Shown here: positions 1-64,000 of the stretch, one piece after another | Layout of the letters: each line of letters begins with the position of its first letter | Numbering within the stretch: the first letter of the stretch is position 1 | Source: Larkinella terrae | GTDB lineage: Bacteria; Bacteroidota; Bacteroidia; Cytophagales; Spirosomataceae | Assembly (NCBI RefSeq): GCF_009668025.1 | Contig: NZ_WJXZ01000002.1 | Location: 503,216 to 567,215, forward strand | Length of the DNA: 64,000 nucleotides | Direction of reading: 5' to 3' | Position numbers and translations under genes: made by a program | The notes under the pieces: model-generated | What the model was told of the DNA's origin: nothing | The model's database searches: none | The model's input: only the letters and a program-made list of their open reading frames with translations

Positions 1-907
1 TTTGGTAAGCGTCTGCTTGTTGTTCCAGTTCGTGCTGATCAAGGAATTTGTGAATGTAATTCCAACCTTCCCACTGCTCAGGGTATCTGGTTAAATATTG
101 CCAGAATGAATCATACAGGTGTTGAAGGCTCAGTTGACAGTACGTGTCGCGGTCACAACCAGCTTCCGGAACAATAGGATCGAGAAAGGATAATACGTTA
201 TTCAAGTTTCTTTCCCGATAACTAATAACCGGTACAATGGGGGTTTTAGTTAAGTAAGACAGGAAACCAACACCTTTGCGGGCCCACACATTTTTGGCCC
301 CGAAGCGCACCTGGACCTCTTTATCTTCCTGACGGTTGATGCCCGTAGTACTGGTCACACCGTCGATAAAGATTACCAGGGAAGTTCCTGCCCGCAGTTC
401 ACGGATGACCTGAAGAGTCGATGATGTCTCTTCTGCATCCAGAATCTGGAATGAATTGGTTAGTTTGTGTTTTTTCTGAAGACCTCTGATTGTTGACCAG
501 ATGTCTTTGCCCTGTTCCTGATAGGTACCCCTGCTGACCAGTAATGCAAGATCAATGCCGTTGCGATAAAGATAACTGGTCAGCAGGCGGTAGGAGCCCA
601 AATGAAAAGTACAATAAATATTGGGTTGCTGGCTGTTAATCAGCTTCCGAATAGGTCCTTTTGTTTGAATCAGGTCGTTAGCAGTCAAAAATTGCTGGTC
701 GAAGGTGGTATAAACCTGCTGCAGTAGCAATTTCTGAAAAAGGTCCTCGTGCTTCTCTATCGGAATCTCAGGCAGAATGTTCTGGACACTAGCCGAGAAC
801 GTCGTAAATTTAAAGAGGTACCCTTTTTCTTTCCGAAGATCCAGAGATTCGAATTGTTGACGACAACGATCGAGTTCTCTCTGATATTGATGCACGAAGT
901 TGCTCAT
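1..907 (-). CDS. LABLAT/HtrB-like acyltransferase, partial (cut by left edge)
   Basis: The frame is open from an ATG at 907 to the window edge (302 residues visible), so the C-terminus is missing. It resembles the lysophospholipid (lipid A) acyltransferase superfamily: a histidine motif HLGSYRLL at residues 102-109, a strand GTSLVIFIDG at 174-183, a block RFGAKNVWARKGVGF at 201-215 followed by TPIVPVISY, and YPEQWEGWNYIHKF at 275-288, which matches the conserved PEQW..HRRFK end of LpxL/HtrB proteins. Two features differ from LpxL: there is no N-terminal membrane anchor, and the H-x4-[D/E] catalytic motif reads H-x4-R (R107). The gene starts 11 nt after the stop of a 64-residue peptide gene, so the two are probably one operon. 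I infer acyl transfer to that peptide or another soluble substrate; a lipid substrate remains possible. The family call is fairly secure, the substrate is unknown. Confidence 0.72.
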   Translation of the reverse strand, partial: MSNFVHQYQRELDRCRQQFESLDLRKEKGYLFKFTTFSASVQNILPEIPIEKHEDLFQKLLLQQVYTTFDQQFLTANDLIQTKGPIRKLINSQQPNIYCTFHLGSYRLLTSYLYRNGIDLALLVSRGTYQEQGKDIWSTIRGLQKKHKLTNSFQILDAEETSSTLQVIRELRAGTSLVIFIDGVTSTTGINRQEDKEVQVRFGAKNVWARKGVGFLSYLTKTPIVPVISYRERNLNNVLSFLDPIVPEAGCDRDTYCQLSLQHLYDSFWQYLTRYPEQWEGWNYIHKFLDQHELEQQADAYQ

Positions 908-918
908 AGAAATAGGAA

Positions 919-1113
919 TTAAGAAAGTGCCAGTTTATCCTGTGCGTTTGGTTGCAAACCGGTGAAAGAAGGCATCCATTCACAGCAAACCTGATCAGCT
1001 TTGCCAGCCAAACGGATGCTGTTACCGGTTTCGTTTTTAGCGATTACATTCAAATTGAGAGTAGCAGAGTTCAATAATTGCTTAGCGGAATTGATAACAA
1101 ATGACTTTTTCAT
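919..1113 (-). CDS. 64-residue peptide, possible precursor for acyltransferase
   Basis: Short gene of unknown function with ATG at 1113. The N-terminal half is leader-like (MKKSFVINSAKQLLNSATLN, amphipathic and Lys/Asn rich); the C-terminal half has a Cys-Cys pair, a Trp and Pro residues (QVCCEWMPSFTGLQP). There is no Sec signal peptide and no double-glycine cleavage site. It lies 11 nt upstream of the LABLAT-like gene on the same strand and is divergent from a membrane LytTR regulator. That arrangement resembles a ribosomal peptide precursor next to its modifying enzyme. That role is an inference from position and composition only; it could also be a small regulator or structural peptide. 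Confidence 0.5.
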   Translation of the reverse strand: MKKSFVINSAKQLLNSATLNLNVIAKNETGNSIRLAGKADQVCCEWMPSFTGLQPNAQDKLALS

Positions 1114-1269
1114 GGCGATAGATGCTGTTAGAGTTGATTAATTTTTCAGTCATCAATCGATCATTTTTGCCCGGGATTATTTTGCCGATTGACTGTGACA
1201 AAATTACCGGGCGAGAGGAGGGAAAAGAATGGAAGATTTTGTCTAAAATATTATGCAGCTTTAGTAACT

Positions 1270-1293
1270 AATTACTATTTTTGATTAGTAATT
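1270..1293. promoter_or_regulatory. Dyad in divergent promoter region (AATTACTA / TAGTAATT)
   Basis: An 8-bp inverted repeat (1270-1277 and 1286-1293) with an 8-nt spacer, preceded by a related TTAGTAACTA word at 1261-1270. It lies in the 219-bp gap between the peptide gene (minus) and the LytTR regulator (plus), 40 bp before the latter's ATG. It is a candidate operator for autoregulation; no direct evidence. Confidence 0.3.
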
Positions 1294-1332
1294 TAGCACA
1301 GTGCAAGAAGTAGAATAAGAATTAGAGCCGCA

Positions 1333-2313
1333 ATGACCGAAGTATTGCTAAATCTGAAATACATCAGAAGGCCTTTCAAGAGTCTGAGTATTTTGCTATT
1401 GGCGTTCTTCACATTTCAAGCTTTCAGTTGGGTGTTCGCTTTCGAAAAGAACGTAAGTATCGTAAAGAAGCTCGGTGGACCTCTCAGTTACATCTGGATT
1501 CTATTTCGGGGAGGAATTCTGCCGGAAATCTCGACCCTGATCATTGTGCTCATGCTTCTTAATATTTACCATGAAGCCTGTCAGATCAAACGTCTTGAAC
1601 TAACCCCTAAAAAAGTGTTCAAATATGAGGTAAAAATTTTACCCGTAATGCTGATCGCTTTTTTTCTCTTTAATCCGGTTACGCAAACCGTCCGCTATTT
1701 ACTGGTCGAATTCCCAAGTTATAACCTTGATCTTTATCTGGAGAACTATCTCCAGGGCACTTATAATATCAAACTTTATTTTACGTATTTGATTCCGGTC
1801 CTGATTATGGGGTATGGTGCGGTCAATGGATCATTGATTATTGACATCATGGAACAGCGCCGACAGCAAAAGAAACGCACGAGCGAAACACCAGATCCAT
1901 TTCAGTCGTTAACTCCCCAGCCCGGTGCTTACCTGACGCACCTGAAAGTCAAAAGCACGTATGGCGAAACCATCATTGCCGTTCAGGACTGTTTCTGGTT
2001 CGAAACCGAAGATCGGTATTACTATGCCATACACCCGACCGGCCGGTTCGCGATCACCAAAACCATGAACGAATTGGAAGCGGAACTGAACCCGGAGATG
2101 TTTTTCCGGACCAAACGTAATTGTATTATCAATCTCAGTTTTGTTGCAAGTTACTCTTATTGGGAAAACGGCAAATATAGCATTCGGATGCAAACACCCA
2201 ATAACGACGAGACGGATATGCCCCGGGCTCGTCTTCAGGATTTTAAAAACCGCCTTGTACGCTTCTCCGCTCAGGAAGTGGAGTACCTTCCTCCCAAGAG
2301 CGAGATTATTTAA
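1333..2313 (+). CDS. Membrane-anchored LytTR transcription regulator
   Basis: 326 residues. The N-terminal half has about four hydrophobic segments (roughly 17-37, 66-80, 102-118, 147-172), followed by a charged linker at 174-195 and a LytTR DNA-binding domain at about 205-308 (TYGETIIAVQDCFWFE, then FFRTKRNCIINLSFV, the usual core of the fold). There is no receiver domain, so it differs from AgrA/LytR response regulators and resembles one-component membrane LytTR proteins, which are common in Bacteroidota. It probably senses a membrane or extracellular cue directly and binds promoters while anchored. It is divergent from the peptide/acyltransferase pair and may control it. The ATG at 1333 gives a full first membrane segment and is kept. 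Confidence 0.8.
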   Translation: MTEVLLNLKYIRRPFKSLSILLLAFFTFQAFSWVFAFEKNVSIVKKLGGPLSYIWILFRGGILPEISTLIIVLMLLNIYHEACQIKRLELTPKKVFKYEVKILPVMLIAFFLFNPVTQTVRYLLVEFPSYNLDLYLENYLQGTYNIKLYFTYLIPVLIMGYGAVNGSLIIDIMEQRRQQKKRTSETPDPFQSLTPQPGAYLTHLKVKSTYGETIIAVQDCFWFETEDRYYYAIHPTGRFAITKTMNELEAELNPEMFFRTKRNCIINLSFVASYSYWENGKYSIRMQTPNNDETDMPRARLQDFKNRLVRFSAQEVEYLPPKSEII

Positions 2314-2366
2314 TGCATGCTTACGAACCAGAGGGTATTCTGGATTTCGTAAGTACATAAATTTAT

Positions 2367-3065
2367 TCACAGGTATTCTTTCACGGAAATACCGTATCGG
2401 GCCAGATTCCGGCAACTTCCCAATTCCAGTTTTTGCGCAATGTTGGTTTTGTGATTCGCGAGCGTCCGGTAACTGATGTGTAGCTGATCCGCAATTTCGT
2501 ACCCGGTAGCTCCCTGTGCAATCAACTTAAGTATTTCAAGCTCTCTGCCCGTCAAACGCCCCAGTTGCTGTTTCGTTTCGTCGGACATGACGTTCATTCC
2601 GTAATTTTTCAGCAAAAGTAAAAAACCGGGGCTATAATAATAACCGCCATTGCTGATGGTCTGAAAACATTTGTATAATTCATCCAGGCCGTCGTTGGCA
2701 TACAGAAAACCGTAGAAGCCCTGCTGCATCGCGTTCGCGACCAGTTTCAGATCCGGTTTGCTGGTATACAGAATAAATTTGGTTCGCTGATTATCACTGC
2801 GGGCCTGTTGCACAATATCAACACTTCGCCGACCGGAAATCTCTGATTCCAGGATGACACATTGTGGTTGTTTAACCCGAATCTGCTGAAGCGTATCTTC
2901 CATTTCAATCGCTTTCCCAACTACGTTGTACCCTTGTGCTTTGAGTAACTGGCAAAGAACTTCACAATTGAATAGTTCGGCCTGGGCTACCAAGATAGAA
3001 AAGTCCTTTCGTCGGAGGGAAAACGAAGAGCCGGACGGTTCCGGTTTTGAATTGTTGTTGTTCAT
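2367..3065 (-). CDS. LuxR/NarL-type regulator with degenerate receiver
   Basis: 232 residues: a receiver-like domain at about 22-140 and a LuxR-type helix-turn-helix at about 170-220 (LTGRELEILKLIAQGATGYE then IADQLHISYRTLANHKTNI). The receiver lacks the normal phosphorylation site: the strand that should end in Asp reads CVILE with Glu at 73, and the N-terminal acidic pair is A27-Q28 after the strand SILV. The conserved Thr/Ser and Lys region (YTSKPD) is kept. By family knowledge it should act as an atypical, phosphorylation-independent regulator, perhaps locked by the Glu. It is convergent with the LytTR gene and divergent from the IS630-type gene. No cognate kinase is adjacent. Confidence 0.82.
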   Translation of the reverse strand: MNNNNSKPEPSGSSFSLRRKDFSILVAQAELFNCEVLCQLLKAQGYNVVGKAIEMEDTLQQIRVKQPQCVILESEISGRRSVDIVQQARSDNQRTKFILYTSKPDLKLVANAMQQGFYGFLYANDGLDELYKCFQTISNGGYYYSPGFLLLLKNYGMNVMSDETKQQLGRLTGRELEILKLIAQGATGYEIADQLHISYRTLANHKTNIAQKLELGSCRNLARYGISVKEYL

Positions 3066-3144
3066 GTTTAAGCGATAGTAACCTGGCGTTCGAAACTACA
3101 ATTTAATTATCCAATGTGATTTGTTAAGCGAATCGAAATCAATA

Positions 3145-3285
3145 CTTTTCTGTGTGAAATAACCAAAATTCTAATCAGTTCATTTCAAACCTTCGACGTA
3201 GTTGATGCAATCAAAAAAGGCGTGGGAAGCGACAGAGAGAATCAACCGCTATATACTGCAAATTTGGTTATTTCACGCGAAAAAG
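3145..3285. mobile_element. MITE-like inverted-repeat element flanked by TA
   Basis: About 26-bp imperfect terminal inverted repeats (about 22 of 26 positions match; core GTGAAATAACCAAA perfect over 14 bp at 3154-3167 and 3263-3276) bound a 141-bp stretch. Both outer ends abut TA (3143-3144 and 3286-3287), the target duplication of IS630/Tc1-mariner elements. It contains no gene. It ends 101 bp before an IS630-type DNA-binding-domain gene. It may be a miniature element or an operator pair for a neighbouring regulator. Confidence 0.4.
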
Positions 3286-3386
3286 TAGTTATTCCGTACG
3301 AAATGACTTTTTTACTTGAAATTGATGCTGTAGTTTTCACTTGTAATTCAACGAAAACAAGGACTGAACTACTAATATCAATAACA

Positions 3387-3812
3387 ATGCGGAACGTTAA
3401 AAATTTATCTGGACAAGAAGTCGAACAACTCCGTCAAACGATTCGTGAGAGCCAAAGTAACGTTTTAAAGAAACGTTGCCAGTGTGTACTCTATAGCTAC
3501 TACGGTTTAACCGTTAGCGAATTGATGGATATGTTCGCTGTAGATCGTCGCAGTATCTACAACTGGATGAATCGTTGGCAGGAAGACGGTGTTCAGGGTT
3601 TGCAGGATAAACCAGGTCGTGGTTTGAAACCGAAACTGAATCCGGACGATCAACAACACGTTGAAAAAGTGATCCAGGCGATGATGTCATTCCCCAAAGA
3701 ACCACGTCAGGCACTGCAACAAATCAACCACCAACTGCCAAAGCCTGTTAGTCAGGATACGCTGCGTCGGTTTGTAAAGAAAATATCGAGAATAGACAGC
3801 ATGGCTGCCTGA
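3387..3812 (+). CDS. IS630-type transposase N-terminal (helix-turn-helix) domain, no nuclease domain
   Basis: 141 residues from the ATG at 3387; a GTG 165 nt upstream is in frame but that extension lies partly inside the inverted-repeat element and is not protein-like. It carries a paired helix-turn-helix of the IS630 family (LTVSELMDMFAVDRRSIYNW then MNRWQEDGVQGLQDKPGRG, and SQDTLRRFVKK near the end). In intact IS630 transposases the DDE nuclease follows LRRxLKK; here the frame ends 9 residues later (ISRIDSMAA) and no DDE-coding frame follows before the terminator at 3825. It is either an IS remnant or a domesticated DNA-binding protein. The clean stop, its own terminator and the intact reading frame lean toward retention as a gene, but this is uncertain. 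Confidence 0.6.
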   Translation: MRNVKNLSGQEVEQLRQTIRESQSNVLKKRCQCVLYSYYGLTVSELMDMFAVDRRSIYNWMNRWQEDGVQGLQDKPGRGLKPKLNPDDQQHVEKVIQAMMSFPKEPRQALQQINHQLPKPVSQDTLRRFVKKISRIDSMAA

Positions 3813-3824
3813 TAATCAATATAT

Positions 3825-3876
3825 AAAGTGAATAGTCAATGATGAAGGTAGGGTTTCATCGTTGATTATTCACTTT
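3825..3876. terminator. Bidirectional hairpin terminator
   Basis: Inverted repeat of about 22 bp with a few mismatches (AAAGTGAATAGTCAATGATG pairing with CATCGTTGATTATTCACTTT) and a T-run on the plus side. It sits between the convergent IS630-type gene and dnaG. Confidence 0.7.
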
Positions 3877-3878
3877 TT

Positions 3879-5870
3879 TTACGATACCACAGTTCCCAAC
3901 AGCCGGCCGATTTCGATGTCTACTTTCTTGTAGTGCATGAATTCTACCATGAGTCGGTCGCTTTCCGCTGGATCAGTCGCCTGACCAATCAGCTGCTTTA
4001 TTTCCCGCATTCGTTGCTCCGCAACCAATTTCTTCAATCGCAGAATATTGGCAAAAGCCGCATCGGCTAGTTTATCAACTTCCGTTGGTACGTAAATCTC
4101 GTGTTTTTGCCAGTTTTCGCTGAGCTGATGCCGAACCGTAACGAGGCCAATCGTCTGATGCTGGTACTCTGGATTTCTGTGCTGTAAAAAATAATCCGCC
4201 GTTCGAATCTCACTGGCCAGAAAGCCTTCCCGGATCTCCCGCAGCATTTCATTGAAAACCGGGGTCACAAATTCCATCGAACCCAGTTCGCTCAGCATAT
4301 AATGACAGACCGAAATATCGGGTTCCAGTTCGTGCGCGCCGTAATTAACCAGTAAGCGAACGCATTCTTCTTCCTGGATGGAGAGCTGCGAGCGGTTTTG
4401 TGATTTTAGCGGATCGGCAACCCGGCGGTTGACGGGCGCTTCTTCTACCGAAAAATCATGTAAAATCTCCGTCAACTCTTCCGGCATCGGGGGCGGGCCC
4501 AGGCTGGCCGACCGGTTTGAGGCAGCGGTTTTGTCCTGTTGTTGCTTGAGCTGTTGTTTCTGCTGATTGAGAACCATCCGGTTACTTTCCGAAATCAGCG
4601 TTTGCTCATCGACCTGGAGCTGGCGGGCGGTTTTTTGAAAGAAGACCTGCCGTTTGATCGGATCCGGTATTTTCGAAATGCTTTGAATGACCTCCGAAAT
4701 AATTTCCGCCCGTTTGAACGGATTATCTCCCGCATCCTTCAGCAGCATGTCGGTTTTGAACGTAATAAAATCGTTGGAGTGCTGGCTCAGGTATTTTTTA
4801 AAAGCTTCAGCGCCCACTTTCCGGACGTAGCTGTCGGGATCATCACCGTCGGGGAAGGTTGCCACGCTGACATTCAGGCCCTCTTCCAGCACCATATCCA
4901 GGCCGCGCAGGGCGGCTTTGATACCGGCTGCATCGCCGTCGTACAAAATGGTGACGTTCTGCGTGAAGCGGCTGATCAGACGTATTTGCTCGATCGTCAG
5001 CGAGGTTCCCGACGAAGCAACGACATTTTTGATCCCGGCCTGGTGCAGCGACAGCACATCCGTATAGCCCTCCGTCAGGTAACAGACGTCGTCTTGCCGG
5101 ATGGCGTTCTTTGCCTGAAAAATACCGTAAAGAACCTGGCTTTTGTGGTAAACTTCGGTCTCCGGCGAGTTAATGTACTTGGGTTGATTTTTATCCGTTT
5201 TCAGAATCCGCGCGCCGAAGGCAATCACCCGGCCCGAAACATTATGAATGGGAAAAATCACCCGGCCCCGAAACCGGTCGTAGGTCTTGCCACCATCTTT
5301 TGATAGAATCAAACCGGCTTTTTCCAGCAGCTCCGGGCGATAGCCCCGGCGGCTGGCTTCCTGCAGAAGGGCATCCCACTGGTCGGAACTGTAACCCAAT
5401 TCAAAGGATTGAACGGTGTTATCCAGAAAACCGCGTTCGCGGAAATAACTCAGACCAATGCTCTGGCCTTCGTCGGACGTCAATAAGTGAGAATGGTAAA
5501 AATCTTTGGCAAAATTCAGGACAATGAACAGACTTTCGCGCTCATTCTGCTTGATCAGTTCGTCGGGCGTTAGCTGCTCCTCCGCTACCTCGATGCCGTA
5601 TTTCTTGGCTAAATGACGCAGGGCTTCCGGATAACCGATATTCTCGATGTCCATCACAAACCGCACGGGATCACCCGCCTTGCCGCAGCCAAAACATTTG
5701 TAGATCTGACGCGCGGGCGAAACATTGAACGACGGCGTCTTTTCGTTATGGAATGGGCAGCAGGCAATCCAGTTTTGACCACGCTTTTTGAGCGAGACAT
5801 AGTCACTGACGACGTCGATAATATCCGCTGATTGGCGGATGCGGTCGATGGTTTCCTCCGGAATACGCAT
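3879..5870 (-). CDS. dnaG: DNA primase
   Basis: 663 residues, normal length for the family. It makes RNA primers for lagging-strand synthesis with the replicative helicase DnaB. The N-terminal zinc-binding domain has ligands C38, H41, C59 and C62 (CPFH...CFGC). The TOPRIM catalytic core carries TEGYTDV (266-272), YDGDAAG (310-316) and DGDDPD (341-346), the metal-binding acidic motifs. The C-terminal ~150 residues are the helicase-interaction region. The usual rpsU-dnaG-rpoD operon of proteobacteria is not seen; the gene stands alone, convergent with the IS630-type gene. The ATG at 5870 gives the canonical IPEETIDRIR start. Confidence 0.97.
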   Translation of the reverse strand: MRIPEETIDRIRQSADIIDVVSDYVSLKKRGQNWIACCPFHNEKTPSFNVSPARQIYKCFGCGKAGDPVRFVMDIENIGYPEALRHLAKKYGIEVAEEQLTPDELIKQNERESLFIVLNFAKDFYHSHLLTSDEGQSIGLSYFRERGFLDNTVQSFELGYSSDQWDALLQEASRRGYRPELLEKAGLILSKDGGKTYDRFRGRVIFPIHNVSGRVIAFGARILKTDKNQPKYINSPETEVYHKSQVLYGIFQAKNAIRQDDVCYLTEGYTDVLSLHQAGIKNVVASSGTSLTIEQIRLISRFTQNVTILYDGDAAGIKAALRGLDMVLEEGLNVSVATFPDGDDPDSYVRKVGAEAFKKYLSQHSNDFITFKTDMLLKDAGDNPFKRAEIISEVIQSISKIPDPIKRQVFFQKTARQLQVDEQTLISESNRMVLNQQKQQLKQQQDKTAASNRSASLGPPPMPEELTEILHDFSVEEAPVNRRVADPLKSQNRSQLSIQEEECVRLLVNYGAHELEPDISVCHYMLSELGSMEFVTPVFNEMLREIREGFLASEIRTADYFLQHRNPEYQHQTIGLVTVRHQLSENWQKHEIYVPTEVDKLADAAFANILRLKKLVAEQRMREIKQLIGQATDPAESDRLMVEFMHYKKVDIEIGRLLGTVVS

Positions 5871-5965
5871 GCATCAAAGGTACGTAACTCCACCCGGTTT
5901 TGGCAACGTTTTTGCTAAATGAGTTACCGACGGTTGTGTACTTTGCCCGCCTTTTTTCCTTCTCT

Positions 5966-7378
5966 ATGAAAACAGCAACACCTGGTAAACAGAAAAATTT
6001 AACACTGTTAAATTTGCTTCGACAAGCAATAATGATATTTATCAGTGTTTTCTTCCTGATTGAACTGAATAGCTGCCAAAAAAAGGCAGATGACGATGCG
6101 GTGACTCCTCAATCGAAAACCGCTGATCAATACAGTGCAGACGTGGCCCTTCGCTGGTCGGGTATGCAATTGTATCTGCTCCGGAACACGACCGGTTTTT
6201 CACCGCCGGTGGCGTCGCGGTCGCTGGGGTATGCCGGGTTGGCGTTGTACGAATCGGTGGTACCGGGTTTACCATCGCAGCGAACTCTGGCCGGGCAACT
6301 GAACGGATTGACGGATCTGCCGAAAATTGATCCCAAAATCGAATACTATTGGCCCGCTTCCGCAAATGCAGCCGAAGCGCAGATCCTGCGACAACTTTAC
6401 GCGAATACCAGCGATGCGAACAAGGCAAAAATTGACTCCCTGGAAAAGCTGACACTGGCAGAATTTAAAAAAGAAACGGTTTCGGCAGAAGTACTGGATC
6501 GGTCGGCGGTTTTTGGGAAGCAGATAGCCGACGCCATTTTTGAGTGGTCGAAAACCGATGGGGGGCATGAGGGGTACAATCGAAACTACCCGGCCGACTT
6601 TAAAGTACCGGTTTTCAACGGTTCCTGGCAAACAACGGAGAATGGCCGGAAAATCCCGATGCAGCCGTATTGGGGTAAAAACCGGTTATTCGTGGTCGGA
6701 AATTCGACATTGCCCTTACCGAAACCGCTGGCGGTTTCGGCAGATGTGAAATCCCAGTATTTTGCTCAATACCTTGAAGTATATACCAAAAACAAATCCC
6801 TGACGCAGACGGAAAAGGAGATTTCCATCTGGTGGGCCGACGATCCGAGTGAAACGTTTACACCCCCCGGTCATTCGTATAACCTGGCGCGCATCACCAT
6901 TCAAACCGCCAAAGCAGATCTCGGAAAAGCCGCGGAGACGCTCGCCCGCACCGGCATTGCCGTGGCCGATGGATTTACGATTTGCTGGAAACTAAAATTC
7001 GCGTATAATAATGAGCGACCTTACACCTTTGTCCGTCGGACCATTGATCCGGCCTGGATTCCGTTCTGGCCAGCTCCGCCTTTCCCGGGTTATTCGTCCG
7101 GACACGCCACGCAGTCGGCGGCTGCGGCCACGGTTTTGGCCGACCTATACGGTGAAACCTTTTCATTCACCGACGATTCGCACGTCAGTCGGGTGCGGGA
7201 TGTAAAGCGAAATACGGATTTTAAAGCCCGGAATTTTACCACCTTCTGGGCGGCTGCCGAGGAGTCGGCCTATTCGCGTTACCTGGGCGGAATCCATACG
7301 CGGCAGGATAACGAAACCGGTTTGAGCGTCGGAAAAGAAATTGGAAAAAATGTAAATAACTTGAAGTGGATAAAATGA
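5966..7378 (+). CDS. Vanadium-dependent haloperoxidase / PAP2-type lipoprotein
   Basis: 470 residues from ATG 5966; an upstream in-frame start at 5900 would put 22 residues before the signal peptide and is less likely. The signal peptide ends in a lipobox-like LNSC (Cys37), so the protein is probably anchored in a membrane outside the cytoplasm. The vanadate/phosphate pocket motifs are present in order: KFAYNNERP (about 6994-7020), YSSGH (about 7090-7104) and SRYLGGIHTRQD (about 7273-7308), i.e. the K-x6-RP, PSGH and SR-x5-H signatures of the PAP2/haloperoxidase superfamily. Activity could be halide oxidation or phosphatase; sequence alone does not decide. A promoter-like TTTG (5911) and TACTTTG (5939) lie upstream. 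Its stop codon lies inside a long hairpin. Confidence 0.88.
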   Translation: MKTATPGKQKNLTLLNLLRQAIMIFISVFFLIELNSCQKKADDDAVTPQSKTADQYSADVALRWSGMQLYLLRNTTGFSPPVASRSLGYAGLALYESVVPGLPSQRTLAGQLNGLTDLPKIDPKIEYYWPASANAAEAQILRQLYANTSDANKAKIDSLEKLTLAEFKKETVSAEVLDRSAVFGKQIADAIFEWSKTDGGHEGYNRNYPADFKVPVFNGSWQTTENGRKIPMQPYWGKNRLFVVGNSTLPLPKPLAVSADVKSQYFAQYLEVYTKNKSLTQTEKEISIWWADDPSETFTPPGHSYNLARITIQTAKADLGKAAETLARTGIAVADGFTICWKLKFAYNNERPYTFVRRTIDPAWIPFWPAPPFPGYSSGHATQSAAAATVLADLYGETFSFTDDSHVSRVRDVKRNTDFKARNFTTFWAAAEESAYSRYLGGIHTRQDNETGLSVGKEIGKNVNNLKWIK

Positions 7379-7467
7379 TAAATGTAAAATGGCGAACGCC
7401 AAATGTAAAAGTGGATTGACAGCGGTCACTTTTACATTTGGCGTTCGCCATTTTACATTTATCATTT
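7373..7467. terminator. 41-bp perfect inverted repeat between convergent genes
   Basis: Arms 7373-7413 and 7427-7467 are perfectly complementary over 41 bp with a 13-nt loop. The arms themselves contain a small palindrome GGCGAACGCC. The left arm includes the stop codon of the haloperoxidase gene, and the right arm ends 4 bp from the purF stop. It probably ends transcription in both directions; its length is far beyond a normal intrinsic terminator. Confidence 0.75.
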
Positions 7468-7470
7468 ATT

Positions 7471-9363
7471 TCAATAGGCTCTCACGCCTTTGCCTTCCAC
7501 AAAATTAACGAAGGCTTTGTTTACAACTTTATTGCCGCCGGGGGTTGGGTAATTACCCGTGAAGTACCAGTCACCGATGTGGTTGGGACAGGCTTTGCGA
7601 AGGTTTTCGACCGTTTGGAAAATAACCGCTACTTCGGCTTTCAGATCTTTCGGCGTCACGATCTCGGCTACTTTGTCCGAAATCTGGTCGTGTGTGAAGG
7701 GATCGTACAACGCCGTGACGTAGTTGGTCGTTGAAGCATTGCCCGATTCGATGGCCGCGACGCATTGCGCATAAATTTCGTCGACCCGGTTCTCCAAACC
7801 GCTTTCTTTCAGCAGTTGCAGCGTTGCCCGGAAGGCCACAAATTCCTTCATTTTCGACATGTCGATTCCGTAGCAGTCGGGGAAGCGAATCTGGGGGGCC
7901 GACGAAACAATGATGATTTTCTTGGGACCCAGCCGGTCGAGCATCTTTAGAATGCTTTTCTCAAGCGTGGTGCCGCGAACGATCGAATCATCGATAACCA
8001 CCACATTGTCAACGCCTTTCCGAATGACTTCAAAAGTGGTGTCGTACACGTGCGAGACCATCTCGTCCCGTTGCGAATCGTCGGTAATGAACGTCCGCAG
8101 TTTCACATCTTTCGAAACAAGTTTCTCGATCCGCGGGCGGAACGACAGAAGCCGGTCGAGGTCCTGTTCAAACAGAATACCGTCCATGATGGCTTTCTTA
8201 CGCTGCTTGGCCAGGTATTCCTCGATGCCTTCCACCAGGCCGAAGAACGACGTTTCGGCGGTGTTCGGGATGTACGAGAAAACCGTATTCTCCAGATCGT
8301 AATCAATTTCCTGCAAAATCTGGGGAATCAGCAGCTTGCCGAGCGTTTTCCGCTCGTTATAAATATCGGGATCGGAAGCGCGGGAGAAATAAATCCGCTC
8401 GAAACTACAAGAGCGTTTTTCAATCGGCTTGATAAATTCGTATTCGTCGTATTCGCCGTATTTATCAATGATGAGCGCGTGACCGGGCTTCACTTCGTGA
8501 ATCTGATTGTATTCAACGTTGAACGCGGTTTTGATTGCCGGTTTTTCGGAAGCCACCACCACCACTTCGTCGTCGGCGTAGTAATAGGCCGGACGGATAC
8601 CCGCCGGATCGCGGGCGACAAACGCAGCCCCAAAACCGGTCATGCCCACCATCGAATACCCGCCGTCGAAATCGCGGCAGGAGCGGTGCAGCACCCGTTG
8701 AAGGTCCATGTTGTCCTCGATGATATCGGAAAGATCCGGATTTTCGTAAATGCCCTTGAAGCGATCGAACACCCGCTGGTTTTCCTCGTCCAGAAAGTGG
8801 CCGATTTTTTCCATAACCGTGACCGTATCCACCTCATCTTTCGGGTGTTGCCCCAACGAAACCAGCTTGTTGAACAGTTCTTCCACATTGGTCATGTTGA
8901 AGTTACCAGCCATTACGAGGTTGCGGCTGCGCCAGTTGTTCTGACGAAGCATCGGGTGACAGTTTTCAATTTCGTTTGCGCCGTGCGTACCGTAACGCAG
9001 GTGACCCATCCAGACTTCTCCCGTAAAAGCAAGGTTTTCCTGAAGCCAGCGGGCATCGCGGGCTTTTTCCTTGTTGTTCTTTAGTGCTTTGCGGAATTTT
9101 TTATTGATTTTCTGGAAGATGTCGGCGACCGGCTGGCTGGCTACCGAGCGGTAGCGGCTGATGTAGCGGTGGCCCGGAGGCACGTCAATTTTGATGTTGG
9201 CAACTCCGGCTCCGTCCTGGCCCCGGTTTACCTGTTTTTCCATCAGCAGATACAACTTATTGATGCCGTATAAATGAGTGCCGTACTTATCGATGTAATA
9301 TTGATACGGCTTGCGGAGCCTTATCAGGGCTATCCCGCACTCGTGCTTTATGGCGTCGCTCAT
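7471..9363 (-). CDS. purF: Amidophosphoribosyltransferase (PurF), long Bacteroidota form
   Basis: 630 residues. First committed step of purine synthesis: PRPP plus glutamine gives phosphoribosylamine. The class II glutaminase domain begins at Cys9 (HECGIAL), so an 8-residue propeptide must be removed to expose the nucleophile; GHLRYGTHG and GNFNMTN are further glutaminase motifs. The PRPP-binding signature VVVIDDSIVRGTT lies at about 452-464. The protein is longer than E. coli PurF (~505) because of insertions and a C-terminal extension typical of Bacteroidota. A sequence reading TAACTTTG on the minus strand (9430-9437) matches the Bacteroidota -7 element TAnnTTTG and may be its promoter. Confidence 0.95.
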   Translation of the reverse strand: MSDAIKHECGIALIRLRKPYQYYIDKYGTHLYGINKLYLLMEKQVNRGQDGAGVANIKIDVPPGHRYISRYRSVASQPVADIFQKINKKFRKALKNNKEKARDARWLQENLAFTGEVWMGHLRYGTHGANEIENCHPMLRQNNWRSRNLVMAGNFNMTNVEELFNKLVSLGQHPKDEVDTVTVMEKIGHFLDEENQRVFDRFKGIYENPDLSDIIEDNMDLQRVLHRSCRDFDGGYSMVGMTGFGAAFVARDPAGIRPAYYYADDEVVVVASEKPAIKTAFNVEYNQIHEVKPGHALIIDKYGEYDEYEFIKPIEKRSCSFERIYFSRASDPDIYNERKTLGKLLIPQILQEIDYDLENTVFSYIPNTAETSFFGLVEGIEEYLAKQRKKAIMDGILFEQDLDRLLSFRPRIEKLVSKDVKLRTFITDDSQRDEMVSHVYDTTFEVIRKGVDNVVVIDDSIVRGTTLEKSILKMLDRLGPKKIIIVSSAPQIRFPDCYGIDMSKMKEFVAFRATLQLLKESGLENRVDEIYAQCVAAIESGNASTTNYVTALYDPFTHDQISDKVAEIVTPKDLKAEVAVIFQTVENLRKACPNHIGDWYFTGNYPTPGGNKVVNKAFVNFVEGKGVRAY

Positions 9364-10015
9364 GCCTGGTGTTTTAGTAGTTATGAAGGTAACCTCCGAC
9401 GATTACTTTTCGTTCAGTTGAAGTTAAGGCAAAGTTACGAAAAGGGCAAAGTCTATTACGTACCAGTAACGATACTTTTTATAAAAATGATTTATCGCTA
9501 CAATAAAAGTAAGCTGGCGTAGCAATGGCGACAATAAAAAAGAAAACGAAATTGGAGCGAATTACAGTTTGTATGTAAAAATATCAATTGTCTCATAGAC
9601 AGCTATTTATGTTTTAATTAACTGAATTAAAAGAAGAGGTTTAATTGTTTTTTCACAAGATTTTATTTGCATAGTACTACGTGTTTGTATAATATTGAAT
9701 GCAATAAGTAACTATAAGTCATCTTATTAGCAATACCATTAACTCTATCCACTATGATAAAAATGTACTCTCTCCTTCGGTTTCCGTATTCCCTTGGGTT
9801 AAAGTAAAGGAAATGGAAAAACCGCCGTCTTCACCCTTTCAGTAAGTACGCTTCCCGGTTTCGCTCTTTTTGATCTGCCAATGGATTTGGACATTGGATT
9901 ATCAACGGTTTGTATCTGCGATTTGGTTTAACAGGACCTGGCATACAGGCGCTTGTCAAAACTTGATTTTGGCTTCTCCTTTTTGTCTTTTTCAGTCAAC
10001 ATTTTGTTCCTACCC
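9364..10015. other. Noncoding gap between divergent purF and beta-helix gene
   Basis: About 650 bp, AT-rich in 9530-9760. Apart from the purF -7-like element nothing convincing was seen: no RNA gene, no strong hairpin. A 17-codon frame from 9753 has no support. Confidence 0.5.
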
Positions 10016-12535
10016 ATGAAAAAATCTACTTCTGATTACATTTTTGTACGTCAACCACTCTGCCCGGCCCGACTGAAATTCCTGTCAGTTTTGCTAATTC
10101 TCTTTTTAGGAACCACCTCCGGGCTCTTTGCCCAGATTACCGTCAATGGCTCTGGTAATTATTCAACCATCCAGGAAGCCATCGACAATGCATCAGCCGG
10201 TGCAACCATTGCCGTACCAGCGGGTACGTACAATGAAAATGTGACCGTCACCAAGTCGCTTACCATTACCGGCGCAGGCCGGACCAGCACAACCATCGTT
10301 GGACAGGCTGGCGGATCAGGCAACGCGACGGTTGAAGTGAATGGATCAAGCTCCGCCATCACCGGATTTTCCCTGACCGGATTTACAATAATCGGTTTAG
10401 AGAAAGGCCCTCCGGGCATTGAATATTCCGCGCTCAATTTAATCGGCACACTGAATACTACTTCGATTACGAACAATGAAATTGTTGCCAAGGGCGATCT
10501 GGGTCTCCTGACAAACTATGGAAGTACAATCAATACGATTACGGTAAGCGGAAACATTTTCTCCGGGAAAACTTTTGAAGGAGAAGATCCCGCTGTAATT
10601 GCCAGTTCGCCGGAGCAGTTCACCGTACCCAACGCAGCTCGCCCGCTGGTTTTCTTCAATGGCGGAGACGCCGGAAAACGGATTACCAATCTGACCTTCA
10701 CGGACAACCAGATAACGGGTATTGCCGGAACGGCAACGGCGGGTAATTTACTCGTGAATATCGAGGCTGATAATGTTACAATTAAAGGAAATACCTTTTC
10801 CGGTTCCACCGGCGGCTCAAATCCAAGAGCTGCTTTGCGAATACGCGGGACCGGTTTTAGCGTAACCTGTAATACGTTTCAGGCAACATCCTGTACCAAC
10901 TGCCTGTATATCGAACAGGATCGGCCATCTGAAACGCCATTTGCAGCCGGAACTCCCAACAGCATCGCGGGTGTTGCGGCTCAAAACACATTCCCGGCCG
11001 ATGCCGCTTATCTGAGTCCCGGAAATACGCCAAAGTCGGTCTATGTTTTCACTTCAACCGCCCAGGCACAGGCCTACGCCAATTCCCCTAACACCGGACA
11101 ATCCGTCATTGCCGCGCGTTTCATCGCAACTCCTGCCAGCCAGACCGTTAATGCCGGAGTAACCGCATCGATAACCGCCGTTGGCTGTGATGGTGGAACG
11201 GTTTCCTGGAATCCGGGCGGGGCGTCCGGCGCGTCATTCACGACACCGGCTGTAACGGCTACCACTACGTATACGGCTACCTGTACGCCCGCGGGCGGAG
11301 GTTGCAGCTTCACAGCTACGGCCACGGTGGTGGTTCCGGTGGTGACGGGCAACTTCGAGGGATTCATGCAAACCGTAAACTGCAGTAATCTGACGGGCTG
11401 GGTTTGGGACAAAAATAAACCTAATACGCCCCTGCAGGTTGGTTTATACGAAGGAGATAACCTGATTACCATCATCAATGCCGATAAATTCCGGCAGGAT
11501 TTGCTGACGGCCAACAAGGGCAACGGTATTCATGCGTACAACATTCCGACGCCCGAAGAATTGAAAAATGGCATCACCCACGTGCTTACCGCCCGCGTGT
11601 TGAATAGTACTTACCAACTGAAGGATTCGCCAAAACCGCTGACTTGCGGAGCCACTAACCCGGCGCCGGTTGCGCCTGCGGTTGCTCCGCTGTCGGCCAC
11701 CATTAACGTGGCTTACACATCGAGTGCGTTGCCAGCTTTTACGGATTCTGACCCATTGACGTATGGCTTGACGGGCTTACCCGCTAACCTGACTTTCGAC
11801 GCAACATCCCGCGTCATTAGCGGTACGCCAATCGTTGCCGGAACGTTCCTGTTGAACTACACCGCCAGCGATGGAACCTCCACCAGCTCTACTAGCGTCA
11901 CGCTGACCGTAACCGGCACAAGTTCAGGTACGGTAACCGGCAATTTTGAAGGTTTCCTGCAAACCGTTAACTGCAGTGTCTTCACGGGTTGGGTTTACGA
12001 TAAAAACCAGCCCAATGCACCCATAACCGTTGAATTCTTTGAAGGCGGGAACAGCATTGGTGTCGTCGAAGCCAGCAATTACCGCCAGGATTTAAAAACC
12101 GCAGGCAAGGGAAATGGCTACCACGCTTTCAGCGTTCCAACTCCGGCGGGTTTGAAAACCGGTACGACCCGGGTCATCGGCGCACGGGTGTTGAACTCGA
12201 CTTACCAGCTAAAAGATTCGCCGAAATCGTTGAATTGTCCGTCGCCATCGACGCGTTTGTCGGCTTCTACTGCTGAAGGTAATAGTCTGAAAGTGAATGT
12301 ATTGGGTAACCCGGTTGCGGAGCAGGTGGATGTTGAAATTCAGGGTGCGGAAAATCAAGCGCTGCGTTTGCAGATCAACGATGCGCAGGGCCGGATCGTG
12401 ACCGAACGCCTTGTGCCGAACGCCGGGGCCATCGAACGCCAGACGCTCCGAGTGGGCAACCAGCCCGCCGGTTTGTTATTTCTGCGCGTGAGTGTTCCGG
12501 GGCAGGTTCGCACCCTCAAACTGCTGAAACCGTAA
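10016..12535 (+). CDS. Secreted beta-helix protein with duplicated module and T9SS sorting domain
   Basis: 839 residues from ATG 10016 (an upstream TTG at 9953 would add 21 residues before the signal peptide). Order: signal peptide ending near GLFAQ; right-handed parallel beta-helix like pectate-lyase/NosD proteins (ITVNGSGNYSTIQEAI, a PbH1-type start, then many NxITxxTF rungs); an Ig-like/PKD-like stretch; a ~100-residue module (TGNFEGFMQTVNC...STYQLKDSPKPLTC, DNA about 11344-11650); a putative Ig (He_PIG) domain; a second copy of the module (about 11935-12240, TGNFEGFLQTVNC); and a C-terminal type IX sorting domain ending LKLLKP. It is probably exported by T9SS and attached to the cell surface or released. 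The beta-helix suggests polysaccharide binding or lysis, but no catalytic residues could be assigned. Confidence 0.82.
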   Translation: MKKSTSDYIFVRQPLCPARLKFLSVLLILFLGTTSGLFAQITVNGSGNYSTIQEAIDNASAGATIAVPAGTYNENVTVTKSLTITGAGRTSTTIVGQAGGSGNATVEVNGSSSAITGFSLTGFTIIGLEKGPPGIEYSALNLIGTLNTTSITNNEIVAKGDLGLLTNYGSTINTITVSGNIFSGKTFEGEDPAVIASSPEQFTVPNAARPLVFFNGGDAGKRITNLTFTDNQITGIAGTATAGNLLVNIEADNVTIKGNTFSGSTGGSNPRAALRIRGTGFSVTCNTFQATSCTNCLYIEQDRPSETPFAAGTPNSIAGVAAQNTFPADAAYLSPGNTPKSVYVFTSTAQAQAYANSPNTGQSVIAARFIATPASQTVNAGVTASITAVGCDGGTVSWNPGGASGASFTTPAVTATTTYTATCTPAGGGCSFTATATVVVPVVTGNFEGFMQTVNCSNLTGWVWDKNKPNTPLQVGLYEGDNLITIINADKFRQDLLTANKGNGIHAYNIPTPEELKNGITHVLTARVLNSTYQLKDSPKPLTCGATNPAPVAPAVAPLSATINVAYTSSALPAFTDSDPLTYGLTGLPANLTFDATSRVISGTPIVAGTFLLNYTASDGTSTSSTSVTLTVTGTSSGTVTGNFEGFLQTVNCSVFTGWVYDKNQPNAPITVEFFEGGNSIGVVEASNYRQDLKTAGKGNGYHAFSVPTPAGLKTGTTRVIGARVLNSTYQLKDSPKSLNCPSPSTRLSASTAEGNSLKVNVLGNPVAEQVDVEIQGAENQALRLQINDAQGRIVTERLVPNAGAIERQTLRVGNQPAGLLFLRVSVPGQVRTLKLLKP

Positions 12536-12558
12536 AGGTTCGATTCATTTACTAAATG

Positions 12559-12594
12559 AAAATCCCGCTTTGACGACTCAGAGCGGGATTTTTT
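12559..12594. terminator. Intrinsic terminator
   Basis: Stem AAAATCCCGCT / AGCGGGATTTT with a 12-nt loop and T-run, placed between the convergent beta-helix and GH20-like genes; A-tract and T-tract allow use on both strands. Confidence 0.85.
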
Positions 12595-12603
12595 ATGATC
12601 AAA

Positions 12604-13716
12604 TTAGCGGGAAGCGGTTTTTCCAATTTCGTCGTACAGGGCCCTGAAACAATTGGATGCGGTATTTCCGGAATCATCCGACTTTTTTCGGCCGTAATAT
12701 TCGTCCAGAAACGAGCCGGCATCCGACCAGACCGTCTGAATCATTCCGTGAAACCGGTCTTTCATGGCTTTGGTCGACGTTGCCCGAAATTTGATCATGT
12801 CCTCCAACTGGAGGACCGCATTTTTGGGCATTCGCCACGGGCAGGTCATTACTTTCAGGCCCTTCATGGCAAAATAAACCGGAGTCTGGTCGGGGCGTTC
12901 GTAATGCCAGTCGCAGATCATAACGTCTTTCGGAATCAGATCTACGGCGCGGTGCGTGTTGTTCATGCTGGCTTCCCACATGCCCAAACCGGTGGTTTTT
13001 CCGTCCAGCAGCCGGTCGCCCCAGATCCACAACGTGCGTCCGTTCTGCTCCAGATGATCGCGGATCGTTTTCACTTCCCCCGCAAATAACTCGGCTTTGT
13101 CGCGCCCCGAACAACGCGGACATTTATCGTCGCCGATGTAAAACACCTCGTCCATGCCCGCGTGAAAAGCATCGGCCTCAAACACTTCGCAAATCTCATC
13201 GACCAGTTCAAACACCACTTTGTGAACCTCCGGATGCAACGGACAGTAGCTCTTGCAATACAAACCATCTGCGTTGGGCCACTTGTAACTGACCGGCATT
13301 TGAACATGCGGAGTTTCGTCAAATTGGGGATAAACCCGCAGCAGATTGTGCGTTTTGCGCGCCCAGGACTGGTGCCCAAGCAGATTGATTTGTGGAATCA
13401 GCCGGATATTGTTTTTCTGACAGACCTTCACCAGCTTCCGGACATCCCGTCTGGACAACGAAATACTGTCGCGCAGTTCGGGATGACTTTTGAATTCGTA
13501 ATTGAAATCGACTCTGAGAATCAGGGTATTTACGTGCCGGGGTGCCAGTTCTTTCTCGATAAATGTCACAAACTCATCTACGCGATCGGTTTGGGGAGCG
13601 CCGATGCAAAAACCGCGAACGGGCAGTAAACTATCGACCGGTATCTGGGCCGTCGACGCATTATACAGAAAAAGAAAACCAATCAATACGTAAAGTTTGG
13701 CGATTTGAGTTTTCAT
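12604..13716 (-). CDS. GH20-superfamily secreted hydrolase
   Basis: 370 residues with a signal peptide (cleavage near STAQ, residue 24). The TIM-barrel carries FHAGMDEVF with D189-E190, which matches the catalytic H-x-G-x-D-E of GH20 beta-N-acetylhexosaminidases, where the Asp-Glu pair assists substrate-assisted hydrolysis. The small GH20 N-terminal domain (GH20b) is missing, so it is a catalytic-domain-only form. A CPRC pair (199-202) plus C154 and C158 nearby could form disulfides or bind a metal. Substrate is likely an N-acetylhexosaminide, but enzymes of this short form are poorly characterised. It stands alone on the minus strand. Confidence 0.72.
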   Translation of the reverse strand: MKTQIAKLYVLIGFLFLYNASTAQIPVDSLLPVRGFCIGAPQTDRVDEFVTFIEKELAPRHVNTLILRVDFNYEFKSHPELRDSISLSRRDVRKLVKVCQKNNIRLIPQINLLGHQSWARKTHNLLRVYPQFDETPHVQMPVSYKWPNADGLYCKSYCPLHPEVHKVVFELVDEICEVFEADAFHAGMDEVFYIGDDKCPRCSGRDKAELFAGEVKTIRDHLEQNGRTLWIWGDRLLDGKTTGLGMWEASMNNTHRAVDLIPKDVMICDWHYERPDQTPVYFAMKGLKVMTCPWRMPKNAVLQLEDMIKFRATSTKAMKDRFHGMIQTVWSDAGSFLDEYYGRKKSDDSGNTASNCFRALYDEIGKTASR

Positions 13717-13836
13717 GGGTCGTGAGAGAAAGGAGTGAAGCAGGAGGAAGAGGCCTGCAATGCGGTCAAAAATACAAAAACTGCCCTACAGTAATCCGGA
13801 ATTTTCGAGTATGATTGCGCTTGCCCGACCTCCCAA

Positions 13837-15360
13837 CTACAAACGGCCAATCCACTGCAAAATCCACTCCGGTTTGAAAAACAGAATCAAAACCGGTACG
13901 GTCAGCACGGTGGCTAAAACGAGTTGCGGGCGGCTAAATCGAGTGTCTGATAAATGGGCGTCGGAAGCGGGTCGGAAGTAGAGCAGGAAAGGAATCCGGA
14001 GGTAATAAAATAAGGACACAACGGCATTCAGTAAACCGATACCAAACAGCGCCAGCAGCCAGGGATTATTGTCGGTCTGGTAGGCTTCCAGCAGGGCCGA
14101 AAACGCCAGGAGCTTAGCGGTAAATCCCACCGTTGGGGGTAGTCCCGTCAGGGCGATCATAACCGCTGTGAGGGCAGCGCTGAGGAGTGGTTGGCTATAG
14201 CCTAATCCACTGAAATTCTGTATAGTTAAACTGCTATTTTGCTGCGCCAGCAGATCAATCAGCAGAAAGGCCGCCATGTTGATAAACACATACGTGGTGA
14301 TGTAAAACGTAGCCGCTTCAAAACCGGTTTCGTTGAAAGCCATAACCCCCACCAGCAGAAAACCGGCGTGGGCGATGGACGAGTACGCCAGCAGTCGTTT
14401 CGCATCGGTTTGCCAGAGTGCCGAGAGGTTGCCCAGCGTAATACTGGCTAGCGAAATAACCGCTATTGGTGTCTGAAAAATACCCGGAAGGGCGGTTAGC
14501 ACTCGCATCAATATAAGCAATGCTGCGGCTTTGGGAGCTATTGAAAAAAAGGCGACTACGGGCGTTGGAGCCGCTTCGTAGGTGTCGGGCGTCCAGACGT
14601 GAAACGGCACGAGCGACAGTTTGAAAAGAATTCCGGCCAAAGTCAGAAAACCGGCGACGTACACCACAAATGAATCATTTTGAGTCAGTTGTCCCATGGA
14701 TTCCGACAGCGTGAGTGTTCCGGTCAATCCGTAGAGCAATGACATGCCGTATAACATGATGGCCGAACTGACAGCTCCAAAAAGCAGGTATTTCAAACCG
14801 CCTTCCGATGCCTTGCGGCTGGTCGAAAGCGCCGTCAGTAAATACGAACTGATGGAAACCAGCTCAATACTGAGATAAATCGTCAGCAGATTGATCGACA
14901 TCGTCATCAGATACAGGCCGAGGAGCATCCCGAGCAGGATCGGAAGCCAGTCGAGGGGCAGCTCGTTCCGGGGGCGGTCCACCACCCAGCCGTGCAGAAT
15001 CGCAAAAAAAGCCGCCAGGGTAACCACCAGTTTGTAGAAAACCGCCTGGTTATCAAGCAATAATACCGAACTGAAAAGAAAGCCCTTTTCCTGAGTCCAT
15101 TGGCCAACAACCAGCCATCCCGATGCGATTACCGCTGTCAGTGAAAGGGCGTACAGCATCGAGCGGTTTTTGAAATTCGGAAAGGAATGGGCTACGGTTG
15201 CGCCTGATTCGGACGAAAAACCGGCTAACTGCGCTTTGGGGCGGGGAGCAAGCAACAGATCGGCAATGACGACAAGCACAATGGCGAAAACCAGCGCCAG
15301 TTCCGGCCAGAAACCGGACAAGCTCCGTAAACTATCATTCAGTTGATCAATGAGTTGCAA
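13837..15360 (-). CDS. nuoN: NADH-quinone oxidoreductase subunit N
   Basis: 507 residues with about 14 membrane helices; antiporter-like subunit of complex I that takes part in proton pumping. Recognised by the Mrp/NuoN core (SIELVSISSYLLTAL, then FKLSLVPFHVWTPDTYEAAP with the conserved Lys, and the KRLLAYSSIAHAGFLLVG segment). In most genomes nuoN is the last gene of a nuoA-N operon. Here no other nuo gene is adjacent: upstream on the minus strand there is only a plus-strand unrelated gene. The protein looks intact, so the rest of complex I is probably encoded elsewhere. Confidence 0.93.
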   Translation of the reverse strand: MQLIDQLNDSLRSLSGFWPELALVFAIVLVVIADLLLAPRPKAQLAGFSSESGATVAHSFPNFKNRSMLYALSLTAVIASGWLVVGQWTQEKGFLFSSVLLLDNQAVFYKLVVTLAAFFAILHGWVVDRPRNELPLDWLPILLGMLLGLYLMTMSINLLTIYLSIELVSISSYLLTALSTSRKASEGGLKYLLFGAVSSAIMLYGMSLLYGLTGTLTLSESMGQLTQNDSFVVYVAGFLTLAGILFKLSLVPFHVWTPDTYEAAPTPVVAFFSIAPKAAALLILMRVLTALPGIFQTPIAVISLASITLGNLSALWQTDAKRLLAYSSIAHAGFLLVGVMAFNETGFEAATFYITTYVFINMAAFLLIDLLAQQNSSLTIQNFSGLGYSQPLLSAALTAVMIALTGLPPTVGFTAKLLAFSALLEAYQTDNNPWLLALFGIGLLNAVVSLFYYLRIPFLLYFRPASDAHLSDTRFSRPQLVLATVLTVPVLILFFKPEWILQWIGRL

Positions 15361-15495
15361 AGCGCGGATAAATAGGCAGAATTTGATGGCGGTAAAGGTA
15401 CAAAAAAAGCGTACTGGTTTTGGCGTTGGTTCGTTATCTTGTACGGACGAATACCGTTTTCGACTTCGATCAACCGTTTTAATGCACTACTACCC

Positions 15496-16161
15496 ATGAA
15501 AGCAATGCTGATTTTGGGCCTGCTCGCATTCGGGCTGACCACCGCAACCCGCGCCCAGGGCGTTTTTCTGACCGACGTCAACGGGCAGGTGCTGCGGGCT
15601 AATAAATACGTAGACGTGCAGGGGTCGCCGTATCTGAATGAAGCCTGGAAGGTCGGTTCGGTTACGGCGGCCAATAATAAGTCGTATCCAAACCTGAAAG
15701 TTCGTTACGACGCCCACGCGGGCGAACTCGAATATCTGCAGAACGAACAGCCGTACCGCCTGAGTCCGTCAGCCATCAGGGAATTCAGGATTACCGACGA
15801 CAAAGAGCTGGTGTTCCGCAACGGTTTTGCTGCGGTGAACAACAATACACCGACAACTTTTTACCAGGTTCTGGTCGACGGGCCAACCAAGTTGCTGAAG
15901 CAGTTGAAAGTCAACATCATCGAAAACAAACCGTTCAATTCGGCAACGGTAACCAGAGAGTTCCAGAAGCAGGAACTGTATTTCATTGCCAAACCGGATG
16001 GAGCCCTTCAGCGGATCCAGAAAAACAAAAAATCGGTGCTGGCCGCGTTAACGGACCAGAAAGAGCGCGTCGAAAAGTTCATCAAAGAGCAGGATCTGAA
16101 CCTAAGCGACGAAACAAACCTGATCGCGCTGCTGGAGAGTTACAATACTTCTGACCATTGA
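15496..16161 (+). CDS. Secreted protein of unknown function
   Basis: 221 residues from ATG 15496; the upstream in-frame ATG at 15439 would precede the signal peptide by 19 residues. Signal peptide (MKAMLILGLLAFGLTTATRAQ), then a mixed alpha/beta region and a Lys/Glu-rich helical C-terminus (about 175-215, ALTDQKERVEKFIKEQDLNL) likely to form a helix or coiled coil. No recognised domain. It faces terC and ends in a nested hairpin region. Confidence 0.7.
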   Translation: MKAMLILGLLAFGLTTATRAQGVFLTDVNGQVLRANKYVDVQGSPYLNEAWKVGSVTAANNKSYPNLKVRYDAHAGELEYLQNEQPYRLSPSAIREFRITDDKELVFRNGFAAVNNNTPTTFYQVLVDGPTKLLKQLKVNIIENKPFNSATVTREFQKQELYFIAKPDGALQRIQKNKKSVLAALTDQKERVEKFIKEQDLNLSDETNLIALLESYNTSDH

Positions 16162-16246
16162 CGATTGCTGATTGACCATTGATATAGCCGGTTGTCGATT
16201 ATCAATGGTCGATTATCAATGGTCGGTGGTCAATCGTCAATGGTCA
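16152..16246. terminator. Nested inverted repeats between convergent genes
   Basis: Outer stem 16152-16167 / 16231-16246 (TGACCATTGACGATTG and its complement, 16 bp perfect); inner stem 16174-16184 / 16214-16224 (GACCATTGATA). The words GACCATTGA and TCAATGGTC recur at least five times, so several alternative hairpins are possible. It probably terminates both converging genes. Confidence 0.6.
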
Positions 16247-16250
16247 ATAA

Positions 16251-17060
16251 TCAAATCACCCCTTCCCGTTTGGCCTGTTCTTCGTAGCCGTGGAGTTGAA
16301 CGGGCTGTTGCTTTTTCCGCATTTTAATGTTGAGGACTTCGACCAGCAGCGAGAACGCAATGGCAAAATAGAGATATCCTTTGGGCACCGCGCCCACTTC
16401 GTTGTTGAACAGAACCACTTCGGCCAGGTGCGCGCCTTCGGCAATGAGCATAAAACCGATCATGATCAGGAACGCCAGCCCAAGCATCTGAATACTAGGG
16501 TGATCGTTGACGAATTTTCCGACGGGTCCGGCAAAAAACATCATGATGAGTACGGACAGCACGACGGCGATAATCATCACGGTTACATTCTGGGTAAGGC
16601 CGACGGCGGTCAGAATGGAGTCGATTGAGAAGACAATATTAATGATGGCAATCTGGGTGACGACCCCGGAAATGCTGGCTTTCCCTTTGGGCGTCGTGTC
16701 TTCTTCGTGCGAGCTGCCTTCCAGTTTGTGGTGAATTTCCGAGGTGGCTTTGTACAGCAAAAACAGCCCGCCGACGAAAAGAATCAGGCTTTGACCGGTA
16801 AAAGCCACTTTCAGCCAGTTGCTTTCGTAGTGCATGAAGGGTTTACTGAGTGAAATCAGGATCGAAATCCCAAATAGCAGAATAACCCGGAAGATCATGG
16901 CCAGCAATAAACCCAGATTGCGGGCTTTGGGCTGGTCGCTCAGGGGAAGCTTGTTGGCGGCAATAGAGATGAAAATGATATTATCGATACCCAGAACAAT
17001 TTCCAGAAATGTCAGTGTCAGTAAACTGATGATGTTTTCTGCGGAGAACAATTGATCCAT
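16251..17060 (-). CDS. TerC-family integral membrane protein
   Basis: 269 residues, about seven membrane helices. TerC family hallmarks are clear: FLEIVLGIDNIIFISI near the N-terminus and a second FSIDSILTAVGL in the middle, each with an acidic residue inside the membrane. The family is linked to tellurite resistance and, in characterised members, to metal (manganese) export or metallation of exported proteins. No other ter genes are nearby, so a metal-homeostasis role is more likely than tellurite resistance. The ATG at 17060 gives the usual short hydrophilic start. Confidence 0.88.
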   Translation of the reverse strand: MDQLFSAENIISLLTLTFLEIVLGIDNIIFISIAANKLPLSDQPKARNLGLLLAMIFRVILLFGISILISLSKPFMHYESNWLKVAFTGQSLILFVGGLFLLYKATSEIHHKLEGSSHEEDTTPKGKASISGVVTQIAIINIVFSIDSILTAVGLTQNVTVMIIAVVLSVLIMMFFAGPVGKFVNDHPSIQMLGLAFLIMIGFMLIAEGAHLAEVVLFNNEVGAVPKGYLYFAIAFSLLVEVLNIKMRKKQQPVQLHGYEEQAKREGVI

Positions 17061-17960
17061 TCGAATTTAATTAGGTCGTTGTGAGTTGGGCCTAAATTAC
17101 CCGCTTTGCGGCAGTTCGACAACAATTTTGCTAAAATGAGCCTTTAAAAAAGCAAAAGATGCGCAAACGGGCGAGTTGGGGTTTCGGGGCGGTTTTGTCT
17201 GGTAACAAAAGTGATCCGCATGCGTGATTATGCTTACCTTTTTTGCGATAGAAATTGTACGAAACCGTGTCCTGATGCCTGACAATTATCGGACACCATC
17301 CCAGCAATATCATCGAGCGGGTTTGCGGGCTAAAACTCCTTCGTTTTATGAATAAATTTGAAGTAATCAATTGTCTGTCTGTGTATTATGCTGTTATTAG
17401 CAATAATTATAAATCAGACTATTACTAAATACGGATCGCATTAGTTACAAGACAACTATTTTTGATGTGTATATACATACAATATAAATTGGTAAATTAT
17501 TTCTGCGCCATATAATAACTTTCAGTTACAGCAGTTGTTAGATAATAGTCATTTAGTGTAGATTTGTTGTGAGTAGAAATTGAAATTTAGGTACGAATTA
17601 CCACACAATGCCTTGTTTTCCTCATTGTTAGTGGATGATTTTAATCGGAAAACAGACCAGCTCAACGACCATTGATCAACTTCTTTGTATTCGCCGACGT
17701 ATAGTTGTAATTACTTAGGTATTAAAAATCGCAAAAGAAACCGTCTTTTAATTTGAATTTGTAAAAAAAAGAGATGCCGGTGGTTTTTGTTGACAATTTA
17801 GAGAAGGATAGACATGACTTTCAAGGACTTCCTTCAGGCGAATGGGTCGGTACGGGTATAAACTCCTCTATTAATAACTAGCTAATAAAAAGGTTATAAA
17901 CGGTCTTATTTAATAAGATAGTTTGTAACGGTCTTAACCAATTTTAGAAGTCGGGTGCTC
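17061..17960. other. 900-bp AT-rich upstream region of the exopolysaccharide block
   Basis: No convincing gene. It must hold the terC promoter at its left end and the promoter of the autokinase at its right end. A direct repeat near the right end is listed separately. Confidence 0.5.
17899..17936 (+). promoter_or_regulatory. Direct repeat AACGGTCTTA x2 upstream of autokinase
   Basis: Perfect 10-bp copies at 17899-17908 and 17927-17936, start-to-start 28 bp, lying 25-60 bp before the autokinase ATG. It looks like a binding site for a dimeric regulator or a 5' UTR element. The LytTR spacing (about 21 bp) does not fit. Confidence 0.3.
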
Positions 17961-20291
17961 ATGAAGTCATCGCACATGTACAGTTATCCCACGTATCCGC
18001 AGGGCGAAATTAGCTCATCGGATGTACGGGGCACATTGAAAGACTACCTGAAACACTGGAAATGGTTTTTAACATCGCTGATCACGATGATCGTGGCCGG
18101 TTTTGTTTACATCTGGTTTACGGAGCCTATTTATCGGATTCAGGCAAGTTTGCTGGTAAAAGATGAGCAGAAGGGCCTGGGCAACGACGGCGTTCTGAAA
18201 GAACTGAATATTTACAGCCCCAGCAAAGTCGTTGAAAATGAGATCGAAATCCTGAAGTCGAATTCGCTGATGAAGAAGGTGGTCGATTCGCTCGGCCTGA
18301 ACGTTCGCTACTTTCGCAGCACTCCTTTCGGGAAACGGGAAATTTACAGTGATGCACCCGTTCGAGTCGTGCTGAACGCTCCGACGGCAAATTTGTACCG
18401 CGCCGACCTTCAGATTGGCATCATCAGTCCTACCACCGTCCGGCTGAACGACTGGGTTTATCCGGCCAACCAGGTGATCAATACGCCCTTCGGCCGGTTG
18501 CAGATCTTTGTTAAACAGCCGGTGGTTTACACCAACGATCCGCTGGTGGTGCAGGTGATGACGGACCCGGAAACGATCCGGTATTATCTGAGCAAACTGA
18601 AAGTTGAGCCCAGCAGTAAATCATCCACGGTTTTGGTGCTGTCGATCGAGGATGCCGTGCCGGTCAAAGGGGAGGCCATTCTCAATCAGATGATTGCCAA
18701 TTACAATTCGGCGGCTACCAACGAAAAAAACCGGATGGTTGCCGGCACGCTGAGTTTTATCCAGTCGCGCCTGAAACTGGTGTCGGGCGAACTGGCCCTG
18801 CTGGAAAAGTCGATTGAAAATTACAAGGCAACGAGCGGCATTACCGACATTGGAGCAGGCGCGCAGGCTTTGCTGAATGGATTACAGAGCAACGATGCCC
18901 AATTGAACCAGGTTGCCATCCAGCTCAGTGCGCTGGGCGATGTGGAACGGTATATCCGGAGCAACAGCGAAAACCGGGTCGTGTTACCGTCGTCGCTGAA
19001 ATTTAGTGACCCCACGCTTTCGTCGCTGATCGGTAAACTGACGGACCTCGAATCGCAGCGGAACGTGCTGGCTCGTAATTCTCCGGAATCCAATCCGGTT
19101 TTACGTTCGCTCAACGACCAGATTAGTGCCACCAAATCCAGCATCAACGAAACGGTTGGCACATTACGCAGCATTTTGACCAATACGCGCAGCCAGTTAT
19201 TAGCAACCAACCGGCGGTATGAATCCCGGATCCGGGTTATTCCGGGCAAGGAGCGGATGCTGATGAACATTACCCGCCAGCAGGCAATCAAAAACAACCT
19301 CTACAATTATCTACTCCAGAAGCAGGAAGAAACCGCGCTTTCGTACGCTTCCATTGTTTCCACGAGTCAGGTTATCGATGCCGCCAGTGGAAGCCCGGAG
19401 CCGATAAAACCGCTTAAAATCCTGATTCTGTTGCTGTTTGGTTCCGTTGGTTTGCTGGTTCCGGCAGCTATTATTACCGTTAAAAGAGCTTTTAACGAAC
19501 GGGTTTCGAGCCGGGCCGAAATTAACCAGACCACCGATGTTCCGGTGATTGGCGAGATTGCCTACGTCAGACACGAATTCCCGGTTATTGTGAATGGCCG
19601 AAAACGTTCGATAGCCGCCGAACAGATCCGGGCTTTGCGGACCAACCTGCAGTTTCTGCGCGAAAGCGCCAACGAAAGCCAGGTGTTGCTCTTTACCTCC
19701 AGCCTGAGCGGAGAAGGCAAGTCCTTTTTGTCGCTTAACGTAGCGGTGAGCCAGGCCCTGGTGGGTCGGCCAACCCTGATCATCGACATGGACTTGCGCC
19801 GGCCAAAGCTCCACAAAGCCCTGAGCATGCTGAATTTCCGGGGTTGCAGCAGCTACCTGACGGGCGAGGCATCGCTGGATGAAGTTCTGCAGCAGGTGCC
19901 CGGTTTTGATAACCTGTTCATCATTTCCTGCGGGCCGATTCCACTTAATCCGTCGGAGTTGCTGAGCGGGCCGCGTTTGCAGCAACTCATTGAAGAAGCC
20001 CGGACGCGATTTGACAACATCATTATCGATTCACCGCCCATCGGTTTGGTGACCGACGCCCAGCTGATCGGGCCGTTTGCCGACGTAACGCTGTATGCGG
20101 TCCGGCACAACATCACCCACCGCAGTTACCTGGGGCTGGCGGATAGCCTGTATAAGGAGAAGCGGTTTCCTAAACTGAACATTGTGTTAAACTCGGTCAA
20201 GAATAAATATTCGTACGATTACCGGTACTATTATTATCGGAAGTCAGGCAATGATAAACCCAATCTTCTGCGGAAATACCTGCTCCACTGA
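17961..20291 (+). CDS. Polysaccharide co-polymerase / tyrosine autokinase (Wzc-type)
   Basis: 776 residues from ATG 17961 (a GTG two codons upstream is possible). Inner-membrane protein controlling chain length and export of capsule or exopolysaccharide. N-terminal Wzz domain with a membrane helix at about 36-54; a long periplasmic coiled-coil region (about 240-470); second helix at about 485-507; then a BY-kinase domain with Walker A SGEGKS (about 583-588), Walker A' IIDMDLRRP (about 606-614) and Walker B IIIDSPP (about 687). The C-terminus is a tyrosine cluster (YSYDYRYYYYRK), the autophosphorylation tail. The partner outer-membrane export protein (Wza type) is not adjacent. The next genes are sugar-modifying enzymes, so this is a partial exopolysaccharide locus. 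Confidence 0.93.
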   Translation: MKSSHMYSYPTYPQGEISSSDVRGTLKDYLKHWKWFLTSLITMIVAGFVYIWFTEPIYRIQASLLVKDEQKGLGNDGVLKELNIYSPSKVVENEIEILKSNSLMKKVVDSLGLNVRYFRSTPFGKREIYSDAPVRVVLNAPTANLYRADLQIGIISPTTVRLNDWVYPANQVINTPFGRLQIFVKQPVVYTNDPLVVQVMTDPETIRYYLSKLKVEPSSKSSTVLVLSIEDAVPVKGEAILNQMIANYNSAATNEKNRMVAGTLSFIQSRLKLVSGELALLEKSIENYKATSGITDIGAGAQALLNGLQSNDAQLNQVAIQLSALGDVERYIRSNSENRVVLPSSLKFSDPTLSSLIGKLTDLESQRNVLARNSPESNPVLRSLNDQISATKSSINETVGTLRSILTNTRSQLLATNRRYESRIRVIPGKERMLMNITRQQAIKNNLYNYLLQKQEETALSYASIVSTSQVIDAASGSPEPIKPLKILILLLFGSVGLLVPAAIITVKRAFNERVSSRAEINQTTDVPVIGEIAYVRHEFPVIVNGRKRSIAAEQIRALRTNLQFLRESANESQVLLFTSSLSGEGKSFLSLNVAVSQALVGRPTLIIDMDLRRPKLHKALSMLNFRGCSSYLTGEASLDEVLQQVPGFDNLFIISCGPIPLNPSELLSGPRLQQLIEEARTRFDNIIIDSPPIGLVTDAQLIGPFADVTLYAVRHNITHRSYLGLADSLYKEKRFPKLNIVLNSVKNKYSYDYRYYYYRKSGNDKPNLLRKYLLH

Positions 20292-20389
20292 TACGGCCAA
20301 TCCGTTGAAGCGAAAAGGATTGAGTCAAAGGAGAATTTTCCGGGAAATCCGGCATCGGCCGGGCCAGTTAGTACGGAGCCTATACCCAA

Positions 20390-21541
20390 ATGACGACTGT
20401 GGAACGCATTCAGATGGGCGATTTGAAAACGCAATACCTCCGCCTGAAAACCGAAATTGACGCGGCTGTTCAGCATTGTCTGGACACAACCGATTTCATC
20501 AACGGAGCTTCCGTTCGGGAATTCCAGCAGGAACTGGCGGCTTTTTTATGGGCCAACCGGGTGGTTACCTGCGCCAGCGGAACCGACGCGCTGCAAATTG
20601 CCCTGATGGGTCTGGGGCTAAAACCGGGCGACGAAGTGATTCTGCCGGTTTTTACCCATGTGGCTGTGGTTGAGGTTGTTGTGTTGTTAGGGCTGAGTCC
20701 GGTTTGGGTCGATGTTGATCCGAAAACGTTTACGATAACCGCCGAAAAAGTTGAGGTGGCGTTGACTTCCCGCACCAAAGCGGTAATCCCTGTTCACCTT
20801 TTTGGGCAATGCGCCGACATGGAACCGCTGCTCCGGCTGGCTTCCGACCACGGCGTTTTTGTCGTTGAAGATGCCGCTCACGCGCTGGGGAGCGAATACG
20901 AATTGGCCGACGGCTCGGTCGAGTCGGCCGGAACGCTCGGGCAGGTAGGTTGTGTGTCGTTCTCGCCCTTCACCAATCTGGGGTGCTACGGCGATGGCGG
21001 AGCGCTCATCACGAACGATGAAGAACTGGCTGATCGGTTACAAATGATTACCAATCACGGGCAGCGGAAGAAATACATTCACGAAGTGGTGGGCGTTAAT
21101 TCGCGGCTCGATACGCTGCAGGCGGCCATTTTATCCGTAAAGCTCAAACACCTGAGCGAGTTTAACCGGCAGCGTCAAATCCTGGCGGCCCGCTACGATT
21201 ATCTGCTGGCGGCTATTCCGGGAATTCAGACGCCGGTTACATCCAAGCGCTCATCGCACGTCTATCAGCATTATACCGTAACCGTGCCGACCGGCTTGCG
21301 GGATGCGCTGCGGGCCGAACTGCATATGAATGGCATTCCGTCGATGGTTTACTATCCGGTGCCGGTTCATCTGCAACCGGCCTATTACAGCGACCGGTTT
21401 CCCGCGGGCAGTTTTCCGGTTGCCGAGCGTTTGAGTCAGCAGGTCCTTTCGTTACCGATTTACCCGGAAATGGAATCCCGGCAGCAGGATACCATCGTTT
21501 CGGTGATTGCCGATTTTATGTCGACAAAAAAGTACGCGTAA
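20390..21541 (+). CDS. DegT/DnrJ/EryC1 aminotransferase-fold protein lacking the PLP lysine
   Basis: 383 residues, full length. The fold is the sugar aminotransferase family (ASGTDALQIAL at 62-72, VVEDAAHALG at 158-167, NHGQRKKYIHEVVGVNSRLD at 222-241). These enzymes bind PLP through a Lys in S-F-F-P-[ST]-K-x-L-G. Here the segment reads VSFSPFTNLGCYGDGGA and the Lys position is Thr195 (codon ACC at 20972-20974). The reading frame is intact around it, so this is a substitution, not a frameshift. By family knowledge a normal aminotransferase needs this Lys; the protein may be inactive, use PMP like lysine-less dehydratases (ColD uses His), or be a structural partner. It lies between the autokinase and an amidotransferase, suggesting nucleotide-sugar chemistry for the polysaccharide. 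Confidence 0.85.
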   Translation: MTTVERIQMGDLKTQYLRLKTEIDAAVQHCLDTTDFINGASVREFQQELAAFLWANRVVTCASGTDALQIALMGLGLKPGDEVILPVFTHVAVVEVVVLLGLSPVWVDVDPKTFTITAEKVEVALTSRTKAVIPVHLFGQCADMEPLLRLASDHGVFVVEDAAHALGSEYELADGSVESAGTLGQVGCVSFSPFTNLGCYGDGGALITNDEELADRLQMITNHGQRKKYIHEVVGVNSRLDTLQAAILSVKLKHLSEFNRQRQILAARYDYLLAAIPGIQTPVTSKRSSHVYQHYTVTVPTGLRDALRAELHMNGIPSMVYYPVPVHLQPAYYSDRFPAGSFPVAERLSQQVLSLPIYPEMESRQQDTIVSVIADFMSTKKYA

Positions 21542-21575
21542 AAAAACGCTTAGAAAATTCAGTAGTTCGGGTGAG

Positions 21576-22742
21576 ATGGAAGCAAAGATTAAGCCGTTAA
21601 AAAATACCTTGGATATTGAGTACCAGCGGTGTAGCCGGTGCGTACTGGATACAACCGTTTCCGATATCTGGTTTGACGATGCGGGCGTTTGTAAATATTG
21701 CCACATTCACGACGAAATGGACCGCCTTCACCCGCTGGAAAACATGGAGAAGGACCTGAAGCGGATCGTTAACCGGATCAAACGGGACGGGCGTGACAAA
21801 ACCTACGATTGCATTGTGGGCGTGAGTGGAGGCCGCGACAGCATTCACACCCTTTACATGGCGCGGCAGTTGGGGCTGCGACCTCTGGCGGTTTATTTCG
21901 ACAACGGCTGGAATACCGACATTGCGGTTTCGAATATCCGGAAAGCAACCGATCTGCTGCGGGTTGATTTGCGTCGCGTGAAGGCCGATCGGGAAGAAGT
22001 TATTGACCTGCAGCGGGCATTTCTGAAGGCTTCGGTCCCCGACGCCGACATTCCGACCGTCTACGCCATTCACTCGGTATTGTATGAAACGGCCGCGAAA
22101 GAAGGTGTCCGCTACATTCTGAACGGGCATTCGTTCCGAACCGAAGGCACGTCGCCGATTAGCTGGACGTACATGGATAGCCGGTATATCAAAAGTGTGC
22201 ACAACAAGTTTGGCAGTGGCGTGGTCCGCAGTTTTAAATTCATGACGCTCTGGTACTTACTCTATTGTGTATTTATCAAACGCATCCGGGAGGTTCGGTT
22301 GCTGGAGTACGTCGATTATAATAAAAAGAAAGTCGACGAAGATCTGGCGCTGGACCTGGGCTGGGTCTATTACGGCGGTTATCACCATAAGAATCTGTAT
22401 ACCAAATTCTTCCAGTCGTTTCTGCTGCCGAATAAATTCAATATCGATAAACGGAAAACCGAGTTGTCGGCGCTGGTTCGTTCCGGGCAGTTAACGCGCG
22501 AAGATGCCATCGACCAACTGGAAGCGGGGGCCTACGAATACGACCGCTCGGTGGTAATGTATGCCGTTTCGAAGTTGGGCTGGAAACTGGAAGAGTGGGA
22601 GACGATCTTCTACCGCGCTCCCCGGTCGCACAAGGATTTCAGGACGTACCTGCCCCTGATCCGCCTGCTTCGGTTGCCGATTTGGATCGCCTGTAAACTG
22701 CGGATTCTGCCCTACATCCTGTACCTGAAGTACGCCAGTTAG
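21576..22742 (+). CDS. N-acetyl sugar amidotransferase (WbpG/PseA-like)
   Basis: 388 residues from ATG 21576, 34 nt after the DegT-family gene; an ATG at 21507 would overlap that gene and add 23 basic residues, so it is rejected. The N-terminus has two Cys pairs (C19-x2-C22 and C39-x2-C42) likely binding zinc, then an ATP-pyrophosphatase PP-loop SGGRDS (84-89). The family forms amidino groups on sugars such as bacillosamine-like or ManNAc(3NAmA)A residues of surface polysaccharides, with ammonia from a glutaminase. The hisH/hisF-like partners (WbpH/WbpI types) that usually accompany it are not in the window. Last gene of the exopolysaccharide block. Confidence 0.85.
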   Translation: MEAKIKPLKNTLDIEYQRCSRCVLDTTVSDIWFDDAGVCKYCHIHDEMDRLHPLENMEKDLKRIVNRIKRDGRDKTYDCIVGVSGGRDSIHTLYMARQLGLRPLAVYFDNGWNTDIAVSNIRKATDLLRVDLRRVKADREEVIDLQRAFLKASVPDADIPTVYAIHSVLYETAAKEGVRYILNGHSFRTEGTSPISWTYMDSRYIKSVHNKFGSGVVRSFKFMTLWYLLYCVFIKRIREVRLLEYVDYNKKKVDEDLALDLGWVYYGGYHHKNLYTKFFQSFLLPNKFNIDKRKTELSALVRSGQLTREDAIDQLEAGAYEYDRSVVMYAVSKLGWKLEEWETIFYRAPRSHKDFRTYLPLIRLLRLPIWIACKLRILPYILYLKYAS

Positions 22743-22759
22743 CGAACAAAACCGGTCAG

Positions 22760-23098
22760 CTAGTTAACGGCCTTGATGGCTTTGAAAACCTCGGCGATGC
22801 GTCGGCGGGCTACCAGGAGCACCGTGCCGTCGGTCAGCGTAATTTCAACCTGATACGTTGAGATTCGGTGTAATCGGGCAATGTGAGAAGGGTTGACGAG
22901 CGCACCCCGGCTGATCCGGATAAATTCAGGGAGCATTTTTTGCCACCTCACCAGCGTTTTGGCCGTCATCAGGTTCGGGGCGTTGTGTCGATGCAGCAAG
23001 CTATAATTGCTGTTGCCTTCCAGCCAGATCAGGTCGGAGAGCGACAGGGGCACTTTATATCCTCTTAATTGAAGAGAGCCGGCTTGCTGATGCTGCAT
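22760..23098 (-). CDS. LytTR domain-only DNA-binding protein
   Basis: 112 residues, essentially one LytTR domain (YKVPLSLSDLIWLEGNSNYS, then EFIRISRGALVNPSHIARLH). No receiver or membrane part. The ATG at 23096-23098 overlaps the stop of the upstream gene by one base (TAATG), so translation is coupled. Signal input must come from elsewhere, possibly from the coupled partner. Confidence 0.85.
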   Translation of the reverse strand: MQHQQAGSLQLRGYKVPLSLSDLIWLEGNSNYSLLHRHNAPNLMTAKTLVRWQKMLPEFIRISRGALVNPSHIARLHRISTYQVEITLTDGTVLLVARRRIAEVFKAIKAVN

Positions 23099-23535
23099 TA
23101 CGAAAAAGTCGTCAGTTGCTGAGTGACGTTTTGCAGAAACAGGCGAACCCGGCGCTCTTCCGTGGTTAGCTCACACCGTTCGGCCTGTAAAAAATCATCA
23201 AGCATGCCTTTGTCCGTTGCCGTTGCGATCCGTTGAATCCGACCGCTTTGACGAGCCCACAGACTGTACCCATAAACGGCATTGGAGCATTCTTCCAAAA
23301 CCGCAAAACCGTAGGGAGTTGATTCCCCGGATGGATGATGCCAGAGCACAAACCAGCGCGCTTTGGCCATAATTTGAGACAAAGAAAGCCGTTGTTGTTC
23401 CCAAGCCAGGCAATGGTTCTGAAGACTTTCAAGCGGAATGTCCGTCGTTGCCTGCTCAGGAGAAGGAGCAACCTGATAGTGAAATTCTTCAATCTCAGTT
23501 TGAATGTGGTGACGTTGAGTAAACCAGGATGACAT
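23098..23535 (-). CDS. Unknown protein coupled to LytTR regulator
   Basis: 145 residues, soluble, rich in Gln, Arg and Trp; no signal peptide, membrane helix or recognised domain. A pattern ARWFVLWHHPSGESTPYGFA at about 58-77 suggests a small alpha/beta or ferredoxin-like sensory fold, but I do not recognise the family. Its stop overlaps the start of the LytTR-only gene, so the pair likely forms a two-part regulator. The GC content is close to its neighbours. Confidence 0.6.
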   Translation of the reverse strand: MSSWFTQRHHIQTEIEEFHYQVAPSPEQATTDIPLESLQNHCLAWEQQRLSLSQIMAKARWFVLWHHPSGESTPYGFAVLEECSNAVYGYSLWARQSGRIQRIATATDKGMLDDFLQAERCELTTEERRVRLFLQNVTQQLTTFS

Positions 23536-24521
23536 TTTTCCAGAGTTAGAAAACTCAGTTGTTCACCCACCGTCTACAAACCCGGAAGCTCGATCTGATG
23601 AATAAAAACTCGTGAGTTAATTGAGTACGTTCTTGTTCATCCAATTTCAATGCCATTTTGTGTGGTTTATAGTTTCATTCATAAAATTTTATAGAAAAGG
23701 CAAATTATTTATACCAGTTGTCAAAATTGCATACCATAAAATCACTCTACCAGTTTTCCCGAAATTTATAATTCTTTGGCACAGTAATTGTCAGCCCCGA
23801 ATTCCATCACAACAGCTAATTGATCGATTACTAAAAAGGTAAAATTTAACTTAAAAAATTGCTTGAGTAATTATCCGGGAATAGTGAAATCTAAAACCGG
23901 TTTTCTTTTATTTTATAGAAAAAGAGACGCAATTTAATCAATCACAGGTGGGCCGGAATCGACGCTATCTACCCAATTCTGCGGCCCGCGATCACAGCCC
24001 GATTGGCGGCCAACCAGCAACATTACTTTTTTCCTGCACCCGAAATAGTTTGATTTCCCGCCGTTGGAGAGCTTTTTTGCGTTATAAAATATAAATTAAC
24101 AATGAAATAGTACTAATTATTTACAGAACTACCCGGTTTTTACGATTTAATAGCTCGGAGTAAATAAAAGGCAGTAAAGAGAAGCTACTGGCCAGGATTG
24201 GCAATTTTTAAATTCTATTGAACCATCAGGATGTTATTCAACCAATAGGAATGCACAAACGACCGAAATTAATCGTTATGCAAAACCCCTTGCAAAGTGA
24301 GTTGATAAATTCCGGTTTGAACTCCATAATCGGGATAAATCAATAAAATTGATTATTGCTTATACAACTAAATAAAAGATTATTATTTTATTACATCAGG
24401 CTGTGCAAATTGGATCAGGGGAGAGGGATAAAAAGAGTGAATTCCTACGATAAGATTATCTATATAACGTATATAGGTGAACTATTTCACTTACTCGTGC
24501 GCTTGATCTGGGAAAAGTATA
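23536..24521. other. About 1 kb AT-rich noncoding region
   Basis: No supported gene. Noted elements: a 13-bp direct repeat ATTTTATAGAAAA at 23686-23698 and 23910-23922, and a perfect 12-bp palindrome AAAACCGGTTTT at 23893-23904. Frames at 23621-23842 and 24356-24574 encode low-complexity basic peptides and were not accepted. Confidence 0.5.
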
Positions 24522-24582
24522 AAAGCAGATTACGGTTTTTAAAATGCGTAGAGAAGACATTTCCGAAACCGTAATCTGCTTT
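24522..24582. terminator. 17-bp perfect hairpin
   Basis: Arms 24522-24538 (AAAGCAGATTACGGTTT) and 24566-24582 are perfectly complementary, with a 27-nt loop. It lies just beyond the stop (24586) of the minus-strand membrane protein and is its likely terminator. Confidence 0.65.
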
Positions 24583-24585
24583 AAA

Positions 24586-25089
24586 TCAGGAAGCCGGGCT
24601 TTTGCCGAAGGATGCAATCCAGAAAATCAGGCCCAGAAAAGACGCCAATCCGCCAAGTACAATCAGGCTCCATTTCAAAACCGGGATGAAATTCCACTTC
24701 GTGAGGAAGAAAAAAAACGCTATGATGGCCCCGCCAAACAGGAACACCAGGCCAAGGATAATAAACAGCATGTAGGCCGTGCCGACGCCGGAGTTCCGGC
24801 TGTCGTGAAAATCAACGGCTCCGCAAATCTGGCCGGACATGTACAGGATACCGGCAATGCCGACGAAACCAATCCGGAAGAGCCACCACCACTGGCTGCC
24901 CGGCGCCCAGAACAGCGGCACAAAGGAAAGCAGCACGGCAATGATCGGTAAAAACCAGCCGAGGTTCAGAATCTGCTCTTTTTCGGCGTCGCTGATGGGC
25001 TCGCTGCGGGATACCAGAAAACCGGTGATGGCGAGTAGCAGCACCCAGGCCAGTTCCGGTCCCAACAGGTAAGAAACGGTGCGGTTCAT
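24586..25089 (-). CDS. Five-helix membrane protein of unknown function
   Basis: 167 residues, about five hydrophobic helices (10-26, 43-61, 68-86, 104-129, 138-161) with a Trp-rich turn (GSQWWWLF). No recognised family. It starts 3 nt after the stop of the DUF4468-like gene, so the two are one operon. Confidence 0.72.
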   Translation of the reverse strand: MNRTVSYLLGPELAWVLLLAITGFLVSRSEPISDAEKEQILNLGWFLPIIAVLLSFVPLFWAPGSQWWWLFRIGFVGIAGILYMSGQICGAVDFHDSRNSGVGTAYMLFIILGLVFLFGGAIIAFFFFLTKWNFIPVLKWSLIVLGGLASFLGLIFWIASFGKSPAS

Positions 25090-25092
25090 GCA

Positions 25093-25641
25093 TTAAAACG
25101 CTTTGTAATTCTTCACCTCATCCTGCAGCGACGCCAGAACGACCTTCAACTGCTTGTCCAGTTCCGAATAAATCGTCCGCAAATCTTTGTCGTTTTTCTG
25201 GCAATAGACTTCGACGGGAACGGGCCGGGCGTCGCCGTTTTCTATTTCAACGTGGGTGATCATTGCGCGGTATTTGCGGTTGGCACACTCGATGACAAAG
25301 GTGTAACGGAACGAATAAACGCCACCGGCCGAGGTTTCGGTGCGGGGCAGGGTGACGACCTGAACGGCTTTTCCGACCAGGTCACCGGTTTCTTTATCAC
25401 TCACCGTAAACGTTTCGCCGGATGACCGTAACGACTGAGATGCCCACAACCGGGCGCGTCGGAACAGTTCGACCTGGGCCACGCTGCCGCAATCCACCAC
25501 GTCGGCGTAGGCAACTTTTTGATTTACTACGGGCAGGATTCCGTGAATTTTTCCGTCGGCAACCACGGGCGGGCAATCGGCGCTGGCGTTTTCGGCGTTG
25601 ATCATACCGACAAGTAATAGCGTAATGAGGGCGAGTTTCAT
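25093..25641 (-). CDS. Secreted DUF4468-like protein
   Basis: 182 residues with a signal peptide (about 1-22). The pattern FRRARLWASQSL then FTVSDKETGDLVGKAVQ and a late helical region resembles DUF4468, a TBP-like-fold domain found in exported Bacteroidota proteins of unknown role. Four Cys residues (in ADC, VDC, IEC, VYC) could form disulfides. Co-transcribed with a small membrane protein. Confidence 0.65.
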   Translation of the reverse strand: MKLALITLLLVGMINAENASADCPPVVADGKIHGILPVVNQKVAYADVVDCGSVAQVELFRRARLWASQSLRSSGETFTVSDKETGDLVGKAVQVVTLPRTETSAGGVYSFRYTFVIECANRKYRAMITHVEIENGDARPVPVEVYCQKNDKDLRTIYSELDKQLKVVLASLQDEVKNYKAF

Positions 25642-25903
25642 CGTAGTGTATTTGTTATTTTAGGCAAAAGTAAAGCCGCAGGAAGCGGCCGTCCAGGCGA
25701 AAGCGATACTGAGCGGCATTGGGTAAATAAGCTGGGGGAAAAACCGGATAATTGCCGGAACGGAAAAACCGCTGGTTGCCGGGATGGCCGGAAAATCGTT
25801 TCACCTGATCCCGAACCGTTTCAAAAAATCGGTTGATGTATTTTACAATGAAAACCTTTTCCTATTTTTGATTAAGAGTGCGCCAACCTTAACCAGAATT
25901 TCC

Positions 25904-27058
25904 ATGAAACGTCTTGTTCCTTCAAATCTGCTGCTGATAGCAGCTTTCCTGCTGGGTGTTCGGACATTTGCGCAAACGCCCCCGCGACAACCCACGCCCA
26001 ACGACACCCTCAACTCGCCCAAAGTGCTGACTAACAACCGGGTGGCTATTCAGATTTACGCACCCAAAGCCAGCGAGGTGATCGTGGCCGGTGATTTTCT
26101 GGGCGGTGGAAAACCGCTGAATCTCGCCAAGGACGCCAACGGCGTCTGGTCGGTGACGGTGGGCCCGCTCAAACCGGACTATTATACGTATACGCTGATG
26201 GTCGACGGCGTTCGGACCATGGACCCGAAAAATCCGGTGATCAAACAGGGCATCAGCAGCCTGGAAAATGTGATGGCGCTGCCCGGTTCTGAAACGGTTT
26301 TTGAAGACAACCGCCCGGTTCCGCACGGCGAACTGCGGCAGGTCTGGTACCAGTCCAATACGCTGGGCATGGCGCGCCGGATGCACGTTTATACGCCCCC
26401 CGGTTATGATAAGGGCAACACGAAATACCCGGTTTTTTACCTGCTGCACGGCGGGGGCGATGACGATTCGGGCTGGCCAACGGTGGGCCGCGCCGGTTTT
26501 ATTCTGGATAATCTGCTGGCGGCCGGGCAGGCCAAACCCATGATTGTGGTGATGCCCAACGGCAGCATGCCGCTTCCGCCCTCGTCAGGAATGCCCAATC
26601 CGGCGGTGATGACGCAGATGCGGACGTTGTTTGCCAACGAACTGCTGAAAGAAGTGATGCCGTATGTCGAGAAAAATTACCGGACGCAGGCCAATCGCGA
26701 GAACCGGGCCATTGCCGGGTTGTCAATGGGCGGTTTTCAGACGCTGGACCTGACGCTGACCCGGCCGGATCTGTTCAATTATGTCGGCGTATTCAGCTCC
26801 GGTTTTTTCGGGGCCACCATCGACGAGGCCGAAACCAAATACGCCAGCGTGCTGAATGACCCCGGTTTTAACAAAAACAAGAAGCTGTTCTGGATTGAAA
26901 TTGGCAAGGATGATTTTGTGATGGATGCCAACAAAAAAACGATGGCGCTGCTCGATAAACACCAGATCAAGTACCAGTATAAGGAAACGGCGGGCGGCCA
27001 CACCTGGATCAACTGGCGGCAATATCTCAACGAATACGTGCCGCTGCTTTTCCGGTAG
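25904..27058 (+). CDS. Secreted esterase (Fae/XynZ-like) with N-terminal CBM48-like domain
   Basis: 384 residues from ATG 25904, which starts a clear signal peptide ([16 protein letters not shown]); an in-frame start at 25784 is rejected. Residues about 45-120 form an E-set/CBM48-like domain ([19 protein letters not shown]). The alpha/beta-hydrolase part has an oxyanion segment [17 protein letters not shown], nucleophile GLSMGG and a catalytic His in [12 protein letters not shown]. These features match the esterase D/feruloyl esterase group that removes acyl groups from plant polysaccharides. TATTTTTG at 25863-25870 fits a -7 box. Followed 69 nt later by a second esterase. Confidence 0.85.
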
Positions 27059-27127
27059 AGAGTGTAGTAATGTGCTGAAAATGAGCATATAGAGATAAAA
27101 TTTGTTCCCGTAAACCGTATCGCGCCG

Positions 27128-28669
27128 GTGAGTCGTATCTGGGCCTTTTTTCTGACTTTTTTGCTTTCTTCTTATGCCATCGGGCAGTCGCTGATCGTCA
27201 AAACCGAAAGCGGCCGCGTGGAAGGCATGGCCAACAAAACCGGTGATATCCGGATTTTTAAGGGCATTCCGTTTGCGGCTCCGCCGGTGGGAAACCTGCG
27301 CTGGAAAGCCCCGCAGCCGGTGTCCGCCTGGTCGGGTGTTAAAAAATGTGTGGCATTTGGACCCAGCCCGATGCAGGCCAAACCCGCGCCCTTTATGTAC
27401 TGGTCGTCGGAATTCCTGATTCCCGAACAACCCATCAGCGAAGATTGCCTTTACCTGAATGTATGGACGGGCGCCCGTTCGGCGGCTGAGAAGCGACCGG
27501 TTTTCGTCTACATTTACGGGGGCGGTTTTCGGAGCGGGGGCGCGGGCTGCGCGATTTACGACGGCGAAGCGATGGCGAAAAAAGGGGTGGTTTTTGTGAC
27601 GATCAACTACCGCGTCGGCGTTTTCGGTTTTCTGGCCCACCCCGAACTTTCGAAGGAATCGGGATATAAGGCTTCCGGTAATTACGCGCTGCTGGACATG
27701 ATTGCGGCCCTGAAATGGGTGCAGAAAAACGCGGCCGCCTTCGGGGGCGATCCGAAAAATGTGACCATTGCCGGACAGTCGGCGGGGGCGTTTGCGGTTA
27801 ATTTCCTGGCGGCTTCGCCCCTGGCTAAAGGGCTTTTTCACCGGGCCATTGCCGAGAGTGGCGGGAGCTTTCTATCGAGTCCGGCGCGCCCCCGACTGAC
27901 GTTGCAAGACGCTGAACAATTAGGGGTTGATTTTGCCGGAAAGCTCAATGCGGCTTCGCTGAGCGACCTGCGTGCCAAATCGGCAGAAGAAATCCTGAAG
28001 GCTTCCGGCGGTTTAAATGGCCCCGTCGTCGACGGTTATTTATTGCCCGAAGGCATTTATGAAATCTACGCCAAATCGCGCCAGAACGATGTTTCGCTGC
28101 TGCTGGGCTGGAACGGCGATGATAAAGTAATGGGCGCACCAGTCAAAGCGGAGGTCTTTCGCGAGCAGATCAGAAAGCGGTTTGGCAATCAGGCCGACGC
28201 TTACTTTTCGGTTTATCCGGCCCAAACCGAGGAAGAAAGCGCCCAGTCGCAGGGAAACAGCAACCGGGATGAAAGCTTTGGTATTCAGGATTATACGTGG
28301 GCCAAAATGCAAACCAAAACCGGAAAATCACCGGTTTTTCTGTACAATTTTACGCGCAAGGTGCCCGCCCACACGCCCCAGACACAGTTTGGCGCGTTCC
28401 ACACCGGCGAGGTGCCGTATGCGTACAACAACCTCCAGACCGTGGATCGTCCGTGGGAGGCCATTGACCGGCAGATTGCCGACGTCATGTCGTCGTACTG
28501 GGTCAATTTTGCCAAAACCGGTAATCCCAACGGCCCAAATCTGCCGGTCTGGTCGGCCTACACCCGCGAGTCGGAAAACACCCAGATCATCGACAAGACG
28601 ATTGAAAACCGCCCTTTACCGAACAAAGACAAACTGAGGTTCTGGGAGAACTATTACGGGCAAAAGTGA
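27128..28669 (+). CDS. Type B carboxylesterase, secreted
   Basis: 513 residues; GTG start at 27128 is followed directly by a signal peptide (FFLTFLLSSYAIGQ). Type-B carboxylesterase/cholinesterase family: FKGIPFAAPPVGNLRW near the N-terminus, SEDCLYLNVW, oxyanion GGGF, nucleophile GQSAGAF, and late FHTGEVPY with the catalytic His. Substrates are esters, probably aromatic or sugar esters given the adjacent feruloyl-esterase-like gene. No sign of truncation. Confidence 0.88.
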   Translation: MSRIWAFFLTFLLSSYAIGQSLIVKTESGRVEGMANKTGDIRIFKGIPFAAPPVGNLRWKAPQPVSAWSGVKKCVAFGPSPMQAKPAPFMYWSSEFLIPEQPISEDCLYLNVWTGARSAAEKRPVFVYIYGGGFRSGGAGCAIYDGEAMAKKGVVFVTINYRVGVFGFLAHPELSKESGYKASGNYALLDMIAALKWVQKNAAAFGGDPKNVTIAGQSAGAFAVNFLAASPLAKGLFHRAIAESGGSFLSSPARPRLTLQDAEQLGVDFAGKLNAASLSDLRAKSAEEILKASGGLNGPVVDGYLLPEGIYEIYAKSRQNDVSLLLGWNGDDKVMGAPVKAEVFREQIRKRFGNQADAYFSVYPAQTEEESAQSQGNSNRDESFGIQDYTWAKMQTKTGKSPVFLYNFTRKVPAHTPQTQFGAFHTGEVPYAYNNLQTVDRPWEAIDRQIADVMSSYWVNFAKTGNPNGPNLPVWSAYTRESENTQIIDKTIENRPLPNKDKLRFWENYYGQK

Positions 28670-28850
28670 TCGGAAGGGGATAGAACCTTAATTCAAGTCG
28701 GCGGTATTGATCATCTGGATTTGTTAGTTTTAGTGGCTGACGCAGTCTTGAATATCGAATAGTGAATACTGGATATTGGGTAGCGAACATGGGATACGTC
28801 AGCCAGACGTAGCGACGGCCAACCGTCAACCAAAAACCGTCAACCAGAAA

Positions 28851-31800
28851 TCAGACCGGCAGATACACCCTGAACGTGCTGCCCTGCCCCGGCTGGCTGT
28901 GGGCGGTGATGGCTCCGCCGTGGTTTTCCACCACTTTCTGACAGATGGCCAGCCCAACACCCGTACCGCTGTAGGCCGATTTTCCGTGTAACCGCTGAAA
29001 AACTTCAAAAATCCGATCGGCGTATTTCTCGTCGAAACCGATACCGTTGTCGATAACCTGAACCAAATGATACCGGCTGGCCTGCCGGGCTATCCGTAGG
29101 TTTTTAGGCAGATCGGAAGCCGCCACCTGATCGTATTGAATCCGAATCTGCGGAGCGGAATCCGACCGGCTGAACTTGATGGCGTTGGACAACAGATTCT
29201 GGAACAGTTGCCCGAGTTGCGAACCGTCTCCGCTGACCGTGGGCAGCTCGTTGACCTCGATGTGAGCGTGGGACTGATAAATCTGCAATTCCAGCGTTTC
29301 CAGGACCTTCGATACAATCTCGGCCAACGAAACCGCATCAAAAGCCTGCTGCCGGGTCGAAATGCGCGAATAAGCCAGCAAATCTTTGATCAGTTCCGAC
29401 ATCCGCCCGGCCGACGACTGCATGCGGTTGATGAGGTCCACGCCGTTTTCGCCCAAACCGTCGGCATACTGGCTTTGCAACAGACTGCCGAAGGACTGAA
29501 TTTTGCGGAGTGGCTCCTGCAAATCGTGAGAAGCCACGTAGGCAAACCGCATCAGGTTTTCGTTGGAGCGCAGTAAGTCCTGGTTCGTGCCTTCCAGCTC
29601 CTGCGTTCGGGCCTGAACCTGGCGCTCCAGCTCGGCTGCAATTCGTTTCTGTTCGTGAATATCGGTAGCCGTTCCGACCCAGAGGGTAATGGTGCCGGTT
29701 TCGTCATGAATGGGCAATGCGCGGTTCAGATGCCAGCGGTACATACCGTCCGAACCCCGCCGGTAGCGGTTTTCGACCACAAAAGCCGTCCCGGTTTTCA
29801 GGGCTTCCAGATACTTCTCCTGGGTATAGGCGAGGTCGTCGGGATGCAGGATGGCCTGCCAGCCCCAGGCTTTGGTTCTCTTGTAATCCAGGCCGGTGTA
29901 ATTGTACCACTGCTGGTTATAAAAGTTAAACTCGCCTTCGGGCGTATTCGTCCAGGTCATGGGCGAAATAGCCTCCAGGAGCGTCCGGAACCGCATTTCG
30001 CTCGCTTCAACTTCCCAGCGGGCCAGCACCTGCTCGGTGACATCGATGGCAACGTTGAGAATGGCATATACGTCTCCGGCCGCATTGCGCAGCGGTTTAT
30101 ACGTAAAATTGAAATAGTAAATGCCGGGTATTCCATCCACGACCAGTTTGGCCTCCGCTTCCTGCGAAGCGTATTCGATGCCCGTCGCGTAAACCTCGTC
30201 CAGAATCTGGAGAAAAGGCTGCCCTTCCAGTTCGGGTAAAGCTAGCCGCAGCGGTTTTCCGATCACCGAGTCGCCCTTCCCCCAGAACTTGATCATGGCT
30301 TCGTTGGGCAGTTCGACGACCATATCGGGGCCTATAAACAGGCTCATGGCCGCCGGGGCTTCTTCAATCAGGTTCCGAAACCGCTGCTCGCTTTCTTTCA
30401 AGTCCAGTTTCGCTTTAATCTGAGCGGTTACTTCCGTCGCCAATACCATGACATCCGTAATGCGATCACTGCTTTCCCGAATCGGCGCATAAACGTAATT
30501 GAAATAGCCGTCTTCCAACTGGCCGTTGCGGTGCAAACGGGCCAGGGTCTCAAAACCGTAGTGGGGAACGCCGGTCGTGTAAACGGTTTGCAACAATTCG
30601 ATAAAGCCCTGACCTTCGATTTCCGGCAGCGCTTCGGCAATGGGAAGCCCAAGTATAGAGGGGCCCTTTCCCCACAATTCCAGAATGGACTGGTTGGCGG
30701 TTTCGATTACCAACTTTTCGCCACTCAGAATGCCGATCGCAACCGGCGCCTGCGCAATCATGTTCCGGAACCGTTCTTCGGCTTTCAAGAGCAGAATATC
30801 CTTTTCTTTTTGCTGGGTAACGTCAATGGTAATTCCGGAAAAAGAAACCGGTTTTCCGTCGCTGTTGTATAAATACTGCCCGAGGACCTTAACCCAGTGA
30901 ACCTCCTGGTTCGTCCAGATAAAGCGGGCTTCGTAATTTAAATTTCCGGTTTGGAGGGCCACCCGGTAAGCCCGTTCGCGAATCGGACGATCCCGAGCGT
31001 CAACGTGGCTGATAAAAACGTCCCGCGTGATGCCAAATCCTTCTTCGCCGGTGAGAATGCGGGCAAAAGAGGGCGAATAAATGATTTCATCGGTTTCCAG
31101 ATTGATCGAAAACGAACCCGATCCGGACCCTTCCAGCGCCAGCCGCGCCTGGTGCTCGAACCGCACGGTTTTTTCCCGCTCCAGAATTTCGGCGGTGCTA
31201 TCGTGGGCAACACCGGAAAACCGGTAAACCTGACCGGTTTCGGTAAAATAAGCCTGTCCGATAAACCGCACCCAGCGCAGCTTGCCATCGTCACCCCCGA
31301 TGGTTCGGAATGTGGTGTCGTACTGCCCGCCCGATTCGGGCTTCAACGCCTGTCTGACGGTTTCCAGAACCCGGGCCTGATCGTCCGGATGAACGTAACG
31401 GATCGCCTGATCGTAGGGGAGCTGGTTGATTTGGGTTAACCCAAACAGCATGCGGCAACGGTCGTCCCAGTAAACCAGGTTGCTAAACGGGTCGAAATCC
31501 CAGGTTCCCAGCTGCGCCGAATCCAGGGCCATCCGCAACCGGTCCTCACTTTCGCTGCGCGCTTTTTGCAGGTTAACCCGTTCCGTAATATCCTGCATGG
31601 AACCGACCATCCGAACTGCTTTCCCGTCGCGGAGGGTGATGTAGCCCCGATCGAAAACATAAGCGTAGGTGCCATCGGCCCGGCGAAACCGGTATTCATC
31701 CGACCAGTTGGTGCCGCCGTGATCGATAATCTGGTAAATGCCGTCCAGAATCCGGTCTTTATCGTCGGGGTGCACGTAATCGAACCAGGATTCCGGCCCG

Positions 31801-31955
31801 GTTTCCGCCGGGGGAATTTCATGGCCGAATAAAATGGCGTAGCCGTCGCTCCACCAGACGGTGTCGGATTCCAGGTTCCAGTTCCAGACTGCATCCCGGG
31901 TTGCCTTGGTTAATAGTTCAAATAACTCGTTGGCCGTTCCTAAATCAGTATTCAC
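28851..31955 (-). CDS. Six-PAS sensor histidine kinase
   Basis: 1034 residues, no membrane helix, so cytoplasmic. Six PAS/PAC repeats (about 5-130, 135-255, 265-385, 395-515, 525-645, 650-770) precede a coiled coil and a HisKA dimerisation domain with the phosphorylatable His in VASHDLQEPLRK (about residue 806). The HATPase domain has N box NLLSNAIKFS, G1 DNGIGFD and G2 GTGVGLAI. The SHDLQEPLR form of the H-box is common in Bacteroidota and cyanobacterial phytochrome-like kinases. No response regulator adjoins it. It is divergent from the DAC-like gene, with a CCGG hairpin between them. Confidence 0.92.
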   Translation of the reverse strand: MNTDLGTANELFELLTKATRDAVWNWNLESDTVWWSDGYAILFGHEIPPAETGPESWFDYVHPDDKDRILDGIYQIIDHGGTNWSDEYRFRRADGTYAYVFDRGYITLRDGKAVRMVGSMQDITERVNLQKARSESEDRLRMALDSAQLGTWDFDPFSNLVYWDDRCRMLFGLTQINQLPYDQAIRYVHPDDQARVLETVRQALKPESGGQYDTTFRTIGGDDGKLRWVRFIGQAYFTETGQVYRFSGVAHDSTAEILEREKTVRFEHQARLALEGSGSGSFSINLETDEIIYSPSFARILTGEEGFGITRDVFISHVDARDRPIRERAYRVALQTGNLNYEARFIWTNQEVHWVKVLGQYLYNSDGKPVSFSGITIDVTQQKEKDILLLKAEERFRNMIAQAPVAIGILSGEKLVIETANQSILELWGKGPSILGLPIAEALPEIEGQGFIELLQTVYTTGVPHYGFETLARLHRNGQLEDGYFNYVYAPIRESSDRITDVMVLATEVTAQIKAKLDLKESEQRFRNLIEEAPAAMSLFIGPDMVVELPNEAMIKFWGKGDSVIGKPLRLALPELEGQPFLQILDEVYATGIEYASQEAEAKLVVDGIPGIYYFNFTYKPLRNAAGDVYAILNVAIDVTEQVLARWEVEASEMRFRTLLEAISPMTWTNTPEGEFNFYNQQWYNYTGLDYKRTKAWGWQAILHPDDLAYTQEKYLEALKTGTAFVVENRYRRGSDGMYRWHLNRALPIHDETGTITLWVGTATDIHEQKRIAAELERQVQARTQELEGTNQDLLRSNENLMRFAYVASHDLQEPLRKIQSFGSLLQSQYADGLGENGVDLINRMQSSAGRMSELIKDLLAYSRISTRQQAFDAVSLAEIVSKVLETLELQIYQSHAHIEVNELPTVSGDGSQLGQLFQNLLSNAIKFSRSDSAPQIRIQYDQVAASDLPKNLRIARQASRYHLVQVIDNGIGFDEKYADRIFEVFQRLHGKSAYSGTGVGLAICQKVVENHGGAITAHSQPGQGSTFRVYLPV

Positions 31956-32045
31956 GATTTATTTACTTCGCTTTACTTATGTTAACCCTAAAAATAACCA
32001 AATGGCTATTTAATATTTACGGCATTCCGAAAATTCGGAAATTCG

Positions 32046-32084
32046 CTGTCGAAAAACCGGTGGAAGAAACCGGTTTTTCGACAG
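32046..32084. repeat. 15-bp perfect hairpin built from AAAACCGG/CCGGTTTT
   Basis: Arms 32046-32060 (CTGTCGAAAAACCGG) and 32070-32084, loop 9 nt. It lies in the divergent promoter region between the PAS kinase and the DAC-like gene, so it could be an operator or a leader hairpin rather than a terminator. Confidence 0.6.
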
Positions 32085-32173
32085 TTCAATAACAGCGATT
32101 CTTGACAGGGCGGTTTTTGAATGGAACTTAAAACCGGCTGACTGTCCTTTACAATACAAGTTTACTTTCGAAC

Positions 32174-33316
32174 ATGCACTCTGTATCAACTTATCAGGCG
32201 GCCCGGTTGGTAGCCGGAACCGTAGAATCGTATTTCGCGCATCATTTTGCCACCGCCACCTCGAATGGCGGCCAGGAAACGGCCCATCAGCCGCACGCAC
32301 CGGAAATTGAAGCCATGATCGATACGGCTTTCTGGGCCAGCCTCCGGCACGAAGAAGGCGTATCGCCCAAGGTTACCCTGGCCTTTTTACCCCCTGACAA
32401 AGCCGGACAGCCCCTTATTTTTGGGAAGCGGCTCCGGTTTACGCCCGACGTGCTGACCAAGCTCGCGCCGGCCGTTGAGCGCCCCGGCATTCACCTGGGC
32501 GTCTGGTACGACAGGGACGAATTGTATATCTGGGGAACCACCCGCGAAATTCCGGGGAACTGCCTCGTGCTGGAGGTGATCGAACCCGGCCTACTGGTGG
32601 TCAAACACCGGCGGCTCGACGGTTTTGGCAAGTTTGTCAACGTTGCTATTCTCAAGGGCGATCAGATCAAAATCGTGGACGAAGGAACCGCCAAAACGCC
32701 CGACTGCCCCTTTGTCGTGACGTCGATGCTGGGTTTTACCCTGCCCTCATTCTGGAACGATTCGATGAATATTCTGGTCCAGCTGGCCGTCTCGATGCGG
32801 GCCCACGGCCGGGGCGGGTCGCTGTTGGTGGTACCGTCGGGCCGTGATGCCTGGCGCGATTCGATCATTCAGCCCATGTCGTACCCGATTGTGCCGGTTT
32901 TCAGTCGGTTAGCGGATTTACTGCAACAGGAATCCGATGCAGCCAGCCAGAATGTGTGGCGCGGGGCGGTTAATCTGGCCGTCGAAGCCATTGGCGGTTT
33001 GACGTCGGTGGATGGGGCTACCATCATTAACGATCAGTATGAAGTGCTGGGGTTCGGTGCTAAAATCGGGCGCTCTGAAACCAGCGAACGGGTTGAACAG
33101 ATCATCATCACCGAGCCCATCGTGGGCAATGAGCCCCTGATCGTTCATCCGGCCCAGACGGGCGGTACCCGACATCTGTCGGCGGCTCAATTTGTGTTCG
33201 ATCAGCGCGATGCGGTGGCGCTGGTGGCTTCGCAGGATGGCCGGTTTACGATCTTCACCTGGTCGACGACCGACCAGATGGTGCACGCCCACCGGGTCGA
33301 TTCATTGTTGCTCTAA
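32174..33316 (+). CDS. DACNV-sensor plus DisA/DAC-like domain protein
   Basis: 380 residues, soluble. The C-terminal ~130 residues resemble the diadenylate cyclase (DisA_N) domain: DGATIINDQYEVLGFGAKI corresponds to the DGA motif and GGTRHLSAAQFVF to the RHR motif, here RHL. The N-terminal ~230 residues resemble the sensor region (DACNV) described upstream of such domains in Bacteroidota. By family knowledge DAC domains make cyclic di-AMP or related nucleotides; the altered RHR leaves activity uncertain and it may instead bind a nucleotide. It is divergent from the six-PAS kinase. Confidence in the fold is moderate, in catalysis low. Confidence 0.65.
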   Translation: MHSVSTYQAARLVAGTVESYFAHHFATATSNGGQETAHQPHAPEIEAMIDTAFWASLRHEEGVSPKVTLAFLPPDKAGQPLIFGKRLRFTPDVLTKLAPAVERPGIHLGVWYDRDELYIWGTTREIPGNCLVLEVIEPGLLVVKHRRLDGFGKFVNVAILKGDQIKIVDEGTAKTPDCPFVVTSMLGFTLPSFWNDSMNILVQLAVSMRAHGRGGSLLVVPSGRDAWRDSIIQPMSYPIVPVFSRLADLLQQESDAASQNVWRGAVNLAVEAIGGLTSVDGATIINDQYEVLGFGAKIGRSETSERVEQIIITEPIVGNEPLIVHPAQTGGTRHLSAAQFVFDQRDAVALVASQDGRFTIFTWSTTDQMVHAHRVDSLLL

Positions 33317-33861
33317 TGCGGGTTATAATAGTTAATTTATTGTTCATACAAGTTTGCTTTTTGCGCTGACCGATAAACCGAAAAAGGCAGATATTAATCA
33401 CTATTTTTAGCATTGGAAAATCCGTTATTTCCGGAATTAAACTCTTGGAAAGTATAATTTCCGAGCTGATCAATATGGGTTTCAAAACCGGAATTTGGAC
33501 TCTGAAATGAGGAGAAGTGGAGCGGTTTTTTGGAAAAATTAAACAAATAATAACCTTAAAATCAAATCAGGAGATTGAGAATTCAGACAGAAGGAGAGAA
33601 GGCTGGGATTCCATTTTTACCCTTGATTATCAATTCAGGATTGTCTGGTAAATAGTTGCAGGGATGAGGAGTACTTATAAATAAACACCGTAAAAATACT
33701 TATTTTTTTGGCGAGACTGGATTAATTGTGCGGTTTTTTTTGATGAAAGTTGAAACAACTTACGGGCGAAATCAGATAAGGTTTTAACCGTTGGATTACC
33801 GAAATAAAGCGTAATTGGACCGGTAACTAAACTTATGTAACGATTTATTAATACAAATAAC
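33317..33861. other. 545-bp noncoding gap
   Basis: AT-rich, no supported gene or strong hairpin; contains one AAAACCGG site near 33485. Confidence 0.5.
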
Positions 33862-33889
33862 TTGTATTTTAATTTTTATCGTACTTTGG
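33862..33889 (+). promoter_or_regulatory. Candidate Bacteroidota promoter
   Basis: TTG at 33862-33864, 17-nt spacer, then TACTTTGG (33882-33889), close to the TTG / TAnnTTTG consensus, and 24 bp before the ATG of the small gene at 33913. Confidence 0.4.
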
Positions 33890-33912
33890 TAAAACTCTTT
33901 GTTGCCTGTACA

Positions 33913-34272
33913 ATGATTCTACACCCCAAACCGAATCGCTATTACCTGATTCACAACGAACCTGTCCTGCTTACGGAAGCGCTTTTGAAAGCACTTCAAC
34001 CGCCGAACCGTCCCCAGCCCATCAAATTGACAAAGCCCTGGCTGGCTGCTTTCGGTTTCTGGCCCGACCCTTCGGCGAATTCCTGGACGTACGAAGATTC
34101 CCGACTGGTGCCCGGTATGAACTGCTGGCTGTGCGTACAAACCCGCCGGTATCTCCAGTATGTGCACGAACTGCAGGATTTGTTTGAAGACGTTTACGAA
34201 TACACCGAATTGCGCCTGCGGGTAGAACCGTCCAAAATCCACCTCCCGACGATTCGCCAGCAGATGGCCTGA
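33913..34272 (+). CDS. Small unknown protein
   Basis: 119 residues from ATG 33913; an in-frame TTG at 33862 overlaps the promoter-like sequence and is rejected. Soluble, Pro and Trp rich in the middle (FGFWPDPSANSW), with a helix YLQYVHELQDLFEDVYEYTE. The layout (L-T-x-LL near the start, a GFW motif, then YVHELQxL) resembles a group of short Bacteroidota proteins of unknown function with a YVHQLQNLY motif. No function is proposed. Confidence 0.6.
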   Translation: MILHPKPNRYYLIHNEPVLLTEALLKALQPPNRPQPIKLTKPWLAAFGFWPDPSANSWTYEDSRLVPGMNCWLCVQTRRYLQYVHELQDLFEDVYEYTELRLRVEPSKIHLPTIRQQMA

Positions 34273-34542
34273 AGTAATCCATTATCCTTCTCCTGCTTCA
34301 TGGGAAGCCTTCAACTGCGTTGCTAACAACCTGTCATCCGTCTTGCCATCCGGCATCAATTTTCTGTTGCACGCCGATCATCCCCAATTTGCCCGTGTCC
34401 GTATTCTGAAAGAACATGCGTTGGTAATTGATCCACGGTTAAGAAATAGCTGAAAACCGTGAAAAAGACCGGATAAATACGAAAACCAGCCGGGATGATT
34501 TTATTTTTGTCCTGGATTAAACTCTTCACTAACCTGTTTTCA

Positions 34543-35886
34543 ATGGAAAATACCCGTCGAGATTTTATTAAAAAGGCCGCTTTAAGCACGGCTGGAATTA
34601 CATTTGGCGGACTGGCAACCGGCCTGTCGGCGAAAAGCTACGCCAAAGTAATTGGTGCCAACGAGCGGCTGAATATTGCCATTGCCGGGCTTGGCCGGCG
34701 GCTGGGCGCGTATTACGACCCTATTTCGCGGAAAGATAGCAACGTCGAGCTGGTGTATTTGTGCGATGTCATGAAAAAACAGCGGGAAGACGGCCTTCAG
34801 AAATTCTCGAAGTTTATCGACTACAAGCCGAAGCTGGAAAACGATATCCGGAAGGTGATTGCCGACAAGAATGTGGATGTGCTGATCAACGCGACGCCGG
34901 ACCACTGGCATGCGCCGGGCACCTGGCTGGCGGTGCTGGCGGGTAAGCACGTCTACGTCGAAAAACCGTGCAGCCAGAACCCCCGGGAGGGCGAAATTCT
35001 GATCGAGATTCAGAAAAAATACGGAAAGATCATTCAGATGGGAAACCAGCAACGCTCGGCGCTGGAGTCGATCGACGTGATTAACCAGATTCACAACGGC
35101 GCCATTGGAACGCCGTACAAGGCCGTTGCTTTTTACACGGCGGCCCGGGGCGAAGTGCCCGTTGCGAAACCGGCACCCGTTCCCGACGGCCTGGACTGGG
35201 ATTTGTTTCAGGGCCCGGCCCCGCGCCGACCGTATACCCACGATACCTGGGATTACAACTGGCACTGGTACGGCTGGCATTACGGAACCGCCGAAAGCGG
35301 GAACAATGCCACGCACGAACTGGACGTAGCCCGCTGGGCGTTGCAGGTCGAGTTTCCGGAGTTTGTTTCGGTCGAGGCCGCTAAACGGCATTTTCTGAAC
35401 GACGGCTGGACCATGTACGACACGATGGATGCCACGTTCCGGTTTCCCGGTAACAAAATCATCAAATGGGATGGCAAAAGCCGGAGCGGCCATAAAACCT
35501 ATGGCAGCGACCGGGGCACCATCATTTACGGTAGCACGGGCAGCGTGTACGTTGATCGCGACGGCTATCAGCTTTTCAATCGCGAGGGAAAACTCGTGAA
35601 AGACAGCAAATCGAAAGGCTCGGAAGCGGGAACTGCTCTGGGCGGTGGCGGTGACATGACGACCCGGCACGTTGTCAATTTCTTTAACGCCATTCGGGGC
35701 AAGGAAAAGCAAAACTCGACCATCGACGAGGGCGCAAAAAGCACCCTGCTTTGCCATTTGGCCAATATTGCCTACCGTACCAACAAAACGCTGGATATCG
35801 ATTCCAAAAACGGCCACATCCGCGATAAAGAAGCGATGAAACTCTGGAGCCGGGAATACGAAAAAGGCTGGGAACCACCGGTTTAA
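34543..35886 (+). CDS. Tat-exported Gfo/Idh/MocA oxidoreductase
   Basis: 447 residues from ATG 34543, which places the twin-arginine motif TRRDFIKKAAL at residues 4-14; the upstream start at 34495 would bury it. Rossmann NAD(P) domain begins at NIAIAGLGRRLG; family motifs DHWHAP and YVEKPCSQ (the Lys of EKP is catalytic). Such exported members occur in Bacteroidota saccharide-degrading loci and act on sugar rings. The cofactor is probably carried through Tat. Convergent with the sugar-acid operon. TATTTTTG at 34502-34509 may be the -7 box. Confidence 0.9.
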   Translation: MENTRRDFIKKAALSTAGITFGGLATGLSAKSYAKVIGANERLNIAIAGLGRRLGAYYDPISRKDSNVELVYLCDVMKKQREDGLQKFSKFIDYKPKLENDIRKVIADKNVDVLINATPDHWHAPGTWLAVLAGKHVYVEKPCSQNPREGEILIEIQKKYGKIIQMGNQQRSALESIDVINQIHNGAIGTPYKAVAFYTAARGEVPVAKPAPVPDGLDWDLFQGPAPRRPYTHDTWDYNWHWYGWHYGTAESGNNATHELDVARWALQVEFPEFVSVEAAKRHFLNDGWTMYDTMDATFRFPGNKIIKWDGKSRSGHKTYGSDRGTIIYGSTGSVYVDRDGYQLFNREGKLVKDSKSKGSEAGTALGGGGDMTTRHVVNFFNAIRGKEKQNSTIDEGAKSTLLCHLANIAYRTNKTLDIDSKNGHIRDKEAMKLWSREYEKGWEPPV

Positions 35887-35903
35887 TTAGCGGACTTTCA
35901 TGG

Positions 35904-35956
35904 TTTAGAGTTTATGGTTTTAATCCTGAAGCGATAGGTAGTCCATAAACTCTAAA
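35904..35956. terminator. 14-bp hairpin between convergent genes
   Basis: Arms 35904-35917 (TTTAGAGTTTATGG) and 35943-35956 are perfectly complementary; it lies just after the Gfo/Idh/MocA stop and before the hydroxyacid dehydrogenase stop. Confidence 0.6.
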
Positions 35957-36004
35957 TCATAAACGTATTGTACTAACCGTGCGCTGAATTTCCGGTTTTT
36001 GGAG

Positions 36005-37018
36005 TCAGTTCCCGGCCAGTTGCGAAACCGTCAGCTCGTTCAGCAACGGTTTTTCCGCCAGAAACTGTTCGACGTTCTGCAAAAAAATGGACGAAACCCG
36101 TTCCAGAAACCGGGGACTCAGGCTCGAACCCGAAATGTGGGGCGTCAGGATAACGTTCGGCAACGCCCAGAGCGGATGCTCCGGCGGCATCGGATAGTGG
36201 TAATGCGTGTCGAGCGCGGCCCCCGCAATCCAGCCTTCCTGCAGGGCTTTCAACAAAGCGGTTTCCTGAATCAGGGGCCCGCGCGCGGGATTCAGCACAA
36301 AAGCCGTGGGCGGTAACATCCGCAACTCGGCTTCTCCAACCAGGCCCGTGGTGGTGGCGGTTTGCGGAACGGCCATTACCAGAAAATCCAGTCCGTTGAG
36401 AAATGCTTCTTTCTCGTGACCATAGAAAACCCGGTCGGGCAAGGTACCCTCGGGGTCACCGGTGCCGGGCACGCAAAAAACCGTATCCCGGTTCTGAATC
36501 GGTTGCCGAACCAGTACGTGAACCGTCATGCCCAGCGCCTTCGCCAGCCGGGCGGTTTCGCGGCCAATCCCGCCGTACCCCCAGATACCCACCACCGAAC
36601 CGCGAATTTCCTTCTGAAACCGCGCTGATCGATCCCAGACCCGATTTTCCTGATTTCGGACCAGCCCGCGCACATCCCGCGCCAGATTGATCATCATCGC
36701 GATGTTCCATTCGGCAATCGGCACATCGAACACGCCCAGCGAATTACACGCCCGGACGCCCCGTGCCGTCAGGTTTTTACCGAACAACTGGCTGTAGCCC
36801 GCCGAGCTGATCTGCACCAGTTTCAGCCGCGTCATCGCTTCGTGGTTTTCGGGCAGAAAGGTGCAGAATAAAACGTCGCAATCCTGAATCTGACTGACCG
36901 GCAAAGGCCGCACTTTTTCTTCGGGCTGCGCGACCACTTCCACCGCAACGCCCGGCGTTTGTTGCAACTGCCGCAAAACCGGTTCGTAAACCGGCATGTC
37001 GATCAAAACGTTCAGCAT
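36005..37018 (-). CDS. D-2-hydroxyacid dehydrogenase
   Basis: 337 residues. NAD-binding motif GIWGYGGIGRETARLAKALG, and catalytic segments NPARGPLI (Arg) and ILTPHISGSS (His). The family reduces 2-oxoacids to D-2-hydroxyacids or the reverse; in this setting the substrate is likely a sugar-derived 2-keto acid. It starts 4 nt after the enolase-superfamily gene, so the two are co-transcribed. No truncation. Confidence 0.87.
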   Translation of the reverse strand: MLNVLIDMPVYEPVLRQLQQTPGVAVEVVAQPEEKVRPLPVSQIQDCDVLFCTFLPENHEAMTRLKLVQISSAGYSQLFGKNLTARGVRACNSLGVFDVPIAEWNIAMMINLARDVRGLVRNQENRVWDRSARFQKEIRGSVVGIWGYGGIGRETARLAKALGMTVHVLVRQPIQNRDTVFCVPGTGDPEGTLPDRVFYGHEKEAFLNGLDFLVMAVPQTATTTGLVGEAELRMLPPTAFVLNPARGPLIQETALLKALQEGWIAGAALDTHYHYPMPPEHPLWALPNVILTPHISGSSLSPRFLERVSSIFLQNVEQFLAEKPLLNELTVSQLAGN

Positions 37019-37022
37019 GGTT

Positions 37023-38279
37023 TCAGGTCGTCAGGATTTTTCCGGGAACGCTGTTGAATTCGCCACTGCCGGGGATAAACGGAAACCGCCGGATCGTTTC
37101 GTCCGTCAATTCGATGCCCAGACCCGGTTTTTCGGGGCGCTGAACGTGGCCGTTTTTCATCAGCAAACTGTCGCCGATCACCTCGCTGTGCAGCGGGCCG
37201 TAGGCCGGAGCCACTTCCAGGATAATCGTGTTCGGGCAGGCAAAACCGGCGTGAATATTCTGCATCTGCGAACCGCCCGCTCCCCAGGCGTGGGGCGCAA
37301 TTTTCTGCCCGCGCTGCGCCAGGCTCGCGGCTACCTGCATAAACTGATCCAGACCCGCCGTAAACGACGCGTCCGGCTGCCCGACGCCGAAACTATCCTG
37401 CTCGATGAAGGTCTGCCATTCGCAAACCGCCGTCAGGCATTCGCCCCCCGCGATCACGGTTTTGGTGTTCCGGCGGAGTTCGGCGTAGAGATCAGGACGC
37501 GTGTAGTGCAGCGGTTCTTCCAGAAAAAACAGCTGATACGGTTCCAGCGCCCGCGCCACGGCGGTGGCGGTTTCGAGGCCCCAGGTCAGCGTCGGGCTAT
37601 TGCCCATGTGCGCGTCGAACAGCAGCCGAAGTTCATTGCCAAACTGCTGCCGCACGAAATCAGCTTTTTTCGCTTCCAGGTCGGCGGCTTCGGCGGGGTC
37701 TACGGAAACCGTAAAACCGGCTTCTTTCCAGTATGCTCCGGCCCCGATTTTCACGCCCTGAAACCCCAGCGATTGGTAAAATGCAATTTTCTCACCCAGC
37801 TTTTCCAGCGGATAATTGCTGGGGCCGCCGGTCGCATACGCCGGAAGCCGGGTCTGCGGCTGGAAGGATTCGTCGGCGGTTTCCGGGAAATGCGCTTTCC
37901 AGTTTTCACCGAGCAACTGATAAACCGGTACGCCCAGCGCCTTGCCTTTCAGGTCCCAAAGCGCGGCTTCGATCCCGGCCAGCACGATGGCGCCCAGCCC
38001 GACCCGGCACCAGAAATTGCCGCACTGGTACATCCGCTGCCACAATTCCGGGATATTATCAACGGTATTGCCAATAAGAATCGGCTTGAAAAATTCCACA
38101 ATGGCCGGTACGCCTTCCGGAAAAAAATAACCGGCGTAAGTCTCGCCCAGGCCCGTCAGTCCGGCATCGGTTTCGATGCGAATAAAGGCTGCACTGCGCA
38201 GTTTTCGGGCTTCGGAAAGAAACGGATCACCCGTACAGGGACCCGTCAGCAGAATGGTTTGAACGTCTGTAATTTTCAT
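37023..38279 (-). CDS. Enolase-superfamily (mandelate racemase type) sugar-acid dehydratase
   Basis: 418 residues. Metal ligands are visible as FDAH, LEEP and AGGE, with a KIG lysine on strand two and the catalytic His in APHAWG, the pattern of mandelate-racemase-type acid sugar dehydratases. It would dehydrate a sugar acid to a 2-keto-3-deoxy acid, which the next gene's hydroxyacid dehydrogenase could process. The exact substrate cannot be read from sequence. Spacing is 18 nt from the upstream TIM-barrel gene. Confidence 0.85.
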   Translation of the reverse strand: MKITDVQTILLTGPCTGDPFLSEARKLRSAAFIRIETDAGLTGLGETYAGYFFPEGVPAIVEFFKPILIGNTVDNIPELWQRMYQCGNFWCRVGLGAIVLAGIEAALWDLKGKALGVPVYQLLGENWKAHFPETADESFQPQTRLPAYATGGPSNYPLEKLGEKIAFYQSLGFQGVKIGAGAYWKEAGFTVSVDPAEAADLEAKKADFVRQQFGNELRLLFDAHMGNSPTLTWGLETATAVARALEPYQLFFLEEPLHYTRPDLYAELRRNTKTVIAGGECLTAVCEWQTFIEQDSFGVGQPDASFTAGLDQFMQVAASLAQRGQKIAPHAWGAGGSQMQNIHAGFACPNTIILEVAPAYGPLHSEVIGDSLLMKNGHVQRPEKPGLGIELTDETIRRFPFIPGSGEFNSVPGKILTT

Positions 38280-38297
38280 GGTGAGTTCCCGGCGGTC

Positions 38298-40121
38298 TTA
38301 CACCGTTTTGGCCAGAACGCCGATCTCGATGGCCGCAACCGTGATGGTTTCCTTGCTTTGATTTTCAACGACAATTTTGTTCCAGCCGTCGGTCAGGAGC
38401 GAAACCGGAAACCGGTAATTATACCCGAGATGCTCTTTGGTCAGATGCGTCAGCGAACCGCAGGAGGTCAAGAGCTTCTGACTTTTTTCATTTTTCAGAT
38501 TGGGCCAGCACCCATTTACCGATACCGGCAGAAAGCCCGGTTTATCTTCGGCTTTGAGCACCACCTGCACCACCAGTTCCAGGTTCTTATCGGCGGGTTC
38601 GGCGCACATCGCGAGTTGAAAAGGTCGTTGGGCAAAGGGGCCGATGCTGGCGGGCAGTTGGGCCGGTAGCTCAAACGGCGTTGGATTGAAGAAGGCACCG
38701 GCCGTGCTGAAGCAGTAATGCTTCGGTTTCCCGCGTAAAAAATCCAGTTTATGAATGTCGCGCAAAGCGGTATAATCGGCCTTAAGGCCCGGGATGAGCG
38801 GCTGATCCGAACAGAAGAAATTGAACCATTCGATGCCGTGAACGCCCATCGCCAGCTTTCCGGCCGCGTTGGCCCGCTCCACTTCCGGGTTAGCCCCAAT
38901 GTAGCGCATGCGCTGCTCAACGCTGCCCGACTCATTTTGCGTCGGCAGGGAATTGGCCCCGTCGTCTACTGACCCGTAAATCGTGACGCGCTCGCCCAGG
39001 CGTTTCCGGAATTCGTCGTGCGGCATGTCCCAGGTGGTAGCCCAGAAACCGGCCGGAATGATGAAGTCGAGTGTTCCCTCCTGCGTAAGCGTAACCACGT
39101 CAATGCCAATGGCTTTCAGCGAGTCCAGTGCCCCCGGAATGCGCATCCCGAACGGATACGGTTTTCCGGTTTTCTTCGCCCGGCGCTGGGTCAGTTCCCG
39201 AATCTGCCGGAACCAGTCGTTCATCATGGCGATGGTCTGGTCCGACGCGCCGGGTTCGCAGCAGAGCGGTTGCCGCCACCAGTCCAGTTCCAGCCCTTCG
39301 TAATCGTAATCTTCCACGACCTCCCGAATCTGCTCGAACATCAGGGCGCGCACTTCCGGTTTTTCGTAGTTAAAACCAATCCGGTCCTGCGCATTTTGCA
39401 AGCCGTACGACGCGTGCTTGAGCCGCATCTCGTCTTTCTTGAACAGCGGAAGATTGAAAAAACTGCCGTCCACGTTCCGGCTACCGTGCATGTCGTTCAT
39501 CCGAATGCTGACCCAGGGCGAGATTTTCCGGCGTCGGCATGCTTTGGCGGTTTCGGCCAGCCAGTCCACACCCGCGTCGAGCAGGTCCTGGTAGCGATTC
39601 ATGAACCGCTCAAAATTATCGAGAAATTCCTCTACCGCTTCGGGTTCGGTAATGCCCTGACAAATCGCGTGGCCGCGAAAAAACTCCCGATCCCCGCGCT
39701 TGTAGCCGTCGAGAATGCTGGGAATTTTCTTGCTCGGATACCAGGCCCGGTTGGCGTTGGCGTTGATGACAAAGGTGTCGATCCCGTTGTCGGCCAGCAA
39801 ATCCACGTAGCGGTGAATCGCCTTTGCCTGAAACGGTCCGCCGATGGCCACGGGTTTGGTTCCCATCTTGCCCGTTCGCGGATTGACCACGGTTTTCATC
39901 GTGTAATCTTCGGGCTGCCAGCGTTCGGGGTTGTAAAAATACACGCAGGTATCGCCGTTGAACAGGTTACGGTGTTGGTCCAGTGCGTTTTTTTTAGGTG
40001 GAATAGCCGGTTGTTTAGCGGGAGCCGGGGCAAACAGGCTCGGCAGGACCGGGGCGGTGGCGGCACTGAGTAAACCGCTGCGCAAAAAAAACCGGCGGTT
40101 TTGCTTGTTTTCAGATTCCAT
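38298..40121 (-). CDS. Tat-exported TIM-barrel glycoside-hydrolase-like protein
   Basis: 607 residues with a twin-arginine signal (NRRFFLRSGLLSAA). A TIM-barrel-like core contains RHIRMNDMHG-type strand (SIRMNDMHGS) and a likely catalytic strand EGLELDWWRQP, reminiscent of GHL/GH10-like barrels with acidic residues on strands 4 and 7; the final ~110 residues look like a beta-sandwich (VVVENQ...VAAIEIGVL). It is not a clear member of a named GH family for me. First gene of the operon with the dehydratase and dehydrogenase, so it probably releases or handles the sugar acid outside the cytoplasm. Confidence 0.7.
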   Translation of the reverse strand: MESENKQNRRFFLRSGLLSAATAPVLPSLFAPAPAKQPAIPPKKNALDQHRNLFNGDTCVYFYNPERWQPEDYTMKTVVNPRTGKMGTKPVAIGGPFQAKAIHRYVDLLADNGIDTFVINANANRAWYPSKKIPSILDGYKRGDREFFRGHAICQGITEPEAVEEFLDNFERFMNRYQDLLDAGVDWLAETAKACRRRKISPWVSIRMNDMHGSRNVDGSFFNLPLFKKDEMRLKHASYGLQNAQDRIGFNYEKPEVRALMFEQIREVVEDYDYEGLELDWWRQPLCCEPGASDQTIAMMNDWFRQIRELTQRRAKKTGKPYPFGMRIPGALDSLKAIGIDVVTLTQEGTLDFIIPAGFWATTWDMPHDEFRKRLGERVTIYGSVDDGANSLPTQNESGSVEQRMRYIGANPEVERANAAGKLAMGVHGIEWFNFFCSDQPLIPGLKADYTALRDIHKLDFLRGKPKHYCFSTAGAFFNPTPFELPAQLPASIGPFAQRPFQLAMCAEPADKNLELVVQVVLKAEDKPGFLPVSVNGCWPNLKNEKSQKLLTSCGSLTHLTKEHLGYNYRFPVSLLTDGWNKIVVENQSKETITVAAIEIGVLAKTV

Positions 40122-40400
40122 GCGAACGGTTTGTAGTCAGGGAATGAAGTTAGATTTTAGGTCACTGATTCACAAAACTAGCTTCCGGGTAGTCCGCTTT
40201 CTCCTACTTCTCTATGTATTTATAATATTATCTTTCACGACTCGACCCGGAGCGGAAAAATTCGCTGACAAGAAACCAAATAACGCGTAGGTGGCACGGG
40301 AGAAAACGCCATGCCCGACTCGGGGATATGACGTCAGGGAATGCCTTTACTTCAATTTATTCCCTAACATGATCGTATATTGCTGAATTTTCTGCTATTG

Positions 40401-41513
40401 ATGGACAACAACGAACTTGGCACCAGGCCGCATTATCAACTATTGGATGGACTTCGGGGAGTAGCCGCGATTATCGTGGTGTTTTTTCACCTGACCGAGC
40501 CGCTGGCCAGCAGCCACCTTGACAATGTTGTCAATCATGGTTACCTGGCCGTTGATTTTTTCTTTCTCTTATCCGGCTTTGTCATTGGCTATGCGTACGA
40601 CGACCGATGGAACCAGTTAACCATCAGCGGTTTTCTTCGGCGTCGGTTCGTGCGGCTGCAACCACTCGTTGTCCTGGGCATGATACTCGGCGGCCTGGGC
40701 TTTTATTTTACTGACTCACCAATATGGCCGCTGATACATACCGTTCCGGTATGGAAGCTGGTCGTCGTAACGCTGATCGGCTGTACGATTTTACCCATAC
40801 CCCTTTCCATGGATATTCGCGGCTGGCAAGAAATGCATCCGCTCAATAGTGTCGGCTGGTCATTATTTTTCGAGTACATCGCCAATGTTCTTTACGCCCT
40901 GGGGTTACGAAAATTATCGAATAAAGCCCTGGCTTTATTTGTCGTACTGGCCGGGGCAGTGCTGCTGCATTTTGCGGTTACGAACCCGAACGGAGACGTG
41001 ACCGGTGGCTGGACACTCAATACCGAACAACTGCGGGTTGGAATAACGCGTACGATATTTCCATTTTTTGCCGGTTTGCTTTTATCGCGGGTAGCACGGC
41101 CTACCTCCATCAAAAATGCTTTCCTGTGGTGTAGCCTGCTGGTTGCGGTTGTGTTGCTGATGCCCCGAATAGGCGGTGCCGAGCGTCTCTGGATGAACGG
41201 TTTATACGAAGCTTTTTGCATCATCCTTGTCTTTCCGCTCATTGTTTATCTCGGTGCCAGTGGGGTGGTGCGTAGCCAAACGGAAGCTAAAATTTGTCAG
41301 TTTCTGGGTGACCTTTCCTATCCTTTATACATGACGCATTATGTGCTTGTCTATTTTTATGTGGCCTGGGTAAGCCATCATAAAGGCATTACTTTAGGGC
41401 AGGCCTGGCCCTACGCCCTGCTCACTTTTTCGGGGGCTATCGTGCTGGCTTACCTAAGTTTAAAATGGTACGATGAACCGGTCAGAGCCTGGCTGCGAAA
41501 AAAGCTGAAGTAG
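40401..41513 (+). CDS. Acyltransferase 3 family membrane protein (OafA/YrhL type)
   Basis: 370 residues from ATG 40401; a TTG at 40380 is in frame but adds nothing. About ten membrane helices. The family signature is YQLLDGLRGVAAIIVVFFHL near the N-terminus with the catalytic His, and RRFVRLQPL after helix two. Such enzymes O-acylate surface sugars or peptidoglycan in the membrane. It stands alone on the plus strand between two minus-strand blocks. Confidence 0.88.
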   Translation: MDNNELGTRPHYQLLDGLRGVAAIIVVFFHLTEPLASSHLDNVVNHGYLAVDFFFLLSGFVIGYAYDDRWNQLTISGFLRRRFVRLQPLVVLGMILGGLGFYFTDSPIWPLIHTVPVWKLVVVTLIGCTILPIPLSMDIRGWQEMHPLNSVGWSLFFEYIANVLYALGLRKLSNKALALFVVLAGAVLLHFAVTNPNGDVTGGWTLNTEQLRVGITRTIFPFFAGLLLSRVARPTSIKNAFLWCSLLVAVVLLMPRIGGAERLWMNGLYEAFCIILVFPLIVYLGASGVVRSQTEAKICQFLGDLSYPLYMTHYVLVYFYVAWVSHHKGITLGQAWPYALLTFSGAIVLAYLSLKWYDEPVRAWLRKKLK

Positions 41514-41686
41514 CGAATCCGAAAGTCGACACAACGGAATCAGGACCCTGATGTCGTATTTGTTTACGCGGAGGAGCGGTTTGAATAGAGAAGCCTCAGC
41601 ATCGTGCCAAGGCTTCTACCGAATACAAAACCAAATTTAAACTTGAATCAAGGCATTTAGTTTCTGTAAATAACTCGTGAGAATAC

Positions 41687-42721
41687 TCAGAGCGATTCGG
41701 CAATGCTGGACTGAATTTCGCCTTTGGGCGTGACACCGGTTTTCTTCCAGACGGCCTGATCGCCTTTGTACAGCACCAGTGTCGGCAGCGCCGTAATGCC
41801 CAATTCCTTCACCAGTCCTTTGTTTTCGTAGGCTTCAATCCGGATGACTTTCACGTTGGCGGCCTGTTCTTTTTCAATTTCATCGACCGTCGGAGCCAGT
41901 TTTTTGCAGGAACCGCAATAGCGCGAGCCGAAATCGACCAGCACCAGTTTGTCGGTTTTGAGCTGAGCCTGATAAGCTGCCAGCGTGAGGCCCGGTCCCA
42001 TGGTGGATTCTTTATATCTGGCAATGTCTTCGGCGGGGGCCTGCAACGGCCAGTGGGGCGCGTTGTAGGCCAGATACAGGAAGAACGGTTTGTTTTTCGA
42101 CTCGTTGATGTACGAAATCGCGTGGTTCATAATCTCGTCGGTCAGGTATTTGCCGGGCTCCAGGTTGATGCGCCGGTTGTTTTCGACCAGCTCGACGGGC
42201 GGCACCTTGTCTTTGTACGGACTGATGTCGTAGAAGTTACTGGCGCCACCGATGAACCCGTAAAACCGGTCGAAACCGCGCTGGTTGGGCCAGTACAGAC
42301 TGTCGTTCCCAACGTGCCATTTGCCCGACAGATACGTGTTGTAACCCGCCTGTTTCAGCACTTCGCCGAACGTCAGCGACTCCTTGTTGAGCCAGCCCTG
42401 ATAAGCCGGTAACCCCAGGTTGACGTTAAAATAGCCCACCCCGGCTTTGTGGTGGTATTGCCCCGTAATGAGCGACGCCCGCGTCGGCGCGCAAATGGAA
42501 TTGTTGTAAAATTCGCGCAGCCGCAGGCCCTCGGCGGCCAGTTTGTCGATGGTCGGCGTCTGGATTTCCGACCCGTACGCGCCAAAATCCGAATACCCCA
42601 GGTCGTCGACCATCACCAGTATGATGTTCGGTTTTTGGGCCGATGACTGGTTTTTGGACTGGCCGAGCGTCAGGTTCAGGCTTAGCGTTACGAAGGTGAA
42701 AATGAGCAGAATTCGGTGCAT
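41687..42721 (-). CDS. Half-sulfatase fused to thioredoxin domain
   Basis: 344 residues with a signal peptide (to about LTLG, residue 20). Residues 30-238 are the N-terminal half of an S1 sulfatase: metal-binding VDD (D39, D40), formylglycine motif C77-A-P-T-R81, GKWH (K134, H136) and NAPHWPLQAP (H223). The rest of the sulfatase, including the second metal pair (DNG) and its C-terminal subdomain, is absent. From about 245 to the end is a thioredoxin fold with CGSC (269-272) and cis-Pro ALPTL (P313). The joint lies near 42000. By family knowledge the sulfatase half cannot be a normal catalyst. The fusion may be a deletion product whose thioredoxin end remains useful, or a redox/chaperone protein for sulfatases. 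Last gene of the sulfatase array. Confidence 0.85.
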   Translation of the reverse strand: MHRILLIFTFVTLSLNLTLGQSKNQSSAQKPNIILVMVDDLGYSDFGAYGSEIQTPTIDKLAAEGLRLREFYNNSICAPTRASLITGQYHHKAGVGYFNVNLGLPAYQGWLNKESLTFGEVLKQAGYNTYLSGKWHVGNDSLYWPNQRGFDRFYGFIGGASNFYDISPYKDKVPPVELVENNRRINLEPGKYLTDEIMNHAISYINESKNKPFFLYLAYNAPHWPLQAPAEDIARYKESTMGPGLTLAAYQAQLKTDKLVLVDFGSRYCGSCKKLAPTVDEIEKEQAANVKVIRIEAYENKGLVKELGITALPTLVLYKGDQAVWKKTGVTPKGEIQSSIAESL

Positions 42722-42862
42722 GGAGATTGGTTATAGATGAGGTAAAATGGCTAAGTTCAGATTCGTGTAAAAATGCTGATTCTATAGATTTAATAGATTT
42801 TCAAGAAATGGTAACCTACCAATCGAGCACTTAACAGTCCTACCCTTCGGGGGTTGGGCATG

Positions 42863-44260
42863 TTACGGTTTTTTATATTCCGGATTGGGTTCGGGCATGT
42901 TGGCCTTTACCTCCGAGCGCCATTTCCTGAGCAAAGCGGCCAGTTCGTTGGTCTTGTCCGGCAAAGCGGCCGCGAGGTCTTTTTGCTCGGAAATATCCTG
43001 TTTCAGGTTGTACAATTCGAGTTTACCGGTTTCGTACAGTTCCACCAGTTTGTAATCACCCAAGCGCACGGCTGCGGCCGGTCGGCCTTCCTGATTGCTG
43101 AAATGCGGATAATGCCAGAAAATCGGTCCCCGTTCCACGGCCAGTTCCGGTGATCTCAGCACCCGGGCAAAACTCTTTCCGTCCGGGCTGGCGGGTTGGC
43201 CGGTTATTCCCAGCAGCTCCTGAAAGGTGGGCAGAAAGTCCGTGCCGGTGATGTAATTTTTCGTCTCGGTCTGCGCGCCAATCCGGCCTTTCCACGAAAA
43301 GATGAGCGGCACGCGAATACCGCCTTCGTACACATGGCCCTTCCAGGCCCGCAGCGGTTCCAGTGTCGTCGGGCGTTGGCCCAGTTCGGGCAGGCCGAGT
43401 CCGCCGTTGTCGGAGGTGAACACCAGAATCGTGTTATCAAGCAGGTTCAGCTTCGTGAGCTGGTCGATGACGCGCCCGACGCCGTCGTCCATACTCTCGA
43501 TCATGGCGGCATAATTGGGGTCGTATTTGCCGCCCGATTTTCCGTAGTTGTCGAAGTAATACTTCAACTTGTCGGCCCGGGGCACGAGCATGATGTGCGG
43601 GGCGGAATACGTCAGGTACAGAAAAAATGGCCCGGTTTTGTGCTGGTCGATAAACTCCAGGGCGTAGTCCGTCAACTGGTCGGTCAGGTACTTCGTGCCC
43701 TGGTCTTCAAAGACGGTTTTGCCTTTCGAGGTAATGGTGTAGTTGTAATAATCCAGGCCGTTTCTGGCAATCACGCGGTCGTAGGCAAAACCCTGAGCCG
43801 ATGGGCTGGTGGAGTCGGCTGAACCCAGGTGCCACTTCCCGACCATGCCCGTGGCGTAGCCGTTCTTCTGCACCACTTCCGCCAGCGTGGTTTCGGCCGA
43901 CGGCAAATATTTGGTCCACTGCGCGGGCAGCAGGGGCGATTTGGGGTCTTTGCGATCCCCGGCAATAAAGTTGGTCAGGTGCAACCGGGCCGGGTGCTTA
44001 CCCGTCATGATGGCCGCCCGCGAGGGCGAGCAAACCGGGCAAGCCGAGTAGGCTTCCGTAAACCGCAGACCGGTTTTCGCCAGCTTGTCGATGTTGGGCG
44101 TGCGGATGTACGGATTGCCGTAGCAGCCCAGATCCGTGTAGCCGAGGTCGTCGGCCATGATAAAGACGATGTTCGGTTTAGCTGGTGCCGATTGCCCCAA
44201 AACCGTCCCCGACACCAGCAGGAACGCCCAAACAAATAAGAAAAGTGGACGGTTTTCCAT
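42863..44260 (-). CDS. Arylsulfatase-type S1 sulfatase
   Basis: 465 residues with signal peptide. Full sulfatase: MADDLG metal pair (D37, D38), formylglycine signature C77-S-P-S-R81, GKWHLG, SAPHIML and SDNGG metal pair, then a C-terminal subdomain (FWHYPHFSNQEGRPAAAVR). It hydrolyses sulfate esters in the periplasm or outside, after a separate enzyme converts Cys77 to formylglycine. It starts 3 nt after the upstream sulfatase gene, so they are co-transcribed. The C-terminus resembles arylsulfatase A/GALNS-like families; glycan specificity cannot be assigned. Confidence 0.93.
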   Translation of the reverse strand: MENRPLFLFVWAFLLVSGTVLGQSAPAKPNIVFIMADDLGYTDLGCYGNPYIRTPNIDKLAKTGLRFTEAYSACPVCSPSRAAIMTGKHPARLHLTNFIAGDRKDPKSPLLPAQWTKYLPSAETTLAEVVQKNGYATGMVGKWHLGSADSTSPSAQGFAYDRVIARNGLDYYNYTITSKGKTVFEDQGTKYLTDQLTDYALEFIDQHKTGPFFLYLTYSAPHIMLVPRADKLKYYFDNYGKSGGKYDPNYAAMIESMDDGVGRVIDQLTKLNLLDNTILVFTSDNGGLGLPELGQRPTTLEPLRAWKGHVYEGGIRVPLIFSWKGRIGAQTETKNYITGTDFLPTFQELLGITGQPASPDGKSFARVLRSPELAVERGPIFWHYPHFSNQEGRPAAAVRLGDYKLVELYETGKLELYNLKQDISEQKDLAAALPDKTNELAALLRKWRSEVKANMPEPNPEYKKP

Positions 44261-44263
44261 CGG

Positions 44264-45664
44264 TTAGTCCGGTTTTTTGGCGTACGTGATGTCCAGCGCG
44301 GCCCCGGTGTCGCCCTGTTGTTTCATCCAGGCTTCCAGTTTCTGCCGGTAGTGCCGAATGCGGTTTTGCTGGGTCGAGTCATTCGCCAGATTCCTGAACT
44401 CCGAAGGGTCGGTCTGCGTATCGTAAAATTCGACGGCGGGTCGTTTCACAAACCGGTCGGTGATTCGTTTCGCCTGTGGATCGCTTTCGGCCCGATCGAT
44501 CCAGGAAAACCAGACCGAGTTGCCATCCCGGCGTTGGGCACTGGCGTTCATCATGAAGCGGTTGTAATATTCCGAGTCGGGTGTCAGGTTCAGAATCAGC
44601 TTGTAGCGGGTGTCGCGGATGCTCCGGATCGGATACGGATTGCCTTCGGGAATGTTGTTGTGAATGCCATAGGTGAAATCCCGCGCCTGCTGGCTCTGTC
44701 CGCGCAAAACCGGCAGGAAGCTCTTCCCGTCCAGACCGGCCACCGGTTTGCCGCCCGCCAGATCGATGAGCGTCGGCGTAATATCTTCGTACTGCACCAG
44801 CGCGTCGGTTTGCGTCCGGGGCTTCACGGTGCCGGGCCATCTGACCAGCATCGAGCTCTTCTGACCGGCGTCATACAGATTCCACTTAGCCCCCGGAAAC
44901 TGCGCACCCTGTTCACCCAGAAAAATCACGATCGTGTTTTTGTCCTGCCCGGTTTCTTTCAGCAGTCGGGTAATGTCGCCCACCTGATTGTCGAGCCGCC
45001 GAACCTCCGCGAGATATTTTACAAACTGTCGGCGGGTCAGTTTCGTATCGACGCAGTACGATGGCAGAACCAGTTTATCCGCATCGAATTCGGTCGTGTC
45101 GCCGACGGTCCAGGGCGTATGTGGATTGATACTCATCACGAACAGGCAATACGGTTTACTATCCCGCGTCATGTATTCTTTGACGCCGTCCAGCGTGTAA
45201 TCGTCCGTCGCGGCCACGCAATTCGGTTCAAAACCGCTGACAATCTCAAACGGAAAGACGGTTTTCGGTTTCGTACTGTGGTCTTTGCCCGTCAGCCCGA
45301 CGCGGTAGCCCAGGTCGGCCAGGTAATGGCCGACACTTTTCAGATCGTTATAAACCGGTTTGTGATTCTGAAACGATCCGTGCCGAACGGGATACAAGCC
45401 CGTAAACAACGACGCCCGCGTGGGCACACACATCGCTTCGGACGCGTAGATGTGGTTGAATTTCAGGCCCTCAGCCGCCAGCGCGTCGATGTGGGTGGTT
45501 CGCAGGTTCCGGCCCCCGTAGCAACTCAACTGCCGACTGTCAAGATCGTCGGCCATGACGATGATCACGTTGGGTTTTGCAGCGGCTGGCGGTTGTTGAA
45601 TAAATCCCACGAAGCCGCTGCCAAGCAGCGAAAGCAGAAGTCCGGTCAGAAGGGTAAGACGCAT
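44264..45664 (-). CDS. S1 sulfatase, N-sulfoglucosamine-sulfohydrolase-like
   Basis: 466 residues with signal peptide. Formylglycine signature C79-V-P-T-R83, metal pair in MADDLD (D39, D40), and GEQGAQFPGAKWNLYD in place of the usual DNG segment. That FPGAKW pattern is typical of the heparan N-sulfatase-like branch. It would act outside the cytoplasm on sulfated glycans. Second full sulfatase in the array; 84 nt downstream of the HEAT-bearing sulfatase. Confidence 0.9.
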   Translation of the reverse strand: MRLTLLTGLLLSLLGSGFVGFIQQPPAAAKPNVIIVMADDLDSRQLSCYGGRNLRTTHIDALAAEGLKFNHIYASEAMCVPTRASLFTGLYPVRHGSFQNHKPVYNDLKSVGHYLADLGYRVGLTGKDHSTKPKTVFPFEIVSGFEPNCVAATDDYTLDGVKEYMTRDSKPYCLFVMSINPHTPWTVGDTTEFDADKLVLPSYCVDTKLTRRQFVKYLAEVRRLDNQVGDITRLLKETGQDKNTIVIFLGEQGAQFPGAKWNLYDAGQKSSMLVRWPGTVKPRTQTDALVQYEDITPTLIDLAGGKPVAGLDGKSFLPVLRGQSQQARDFTYGIHNNIPEGNPYPIRSIRDTRYKLILNLTPDSEYYNRFMMNASAQRRDGNSVWFSWIDRAESDPQAKRITDRFVKRPAVEFYDTQTDPSEFRNLANDSTQQNRIRHYRQKLEAWMKQQGDTGAALDITYAKKPD

Positions 45665-45748
45665 AACGGAATGGTTTAGGGCTTTAGGAAAACCAGCGGT
45701 TTCTGGTTTATTCCTTTGTAAAGAACGTCATTTTCTGCTGGTTGGAAA

Positions 45749-47605
45749 TCACTTTTCAAGCACTTCCACCAGGTTTTGGGCCGCCCGCACATCATAGGCT
45801 TCGTTAACGGCATTCGGCGACGGATTTTTCGGGATCAACGCCCGGGCCGCTTCCCGCGCGGGAGCCGCGTCCGGGCCAATCGCTAAGAGTGCGTTCAGCG
45901 CCTGAAGCCGCACCGGACGGCTGGAACTGGACAACGCTTTTTGGAGTGCCGCCACCGCTTCGGCGGTTTCGCCAAGCTGGTACAAGGCTTCCGCAGCCGC
46001 CACCTGCACGGTTTCTTCGTCGTCCTGAAGCCGTTGCTGCAAGGCGGTTTTCGCCGGAACCAGTTTCAGCACCGTGCAGCCCGTAGCCGCCCAGTACCGG
46101 ACAATGGGATCGGGATCGGCCAGCCGGTCAATCAGTTCCCTGCCATCGCCCGGCTGGCGCGACGACGCCAGGGTGGCGGTTTCGATGACCCGGTTCCGGT
46201 TATACTTTCCGCTGCGAGCGTAATCGTACAAAGGCGTTTTTTCGGCAATCCGGGCGAGCAGGGTTTCGGGAATAAAACCTACATCCTGGCTCTGCCGAAG
46301 CCATTGTTCGTTGGCGTTCCGCAACCGGGTCAATTCCTTGGCATAGCGCGGGTCGGTAGCCAGGTTGTGAATGTTGTCGGGATCGGCAATCGCATCGTAC
46401 AATTCCTCCGCCGGTTTGGGTATCCAGAACCGGGCCTGCGTCTCGTTCAGCCGACCGGCTTTGAACTCGGCTTCCCAGGACGGAATCGACGGCGCTCTCC
46501 ACAAATAATCGAGGTGCTGGCCGTAAATCCGGTGCGGCAAATAGTTGCGGATGTAGCGAAACTTCTTGTCCCGCACCGAGCGCGACAGGTCGATGGCTTC
46601 GTCCATTCGCCCCCGAAAACCGTAGGCGTATTGGCGTTCCGGTTTTTGCTGTGTTCCCAGAAACGCCTGTCCCTGCATATAGTCCGGGATTTTAATACCG
46701 ACCAGACTCAGAATCGTGGGGGCAAAATCCAGAAACGTCACCAGTTGATCAGTTTGCGAGCTGGGTTTTGCCTTGGCCAGATGGGCGTATTTTTTGGGCA
46801 AATGCACCACCAGCGGCACATGCAGTCCCGATTCGTACATAAACCGCTTGCTACGGCCCAGCACCCCGCCGTTGTCGGCGTAATAGAAGACGATGGTGTT
46901 GTCGGCCAGTCCGGCTTCCCGCAACTCGGTCAGGAGTTTGCCCAGTTGCCGGTCCATTTCCTCCACCTTGTCGTAATACTGCGCCCAGTCGTGCTTGAAC
47001 TCGGTCGTTCGCGGGTGGTACGGCGGAATCGGCGCTTTCTCCGGGTCGTGGTGGAGCGAAGCCGCAGGCTGGTGCAGCGAACTTTCGTGCGAAACGTTGA
47101 GGTTGAAAACCGCAAAAAACGGCTGGCCCGGCTGGCGGTTTTTGTACGTTGCCGCATTGCTCGACTCGTTCCAGGCGTCGGGCTGCTCGACCGTGTTGTA
47201 ATCTTTTTTGGCATTATTCGTCGTGTAATAGCCCGCTTCCCGCAGATACTTCGGGAAAAACTTCACAAACGACGGCACCGGATTCGTGCTCCGCATGTGC
47301 TCGGTCCCGAGCGAGGGCGGATACATGCCCGTAATCAGTGTGTTGCGCGAGGGAGCGCAAACCGGGGCGGTTGAAAACGCATTTTTGTACAGAATGCTTT
47401 CTTTGGCAAACCGGTCGATATTCGGCGTCGTCGCGTACGGATTGCCGTAACAGCCGATCAGGGAGGTATTGTTGTCCTCACTAACAATCCAGAGGATGTT
47501 GGGCCGGTCGACGGGCGTCTGGGCTATCACCAAAACCGGGATGCTCAGAACGGTCAGACAAAGCACCGTCCGGGCCAGCAGGTTCTTCAACAATTTTCTT
47601 TTCAT
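45749..47605 (-). CDS. S1 sulfatase with C-terminal HEAT-like repeats
   Basis: 618 residues from ATG 47605, which gives a clean signal peptide (LLARTVLCLTVLSIPVLVIAQ); the in-frame ATG at 47650 adds 15 residues before it. Sulfatase part: VSEDNN metal pair, formylglycine signature C83-A-P-S-R87, YYADNGGVLGRSK. The final ~130 residues are helical HEAT/PBS-lyase-like repeats (DPDPIVRYWAATGCTVL, then DDEETVQVAAAEALYQLGET and SRPVRLQALNALLAIGPDA), a protein- or ligand-binding add-on seen in some Bacteroidota and planctomycete sulfatases. The core resembles the heparan-sulfatase-like branch. Confidence 0.9.
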   Translation of the reverse strand: MKRKLLKNLLARTVLCLTVLSIPVLVIAQTPVDRPNILWIVSEDNNTSLIGCYGNPYATTPNIDRFAKESILYKNAFSTAPVCAPSRNTLITGMYPPSLGTEHMRSTNPVPSFVKFFPKYLREAGYYTTNNAKKDYNTVEQPDAWNESSNAATYKNRQPGQPFFAVFNLNVSHESSLHQPAASLHHDPEKAPIPPYHPRTTEFKHDWAQYYDKVEEMDRQLGKLLTELREAGLADNTIVFYYADNGGVLGRSKRFMYESGLHVPLVVHLPKKYAHLAKAKPSSQTDQLVTFLDFAPTILSLVGIKIPDYMQGQAFLGTQQKPERQYAYGFRGRMDEAIDLSRSVRDKKFRYIRNYLPHRIYGQHLDYLWRAPSIPSWEAEFKAGRLNETQARFWIPKPAEELYDAIADPDNIHNLATDPRYAKELTRLRNANEQWLRQSQDVGFIPETLLARIAEKTPLYDYARSGKYNRNRVIETATLASSRQPGDGRELIDRLADPDPIVRYWAATGCTVLKLVPAKTALQQRLQDDEETVQVAAAEALYQLGETAEAVAALQKALSSSSRPVRLQALNALLAIGPDAAPAREAARALIPKNPSPNAVNEAYDVRAAQNLVEVLEK

Positions 47606-47637
47606 ACGTCCGGTAGCTTCAAGGGTTTTCGTCAGGG

Positions 47638-47976
47638 CTACTTGCCCCAATTGGGTTTTCCAAAATTCAGAAAGTCATGGTATTTTTTCATCTCATTGAC
47701 CAGCCGTGTTTCCAACTGTTGTTTTTTCCGGCGAAAAGCCGGATCGCCAGCCAGGTTGCGGGTTTCGTAAGGGGCCTTGTTGAGGTCGAGCAACTGCGTG
47801 GTTTGCTGCTGCTTCAGGTTGTATTTGATCAGCTTCCGGTTGTTGGCAGTCCGAACGGCGCGATCAGAATACAACACCAGCACGTTGACCGGTTTTTTCT
47901 GCGCAAAAACCGGGTGCACAAAACCGCTCAGGGTGATGGGTAAAAAACCAGGAAACCGTTTGGAACTGGATTGCAT
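47638..47976 (-). pseudogene. Sulfatase relic with internal deletion
   Basis: 112 residues from ATG 47976 (an upstream ATG at 48024 is possible). Residues 1-38 are a signal peptide followed by the first sulfatase strand (PVNVLVLYSD), and residues 39-112 match the C-terminal end of a sulfatase (RAVRTANNRKLIKYNLK, then LLDLNKAPYETRNLAGDP). The ~350-400 residues between, including the formylglycine site, are absent, and the frame is kept across the joint. It cannot be a sulfatase. It lies 32 nt upstream of the intact HEAT-bearing sulfatase. Confidence 0.8.
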
Positions 47977-48034
47977 GGAAAAGAGTACGGTATTGGTAAA
48001 ATGTTGTGATTTTGAACTTTCCATTTTGCCCGAT

Positions 48035-48055
48035 TTGCCCCCAACCCCCTGAAGG
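48035..48055. repeat. Half copy of REP-like element
   Basis: The word TTGCCCCCAACCCCCTGAAGG matches one arm of the full element at 48190-48257 and 51335-51404, but the complementary arm is missing. It lies just upstream of the sulfatase relic. Confidence 0.6.
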
Positions 48056-48099
48056 CCGGGCGGCCGGTGCCGGAGCCTGGTAAACTAAAAGCGTACTAG

Positions 48100-48164
48100 T
48101 TAGACAAGCTTTAAAAAGGCCGAAACGGGTTTGCTAAATTTCGCCTTTTTTTAAGCCTGTCTAA
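48100..48164. repeat. 26-bp imperfect inverted repeat
   Basis: Arms 48100-48125 and 48139-48164 (TTAGACA.GCTT.AAAAAGGC.GAAA) match at about 22 of 26 positions; 13-nt loop. Terminator or remnant of a small element. Confidence 0.5.
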
Positions 48165-48189
48165 ATTTTATACTTTCCCTTCTTTCGCG

Positions 48190-48257
48190 TTGCCCCCAAC
48201 CCCCTAAAGGGGGCTTTAGCACACCAATTAAAGCCCCCTTTAGGGGGTTGGGGGCAA
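48190..48257. repeat. REP-like palindrome, 29-bp perfect stem
   Basis: Arms 48190-48218 and 48229-48257, perfectly complementary, 10-nt loop; arm sequence begins TTGCCCCCAACCCCCTAAAG. It follows the desaturase gene and could act as its terminator or mRNA-end protector. A near-identical element lies between susC and susD. Confidence 0.75.
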
Positions 48258-48293
48258 TATAGAAAACAGGCTTTACTATTTTTGGACAATCTC

Positions 48294-49238
48294 TTACATC
48301 ACTTTCAATTCCGGTTCGCCATAAAGTGACCCGGTGGTAATGACCGGCGCAGAAACTGGCAGTGACGCTTTCTCATCCTCTTTCACCATCGGGCCGTTCT
48401 TCGCCAGTTCGCTGCCTTCTTTTTTCGATTTCAGGATCGGCCACATAAACTGGGCGTACCATTCTTCCTGCTGGTAATGCGAAATCCCGTACGACTTCGG
48501 GTACTGCCGGGTGATCAAACCGGTGCCGAAAATAACATCCCACAGGAAAAACATGTTGCCAAAATTACCTTTATAATGCCCCACGCCGTCGTCGGTGGTA
48601 TCGGCGTGGTGGGCGTGGTGCGTGGCTGGCGTCGAGATCAGGCGCTCCAATACCCAGGCCACCGGATGCAGCCACCGGTTTTCGTAAAACGGTTTGTCCC
48701 AGGGAATGCTGGAATGGGCCAGCGTGGTAATCAGCGACTTGATGCCGCGCACAAACAAAGCCGGATAGCCCAGGCCCAGGAAAACTAAAACCGCCGTCAG
48801 GTAAGTCTGCGAGAAGAACATGGTGTAGATGACATTCTGACGGCTGGCCATCGCCATGCCCATGTACGGCGCGGAGTGGTGCGTCCGGTGAAACCGCCAG
48901 AGAAACGGTACCTCGTGGTGCAGCCGGTGATACCAGTATTGCGTCAGGTCGTCGGCCACGGCGATGATGGCAAAACCCCACCAGAACGGCACCCAGTCGA
49001 ACGCATTTTTGTAATCGCCGAGCACATACGGCAGGAATTGCAGCGTGTAATACGTCGTCAGCGGCCGGATGACCAGCTTGGGAAGCGTGAAGCAGGCAAT
49101 GTCCAGCAACTTTTCGTTCGTGTTCCAGTGGTGCTTGTACAGACCGAGTGAAAATTCGACAACGCCCAACAGCAGCACCAGCGTGGGCAATCCCCAGGAA
49201 CTGAGATTGCGAAAAACTTCTTCAAAAAACATAATCAT
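48294..49238 (-). CDS. Sterol desaturase / fatty acid hydroxylase family protein
   Basis: 314 residues, several membrane helices. The di-iron histidine boxes are present: YHRLHHE, HRTHHS and HHAHHADTTDDGVGHY with GNFGNMFFLWDVIFGT, all normal for the superfamily, which hydroxylates or desaturates lipids using oxygen. The start at 49238 follows a 55-residue membrane protein by 25 nt. Its place in a SusC/SusD operon is unusual; its substrate could be a membrane lipid or the imported molecule. Confidence 0.9.
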   Translation of the reverse strand: MIMFFEEVFRNLSSWGLPTLVLLLGVVEFSLGLYKHHWNTNEKLLDIACFTLPKLVIRPLTTYYTLQFLPYVLGDYKNAFDWVPFWWGFAIIAVADDLTQYWYHRLHHEVPFLWRFHRTHHSAPYMGMAMASRQNVIYTMFFSQTYLTAVLVFLGLGYPALFVRGIKSLITTLAHSSIPWDKPFYENRWLHPVAWVLERLISTPATHHAHHADTTDDGVGHYKGNFGNMFFLWDVIFGTGLITRQYPKSYGISHYQQEEWYAQFMWPILKSKKEGSELAKNGPMVKEDEKASLPVSAPVITTGSLYGEPELKVM

Positions 49239-49263
49239 AGCTTTCGATTTTAAGGGTGGTTAC

Positions 49264-49431
49264 TTACTTCTTGGTTACAAGCTGCGTTTTCTTTTGGGCC
49301 TTCTTCTCCCAGGGCCGCTGCCCGGTGAAATAGAAGGTGATAAACATGAGCAGCACCGGCAGGGCGTACAAAAAGACGCTTAACAGGGCGTTCCGGACGA
49401 TGCGTCGCGCAATGCGGGGTTCCATTTTCAT
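49264..49431 (-). CDS. 55-residue single-pass membrane protein
   Basis: Frame from ATG 49431 to TAA 49264. Basic N-terminus (EPRIARRIVRN), one hydrophobic segment (about 15-34, LLSVFLYALPVLLMFITFYF), then a Lys-rich tail (EKKAQKKTQL). It sits 25 nt before the desaturase start, downstream of the 53-residue gene. No homology recognised; likely a small membrane partner of the desaturase or of the import system. Confidence 0.55.
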   Translation of the reverse strand: MKMEPRIARRIVRNALLSVFLYALPVLLMFITFYFTGQRPWEKKAQKKTQLVTKK

Positions 49432-49570
49432 GCGTTTTAACGGTTTACAGTTTTCGGTATACGGTATACGGTTTTCGGTTTATGATGCGGTTCTTTGCCG
49501 GAGCCGACGCGTTCTTATTAAAGCTTACGTCAGCCACCGAAGCGTCGGCCCAGTGAAAACCGTACACCGC

Positions 49571-49732
49571 TCATGGGTGGCTGGCATGCGTGGACTGGGG
49601 GGGGCGGTGCAGCAGGTGCTGCGTCAGGCGCAGGCCCCAGAACAGAATCAGAAAGGGAATCAGGGTGACCAGGATGCCGACGGCAATCTTTTTTGCCAGC
49701 AGAACCAGGTCGGATCGGTTCAGGAATTCCAT
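49571..49732 (-). CDS. 53-residue single-pass membrane protein
   Basis: Frame from ATG 49732 to TGA 49571, starting 23 nt after the susD stop. One hydrophobic segment at about 14-37 (KKIAVGILVTLIPFLILFWG) and a His/Pro-rich tail (HLLHRPPQSTHASHP). No homology recognised. The tight spacing to susD supports translation. The 139-bp gap after it contains a tandem GGTATACGGTATACGG and no gene. Confidence 0.55.
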   Translation of the reverse strand: MEFLNRSDLVLLAKKIAVGILVTLIPFLILFWGLRLTQHLLHRPPQSTHASHP

Positions 49733-49755
49733 GCGTTTGTTGGTTAAGTGGTTGA

Positions 49756-51321
49756 TTACCAGGCCGGATTTTGGGTCAGCAGGGCGTTGTTGTCGAGTTC
49801 GGATTGCGGAATGGGATACAGCCGGTTTTTCTCCGTCGCATTCGTTTTGCCCACCTTGTGCAGGTTCCGGACGAACGTGCTGTTGCCACTGGCGTCCTTT
49901 TGCCGGATCAGGTCGAACCAGCGCTGGTATTCGAATACGAGTTCGAGCCGCCGATCCAGGTAAACCGCTTCGCGGAACTGATCTTTGGTCAGGTCCGGGG
50001 CTAAATCCGGCAAACCGGCCCGGTTCCGAACCCGGTTCAGCGACTTGTAGGCCTTGGCCGTCGGGCCGTTGGCTTCGTTTTCGGCTTCGGCGTGAATCAG
50101 CAGCAGTTCGGCATACCGGAGAATCGGTACGTTGGCGGCCGATTCACTGGTGACGGCGGTCGAGTTCGGGTCCCACCACTTGTTGAAAAACGGCGTCGAA
50201 TCGTTCGAAACGGCTGCGTTGGCGATGGGCAGCGCGTATTTGCGGCCGTTGGTCGGACTGGTAAAGCTGGTGACGAACGTCGCCCGTTTCCGTTTGTCGC
50301 CGGGTTGGTACAGCTTGTAGATGCTGAAAAACTTGTCGCTGCCTTCCGTATAAAACCGCACCATGTGGGCGTAGTTGCCGCTCAGGCCGGGGATCGACGA
50401 AAGGATCGTGCGCGGACTTTCGTTGTTGCCCTGATTGAGTGAGTTCGACTTGAACTGGGCCGAGAAAATGTGTTCGGCGCCATTTTTGGTTGCGGGCAGA
50501 AATACATCTGCGTAGTTCGCAAACAGGTTGTAGCTGTACGGTCCGGTGCCACCATCCGCCGACGACAGCACTTCCTCCGCTTTTTTAACGGCATCCTGGT
50601 AATGCGACGCGATGTTGAGCGGCTGCGATGCTTTGGTCAGGTACACTTTCGCCAGTAACGCTTTGGCGGCTCCCTGCGTAGCCCGGCCTACATCGGGGGC
50701 ACTGTACGAAGCGGGCAAAACCGTGGCCGCTTCGGTCAGGTCTTTTTCAATCTGCTCGTAAATTTTGGCCGAGGGCGACTTGGCCACGGCGTAATCCGAG
50801 GCCGAGATAAATTTCTGGTATTCCGTAATCAGCGGCACATCGCCGTATAAACGTACCAGGTTGAAGTAGTACAGCGCCCGCAGAAATTTCGTTTCGCCCA
50901 GCAGGCGGTTTTTCACGCTCGCATCAAACTCGATCGTCGGTATTTTTTCGAGCGCGACATTCGCCTTTTTAATGGCGGCATAATGCTGCTGCCAGATTTC
51001 GTACACCCGTAGGTTGGTTGAGGAGTGGGCCAGCACCGACAACGACCGCACGTCGGGATTGGTAGCGCCCGGCCCCGGATCTTCGTCGTCCCCGGCCATG
51101 TTCATGCCGGTATTGAACAGCGTGTTGTAAGGTGTCTGAATGGAGCTTCCGCCCGAATTCAGAAAGAAATAAACCGCATTGACCGCGTTGATGGCGTCGG
51201 CCTGGGTTTTGTAATATTGATCTTCCGATTGAAACGCTTCCGGGCTTTCGTTCAGAAACTCGGAGCAGGAGGCCGTCGCCAACGCGATCAAGGCAACGGC
51301 AGTATATTTTAAAGCTTTCAT
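49756..51321 (-). CDS. SusD/RagB-family outer-membrane binding lipoprotein
   Basis: 521 residues; lipobox ATASC with Cys19 and the C-terminal SusD signatures (YAELLLIHAEAENEANG, then NRVRNRAGLP and RRLELVFEYQRWFDLIR, ending YPIPQSELDNN.LLTQNP). It caps the SusC transporter on the cell surface and binds the substrate. It lies 86 nt downstream of susC with a 27-bp-stem hairpin between them. Confidence 0.95.
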   Translation of the reverse strand: MKALKYTAVALIALATASCSEFLNESPEAFQSEDQYYKTQADAINAVNAVYFFLNSGGSSIQTPYNTLFNTGMNMAGDDEDPGPGATNPDVRSLSVLAHSSTNLRVYEIWQQHYAAIKKANVALEKIPTIEFDASVKNRLLGETKFLRALYYFNLVRLYGDVPLITEYQKFISASDYAVAKSPSAKIYEQIEKDLTEAATVLPASYSAPDVGRATQGAAKALLAKVYLTKASQPLNIASHYQDAVKKAEEVLSSADGGTGPYSYNLFANYADVFLPATKNGAEHIFSAQFKSNSLNQGNNESPRTILSSIPGLSGNYAHMVRFYTEGSDKFFSIYKLYQPGDKRKRATFVTSFTSPTNGRKYALPIANAAVSNDSTPFFNKWWDPNSTAVTSESAANVPILRYAELLLIHAEAENEANGPTAKAYKSLNRVRNRAGLPDLAPDLTKDQFREAVYLDRRLELVFEYQRWFDLIRQKDASGNSTFVRNLHKVGKTNATEKNRLYPIPQSELDNNALLTQNPAW

Positions 51322-51334
51322 AGTGGTTCGACTT

Positions 51335-51404
51335 TTGCCCCCAACCCCCTGAAGGGGGCTTAAGCTTCTGGATTTTAAAGCCCCCTTCAGGGGGTTGGGG
51401 GCAA
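51335..51404. repeat. REP-like palindrome between susC and susD
   Basis: Arms 51335-51361 and 51378-51404, 27-bp perfect stem, same family as 48190-48257. On the coding (minus) strand no T-run follows, so it is not a standard terminator; it may stabilise the susC message or adjust the SusC:SusD ratio. Confidence 0.7.
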
Positions 51405-51407
51405 TTT

Positions 51408-54400
51408 TTAAAATGACAGGGAAATACCAGCCTGGTAGGATTTGCTGTTCGGATACACGCCCGAATCCACGCCTTTGTTGATCAGCGACTGGCCGTTCAG
51501 GCTCACTTCCGGGTCGTAGCCGGTGTAGTTGGTCCAGGTCGCGGCATTCTGGGCTGAAACGTAAACGCGCAGGTTGGTGATTCGTGCCTTGGCGAGCAGG
51601 CTTTTGGGAATCGAATAGCCCAGCGAGATGTTTTTCAGCCGCACGTACGTGCCGTCTTCAATGAAGCGGTCGGAGATCGTGATGGCCGGGTCCTGGTAGG
51701 CGGCTTTCACGTCCGTGTTCGTGTTGGTCGGAGTCCAGCGGTTGAGTAGGTCGCGCGACGCGTTGACGTAGCCGGTTCCCAATTCCAGGTTCGCCCGGTT
51801 TTCGTTGTAAATCTTCCCGCCAAAAGTGCCCTGGAAGAAAACCGTCAGGTCGAAACCTTTGTAACTGAACGTGTTGGTCAACCCGGCCGTAAAACCGGGT
51901 TGGTTGGCAATCACGATGCGGTCGCCAGCCTGCGTGATCACGCCGTCGCCGTTGATGTCTTTGTATTTCTGCCCACCCGGGCTTTTGTTGGCCTGGGGCG
52001 TCAGAGCCGCATCGCCGTTCTGAATCACGCCGTCGGTCTGGTAAACAATGAACGAGCCCAGCGGATAGCCCACTTTGGCAATCGAAGGCGCGGAAATCAC
52101 CGGAATGATCTGATCGACGCCGTTGCCCAGGCTCAGAATTTTGTTCGTGTTTTTCGAATACACCAGAATGGTATTCCATTTCAGATCGCCGGTCAGGTTG
52201 CGCGAGTTGACGTACAACTCAATGCCCTGATTCGAAACCGCCCCGATGTTCTGGTAGATCGTGGAGGCCTGTCCGCCGTAAAAGTTGGACAAACCCGACG
52301 AGCCCGGCACCGTCCGCGACAGCAGCAGATCGGTGGTTTTTTTGTAGTAATAATCGGCCACGACCTGAATGCGGTTGTTGAGCAGCCCGACATCGACCCC
52401 GGCATCGACCTGGAACGTTTTCTCCCAGCCCAGATCGGGGTTCGGAACGGTGTTCGGAGCAAAACCGGAAACCGTGGTGTTGGAGAAATTGTACCGGAAA
52501 TAGCTCAGTTGCGACAGCGACTGGTACGGCGGAATGCTTTGGTTTCCGGTTAAACCGGCGCTCAGCCGGAACTTGAGTAAACTGATTTTCTGGACGTTCT
52601 TGAAAAAGGCCTCGTTGTTTACGTTCCAGCCGAAAGCCGCCGACGGAAAATAGCCCCATTTGTTGCCCTCCCCGAAGCGCGATGAACCGTCGGCCCGCAG
52701 CGTCAATGTCAGCAAATACCGGTCGTCGTACGCGTAGTTGACCCGGCCCAGATACGATGCCAGCGACCAGCGGGTGGCAAAAGAAGTAGGTGTCCGGGGC
52801 GTAATGCCGGTGCCTAAGTTGTTGTACGAAAACGCATCGGTGGCAAAACCGGCGGCTTCGGCCACGGCCCCTTTGGCGTCGGATTGCTGGGCCGTAAACC
52901 CAATCACGGCGTCGATTTTGTTCTTCGCATCGATTTCCTTGAAATAGCTAAGTGTATTCTCATTCAGCCAGTTGGTTGTAAAGGCCGACCCAACGATCGC
53001 ATTACCCTGCAGGTTCTGGCCTTCGGCGGTCGAAATCGGCAGGTAGCGGTTTTGCTTGTTATCCACCACGTCGGCCCCGAACAGTACCTTGGCCTTCAGG
53101 CCGTCGATGAGGGTATATTCGGCGGAGAGGTTGCCCAGAAACCGGTTCGTGCGGGTTTCGTTTAGCTGGTTATAGAGCGAGTTGATCGGGTTTTGCAGAC
53201 TGGATTCGAATGGGCTGTTGACCACAAACGTGCCGTCCTGCCGGTAAATCGGTAGCGCCGGGGGCGTTTGCAGGAGGTTGCCCACAATGGCCGCCGGGGC
53301 CACATCCGCTTTGCTCGTGCTGCCGGTGATGTTGGCGCTCAGCCGCAGTTTCTTGCTATAGTCGTGAATGACGTTGATCCGGGCCGTAAACCGGTTGAAA
53401 CCAGTGTTTTGCAGAATCCCGTCCTGGTTGAAATAATTGCCGGAAATGGCCAAACGCGTTTTGTCCGACCCCGACAGAATGGAAAGGCTGTGGCTCTGGA
53501 TGGCCGCTTTCCGAAAAGCGGCAGCCTGCCAGTCGGTGCCAAGGCCGGTGGTGTCAAGCGAGTAACCGATCGTGGACGGAATCGTCACGCTTTTGCCCGA
53601 ATTGCGGGCGGCATCTTTCCGCAGTTGCCACCACTCGCCAGCGTTCATCAGCGGAATCGTCCGGATTACTTCCTGAACGCCGTAATAGCCGTCGTAGGTG
53701 ATGGACGATTTTCCTTTGGCGGCATTTTTGGTGGTGATAATTACGACCCCGTTGGCGCCCCGAGAGCCGTAAATGGCCGTGGCCGAAGCATCTTTCAGCA
53801 CATCAATCGACTCAATATCAGCCGTGTTCAAGGTAGAAAGCGGGTTGATCTTCGACCCATTGGTAACGCCCGCGTCGTTCAGGGAGTAATCGTTGTTGAT
53901 CGGAAAACCGTCGATGACGTACAGCGGATCGCTGCCCGCCGTGATCGAGTTGTTCCCCCGAATCTGAACGCTGACGCCCCCGCCCGGCTGGCCGGACGTC
54001 TGGGTCACGATGGCCCCCGCGACGGCCCCCTGCAACAACCGCTCCGCCGACGCAACGGGCTGCGTCTTGATTTCGGCCGGAATGGAGGCAATGGAGCCGG
54101 TAATGTCGCTACGCTTCTGGGTTCCGTAGCCGACGACGACCAGTTCGCTGAGTTGATTCACGTTTTCGTGCAGCTCAATTTCGATGGTATTGGCAACGAC
54201 GTTGACTTCGCGGGAGACGTAGCCGATGTAGTTGACGACGAGCGTAAATGGCAGTGTCTGACCGGTTTTGAGGGCAAACTTCCCCTCGATGTCGGTGATG
54301 GCGCCGTTGGTGGTGCCTTTGATCTGGACCGAAGCACCGATCAGCGGTTCTTTCGTTTTGTCGTCGATAATCCGGCCGGTCAGGGTTGCATTGATGACTG

Positions 54401-54479
54401 GGCCGTTGTTCTGGGCGAGGAGAATCGCCGGTTGGAATAAGATGGTCAGCCACAGAAGAAAAAATAAACTTTTTTTCAT
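51408..54479 (-). CDS. SusC/RagA-family TonB-linked outer-membrane transporter
   Basis: 1023 residues. Signal peptide (LLAQ near residue 22), CarboxypepD_reg-like domain (about 33-110, GRIIDDKTKEPLIGASVQIK), TonB-box region (ELVVVGYGTQ), plug domain with QIRGNNSITAGSDPLYVIDG and ATAIYGSRGANGVVIITTK, then a ~20-strand barrel ending in AGISLSF. It imports a large or complex ligand across the outer membrane with SusD and TonB energy. It has no STN anti-sigma domain, so regulation is more likely through the upstream hybrid sensor. Confidence 0.96.
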   Translation of the reverse strand: MKKSLFFLLWLTILFQPAILLAQNNGPVINATLTGRIIDDKTKEPLIGASVQIKGTTNGAITDIEGKFALKTGQTLPFTLVVNYIGYVSREVNVVANTIEIELHENVNQLSELVVVGYGTQKRSDITGSIASIPAEIKTQPVASAERLLQGAVAGAIVTQTSGQPGGGVSVQIRGNNSITAGSDPLYVIDGFPINNDYSLNDAGVTNGSKINPLSTLNTADIESIDVLKDASATAIYGSRGANGVVIITTKNAAKGKSSITYDGYYGVQEVIRTIPLMNAGEWWQLRKDAARNSGKSVTIPSTIGYSLDTTGLGTDWQAAAFRKAAIQSHSLSILSGSDKTRLAISGNYFNQDGILQNTGFNRFTARINVIHDYSKKLRLSANITGSTSKADVAPAAIVGNLLQTPPALPIYRQDGTFVVNSPFESSLQNPINSLYNQLNETRTNRFLGNLSAEYTLIDGLKAKVLFGADVVDNKQNRYLPISTAEGQNLQGNAIVGSAFTTNWLNENTLSYFKEIDAKNKIDAVIGFTAQQSDAKGAVAEAAGFATDAFSYNNLGTGITPRTPTSFATRWSLASYLGRVNYAYDDRYLLTLTLRADGSSRFGEGNKWGYFPSAAFGWNVNNEAFFKNVQKISLLKFRLSAGLTGNQSIPPYQSLSQLSYFRYNFSNTTVSGFAPNTVPNPDLGWEKTFQVDAGVDVGLLNNRIQVVADYYYKKTTDLLLSRTVPGSSGLSNFYGGQASTIYQNIGAVSNQGIELYVNSRNLTGDLKWNTILVYSKNTNKILSLGNGVDQIIPVISAPSIAKVGYPLGSFIVYQTDGVIQNGDAALTPQANKSPGGQKYKDINGDGVITQAGDRIVIANQPGFTAGLTNTFSYKGFDLTVFFQGTFGGKIYNENRANLELGTGYVNASRDLLNRWTPTNTNTDVKAAYQDPAITISDRFIEDGTYVRLKNISLGYSIPKSLLAKARITNLRVYVSAQNAATWTNYTGYDPEVSLNGQSLINKGVDSGVYPNSKSYQAGISLSF

Positions 54480-54573
54480 TGTTTTGTACTGGTTAACTGA
54501 AAAATAAGGTGCCGTGACAGCCGCTTCAACGGTTGTCCGGAATCATTTGCCAAAGTGAGCCTTGTTTTTAACC

Positions 54574-54606
54574 AGCCAGCCCTGTTGCCGCAGGGCTGGC
54601 TTTTTT
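54574..54606 (+). terminator. Plus-strand intrinsic terminator with no plus-strand gene
   Basis: Stem AGCCAGCCCTG (54574-54584) / CAGGGCTGGCT (54591-54601), 6-nt loop, followed by TTTTTT to 54606. It points rightward, away from susC, and lies 95 bp upstream of the susC start. No plus-strand gene ends here, so it may end an antisense or small RNA. On the minus strand it could instead be a leader hairpin. Confidence 0.7.
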
Positions 54607-55284
54607 GTGTTGTTCAGGTGGAAAGCGTGTTGGTTTACAGTGATAAAAAAATAGTTTGGTAGGATAAACTTTAAAATCTATAGAATTTATAGATATTTGT
54701 TCGGAACCTTCGCTTCAATTGCCGTTGGCGAAGTAATTCAGGTGTAATTACCGGGAAATCCGGCGGCCGGTTTAATTCACAGACCGGCAACGCACTTGAT
54801 CAGATAAAAAGGTGTGATAAAGGAAGTTAATGAGGCCTAATAGCCCGCCACTAGCAACAACAACAGGCGTTGTTGGCATTCCGGGGCCGAGAAAAAGAAG
54901 CCCCCAATCCATCGACAGAATACTGACAGAGCCAATGAGAAGTAAACCGGTTTTTCATTTTTGTAAATGAAATTGAGACATCGTCGAAGAAATCGCGACT
55001 ATTAATCTACTTAGTCAGGAGACAAAGTAATGTAATGCAAAATCCATTTGCAAGAAATAATTCGTTTTAATGCTACTTAGGCCACTTTTTCGACGAATAG
55101 TTCAAGTATTTATCGGGAGATTCTAGTTGAGGTAACGGTTTTCCGCCATCTAAGTAGGCGTCGGAGGTTGGGTTCGTAAAACGCCGGGCACACTATAACA
55201 TTTTTCCCATCGGTCGAAAAGCCTGAAAAAATGCCAAAGCACGGTTTTAAAGCTGCCGATTGGGATAATTGCGATAAAGGCAGG
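54607..55284. other. Noncoding region upstream of susC
   Basis: About 680 bp between the orphan terminator and the hybrid sensor gene, AT-rich; it must contain the susC promoter. A short imperfect palindrome CTATAGAATTTATAG lies near 54678. No gene supported. Confidence 0.5.
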
Positions 55285-58200
55285 TTATTCTTTAACCTTC
55301 GCCAGGTACTGTCGCGGGGTCAGCTGGTAATGCTGCCGAAACATCTTGGTGAAATGCGCGGGGGAATCAAACCCGACCAGGTAGGCGGTTTCCGAGATTG
55401 CTTTTCCCTCCTGCAACAACTGAACCGACCGCTTCAGCCGATGCATCCGAATAAAATCGCCGGGTGTTACGCCTGTTACTACTTTCATCTTGCGGTACAG
55501 ACTCATCCGGCTCATGTTCGTGAACTTCTCGATGTCTTCGACCCGAAAGGCCGCGTTATCAATGTTGGCTTCAATGAGTTGGGTGATGCCTGCCAGCAAC
55601 GGATCGGCTGGCACCGGATCCGGACTAGCGGGATGGTGCTCGGAATGAGTCAATCCGGCGTGGAGTTGCTCCCGCAGCCGACGCTGATTCTCCAGCAGAT
55701 TCCGCACCCGCAACTGAATCTCCTGCACGTGAAACGGTTTGGTCAGATACTCATCGGCTCCCCGTGTCAACCCTTCGATCCGGTCTTCGTAGGAAACTTT
55801 TGCCGTTAGTAATATTACCGGAATATGGCTGGTACGCAGGTCACTTTTTAAGTTATTACACAAGGTGTAGCCATCCATTACCGGCATCATCACGTCACTG
55901 ATGACGAGATCCGGCATTCGTTCGAGCGCCAGACTCAAGCCATCCAGCCCGTTCCGCGCCTGATCAATTTCATACTTCTCCGGCAAACTCTCGGTGATAA
56001 ATTCCGCCAGGTCGGCATTGTCTTCTACCAGCAAAATCCGAACCCGTTCGTCACTAACTTCGTCTTTGGGAGAAACCGCCGTCTCCTCAACGGCCAACCG
56101 GCTTTTTTCGGTGGGTTGAGCTTTCCGAATCGGCAACCAGACCCGGAAGAGGGTACCCTGCCCCAACTGGCTCTCCACCGTGATCTGTCCCTGCTGACTT
56201 TCCACCAGCTCTTTGACCAGCGACAGCCCGATACCCGTCCCCGCCGGGCGGTTGGGGAGTTTTTCCAAAACCGTTTCTACCTGATAATACCGGTTAAAAA
56301 TCAGCGGTAAACTGGCCGAGGGAATGCCGATCCCGGTGTCGCTTACGACAAGTTCGACTCCTTCCCGCTGACCTTCCAGGGGGTGAATACGAACACCCAC
56401 CTGCCCCCCTTTCGGAGTAAACTTCAGGGCATTTGACACCAGATTATAGACAATCGGTTCGAGCTTGTCGGGATCGAACCAATAGTGGGATGCCAGGCGG
56501 TTTTCGAACAGAAACCCAATATCCAGTCCCATTGCCTGTTCCCGAAACGGCACCAGCCATTGATCGACGCACTGGCCTAGATCGCCCAGTGACTCATTGA
56601 CAGTCATGAGGTTAGCTTCCAGTTTGGAGAAGTCCATCAGCTGGTTGATCAGCCGCAGCAGGTGACGAGCCTGGGTCTCCATGATCGAAATCCGACGCTG
56701 GATTCCGGGTTCCAGCCGCTGTTGGAGCAATTGTTCGGCGGGCGACAGAATCAGCGTCAAAGGCGTCCGGAACTCGTGGGTAACGTTGGCAAAAAACCGG
56801 GTTTTCATCGCATCCAGTTCGCGGAGTTTCGTGGCTTCGTGTTCTTTCAGTGCCATCGACTGCTGCATTTTGAGCCGGTTGACGTAGTTCTGAAACAGCC
56901 CGTAGGCAATCCCGACCACGACGACGGTATACAGTGCATAAGCCCACCAACTGGCCCACCAGGGCGGGTGAATGATGATCTTCAGAAAGCGGATTTTCGA
57001 GCTCCAGATGCCGGTTAAATTGGTCCCGTTCAGCTGCAGCATATACGTGCCGGGTCGTAAATCCGTAAAAACCGCTTCGGGCCGACGGCTTTCTACCCAG
57101 CCGGGATCCAGCCCCCCCAGTTGGTACCGAAACCGGTTCTTATCGTGTTTATTGAACTGCAAAACCGCAAATTCAACCGTCAGGAAGTTCTGGTTGTAGG
57201 GCAGATTCAGCTCGTCGATGGCGTGAATCGGCAACTCACCGAGGGGAGAGTCCGGACCCGGAACAACCGGTTTGTTATTGATGTACAGCGTGGTGATCTC
57301 GGTCACCGGCTGAAATGCATCGGGGCGAATTTCGCCCGGTTTGAAGGCCGTAATGCCTTCCAGTCCACCCATCAGGATGCGGTCGTCGGAGGTTCCGCGC
57401 CCGGGCAGATGCAGAAAATGAAACCGGTTGAATTCATTCGCCAGCAGGCCATCTTCGGTGGTGTAGGTCTGGATTTCCAGCGTTTTTCGGTTAATCCGCC
57501 CCAGTCCCTTGTTGGTGCCTACCCACACATCGCCGTGGCTGTCGGGGATCACCGAATAAATGACGTTGTTGGGAAGCCCATCGGCGATCGACAAGCGTTT
57601 GGACAACCCGGTTTTTTTGTTGAAAATACAAACTCCACTGCCGAAGGTTCCGATCCAGAGCAGGTCCGGATTGCTGGGGTCTGGCGCCATGCCAAGCAAC
57701 GAATTACTGCTGAGGGAAGCCGGGTTGTTCCGAATCTGGGCGTAGGTTTTTATCCGGCCAGTAGCCCGGTCGATCCGCAGCAAACCGCCGGAGGAGGTCG
57801 CCAGCCAGAGGGCCTGATGATCGACAACCAGCATTTGGTGGGCATTCAGCGCTGGGTGAGGAATGGTATGAGGAAACGCCCTCCACTGTGTTTGCTGCTC
57901 ATCAAACCAAAATGCGGTGGTATCATAAACCGCCCACACCCGCCCGGACGGGTCAGCGGCCAGGGGGCAGGTGTGAAAGCCGATGACCTTACTCTGGAAG
58001 GGGATTGGAAAGGGAATTTGATCGGTTTTGTTGTTCTGGAAATCAATGCGGTAGAAGTCGGAACTGCCCTCGTTGTACCACATTCGTCCGCGCTGATCGA
58101 AGGTGTAACGAAAATTGTAACTGGTTATCCCGGGAATCGCGGGAGGTCCGGATTGGGGAGGGACCCGCAGCCAGCTTTGGGAGAGCAGATCCGTTACGAA

Positions 58201-59268
58201 ATCTTTTTTATAGAGAGCGGTTTGAAAAGGATGGTTTCGCAGGTCGTATTTTCGGACGCCCATACCGGAGGTTCCTACCCAAAGTACGTCCGATTGATCA
58301 ATGAAGGCACACTGGTACGAATTTTGAGATTGATCGTCCCCTTCATGAAGCAACTGAACGCCCTGCGGATCAGTAAACCTGAAAAGGGCTGAATTGCGGG
58401 CAAAATAGAGGTTCCCGTGGCTATCCTCCGTAAAGTGCAAATACCCGGCGGGGGTAGCGATCGCCGGAATGGAATACTTGCGAATCTGCCCGGAGTCCGG
58501 CTTGACCACCCACAACCAATGCTCAGTGGTCATCACGACATCGCCGGATTTACAGACCCAGATACCGGTCGTACTGGATTCTAAAACCTGGTTTTGCATG
58601 TAGTGGCGGATGGCATGGGTTTTCCAATCAATGCGGTCGAGGCCGTTAAGGGTTATCACCCAAATATTACCCGCACGGTCTTCCCGGATTCCAATGACGT
58701 AGTTGTTACTCAAGGATTGAGGCTGCTGCGGATCATGTCGAAAACGCCGGATCCGTTTAGTGCGCAGGTCCAGACAAATTAACCCGTCATTGGCCGATGT
58801 TTTCCAGAGCTGATCGTGTTGATCGGCATAATACCGGGATACCAACAGATCGTGCGACTGAAGGGGTTTAAAATAGGGTTGTTTCGAGAAATTGGTAAAC
58901 TGTTCCGTAACCGGATCGAAGATGTCCAGATCGTTCAGTTCGTTCGAAATCCAGAGTTTTCCGTGGCTATCTATCTGGATTTGAGCCACTTCTGCGGTCG
59001 AGAGCGAAGGGCGACCACTGGGGTCCGGCTGAAATACCTTGAACTGATTGCCATCGTAACGCGCCAGACCGTCGCGGGTTGCCATCCAGATAAAACCGCG
59101 TTTGTCCTGCACAATCGAGGGAACAAACGACTGTGGCAGCCCTTGCCGATCGGTGATCAACTCGGGTGTGGGAATTTTTTTCTGTTGAGCAAGTAAGAAG
59201 CCGGGATAGAAAATCCACCCCCACACCAACCATCCGAACGTTATTAGTTGACAGTAACGCTGCTTCAT
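55285..59268 (-). CDS. Hybrid two-component system regulator (HTCS)
   Basis: 1327 residues. Signal peptide, a ~700-residue periplasmic sensor of two-component-regulator propeller repeats (LPQSFVPSIVQDKRGFIWMA, GMAPDPSNPDLLWIGT and others) and a Y_Y_Y domain, one membrane helix (WAYALYTVVVVGIAYGLF), HisKA with VTHEFRTPLTLIL, HATPase (NALKFTPKGG, DTGIGIP, GTGIGLSL), a receiver with SDVMMPVMDG, and a C-terminal AraC-type DNA-binding domain (FTNMSRMSLYRKMKVVTGVT). Such proteins sense a saccharide outside the cytoplasm and directly activate the adjacent susC operon. Same strand as susC, 805 bp upstream. Confidence 0.95.
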   Translation of the reverse strand: MKQRYCQLITFGWLVWGWIFYPGFLLAQQKKIPTPELITDRQGLPQSFVPSIVQDKRGFIWMATRDGLARYDGNQFKVFQPDPSGRPSLSTAEVAQIQIDSHGKLWISNELNDLDIFDPVTEQFTNFSKQPYFKPLQSHDLLVSRYYADQHDQLWKTSANDGLICLDLRTKRIRRFRHDPQQPQSLSNNYVIGIREDRAGNIWVITLNGLDRIDWKTHAIRHYMQNQVLESSTTGIWVCKSGDVVMTTEHWLWVVKPDSGQIRKYSIPAIATPAGYLHFTEDSHGNLYFARNSALFRFTDPQGVQLLHEGDDQSQNSYQCAFIDQSDVLWVGTSGMGVRKYDLRNHPFQTALYKKDFVTDLLSQSWLRVPPQSGPPAIPGITSYNFRYTFDQRGRMWYNEGSSDFYRIDFQNNKTDQIPFPIPFQSKVIGFHTCPLAADPSGRVWAVYDTTAFWFDEQQTQWRAFPHTIPHPALNAHQMLVVDHQALWLATSSGGLLRIDRATGRIKTYAQIRNNPASLSSNSLLGMAPDPSNPDLLWIGTFGSGVCIFNKKTGLSKRLSIADGLPNNVIYSVIPDSHGDVWVGTNKGLGRINRKTLEIQTYTTEDGLLANEFNRFHFLHLPGRGTSDDRILMGGLEGITAFKPGEIRPDAFQPVTEITTLYINNKPVVPGPDSPLGELPIHAIDELNLPYNQNFLTVEFAVLQFNKHDKNRFRYQLGGLDPGWVESRRPEAVFTDLRPGTYMLQLNGTNLTGIWSSKIRFLKIIIHPPWWASWWAYALYTVVVVGIAYGLFQNYVNRLKMQQSMALKEHEATKLRELDAMKTRFFANVTHEFRTPLTLILSPAEQLLQQRLEPGIQRRISIMETQARHLLRLINQLMDFSKLEANLMTVNESLGDLGQCVDQWLVPFREQAMGLDIGFLFENRLASHYWFDPDKLEPIVYNLVSNALKFTPKGGQVGVRIHPLEGQREGVELVVSDTGIGIPSASLPLIFNRYYQVETVLEKLPNRPAGTGIGLSLVKELVESQQGQITVESQLGQGTLFRVWLPIRKAQPTEKSRLAVEETAVSPKDEVSDERVRILLVEDNADLAEFITESLPEKYEIDQARNGLDGLSLALERMPDLVISDVMMPVMDGYTLCNNLKSDLRTSHIPVILLTAKVSYEDRIEGLTRGADEYLTKPFHVQEIQLRVRNLLENQRRLREQLHAGLTHSEHHPASPDPVPADPLLAGITQLIEANIDNAAFRVEDIEKFTNMSRMSLYRKMKVVTGVTPGDFIRMHRLKRSVQLLQEGKAISETAYLVGFDSPAHFTKMFRQHYQLTPRQYLAKVKE

Positions 59269-59537
59269 TCACTACTCCGAGTTTCACCCACCACGAAGTA
59301 AGAATACTTTTTTTATATGTAACTATTTTTACCGTACTTTTTACTTAACGTAGTTGAAGCCGAATGCAGTTGGCCAGCGGCAGCACCGGCAAGTGGGTTA
59401 CTAGTGATAAAATTTTCATCGAAGCATCAAGTTATTTTCGGTGAATACCCGGAAGCAACGTACATTGACCAAATGTTGCCGCAAAAACGAACCGAAACCT
59501 GATTCGCCCCATGCCCGGATTGAAACTAAGTTTGCCG

Positions 59538-60215
59538 ATGACGAAATTCCTCCTGGGCTTCCTGCTGTTTCCCTTTGACGTCTTTTCGCAATCCGCGTTG
59601 GATAAACCGCTCACCATTTTTACGCTGGGCGACAGCAACGGTACCTTTCCCTTCAGCTGGCCGCAGCAACTAAAAACCGCCCTGCCGAATGCGCAGGTGT
59701 TCAACATCAGCAAATCGGGCCGAACCATCGGGTTTGTCAACAACGGCGACAGCACCCTCAATTCGCTGCTGGTCGTTGACGAAAACCTTAGAAAGGCCGC
59801 TGAATTCGCGCAGGATCGGCCTTTCGATTACATCGTGATCGAGCTGGGCACCAACGACGCCAAAGCGGTTTTTGCGGATCGTCAGAACGAAGTGCCGGCC
59901 AATCTGGAGAAGCTGATCCAGCAAATCAAAGGCTGCCGCTATCCGGCCATCCGCCGGGCGAAGATTGTCGTCATTTCTCCACCGCCGTACGGGACCAAAG
60001 CGGAAGCAACCGCCAAATACGCCGGGGGCAATCAACGGGTGGCCCGGATGAGCGAGAGCTTCGGGCAAGTAGCCAAACGCAACGAGTGCCTGTTTGTGAA
60101 CGGTTTTGAAACGCCCGGCTTGAATATCGAAACCATGACAACCGACGGACTGCACCTGGATGCCGTCGCTTCTCAAAAGCTGATTGAACCCGTCGTGGCT
60201 AAAATCGCGAAATAA
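59538..60215 (+). CDS. Secreted SGNH/GDSL-type hydrolase
   Basis: 225 residues from ATG 59538, which opens a normal signal peptide (FLLGFLLFPFDVFSQ); ATG 59511 would add nine residues and cannot be excluded. Block I is GDSN with the nucleophile Ser, block III is ELGTND and block V is DGLHLD, completing the SGNH set. Likely an esterase acting on acetylated or acylated sugars. Convergent with the MTHFR-like gene at only 19 nt. Confidence 0.85.
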   Translation: MTKFLLGFLLFPFDVFSQSALDKPLTIFTLGDSNGTFPFSWPQQLKTALPNAQVFNISKSGRTIGFVNNGDSTLNSLLVVDENLRKAAEFAQDRPFDYIVIELGTNDAKAVFADRQNEVPANLEKLIQQIKGCRYPAIRRAKIVVISPPPYGTKAEATAKYAGGNQRVARMSESFGQVAKRNECLFVNGFETPGLNIETMTTDGLHLDAVASQKLIEPVVAKIAK

Positions 60216-60234
60216 GCCATCTACGCATTAAAAA

Positions 60235-61206
60235 CTAGAAAGACCCGGGCGCAGTGACTTCGAATTCTTTTGATGGTTTTCGAACTCCTTTTTCCTTCAG
60301 CATCCGGCTTATTTGATTCACCAGATCGATCGACGCGTCGATCTCCGCTTTGCGAATGGCGACGCTTTCGATATTGAAACCAAACGGGATGGAGCGTTCC
60401 TGGCAGATCGTGGTCAGCGCGGAGGCAATGTCGAAGCAAATCTTCACCGACTTTTCCAGCATATTCTCCGATCCGAGCAGATCGGCTTTCACGTCGTCCG
60501 GTACGTGAATCCCCAGCCACTCCATAAACTGCAGCGTTTTGGCCGATCCGCAGGCGGTAATCGTGAAAATGAGGGTCGGCGGGGGGACGTCCTGCCGTTT
60601 ACAATTCTGGGCCAGATCTTCGATAACCTGCCGGGCGTAGTCCAGATTAAAGACACATTGCGAAATAAAATACGAAACCCCGCAGCTCATTTTATCCAGC
60701 ATCCGGACTTCCTCATCCTTCAGTACGTGATGCCTTTCCGGGATGGTTACCGCGCCGATTACGGAGGAATTCTGGTGCTTGCTCCAGAGTTTATAGGCTT
60801 CCGGCAGGCTCGTTTTAACCGGAAAATCCGGGGCCGGAACACCAACAAAAACCGGATAAAAACGGTTTTTGTACAGTTCTTCCAGCCAGTTGGTCAGCTC
60901 ATCGGGCGAAAATTTGCCCGCTGGGCGGTAGATTATTTTCGGGACTGGTAAGGTGCCCAGATAACCGGAGGCAAAAACGAGCGGGTCCAGCGCATTGATA
61001 AACGGGAATGGCCGTTCTTCATTGGTCCGGGCCGACTCATCCTGAACATCATACACCACCAGGGCGTCGATATCCAGACCAGCCAGTCGCTCGATTGTTT
61101 TTTGGGCAATTTCGGCAATGCGTTCAGGTGCGGTACTGGTTTTAGGCGGTGTAATGCCGTAAAGCAGCACCCCTGATTCACCGGATTTGATCTTTTCTAC
61201 AAACAT
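60235..61206 (-). CDS. Methylenetetrahydrofolate-reductase-like protein
   Basis: 323 residues from ATG 61206; the in-frame ATG at 61284 adds 26 poorly conserved residues. The pattern LLYGITPPKTSTAPERIAEI, YDVQDESARTNEERPFPFI and an FTITACGSAKTLQFMEWLGI late segment fits a shorter, atypical branch of the MTHFR/FAD-linked reductase family rather than MetF. It could act in one-carbon metabolism, but the exact reaction is uncertain. The gene is alone on the minus strand here. Confidence 0.68.
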   Translation of the reverse strand: MFVEKIKSGESGVLLYGITPPKTSTAPERIAEIAQKTIERLAGLDIDALVVYDVQDESARTNEERPFPFINALDPLVFASGYLGTLPVPKIIYRPAGKFSPDELTNWLEELYKNRFYPVFVGVPAPDFPVKTSLPEAYKLWSKHQNSSVIGAVTIPERHHVLKDEEVRMLDKMSCGVSYFISQCVFNLDYARQVIEDLAQNCKRQDVPPPTLIFTITACGSAKTLQFMEWLGIHVPDDVKADLLGSENMLEKSVKICFDIASALTTICQERSIPFGFNIESVAIRKAEIDASIDLVNQISRMLKEKGVRKPSKEFEVTAPGSF

Positions 61207-61402
61207 GATGATACTTAAAGTCGAGCTAGTGATTTCGGGAAATAGGCCGCCCGATCCGAAAACCGTTGCTCTTTTGGCGGGCAATTTACTTCCTTTTTTT
61301 GAAAGAAAATCCGGCCAACCGCTTCTTGCCGGGTTGATTCGGTCATTTTCAGCGAAGAACGGCGTTCATTCCGGAACTGGCTGGGCCGTTACCCCGTAAC
61401 CA

Positions 61403-62308
61403 TCAGCGCGGCAGCATGGGAAAAAGCCGCCTGATTTCTTCCGGGTTCGGCTGCCGGCCGTACTCGCAAATTTCGAAGACTTCCACCCATTTGATCCGGG
61501 CCGCCTTTTCCGGGCCGTACCATTTTTCGATGGATACCTTAATTTCCGGCGTCGGGGAAAACCGCCGTTCCATTGCGGTCTGCAGCCATTTTTTTCGCTC
61601 CACAAGGTCTTTGGGCACATTAGCCAGGTCCTGGCGGGTCCAGGGCAGCCACTCGTAGAATTGGGAGACGTGGGCATCGAGGCCGTCCACTTTTTTAGCC
61701 AGGGTTTCGGTAATATCGACGGCGATGTCGGGGCGGAACGGATTAGGGCGCTGAAAACCGTCGCGGAAATAGAGAAAAACCGGGTTTTTAACGAGTGGCG
61801 GCACACTGCTCAGGACGTTGGGCACGATAACCAGGTAGGCCGCATCCTGCACCACGACGCCCGTATTCCGGTGATCCGGATGATAATCGTTGGTGCGGGG
61901 CGCGATCACCAGATCCGCCTTCCACTCCCGGATTTTGCGAATAACCGCCAGCCGGTTTTCCAGCGTCGGCATCAGTTCGCCGTCGTGATTGTCCAGTACG
62001 TCGTAGGTAATGCCCAGCCGTCTGGCCACTTCCTGGGTTTCTTGGTACCGTCTTTTGGCCAGTTCGCCCCCGCCAATGTCCTGATGCCCGGCGTCCCCGT
62101 TGGTCATCGACACAAATTTTACCTTGTGCCCCATCGACGAATAAATGGAGGCAATTCCGCCCGCGCCCAGGTCGCAATCGTCGGGATGGGCGCCAAAAAC
62201 AATGATGCGCAGTGGCGTCGCCGGTGTTTGGGCAAACGTGAAAGTAGCTCCCAGGCACAGGGCGAGCAGCAGGGCAAATCGCAGTTTTAAAGTAATCCGA
62301 AAGTGCAT
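61403..62308 (-). CDS. Secreted PIG-L (LmbE-type) deacetylase
   Basis: 301 residues with signal peptide (ALCLGATFTFAQ). The zinc/catalytic motif GAHPDDCDLGAGG begins at residue 39, and a second motif NDYHPDHRNTG is present. The family removes N-acetyl groups from glucosamine-type sugars. The extracytoplasmic form is common in Bacteroidota. Confidence 0.9.
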   Translation of the reverse strand: MHFRITLKLRFALLLALCLGATFTFAQTPATPLRIIVFGAHPDDCDLGAGGIASIYSSMGHKVKFVSMTNGDAGHQDIGGGELAKRRYQETQEVARRLGITYDVLDNHDGELMPTLENRLAVIRKIREWKADLVIAPRTNDYHPDHRNTGVVVQDAAYLVIVPNVLSSVPPLVKNPVFLYFRDGFQRPNPFRPDIAVDITETLAKKVDGLDAHVSQFYEWLPWTRQDLANVPKDLVERKKWLQTAMERRFSPTPEIKVSIEKWYGPEKAARIKWVEVFEICEYGRQPNPEEIRRLFPMLPR

Positions 62309-62900
62309 ACAATAAACAGTTAAGGTTTTCTTCAGTTCAGTTCAAATCCGGCGGTTTTCGACCCGGTTTTGATTCGGAAATCTGACGGGTTCAAAAACGA
62401 TCGTTTAGCCGAATTTTTTAAAACAGCTAAACCGCCGACCATAAAATAGAGAAATGGGGACGAAATTCCAATCTGTGGAAGTGCACAGCTGGTTTGCTCA
62501 CTCGCTACATTCTTTGAGCAAAATGCGGTGAAGCAATTCGTAACCGAAACAGACTGATAAAGTAAGTTCCCTTCCCGGTTTCCTGTATTCGCTGTTTTCT
62601 TCGCCCCGGTTGCCTGCCAGAATATCCGATCGACCGGCTTCGAATAGCGGATTGATTGGCCCTATTCAGCGTGGGCGTCAACGAAAATTCGATTTCGGGA
62701 ACGGGGCCCGGCCTGTGGTCAGGCTGATTTCAAACCCTGTAATTTTGAATAAAAACAGTCACCAACGGTTTTTTACAGGAGCTTCGCCCGGGTCGCCGAA
62801 CCAGTGAACCGGCCTGGTCAATGGAAGAAGTGTCAGGCAAAACATTTTGCATAATCAAAAGGTCATAAGAGGCAATTTTAACCAGTATCAAACCCGGTAT
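62309..62900. other. 590-bp noncoding gap
   Basis: Contains the promoters of the two divergent genes on either side. No gene, RNA or strong hairpin recognised; a 65-codon plus frame at 62610 was not accepted. Confidence 0.5.
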
Positions 62901-64000
62901 ATGCTGACCAAGCTTTCAGTGCCTCTGGTGCTTTCCGAAAGTAGTTCTTTACGTTACTTTGTTTTCTTTTACCTGTATGTAATGCAGGGCATTCCGGCCG
63001 GTTTTTCGCTAACCGCCCTGGCCAATTATTTAACGGCAGAGGGGGTGAAACCTTCGGTCATCGGCTCATTTGCGGCCGTCATCGGGTTGCCCTGGGCATT
63101 TCAGTTCATCTGGGGGCCATTGATCGACCGCTACCAAAGCTCATCCCTGGGACGCCGAAAGCCCTGGGTGATTGGCACGCAGTTTTTGGCATTTCTGGCT
63201 TCTTTGGGAATACTTCTGATTGACAACCCGCTAACTGAGCTTAAATCACTGGTTTTCTTCTTTCTGATCCACAGTATTTTTGCCGCAATTCAGGATGCGA
63301 GTGTCGATGCCATGGCCATTACGGTTATTCCGGCCCACGAACGGGGCCGGGTCAACGCGTTCATGAGAGCCGGTTTCCTGGTGGGTACCGGGGTGGGTGC
63401 TGCCGTTTTTTCGCAGATTCTGCGTCAGTTCGGGTTTTCAGAAGCGGCCCTTATCCAAAGTCTTTGCCTAATGACATTATGGTTGCTGACATGTTTTGTA
63501 CGAGAGCGCCCTGAAGATCGGTTACTCCCTTTTCTGAATCGCCGACCGCCGGTATTGGCCCGGACAACTAAAAAAAAGGCCCAACCGGATCGTGATTTCA
63601 AATGGTTGTTTACGGAACTGTTTACCGGTATTTTTGCGCCCCAAAACCTTTTGCTTTTTGCTGCGGTGGTAACCGCGTACGTAAGCATCAGCCTGTTTTT
63701 GAGGGCCTACAATTACCACCTGATCCAGAAAATGGGCTGGGCCGACACGTCACTTTCGCTACTTACGGGTACCTACGGCATGCTTGTTGCAGCGGCAACG
63801 GCGCTTTTCGGAGGTTATGTGGCGGATCGAATTGGCCCTTCTCGTCTGCTCATCCTAGTTTTGGGTCTGGTGGCAGCCTATCTGCTCGGCTTTAACCTGT
63901 TGGAAGCCACCTGGACCAATCAAACCGTTGCCCGGTCGGGTCTGGTTGCGTTGTATTTTATGGATCCGGCTGTTAGTGTAGCAGCAATGCCCCTGCTGAT
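62901..64000 (+). CDS. MFS transporter, AmpG-like, partial (cut by right edge)
   Basis: Open from ATG 62901 to the window end (366 codons). Multiple membrane helices; the loop after helix two reads FIWGPLIDRYQSSSLGRRKPWV, the MFS cytoplasmic motif as in AmpG (muropeptide permease) proteins, and DASVDAMAITVIP is the AmpG-type helix-four region. Substrate may be a muropeptide or an oligosaccharide. The C-terminal helices lie outside the window. Confidence 0.85.
   Translation, partial: MLTKLSVPLVLSESSSLRYFVFFYLYVMQGIPAGFSLTALANYLTAEGVKPSVIGSFAAVIGLPWAFQFIWGPLIDRYQSSSLGRRKPWVIGTQFLAFLASLGILLIDNPLTELKSLVFFFLIHSIFAAIQDASVDAMAITVIPAHERGRVNAFMRAGFLVGTGVGAAVFSQILRQFGFSEAALIQSLCLMTLWLLTCFVRERPEDRLLPFLNRRPPVLARTTKKKAQPDRDFKWLFTELFTGIFAPQNLLLFAAVVTAYVSISLFLRAYNYHLIQKMGWADTSLSLLTGTYGMLVAAATALFGGYVADRIGPSRLLILVLGLVAAYLLGFNLLEATWTNQTVARSGLVALYFMDPAVSVAAMPLL

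Follow-up and report, generated by a model that had tools for sequence, protein, structure and literature searches.

A genus-wide, non-palindromic DNA word, AAACCG, conserved in Larkinella terrae and its congeners beyond what codon use explains

What keeps one short DNA word at very high copy number was the question raised by a 64,000-nt stretch of Larkinella terrae DNA (GCF_009668025.1, NZ_WJXZ01000002.1, 503,216–567,215; hereafter the window), in which a preliminary description had reported extreme over-representation of AAAACCGG/CCGGTTTT. Exact matching over positions 1–64000 gave 80 sites, 39 on the plus and 41 on the minus strand, so that the earlier count by eye (38 + 40) was nearly right and off by two. 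Dinucleotide shuffles of the window (n = 100) averaged 6.73 sites and never exceeded 12, which bears out the over-representation. The expectation of about 2 had allowed for base composition alone; it becomes 6.7 with dinucleotides and 15.9 for the coding part with codons fixed. With ORFs placed by a simple longest-ORF rule, 67 of the 80 sites were inside ORFs and 13 were not wholly within one ORF, and the 67 coding sites compare with 15.9 (SD 2.7) when amino acids and codons are held fixed. The individual examples given earlier were found in place. Sites 14320, 14359 and 14647 are coding copies, together with 13889 and 15217, in a Proton_antipo_M (PF00361) gene on the minus strand (13837–15360; nuoN of the preliminary description). 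Site 26429 lies in a PF00756 esterase gene (25784–27058, plus strand; also 26493, 26799 and 26862), and site 28331 in a PF00135 carboxylesterase gene (27128–28669, plus strand; also 27236, 27497, 28316 and 28514). The palindrome at 23893–23904, AAAACCGGTTTT, consists of two overlapping sites, and the hairpin at 32046–32084 is a 16-bp inverted repeat (predicted −26.1 kcal/mol) that contains sites 32053 and 32070.

The 8-mer was dropped as the unit. A high-order Markov model, named earlier as something that might account for the excess, did so for AAAACCGG, whose number is predicted from its 7-mers (75.6 expected, 80 found in the window), and did not for the core: in genome G000, AAACCG exceeded what its 5-mers predict (z = 10.9, second among 2080 hexamers). 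The success of a 7-mer model with the 8-mer means no more than that the unit has fewer than eight letters. The window excess was located in AAACC, AACCG and AAACCG, and 340 copies of AAACCG (165 on the plus and 175 on the minus strand) were dispersed over the window. The hexamer AAACCG is the true unit; its flanks show graded preferences, and the best form is aAAACCGg.

Codon-preserving shuffles of 415 genes were used to gauge the contribution of codon use. The genes contained 2290 copies of AAACCG, compared with 828 after shuffling and a maximum of 880 in 40 shuffles, and 433 copies of AAAACCGG compared with 106, while the control words GCCAAA and CAGCAG stood at 1.04x and 0.97x. Codon usage, codon pairs or composition could be expected to create the word, given that many copies lie within coding DNA and that word density tracks GC content (r = 0.65 in 112 bins of 5 kb). 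However, codon use alone accounts for roughly one in four coding 8-mers and one in three coding hexamers, AAACCG was enriched 1.6- to 5.6-fold over the codon shuffle in all three codon phases and both orientations, and intergenic DNA, to which a codon-pair preference would not extend, held 283 copies against 66.5 expected. Together with the conservation of synonymous sites described below, these results rule out codon use or composition as the full cause, and that it creates AAACCG is extremely unlikely. The earlier view, which gave codon use only a part in the excess and pointed to a motif maintained at the level of DNA, was thus upheld, including by the codon shuffle that had been proposed as its possible refutation. 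The density of AAACCG was alike inside and between genes and roughly flat along genes, apart from the first 60 bases, where it was lower (3.56 vs 4.77 per kb).

Enrichment extended well past the window, against the earlier proviso that it might be confined there. Extrapolation from G000 gave about 36,500 copies of AAACCG per genome, or one per 215 bp. Genome-wide, AAAACCGG occurred 6,616 times and the same word reversed 828 times. All nine genomes of the genus were enriched, with about 302–868 AAAACCGG per Mb in a gradient among species. In 290 sampled genomes from the rest of the order the highest value, as judged by eye from the table, was about 267 per Mb, none reaching the genus minimum, so that among the genomes sampled high densities are confined to one genus. 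Plasmids assigned to Spirosoma and Fibrella, sampled as 50-kb stretches, showed no enrichment (1.30, 0.54 and 0.82 AAACCG per kb). A plasmid stretch of Spirosoma oryzicola was closer to genera g18 and g5 (77% and 76%) than to g1, the enriched genus (73%, with four of its nine genomes covered), so that the enriched genus is perhaps distinct from Spirosoma.

Conservation was measured in 141 kb aligned to a sister species, with 992 hexamers compared (mean conservation 0.426, SD 0.083). AAACCG ranked first of the 992 in both directions, 464 of 654 (71%) and 464 of 665 copies being kept. Within AAACCG, fourfold third bases were kept in 637 of 722 cases (88%), compared with 66% for the same codons outside the word. 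In every one of 21 species pairs, which are not independent of one another, conservation of AAACCG exceeded that of its permutations, and the loss ratio of the word relative to those permutations was 0.44 (block bootstrap 0.38–0.50). Intergenic conservation was weak, 24 of 48 copies vs 0.42 for the permutations.

Losses and gains, taken from substitutions unpolarised by an outgroup, were compared with the average of 899 hexamers. AAACCG was lost at 0.41x and gained at 1.65x. In a separate analysis by position, loss was reduced at all six positions (0.21–0.39), and gain was raised at five of the six (0.84x at position 1). Among the 18 one-step neighbours, gain exceeded the control in both directions for 15 and in at least one direction for all 18, some on few events. 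Three words in the 899-hexamer comparison had loss ratios below that of AAACCG, on few events, and a similar gain and loss split was seen for CAGCAG (gain 1.91, loss 0.57) and ATCAGG (1.36, 0.42); the split of these two words was taken as codon-driven, with support from the codon shuffle for CAGCAG only. Context-dependent mutation bias acting alone is compatible with an enrichment that is genus-wide and found in both coding and intergenic DNA. Pure mutation bias, however, would be expected to give a loss near 1 and a gain near 4, whereas losses were cut to about 0.4 of expectation, and gains were raised for transitions and transversions alike with no neighbour word exhausted as donor; we therefore consider it very unlikely that mutation bias by itself produces AAACCG. 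Suppressed loss together with raised gain is what selection, or an equivalent drive, predicts, and a scaled selection of about 1.1–1.6 brackets the two values. AAACCG is probably a DNA-level word under selection-like maintenance, whatever its reader. The present sequence data do not separate selection from biased repair or biased recombination.

Biased repair has a published form in the ratchet model of Elhai for HIP1 and related words, in which a methylated word directs mismatch repair with the motif strand as template, and abundance is a functionless by-product (accessible part of PMC4390886). Such a ratchet could suppress losses and raise gains just as selection does. The model as given in that part of the paper levels off at around one site per 1000 nt, whereas AAACCG occurs about once per 215 bp. 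Four of the five methyltransferase families searched were also missing from some of the nine genus genomes: PF00145 was present in four, PF02086 in four and PF07669 in eight, and PF01555 had no match in G000. PF02384 was present in all nine; among ten PF02384 proteins compared, the conserved one was 84–98% identical among G001, G002, G003, G004 and G006, and showed at most 31% identity at the best loci, the only ones compared, of G000 and G008, which are the two most enriched genomes. No core methyltransferase fitting AAACCG was found in the five families, as judged by presence and not by specificity. A methylation-driven repair ratchet is thus an unlikely source of the word, and the earlier suggestion of a methylation-related word drew no support from the presence pattern of these families. 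HIP1 (GCGATCGC), like other highly iterated cyanobacterial palindromes, nevertheless remains a close parallel, being likewise short, of very high copy number and lineage-restricted (PMC4390886, accessible part), and the gross genome-wide excess not due to codons that marks words of the HIP1 type was found for AAACCG. HIP1 differs in being palindromic and, at one per 1000 nt in the same source, almost five times less dense, in addition to the methyltransferase result.

Strand polarity was examined in the complete genome G001, of which 22 stretches could be read, the origin and terminus being placed by GC skew. AAACCG leaned slightly towards the lagging strand (549 leading, 618 lagging; p = 0.046), the leading strand carrying the CGGTTT form in 53% of copies, and the 8-mer was nearly even (72 leading, 74 lagging). 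With AAACCG taken as the active strand, no polarity in the Chi or KOPS direction was seen in these stretches. KOPS words, which orient FtsK, are strongly polar; AAACCG is likewise short, abundant and non-palindromic and is not polar, which goes against the KOPS-like candidate proposed earlier. Chi and Chi-like words read by RecBCD and AddAB (in Bacillus subtilis the 5-nt AGCGG) share with AAACCG a short, non-palindromic, taxon-specific form and over-representation in resident DNA, and AAACCG differs from them in showing no leading-strand polarity.

Spacing of AAACCG was near-exponential (CV 0.97), and helical phasing or clustering was rejected on this ground. Palindromic AAACCGGTTT made up a small part: of about 1,760 copies, 25 pairs stood at distance 4. 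Terminator hairpins were rejected as the source, since 61.5 kb of intergenic DNA held only 12 AAACCG...CGGTTT pairs; convergent gaps, at 4.45 AAACCG per kb, were no richer than divergent ones (4.62). The lack of strong polarity, the near-random spacing and the like density in and between genes are what might be seen if a sequence-specific nucleoid or chromosome-organising protein bound AAACCG sites of both orientations at intervals of some 200 bp. Against this, no spacing of 10–11 bp was evident by eye in close pairs, and no bacterial chromatin protein is known to us whose word is so enriched; the proposal is possible though doubtful.

Acquired DNA was poorer in the word. In one genus genome AAACCG was scarce in a plasmid-like contig (0.6 per kb) and in an island (1.2 per kb). 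The word is over-represented in resident and not in acquired DNA, as judged from few acquired stretches and with no core genome defined. In Pasteurellaceae and Neisseriaceae, DNA uptake sequences (USS/DUS) are likewise over-represented, common to congeners and poor in acquired stretches, and a gradual drive has been proposed for uptake words (PMC1939737, in the part available). If the genus were naturally competent, AAACCG could be such a sequence, given that it is common to the genus and rare in the two acquired stretches. It is, however, much denser, has a shorter core and no known receptor; one core per 215 bp or so seems far more than the tagging of fragments would need, and spacing of the 8-mer was uneven (CV 1.10). 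An uptake function appears distinctly improbable.

A second word, CGCCKC, was nearly absent (6 observed, 1,955 expected), and its near-absence was seen in four related genera. In one of these, g3, represented by one genome, CGCCKC was lost without enrichment of AAACCG, which means that the two words may be unconnected. They might form a self/non-self code without methylation, in which destruction of CGCCKC-bearing DNA by a nuclease purged that word from four or more related genera and AAACCG accumulated in one of them as a mark spared by a DNA-processing enzyme; we regard this as a highly speculative and improbable scheme. The CGCCKC half by itself, a putative nuclease of unprotected sites kept as a core trait, is more plausible, though still short of probable. 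Neither word's pattern was found reported in literature searches, whose coverage mostly excluded subscription papers.

For AAACCG, weak selection or a selection-like drive on every copy would account for the upkeep of the approximately 36,500 copies that the genus has accumulated per genome (extrapolated from G000). We infer that some protein reads this DNA word sequence-specifically and that a small benefit comes with each copy. The best single candidate for the reader, put forward tentatively, is an AddAB-type helicase-nuclease for which AAACCG would be Chi-like in break repair. A 985-aa PDDEXK_1 protein is an AddB-like candidate, scoring 75.7 bits, far below the NCBIfam cut-off of 486.5. 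The Chi-like proposal of the preliminary description gains from this protein and loses from the missing polarity.

If the reader is of the AddAB type, AAACCG would add a further lineage to those with Chi or Chi-like words in the available part of PMC8022716, namely E. coli and its relatives, H. influenzae, B. subtilis, L. lactis and S. aureus. Whether highly iterated words such as HIP1 serve a purpose under selection or are a by-product of repair is disputed (PMC4390886, accessible part). In this genus the word is denser and non-palindromic, no core methyltransferase is evident, densities form a gradient among species, and sister genomes can be aligned; living strains of the genus would allow selection, methylation and mutation models to be told apart.

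The window contains 80 copies of the octamer AAAACCGG on both strands (39 plus, 41 minus), compared with a mean of 6.73 and a maximum of 12 in dinucleotide-preserving shuffles (n = 100), and the individual sites listed in the preliminary description were right when checked against the window sequence. Called ORFs hold 67 of the 80. Across the whole Larkinella terrae genome (7.85 Mb, 22 contigs), 6,616 copies were counted, versus 828 of the same word read backwards (reversed control). In the window the octamer is not in excess given its own 7-mers (80 observed, 75.6 expected), and k-mer analysis placed the origin of the excess in AAACC, AACCG and the hexamer core AAACCG, which has 340 copies there. 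A 364-kb sample (the window and 15 stretches of 20 kb) yielded 1,760 AAACCG, where dinucleotide composition predicts 411 and an order-2 model 727; the one-mismatch neighbours were at 0.63–1.36 of the order-2 model, none exhausted or similarly enriched, and AAACCG spacing was near exponential (mean 204 bp, CV 0.97). Flank preference was graded: A precedes 52% of copies, G or C follows 69%, and T immediately upstream is rare. Extrapolation from 827 kb, with known poor stretches excluded, gave ~36,500 copies in the genome (4.66 per kb, one per ~215 bp).

The window also carries a long imperfect inverted repeat at 16152-16246 (a 121-base stretch is predicted at -52 kcal/mol), which was checked for AAACCG and contained none; its family is dispersed in this genome and its relatives in both orientations. 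The dispersed short repeat GCCCCCAACCCC lies at window positions 48037, 48192, 48244, 51337 and 51391, and twice forms inverted pairs that are potential hairpins.

All gene calls followed a simple longest-ORF rule. For the codon test, synonymous codons were shuffled 40 times inside each of 415 genes. Observed coding copies were 2,290 for AAACCG, versus 828 (maximum 880) after shuffling, and 433 for AAAACCGG, versus 106; the control words GCCAAA and CAGCAG came to 1.04x and 0.97x. The 43 window genes held 67 octamers, versus 15.9 in shuffles. AAACCG occupies all three codon phases and both orientations, whereas GCCAAA is mainly in one phase. Coding DNA carries 4.9 AAACCG per kb and intergenic DNA 4.2 per kb; intergenic copies numbered 283, versus 66.5 expected. 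Because codon shuffles fall short and intergenic copies are also enriched, the earlier proposal that codon use is not the full cause of the word is supported.

Evolution of AAACCG was followed in 141 kb aligned with the sister species G008 (~15% diverged). In either direction of comparison, AAACCG ranked first for conservation among 992 hexamers (464/654 and 464/665; hexamer mean 0.426, SD 0.083), and every coding phase and orientation class exceeded its class mean (0.69–0.80 versus 0.42), whereas intergenic conservation was weak in a small set (24/48 versus 0.42). Fourfold-degenerate third bases within AAACCG were kept in 637 of 722 cases (88%), compared with 66% for the same codons elsewhere, and sequence beyond the hexamer was conserved about as well as that around permutations of its letters (~0.85 on average). 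With a trinucleotide control, loss was 0.21–0.39x at all six positions and gain was raised at five, the first position being at 0.84x. Of its 18 one-mismatch neighbours, 15 became AAACCG faster than controls in both directions, and each of the 18 did so in one direction or more, in some cases on a small number of events. With the mean of 899 hexamers as reference, AAACCG was lost at 0.41x and gained at 1.65x, giving the highest gain-to-loss ratio of all; next came CAGCAG and ATCAGG, whose ratios are taken to be codon-driven. The loss ratio against permutations was 0.44 (block-bootstrap interval 0.38–0.50), and AAACCG exceeded permutations in conservation in 21/21 species pairs, which are non-independent (loss ratio 0.38–0.79). 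The gain-to-loss quotient is bound to abundance by construction, and therefore only the split is informative. Under pure mutation bias, loss should be close to 1 and gain close to 4, and under pure protection gain should be close to 1; by formula, scaled selection of ~1.1–1.6 brackets the observed loss and gain, and the abundance it predicts is three- to fivefold. These data do not distinguish selection from a drive by repair or recombination.

All nine sampled genomes of the genus contain 1,994–7,115 octamers (about 302–868 per Mb, genome sizes rounded), and the top density in 290 genomes from the rest of the order, read by eye from a table, is ~267 per Mb (G169). A few outside genomes stand out against the reversed control (G172, 903 versus 33; G076, 128 versus 2), but either their counts are low or the control itself is depleted. 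In sampled sequence, AAACCG stands at 4.1 over dinucleotide expectation in L. terrae and G008, at 2.5–3.4 in five other members of the genus, and at only 1.5 and 1.85 in two other genera (one genome each; ranks 189th and 91st). In one of these two genomes, G036, the octamer is still at 4.5x, on 12 copies. Three genomes of the order strongly deplete it (G009, 15 versus 761 controls; G044, 1 versus 887; G055, 2 versus 445), perhaps through restriction of an inner word.

A KOPS-like role, one of the candidates raised from the sequence, was unsupported: in the complete genome of the congener G001 (22 readable stretches), AAACCG was slightly commoner on the lagging strand (618 versus 549 leading, p = 0.046), and octamers numbered 72 leading and 74 lagging. 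A HIP1-type methylation ratchet could maintain the word and, according to an excerpt of PMC4390886, requires a methyltransferase. PF02384 methyltransferases were matched in all nine genomes of the genus, and a single such protein is conserved at 84–98% identity across G001, G002, G003, G004 and G006, but the best loci of L. terrae and G008, the richest genomes, hold only 24–31% relatives of it. PF01555 had no match in L. terrae, and three other families were matched in some genomes of the genus but not all (PF00145 and PF02086 in 4/9 genomes each, PF07669 in 8/9). A Chi-like signal is tentatively the best single mechanism, although less likely than not, and reading of AAACCG by a nucleoid protein is only slightly less probable. 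The Chi-like reading is possible because an AddB-like protein is present (985 aa, C-terminal PD-(D/E)XK nuclease, AddB scores under NCBIfam cut-offs). As expected of Chi, AAACCG is enriched in resident DNA, judged on few stretches; it lacks leading-strand polarity, whereas E. coli Chi is polar according to an excerpt of PMC8022716.

The avoidance of CGCCKC (CGCCGC and CGCCTC; GMGGCG on the other strand) is a stronger anomaly than the AAACCG excess; a limited literature search found no published report of either. In 1.59 Mb from L. terrae, G001 and G008, CGCCGC occurred twice (1,538 expected, order-2 model) and CGCCTC four times (490 expected), and coding copies of the two numbered 6, versus 1,955 in codon shuffles. 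Both are absent from both strands of the window, where CTCCGC occurs 38 times. Their other one-mismatch neighbours were all at 0.5–1.8 of expectation, and therefore no single mutational product absorbs the lost copies. CGCCTC, the word counted in a survey of 297 genomes, numbered 7–73 in all nine genomes of the genus (reversed control about 3,300–4,800), and 4–30 in g3 (4/4 sampled), 1–205 in g5 (27/27) and 10–12 in g18 (2/2), three related genera with controls of about 1,900–3,500. Near-absence is confined to these four genera, the other 255 genomes having ratios to control of at least 0.44 (by eye). CGCCGC, counted only in sequence samples, was rare in G010 of g3 (2 in 100 kb) and not in G036 (33 in 47 kb); plasmid stretches of Spirosoma oryzicola, S. 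rhododendri and Fibrella had 0, 8 and 10. In g49, of another family (G056, G072, G086, G114, G139, G152), CTCCGC is near-absent (5–19, versus 345–585 CGCCTC). The palindromes GCCGGC, GGATCC, CCATGG, CCGCGG and CCTAGG were at 0.14–0.23 of expectation in L. terrae and G008 samples, a pattern typical of Type II restriction avoidance. PacI recognizes an 8-bp site. As cited in PMC3488263, this restriction enzyme has no partner methylase, and the genome that carries it contains none of its sites; CGCCKC avoidance is possibly caused by a putative nuclease without self-protection.

AAACCG density tracks GC content (r = 0.65), yet a 15-kb island of L. terrae (L187) with normal GC (0.51) has only 1.2 copies per kb. 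The 16.6-kb contig C2 (L188; GC 0.455) has only 0.6 per kb, and AAACCG is absent from a 5-kb stretch of low GC. L188 is plasmid-like and mobilisable (RepA, MobA/MobL, resolvase), and also encodes a double D12 adenine methyltransferase and an AlwI-like restriction endonuclease related to N.BspD6I. CGCCKC is missing even from L187 and L188, where AGCCGC, TGCCGC and GGCCGC together number 37 and 46, which suggests that CGCCKC is filtered at DNA entry. AAACCG is scarce in the island, the contig and the low-GC stretch, and therefore appears to mark long-resident DNA.
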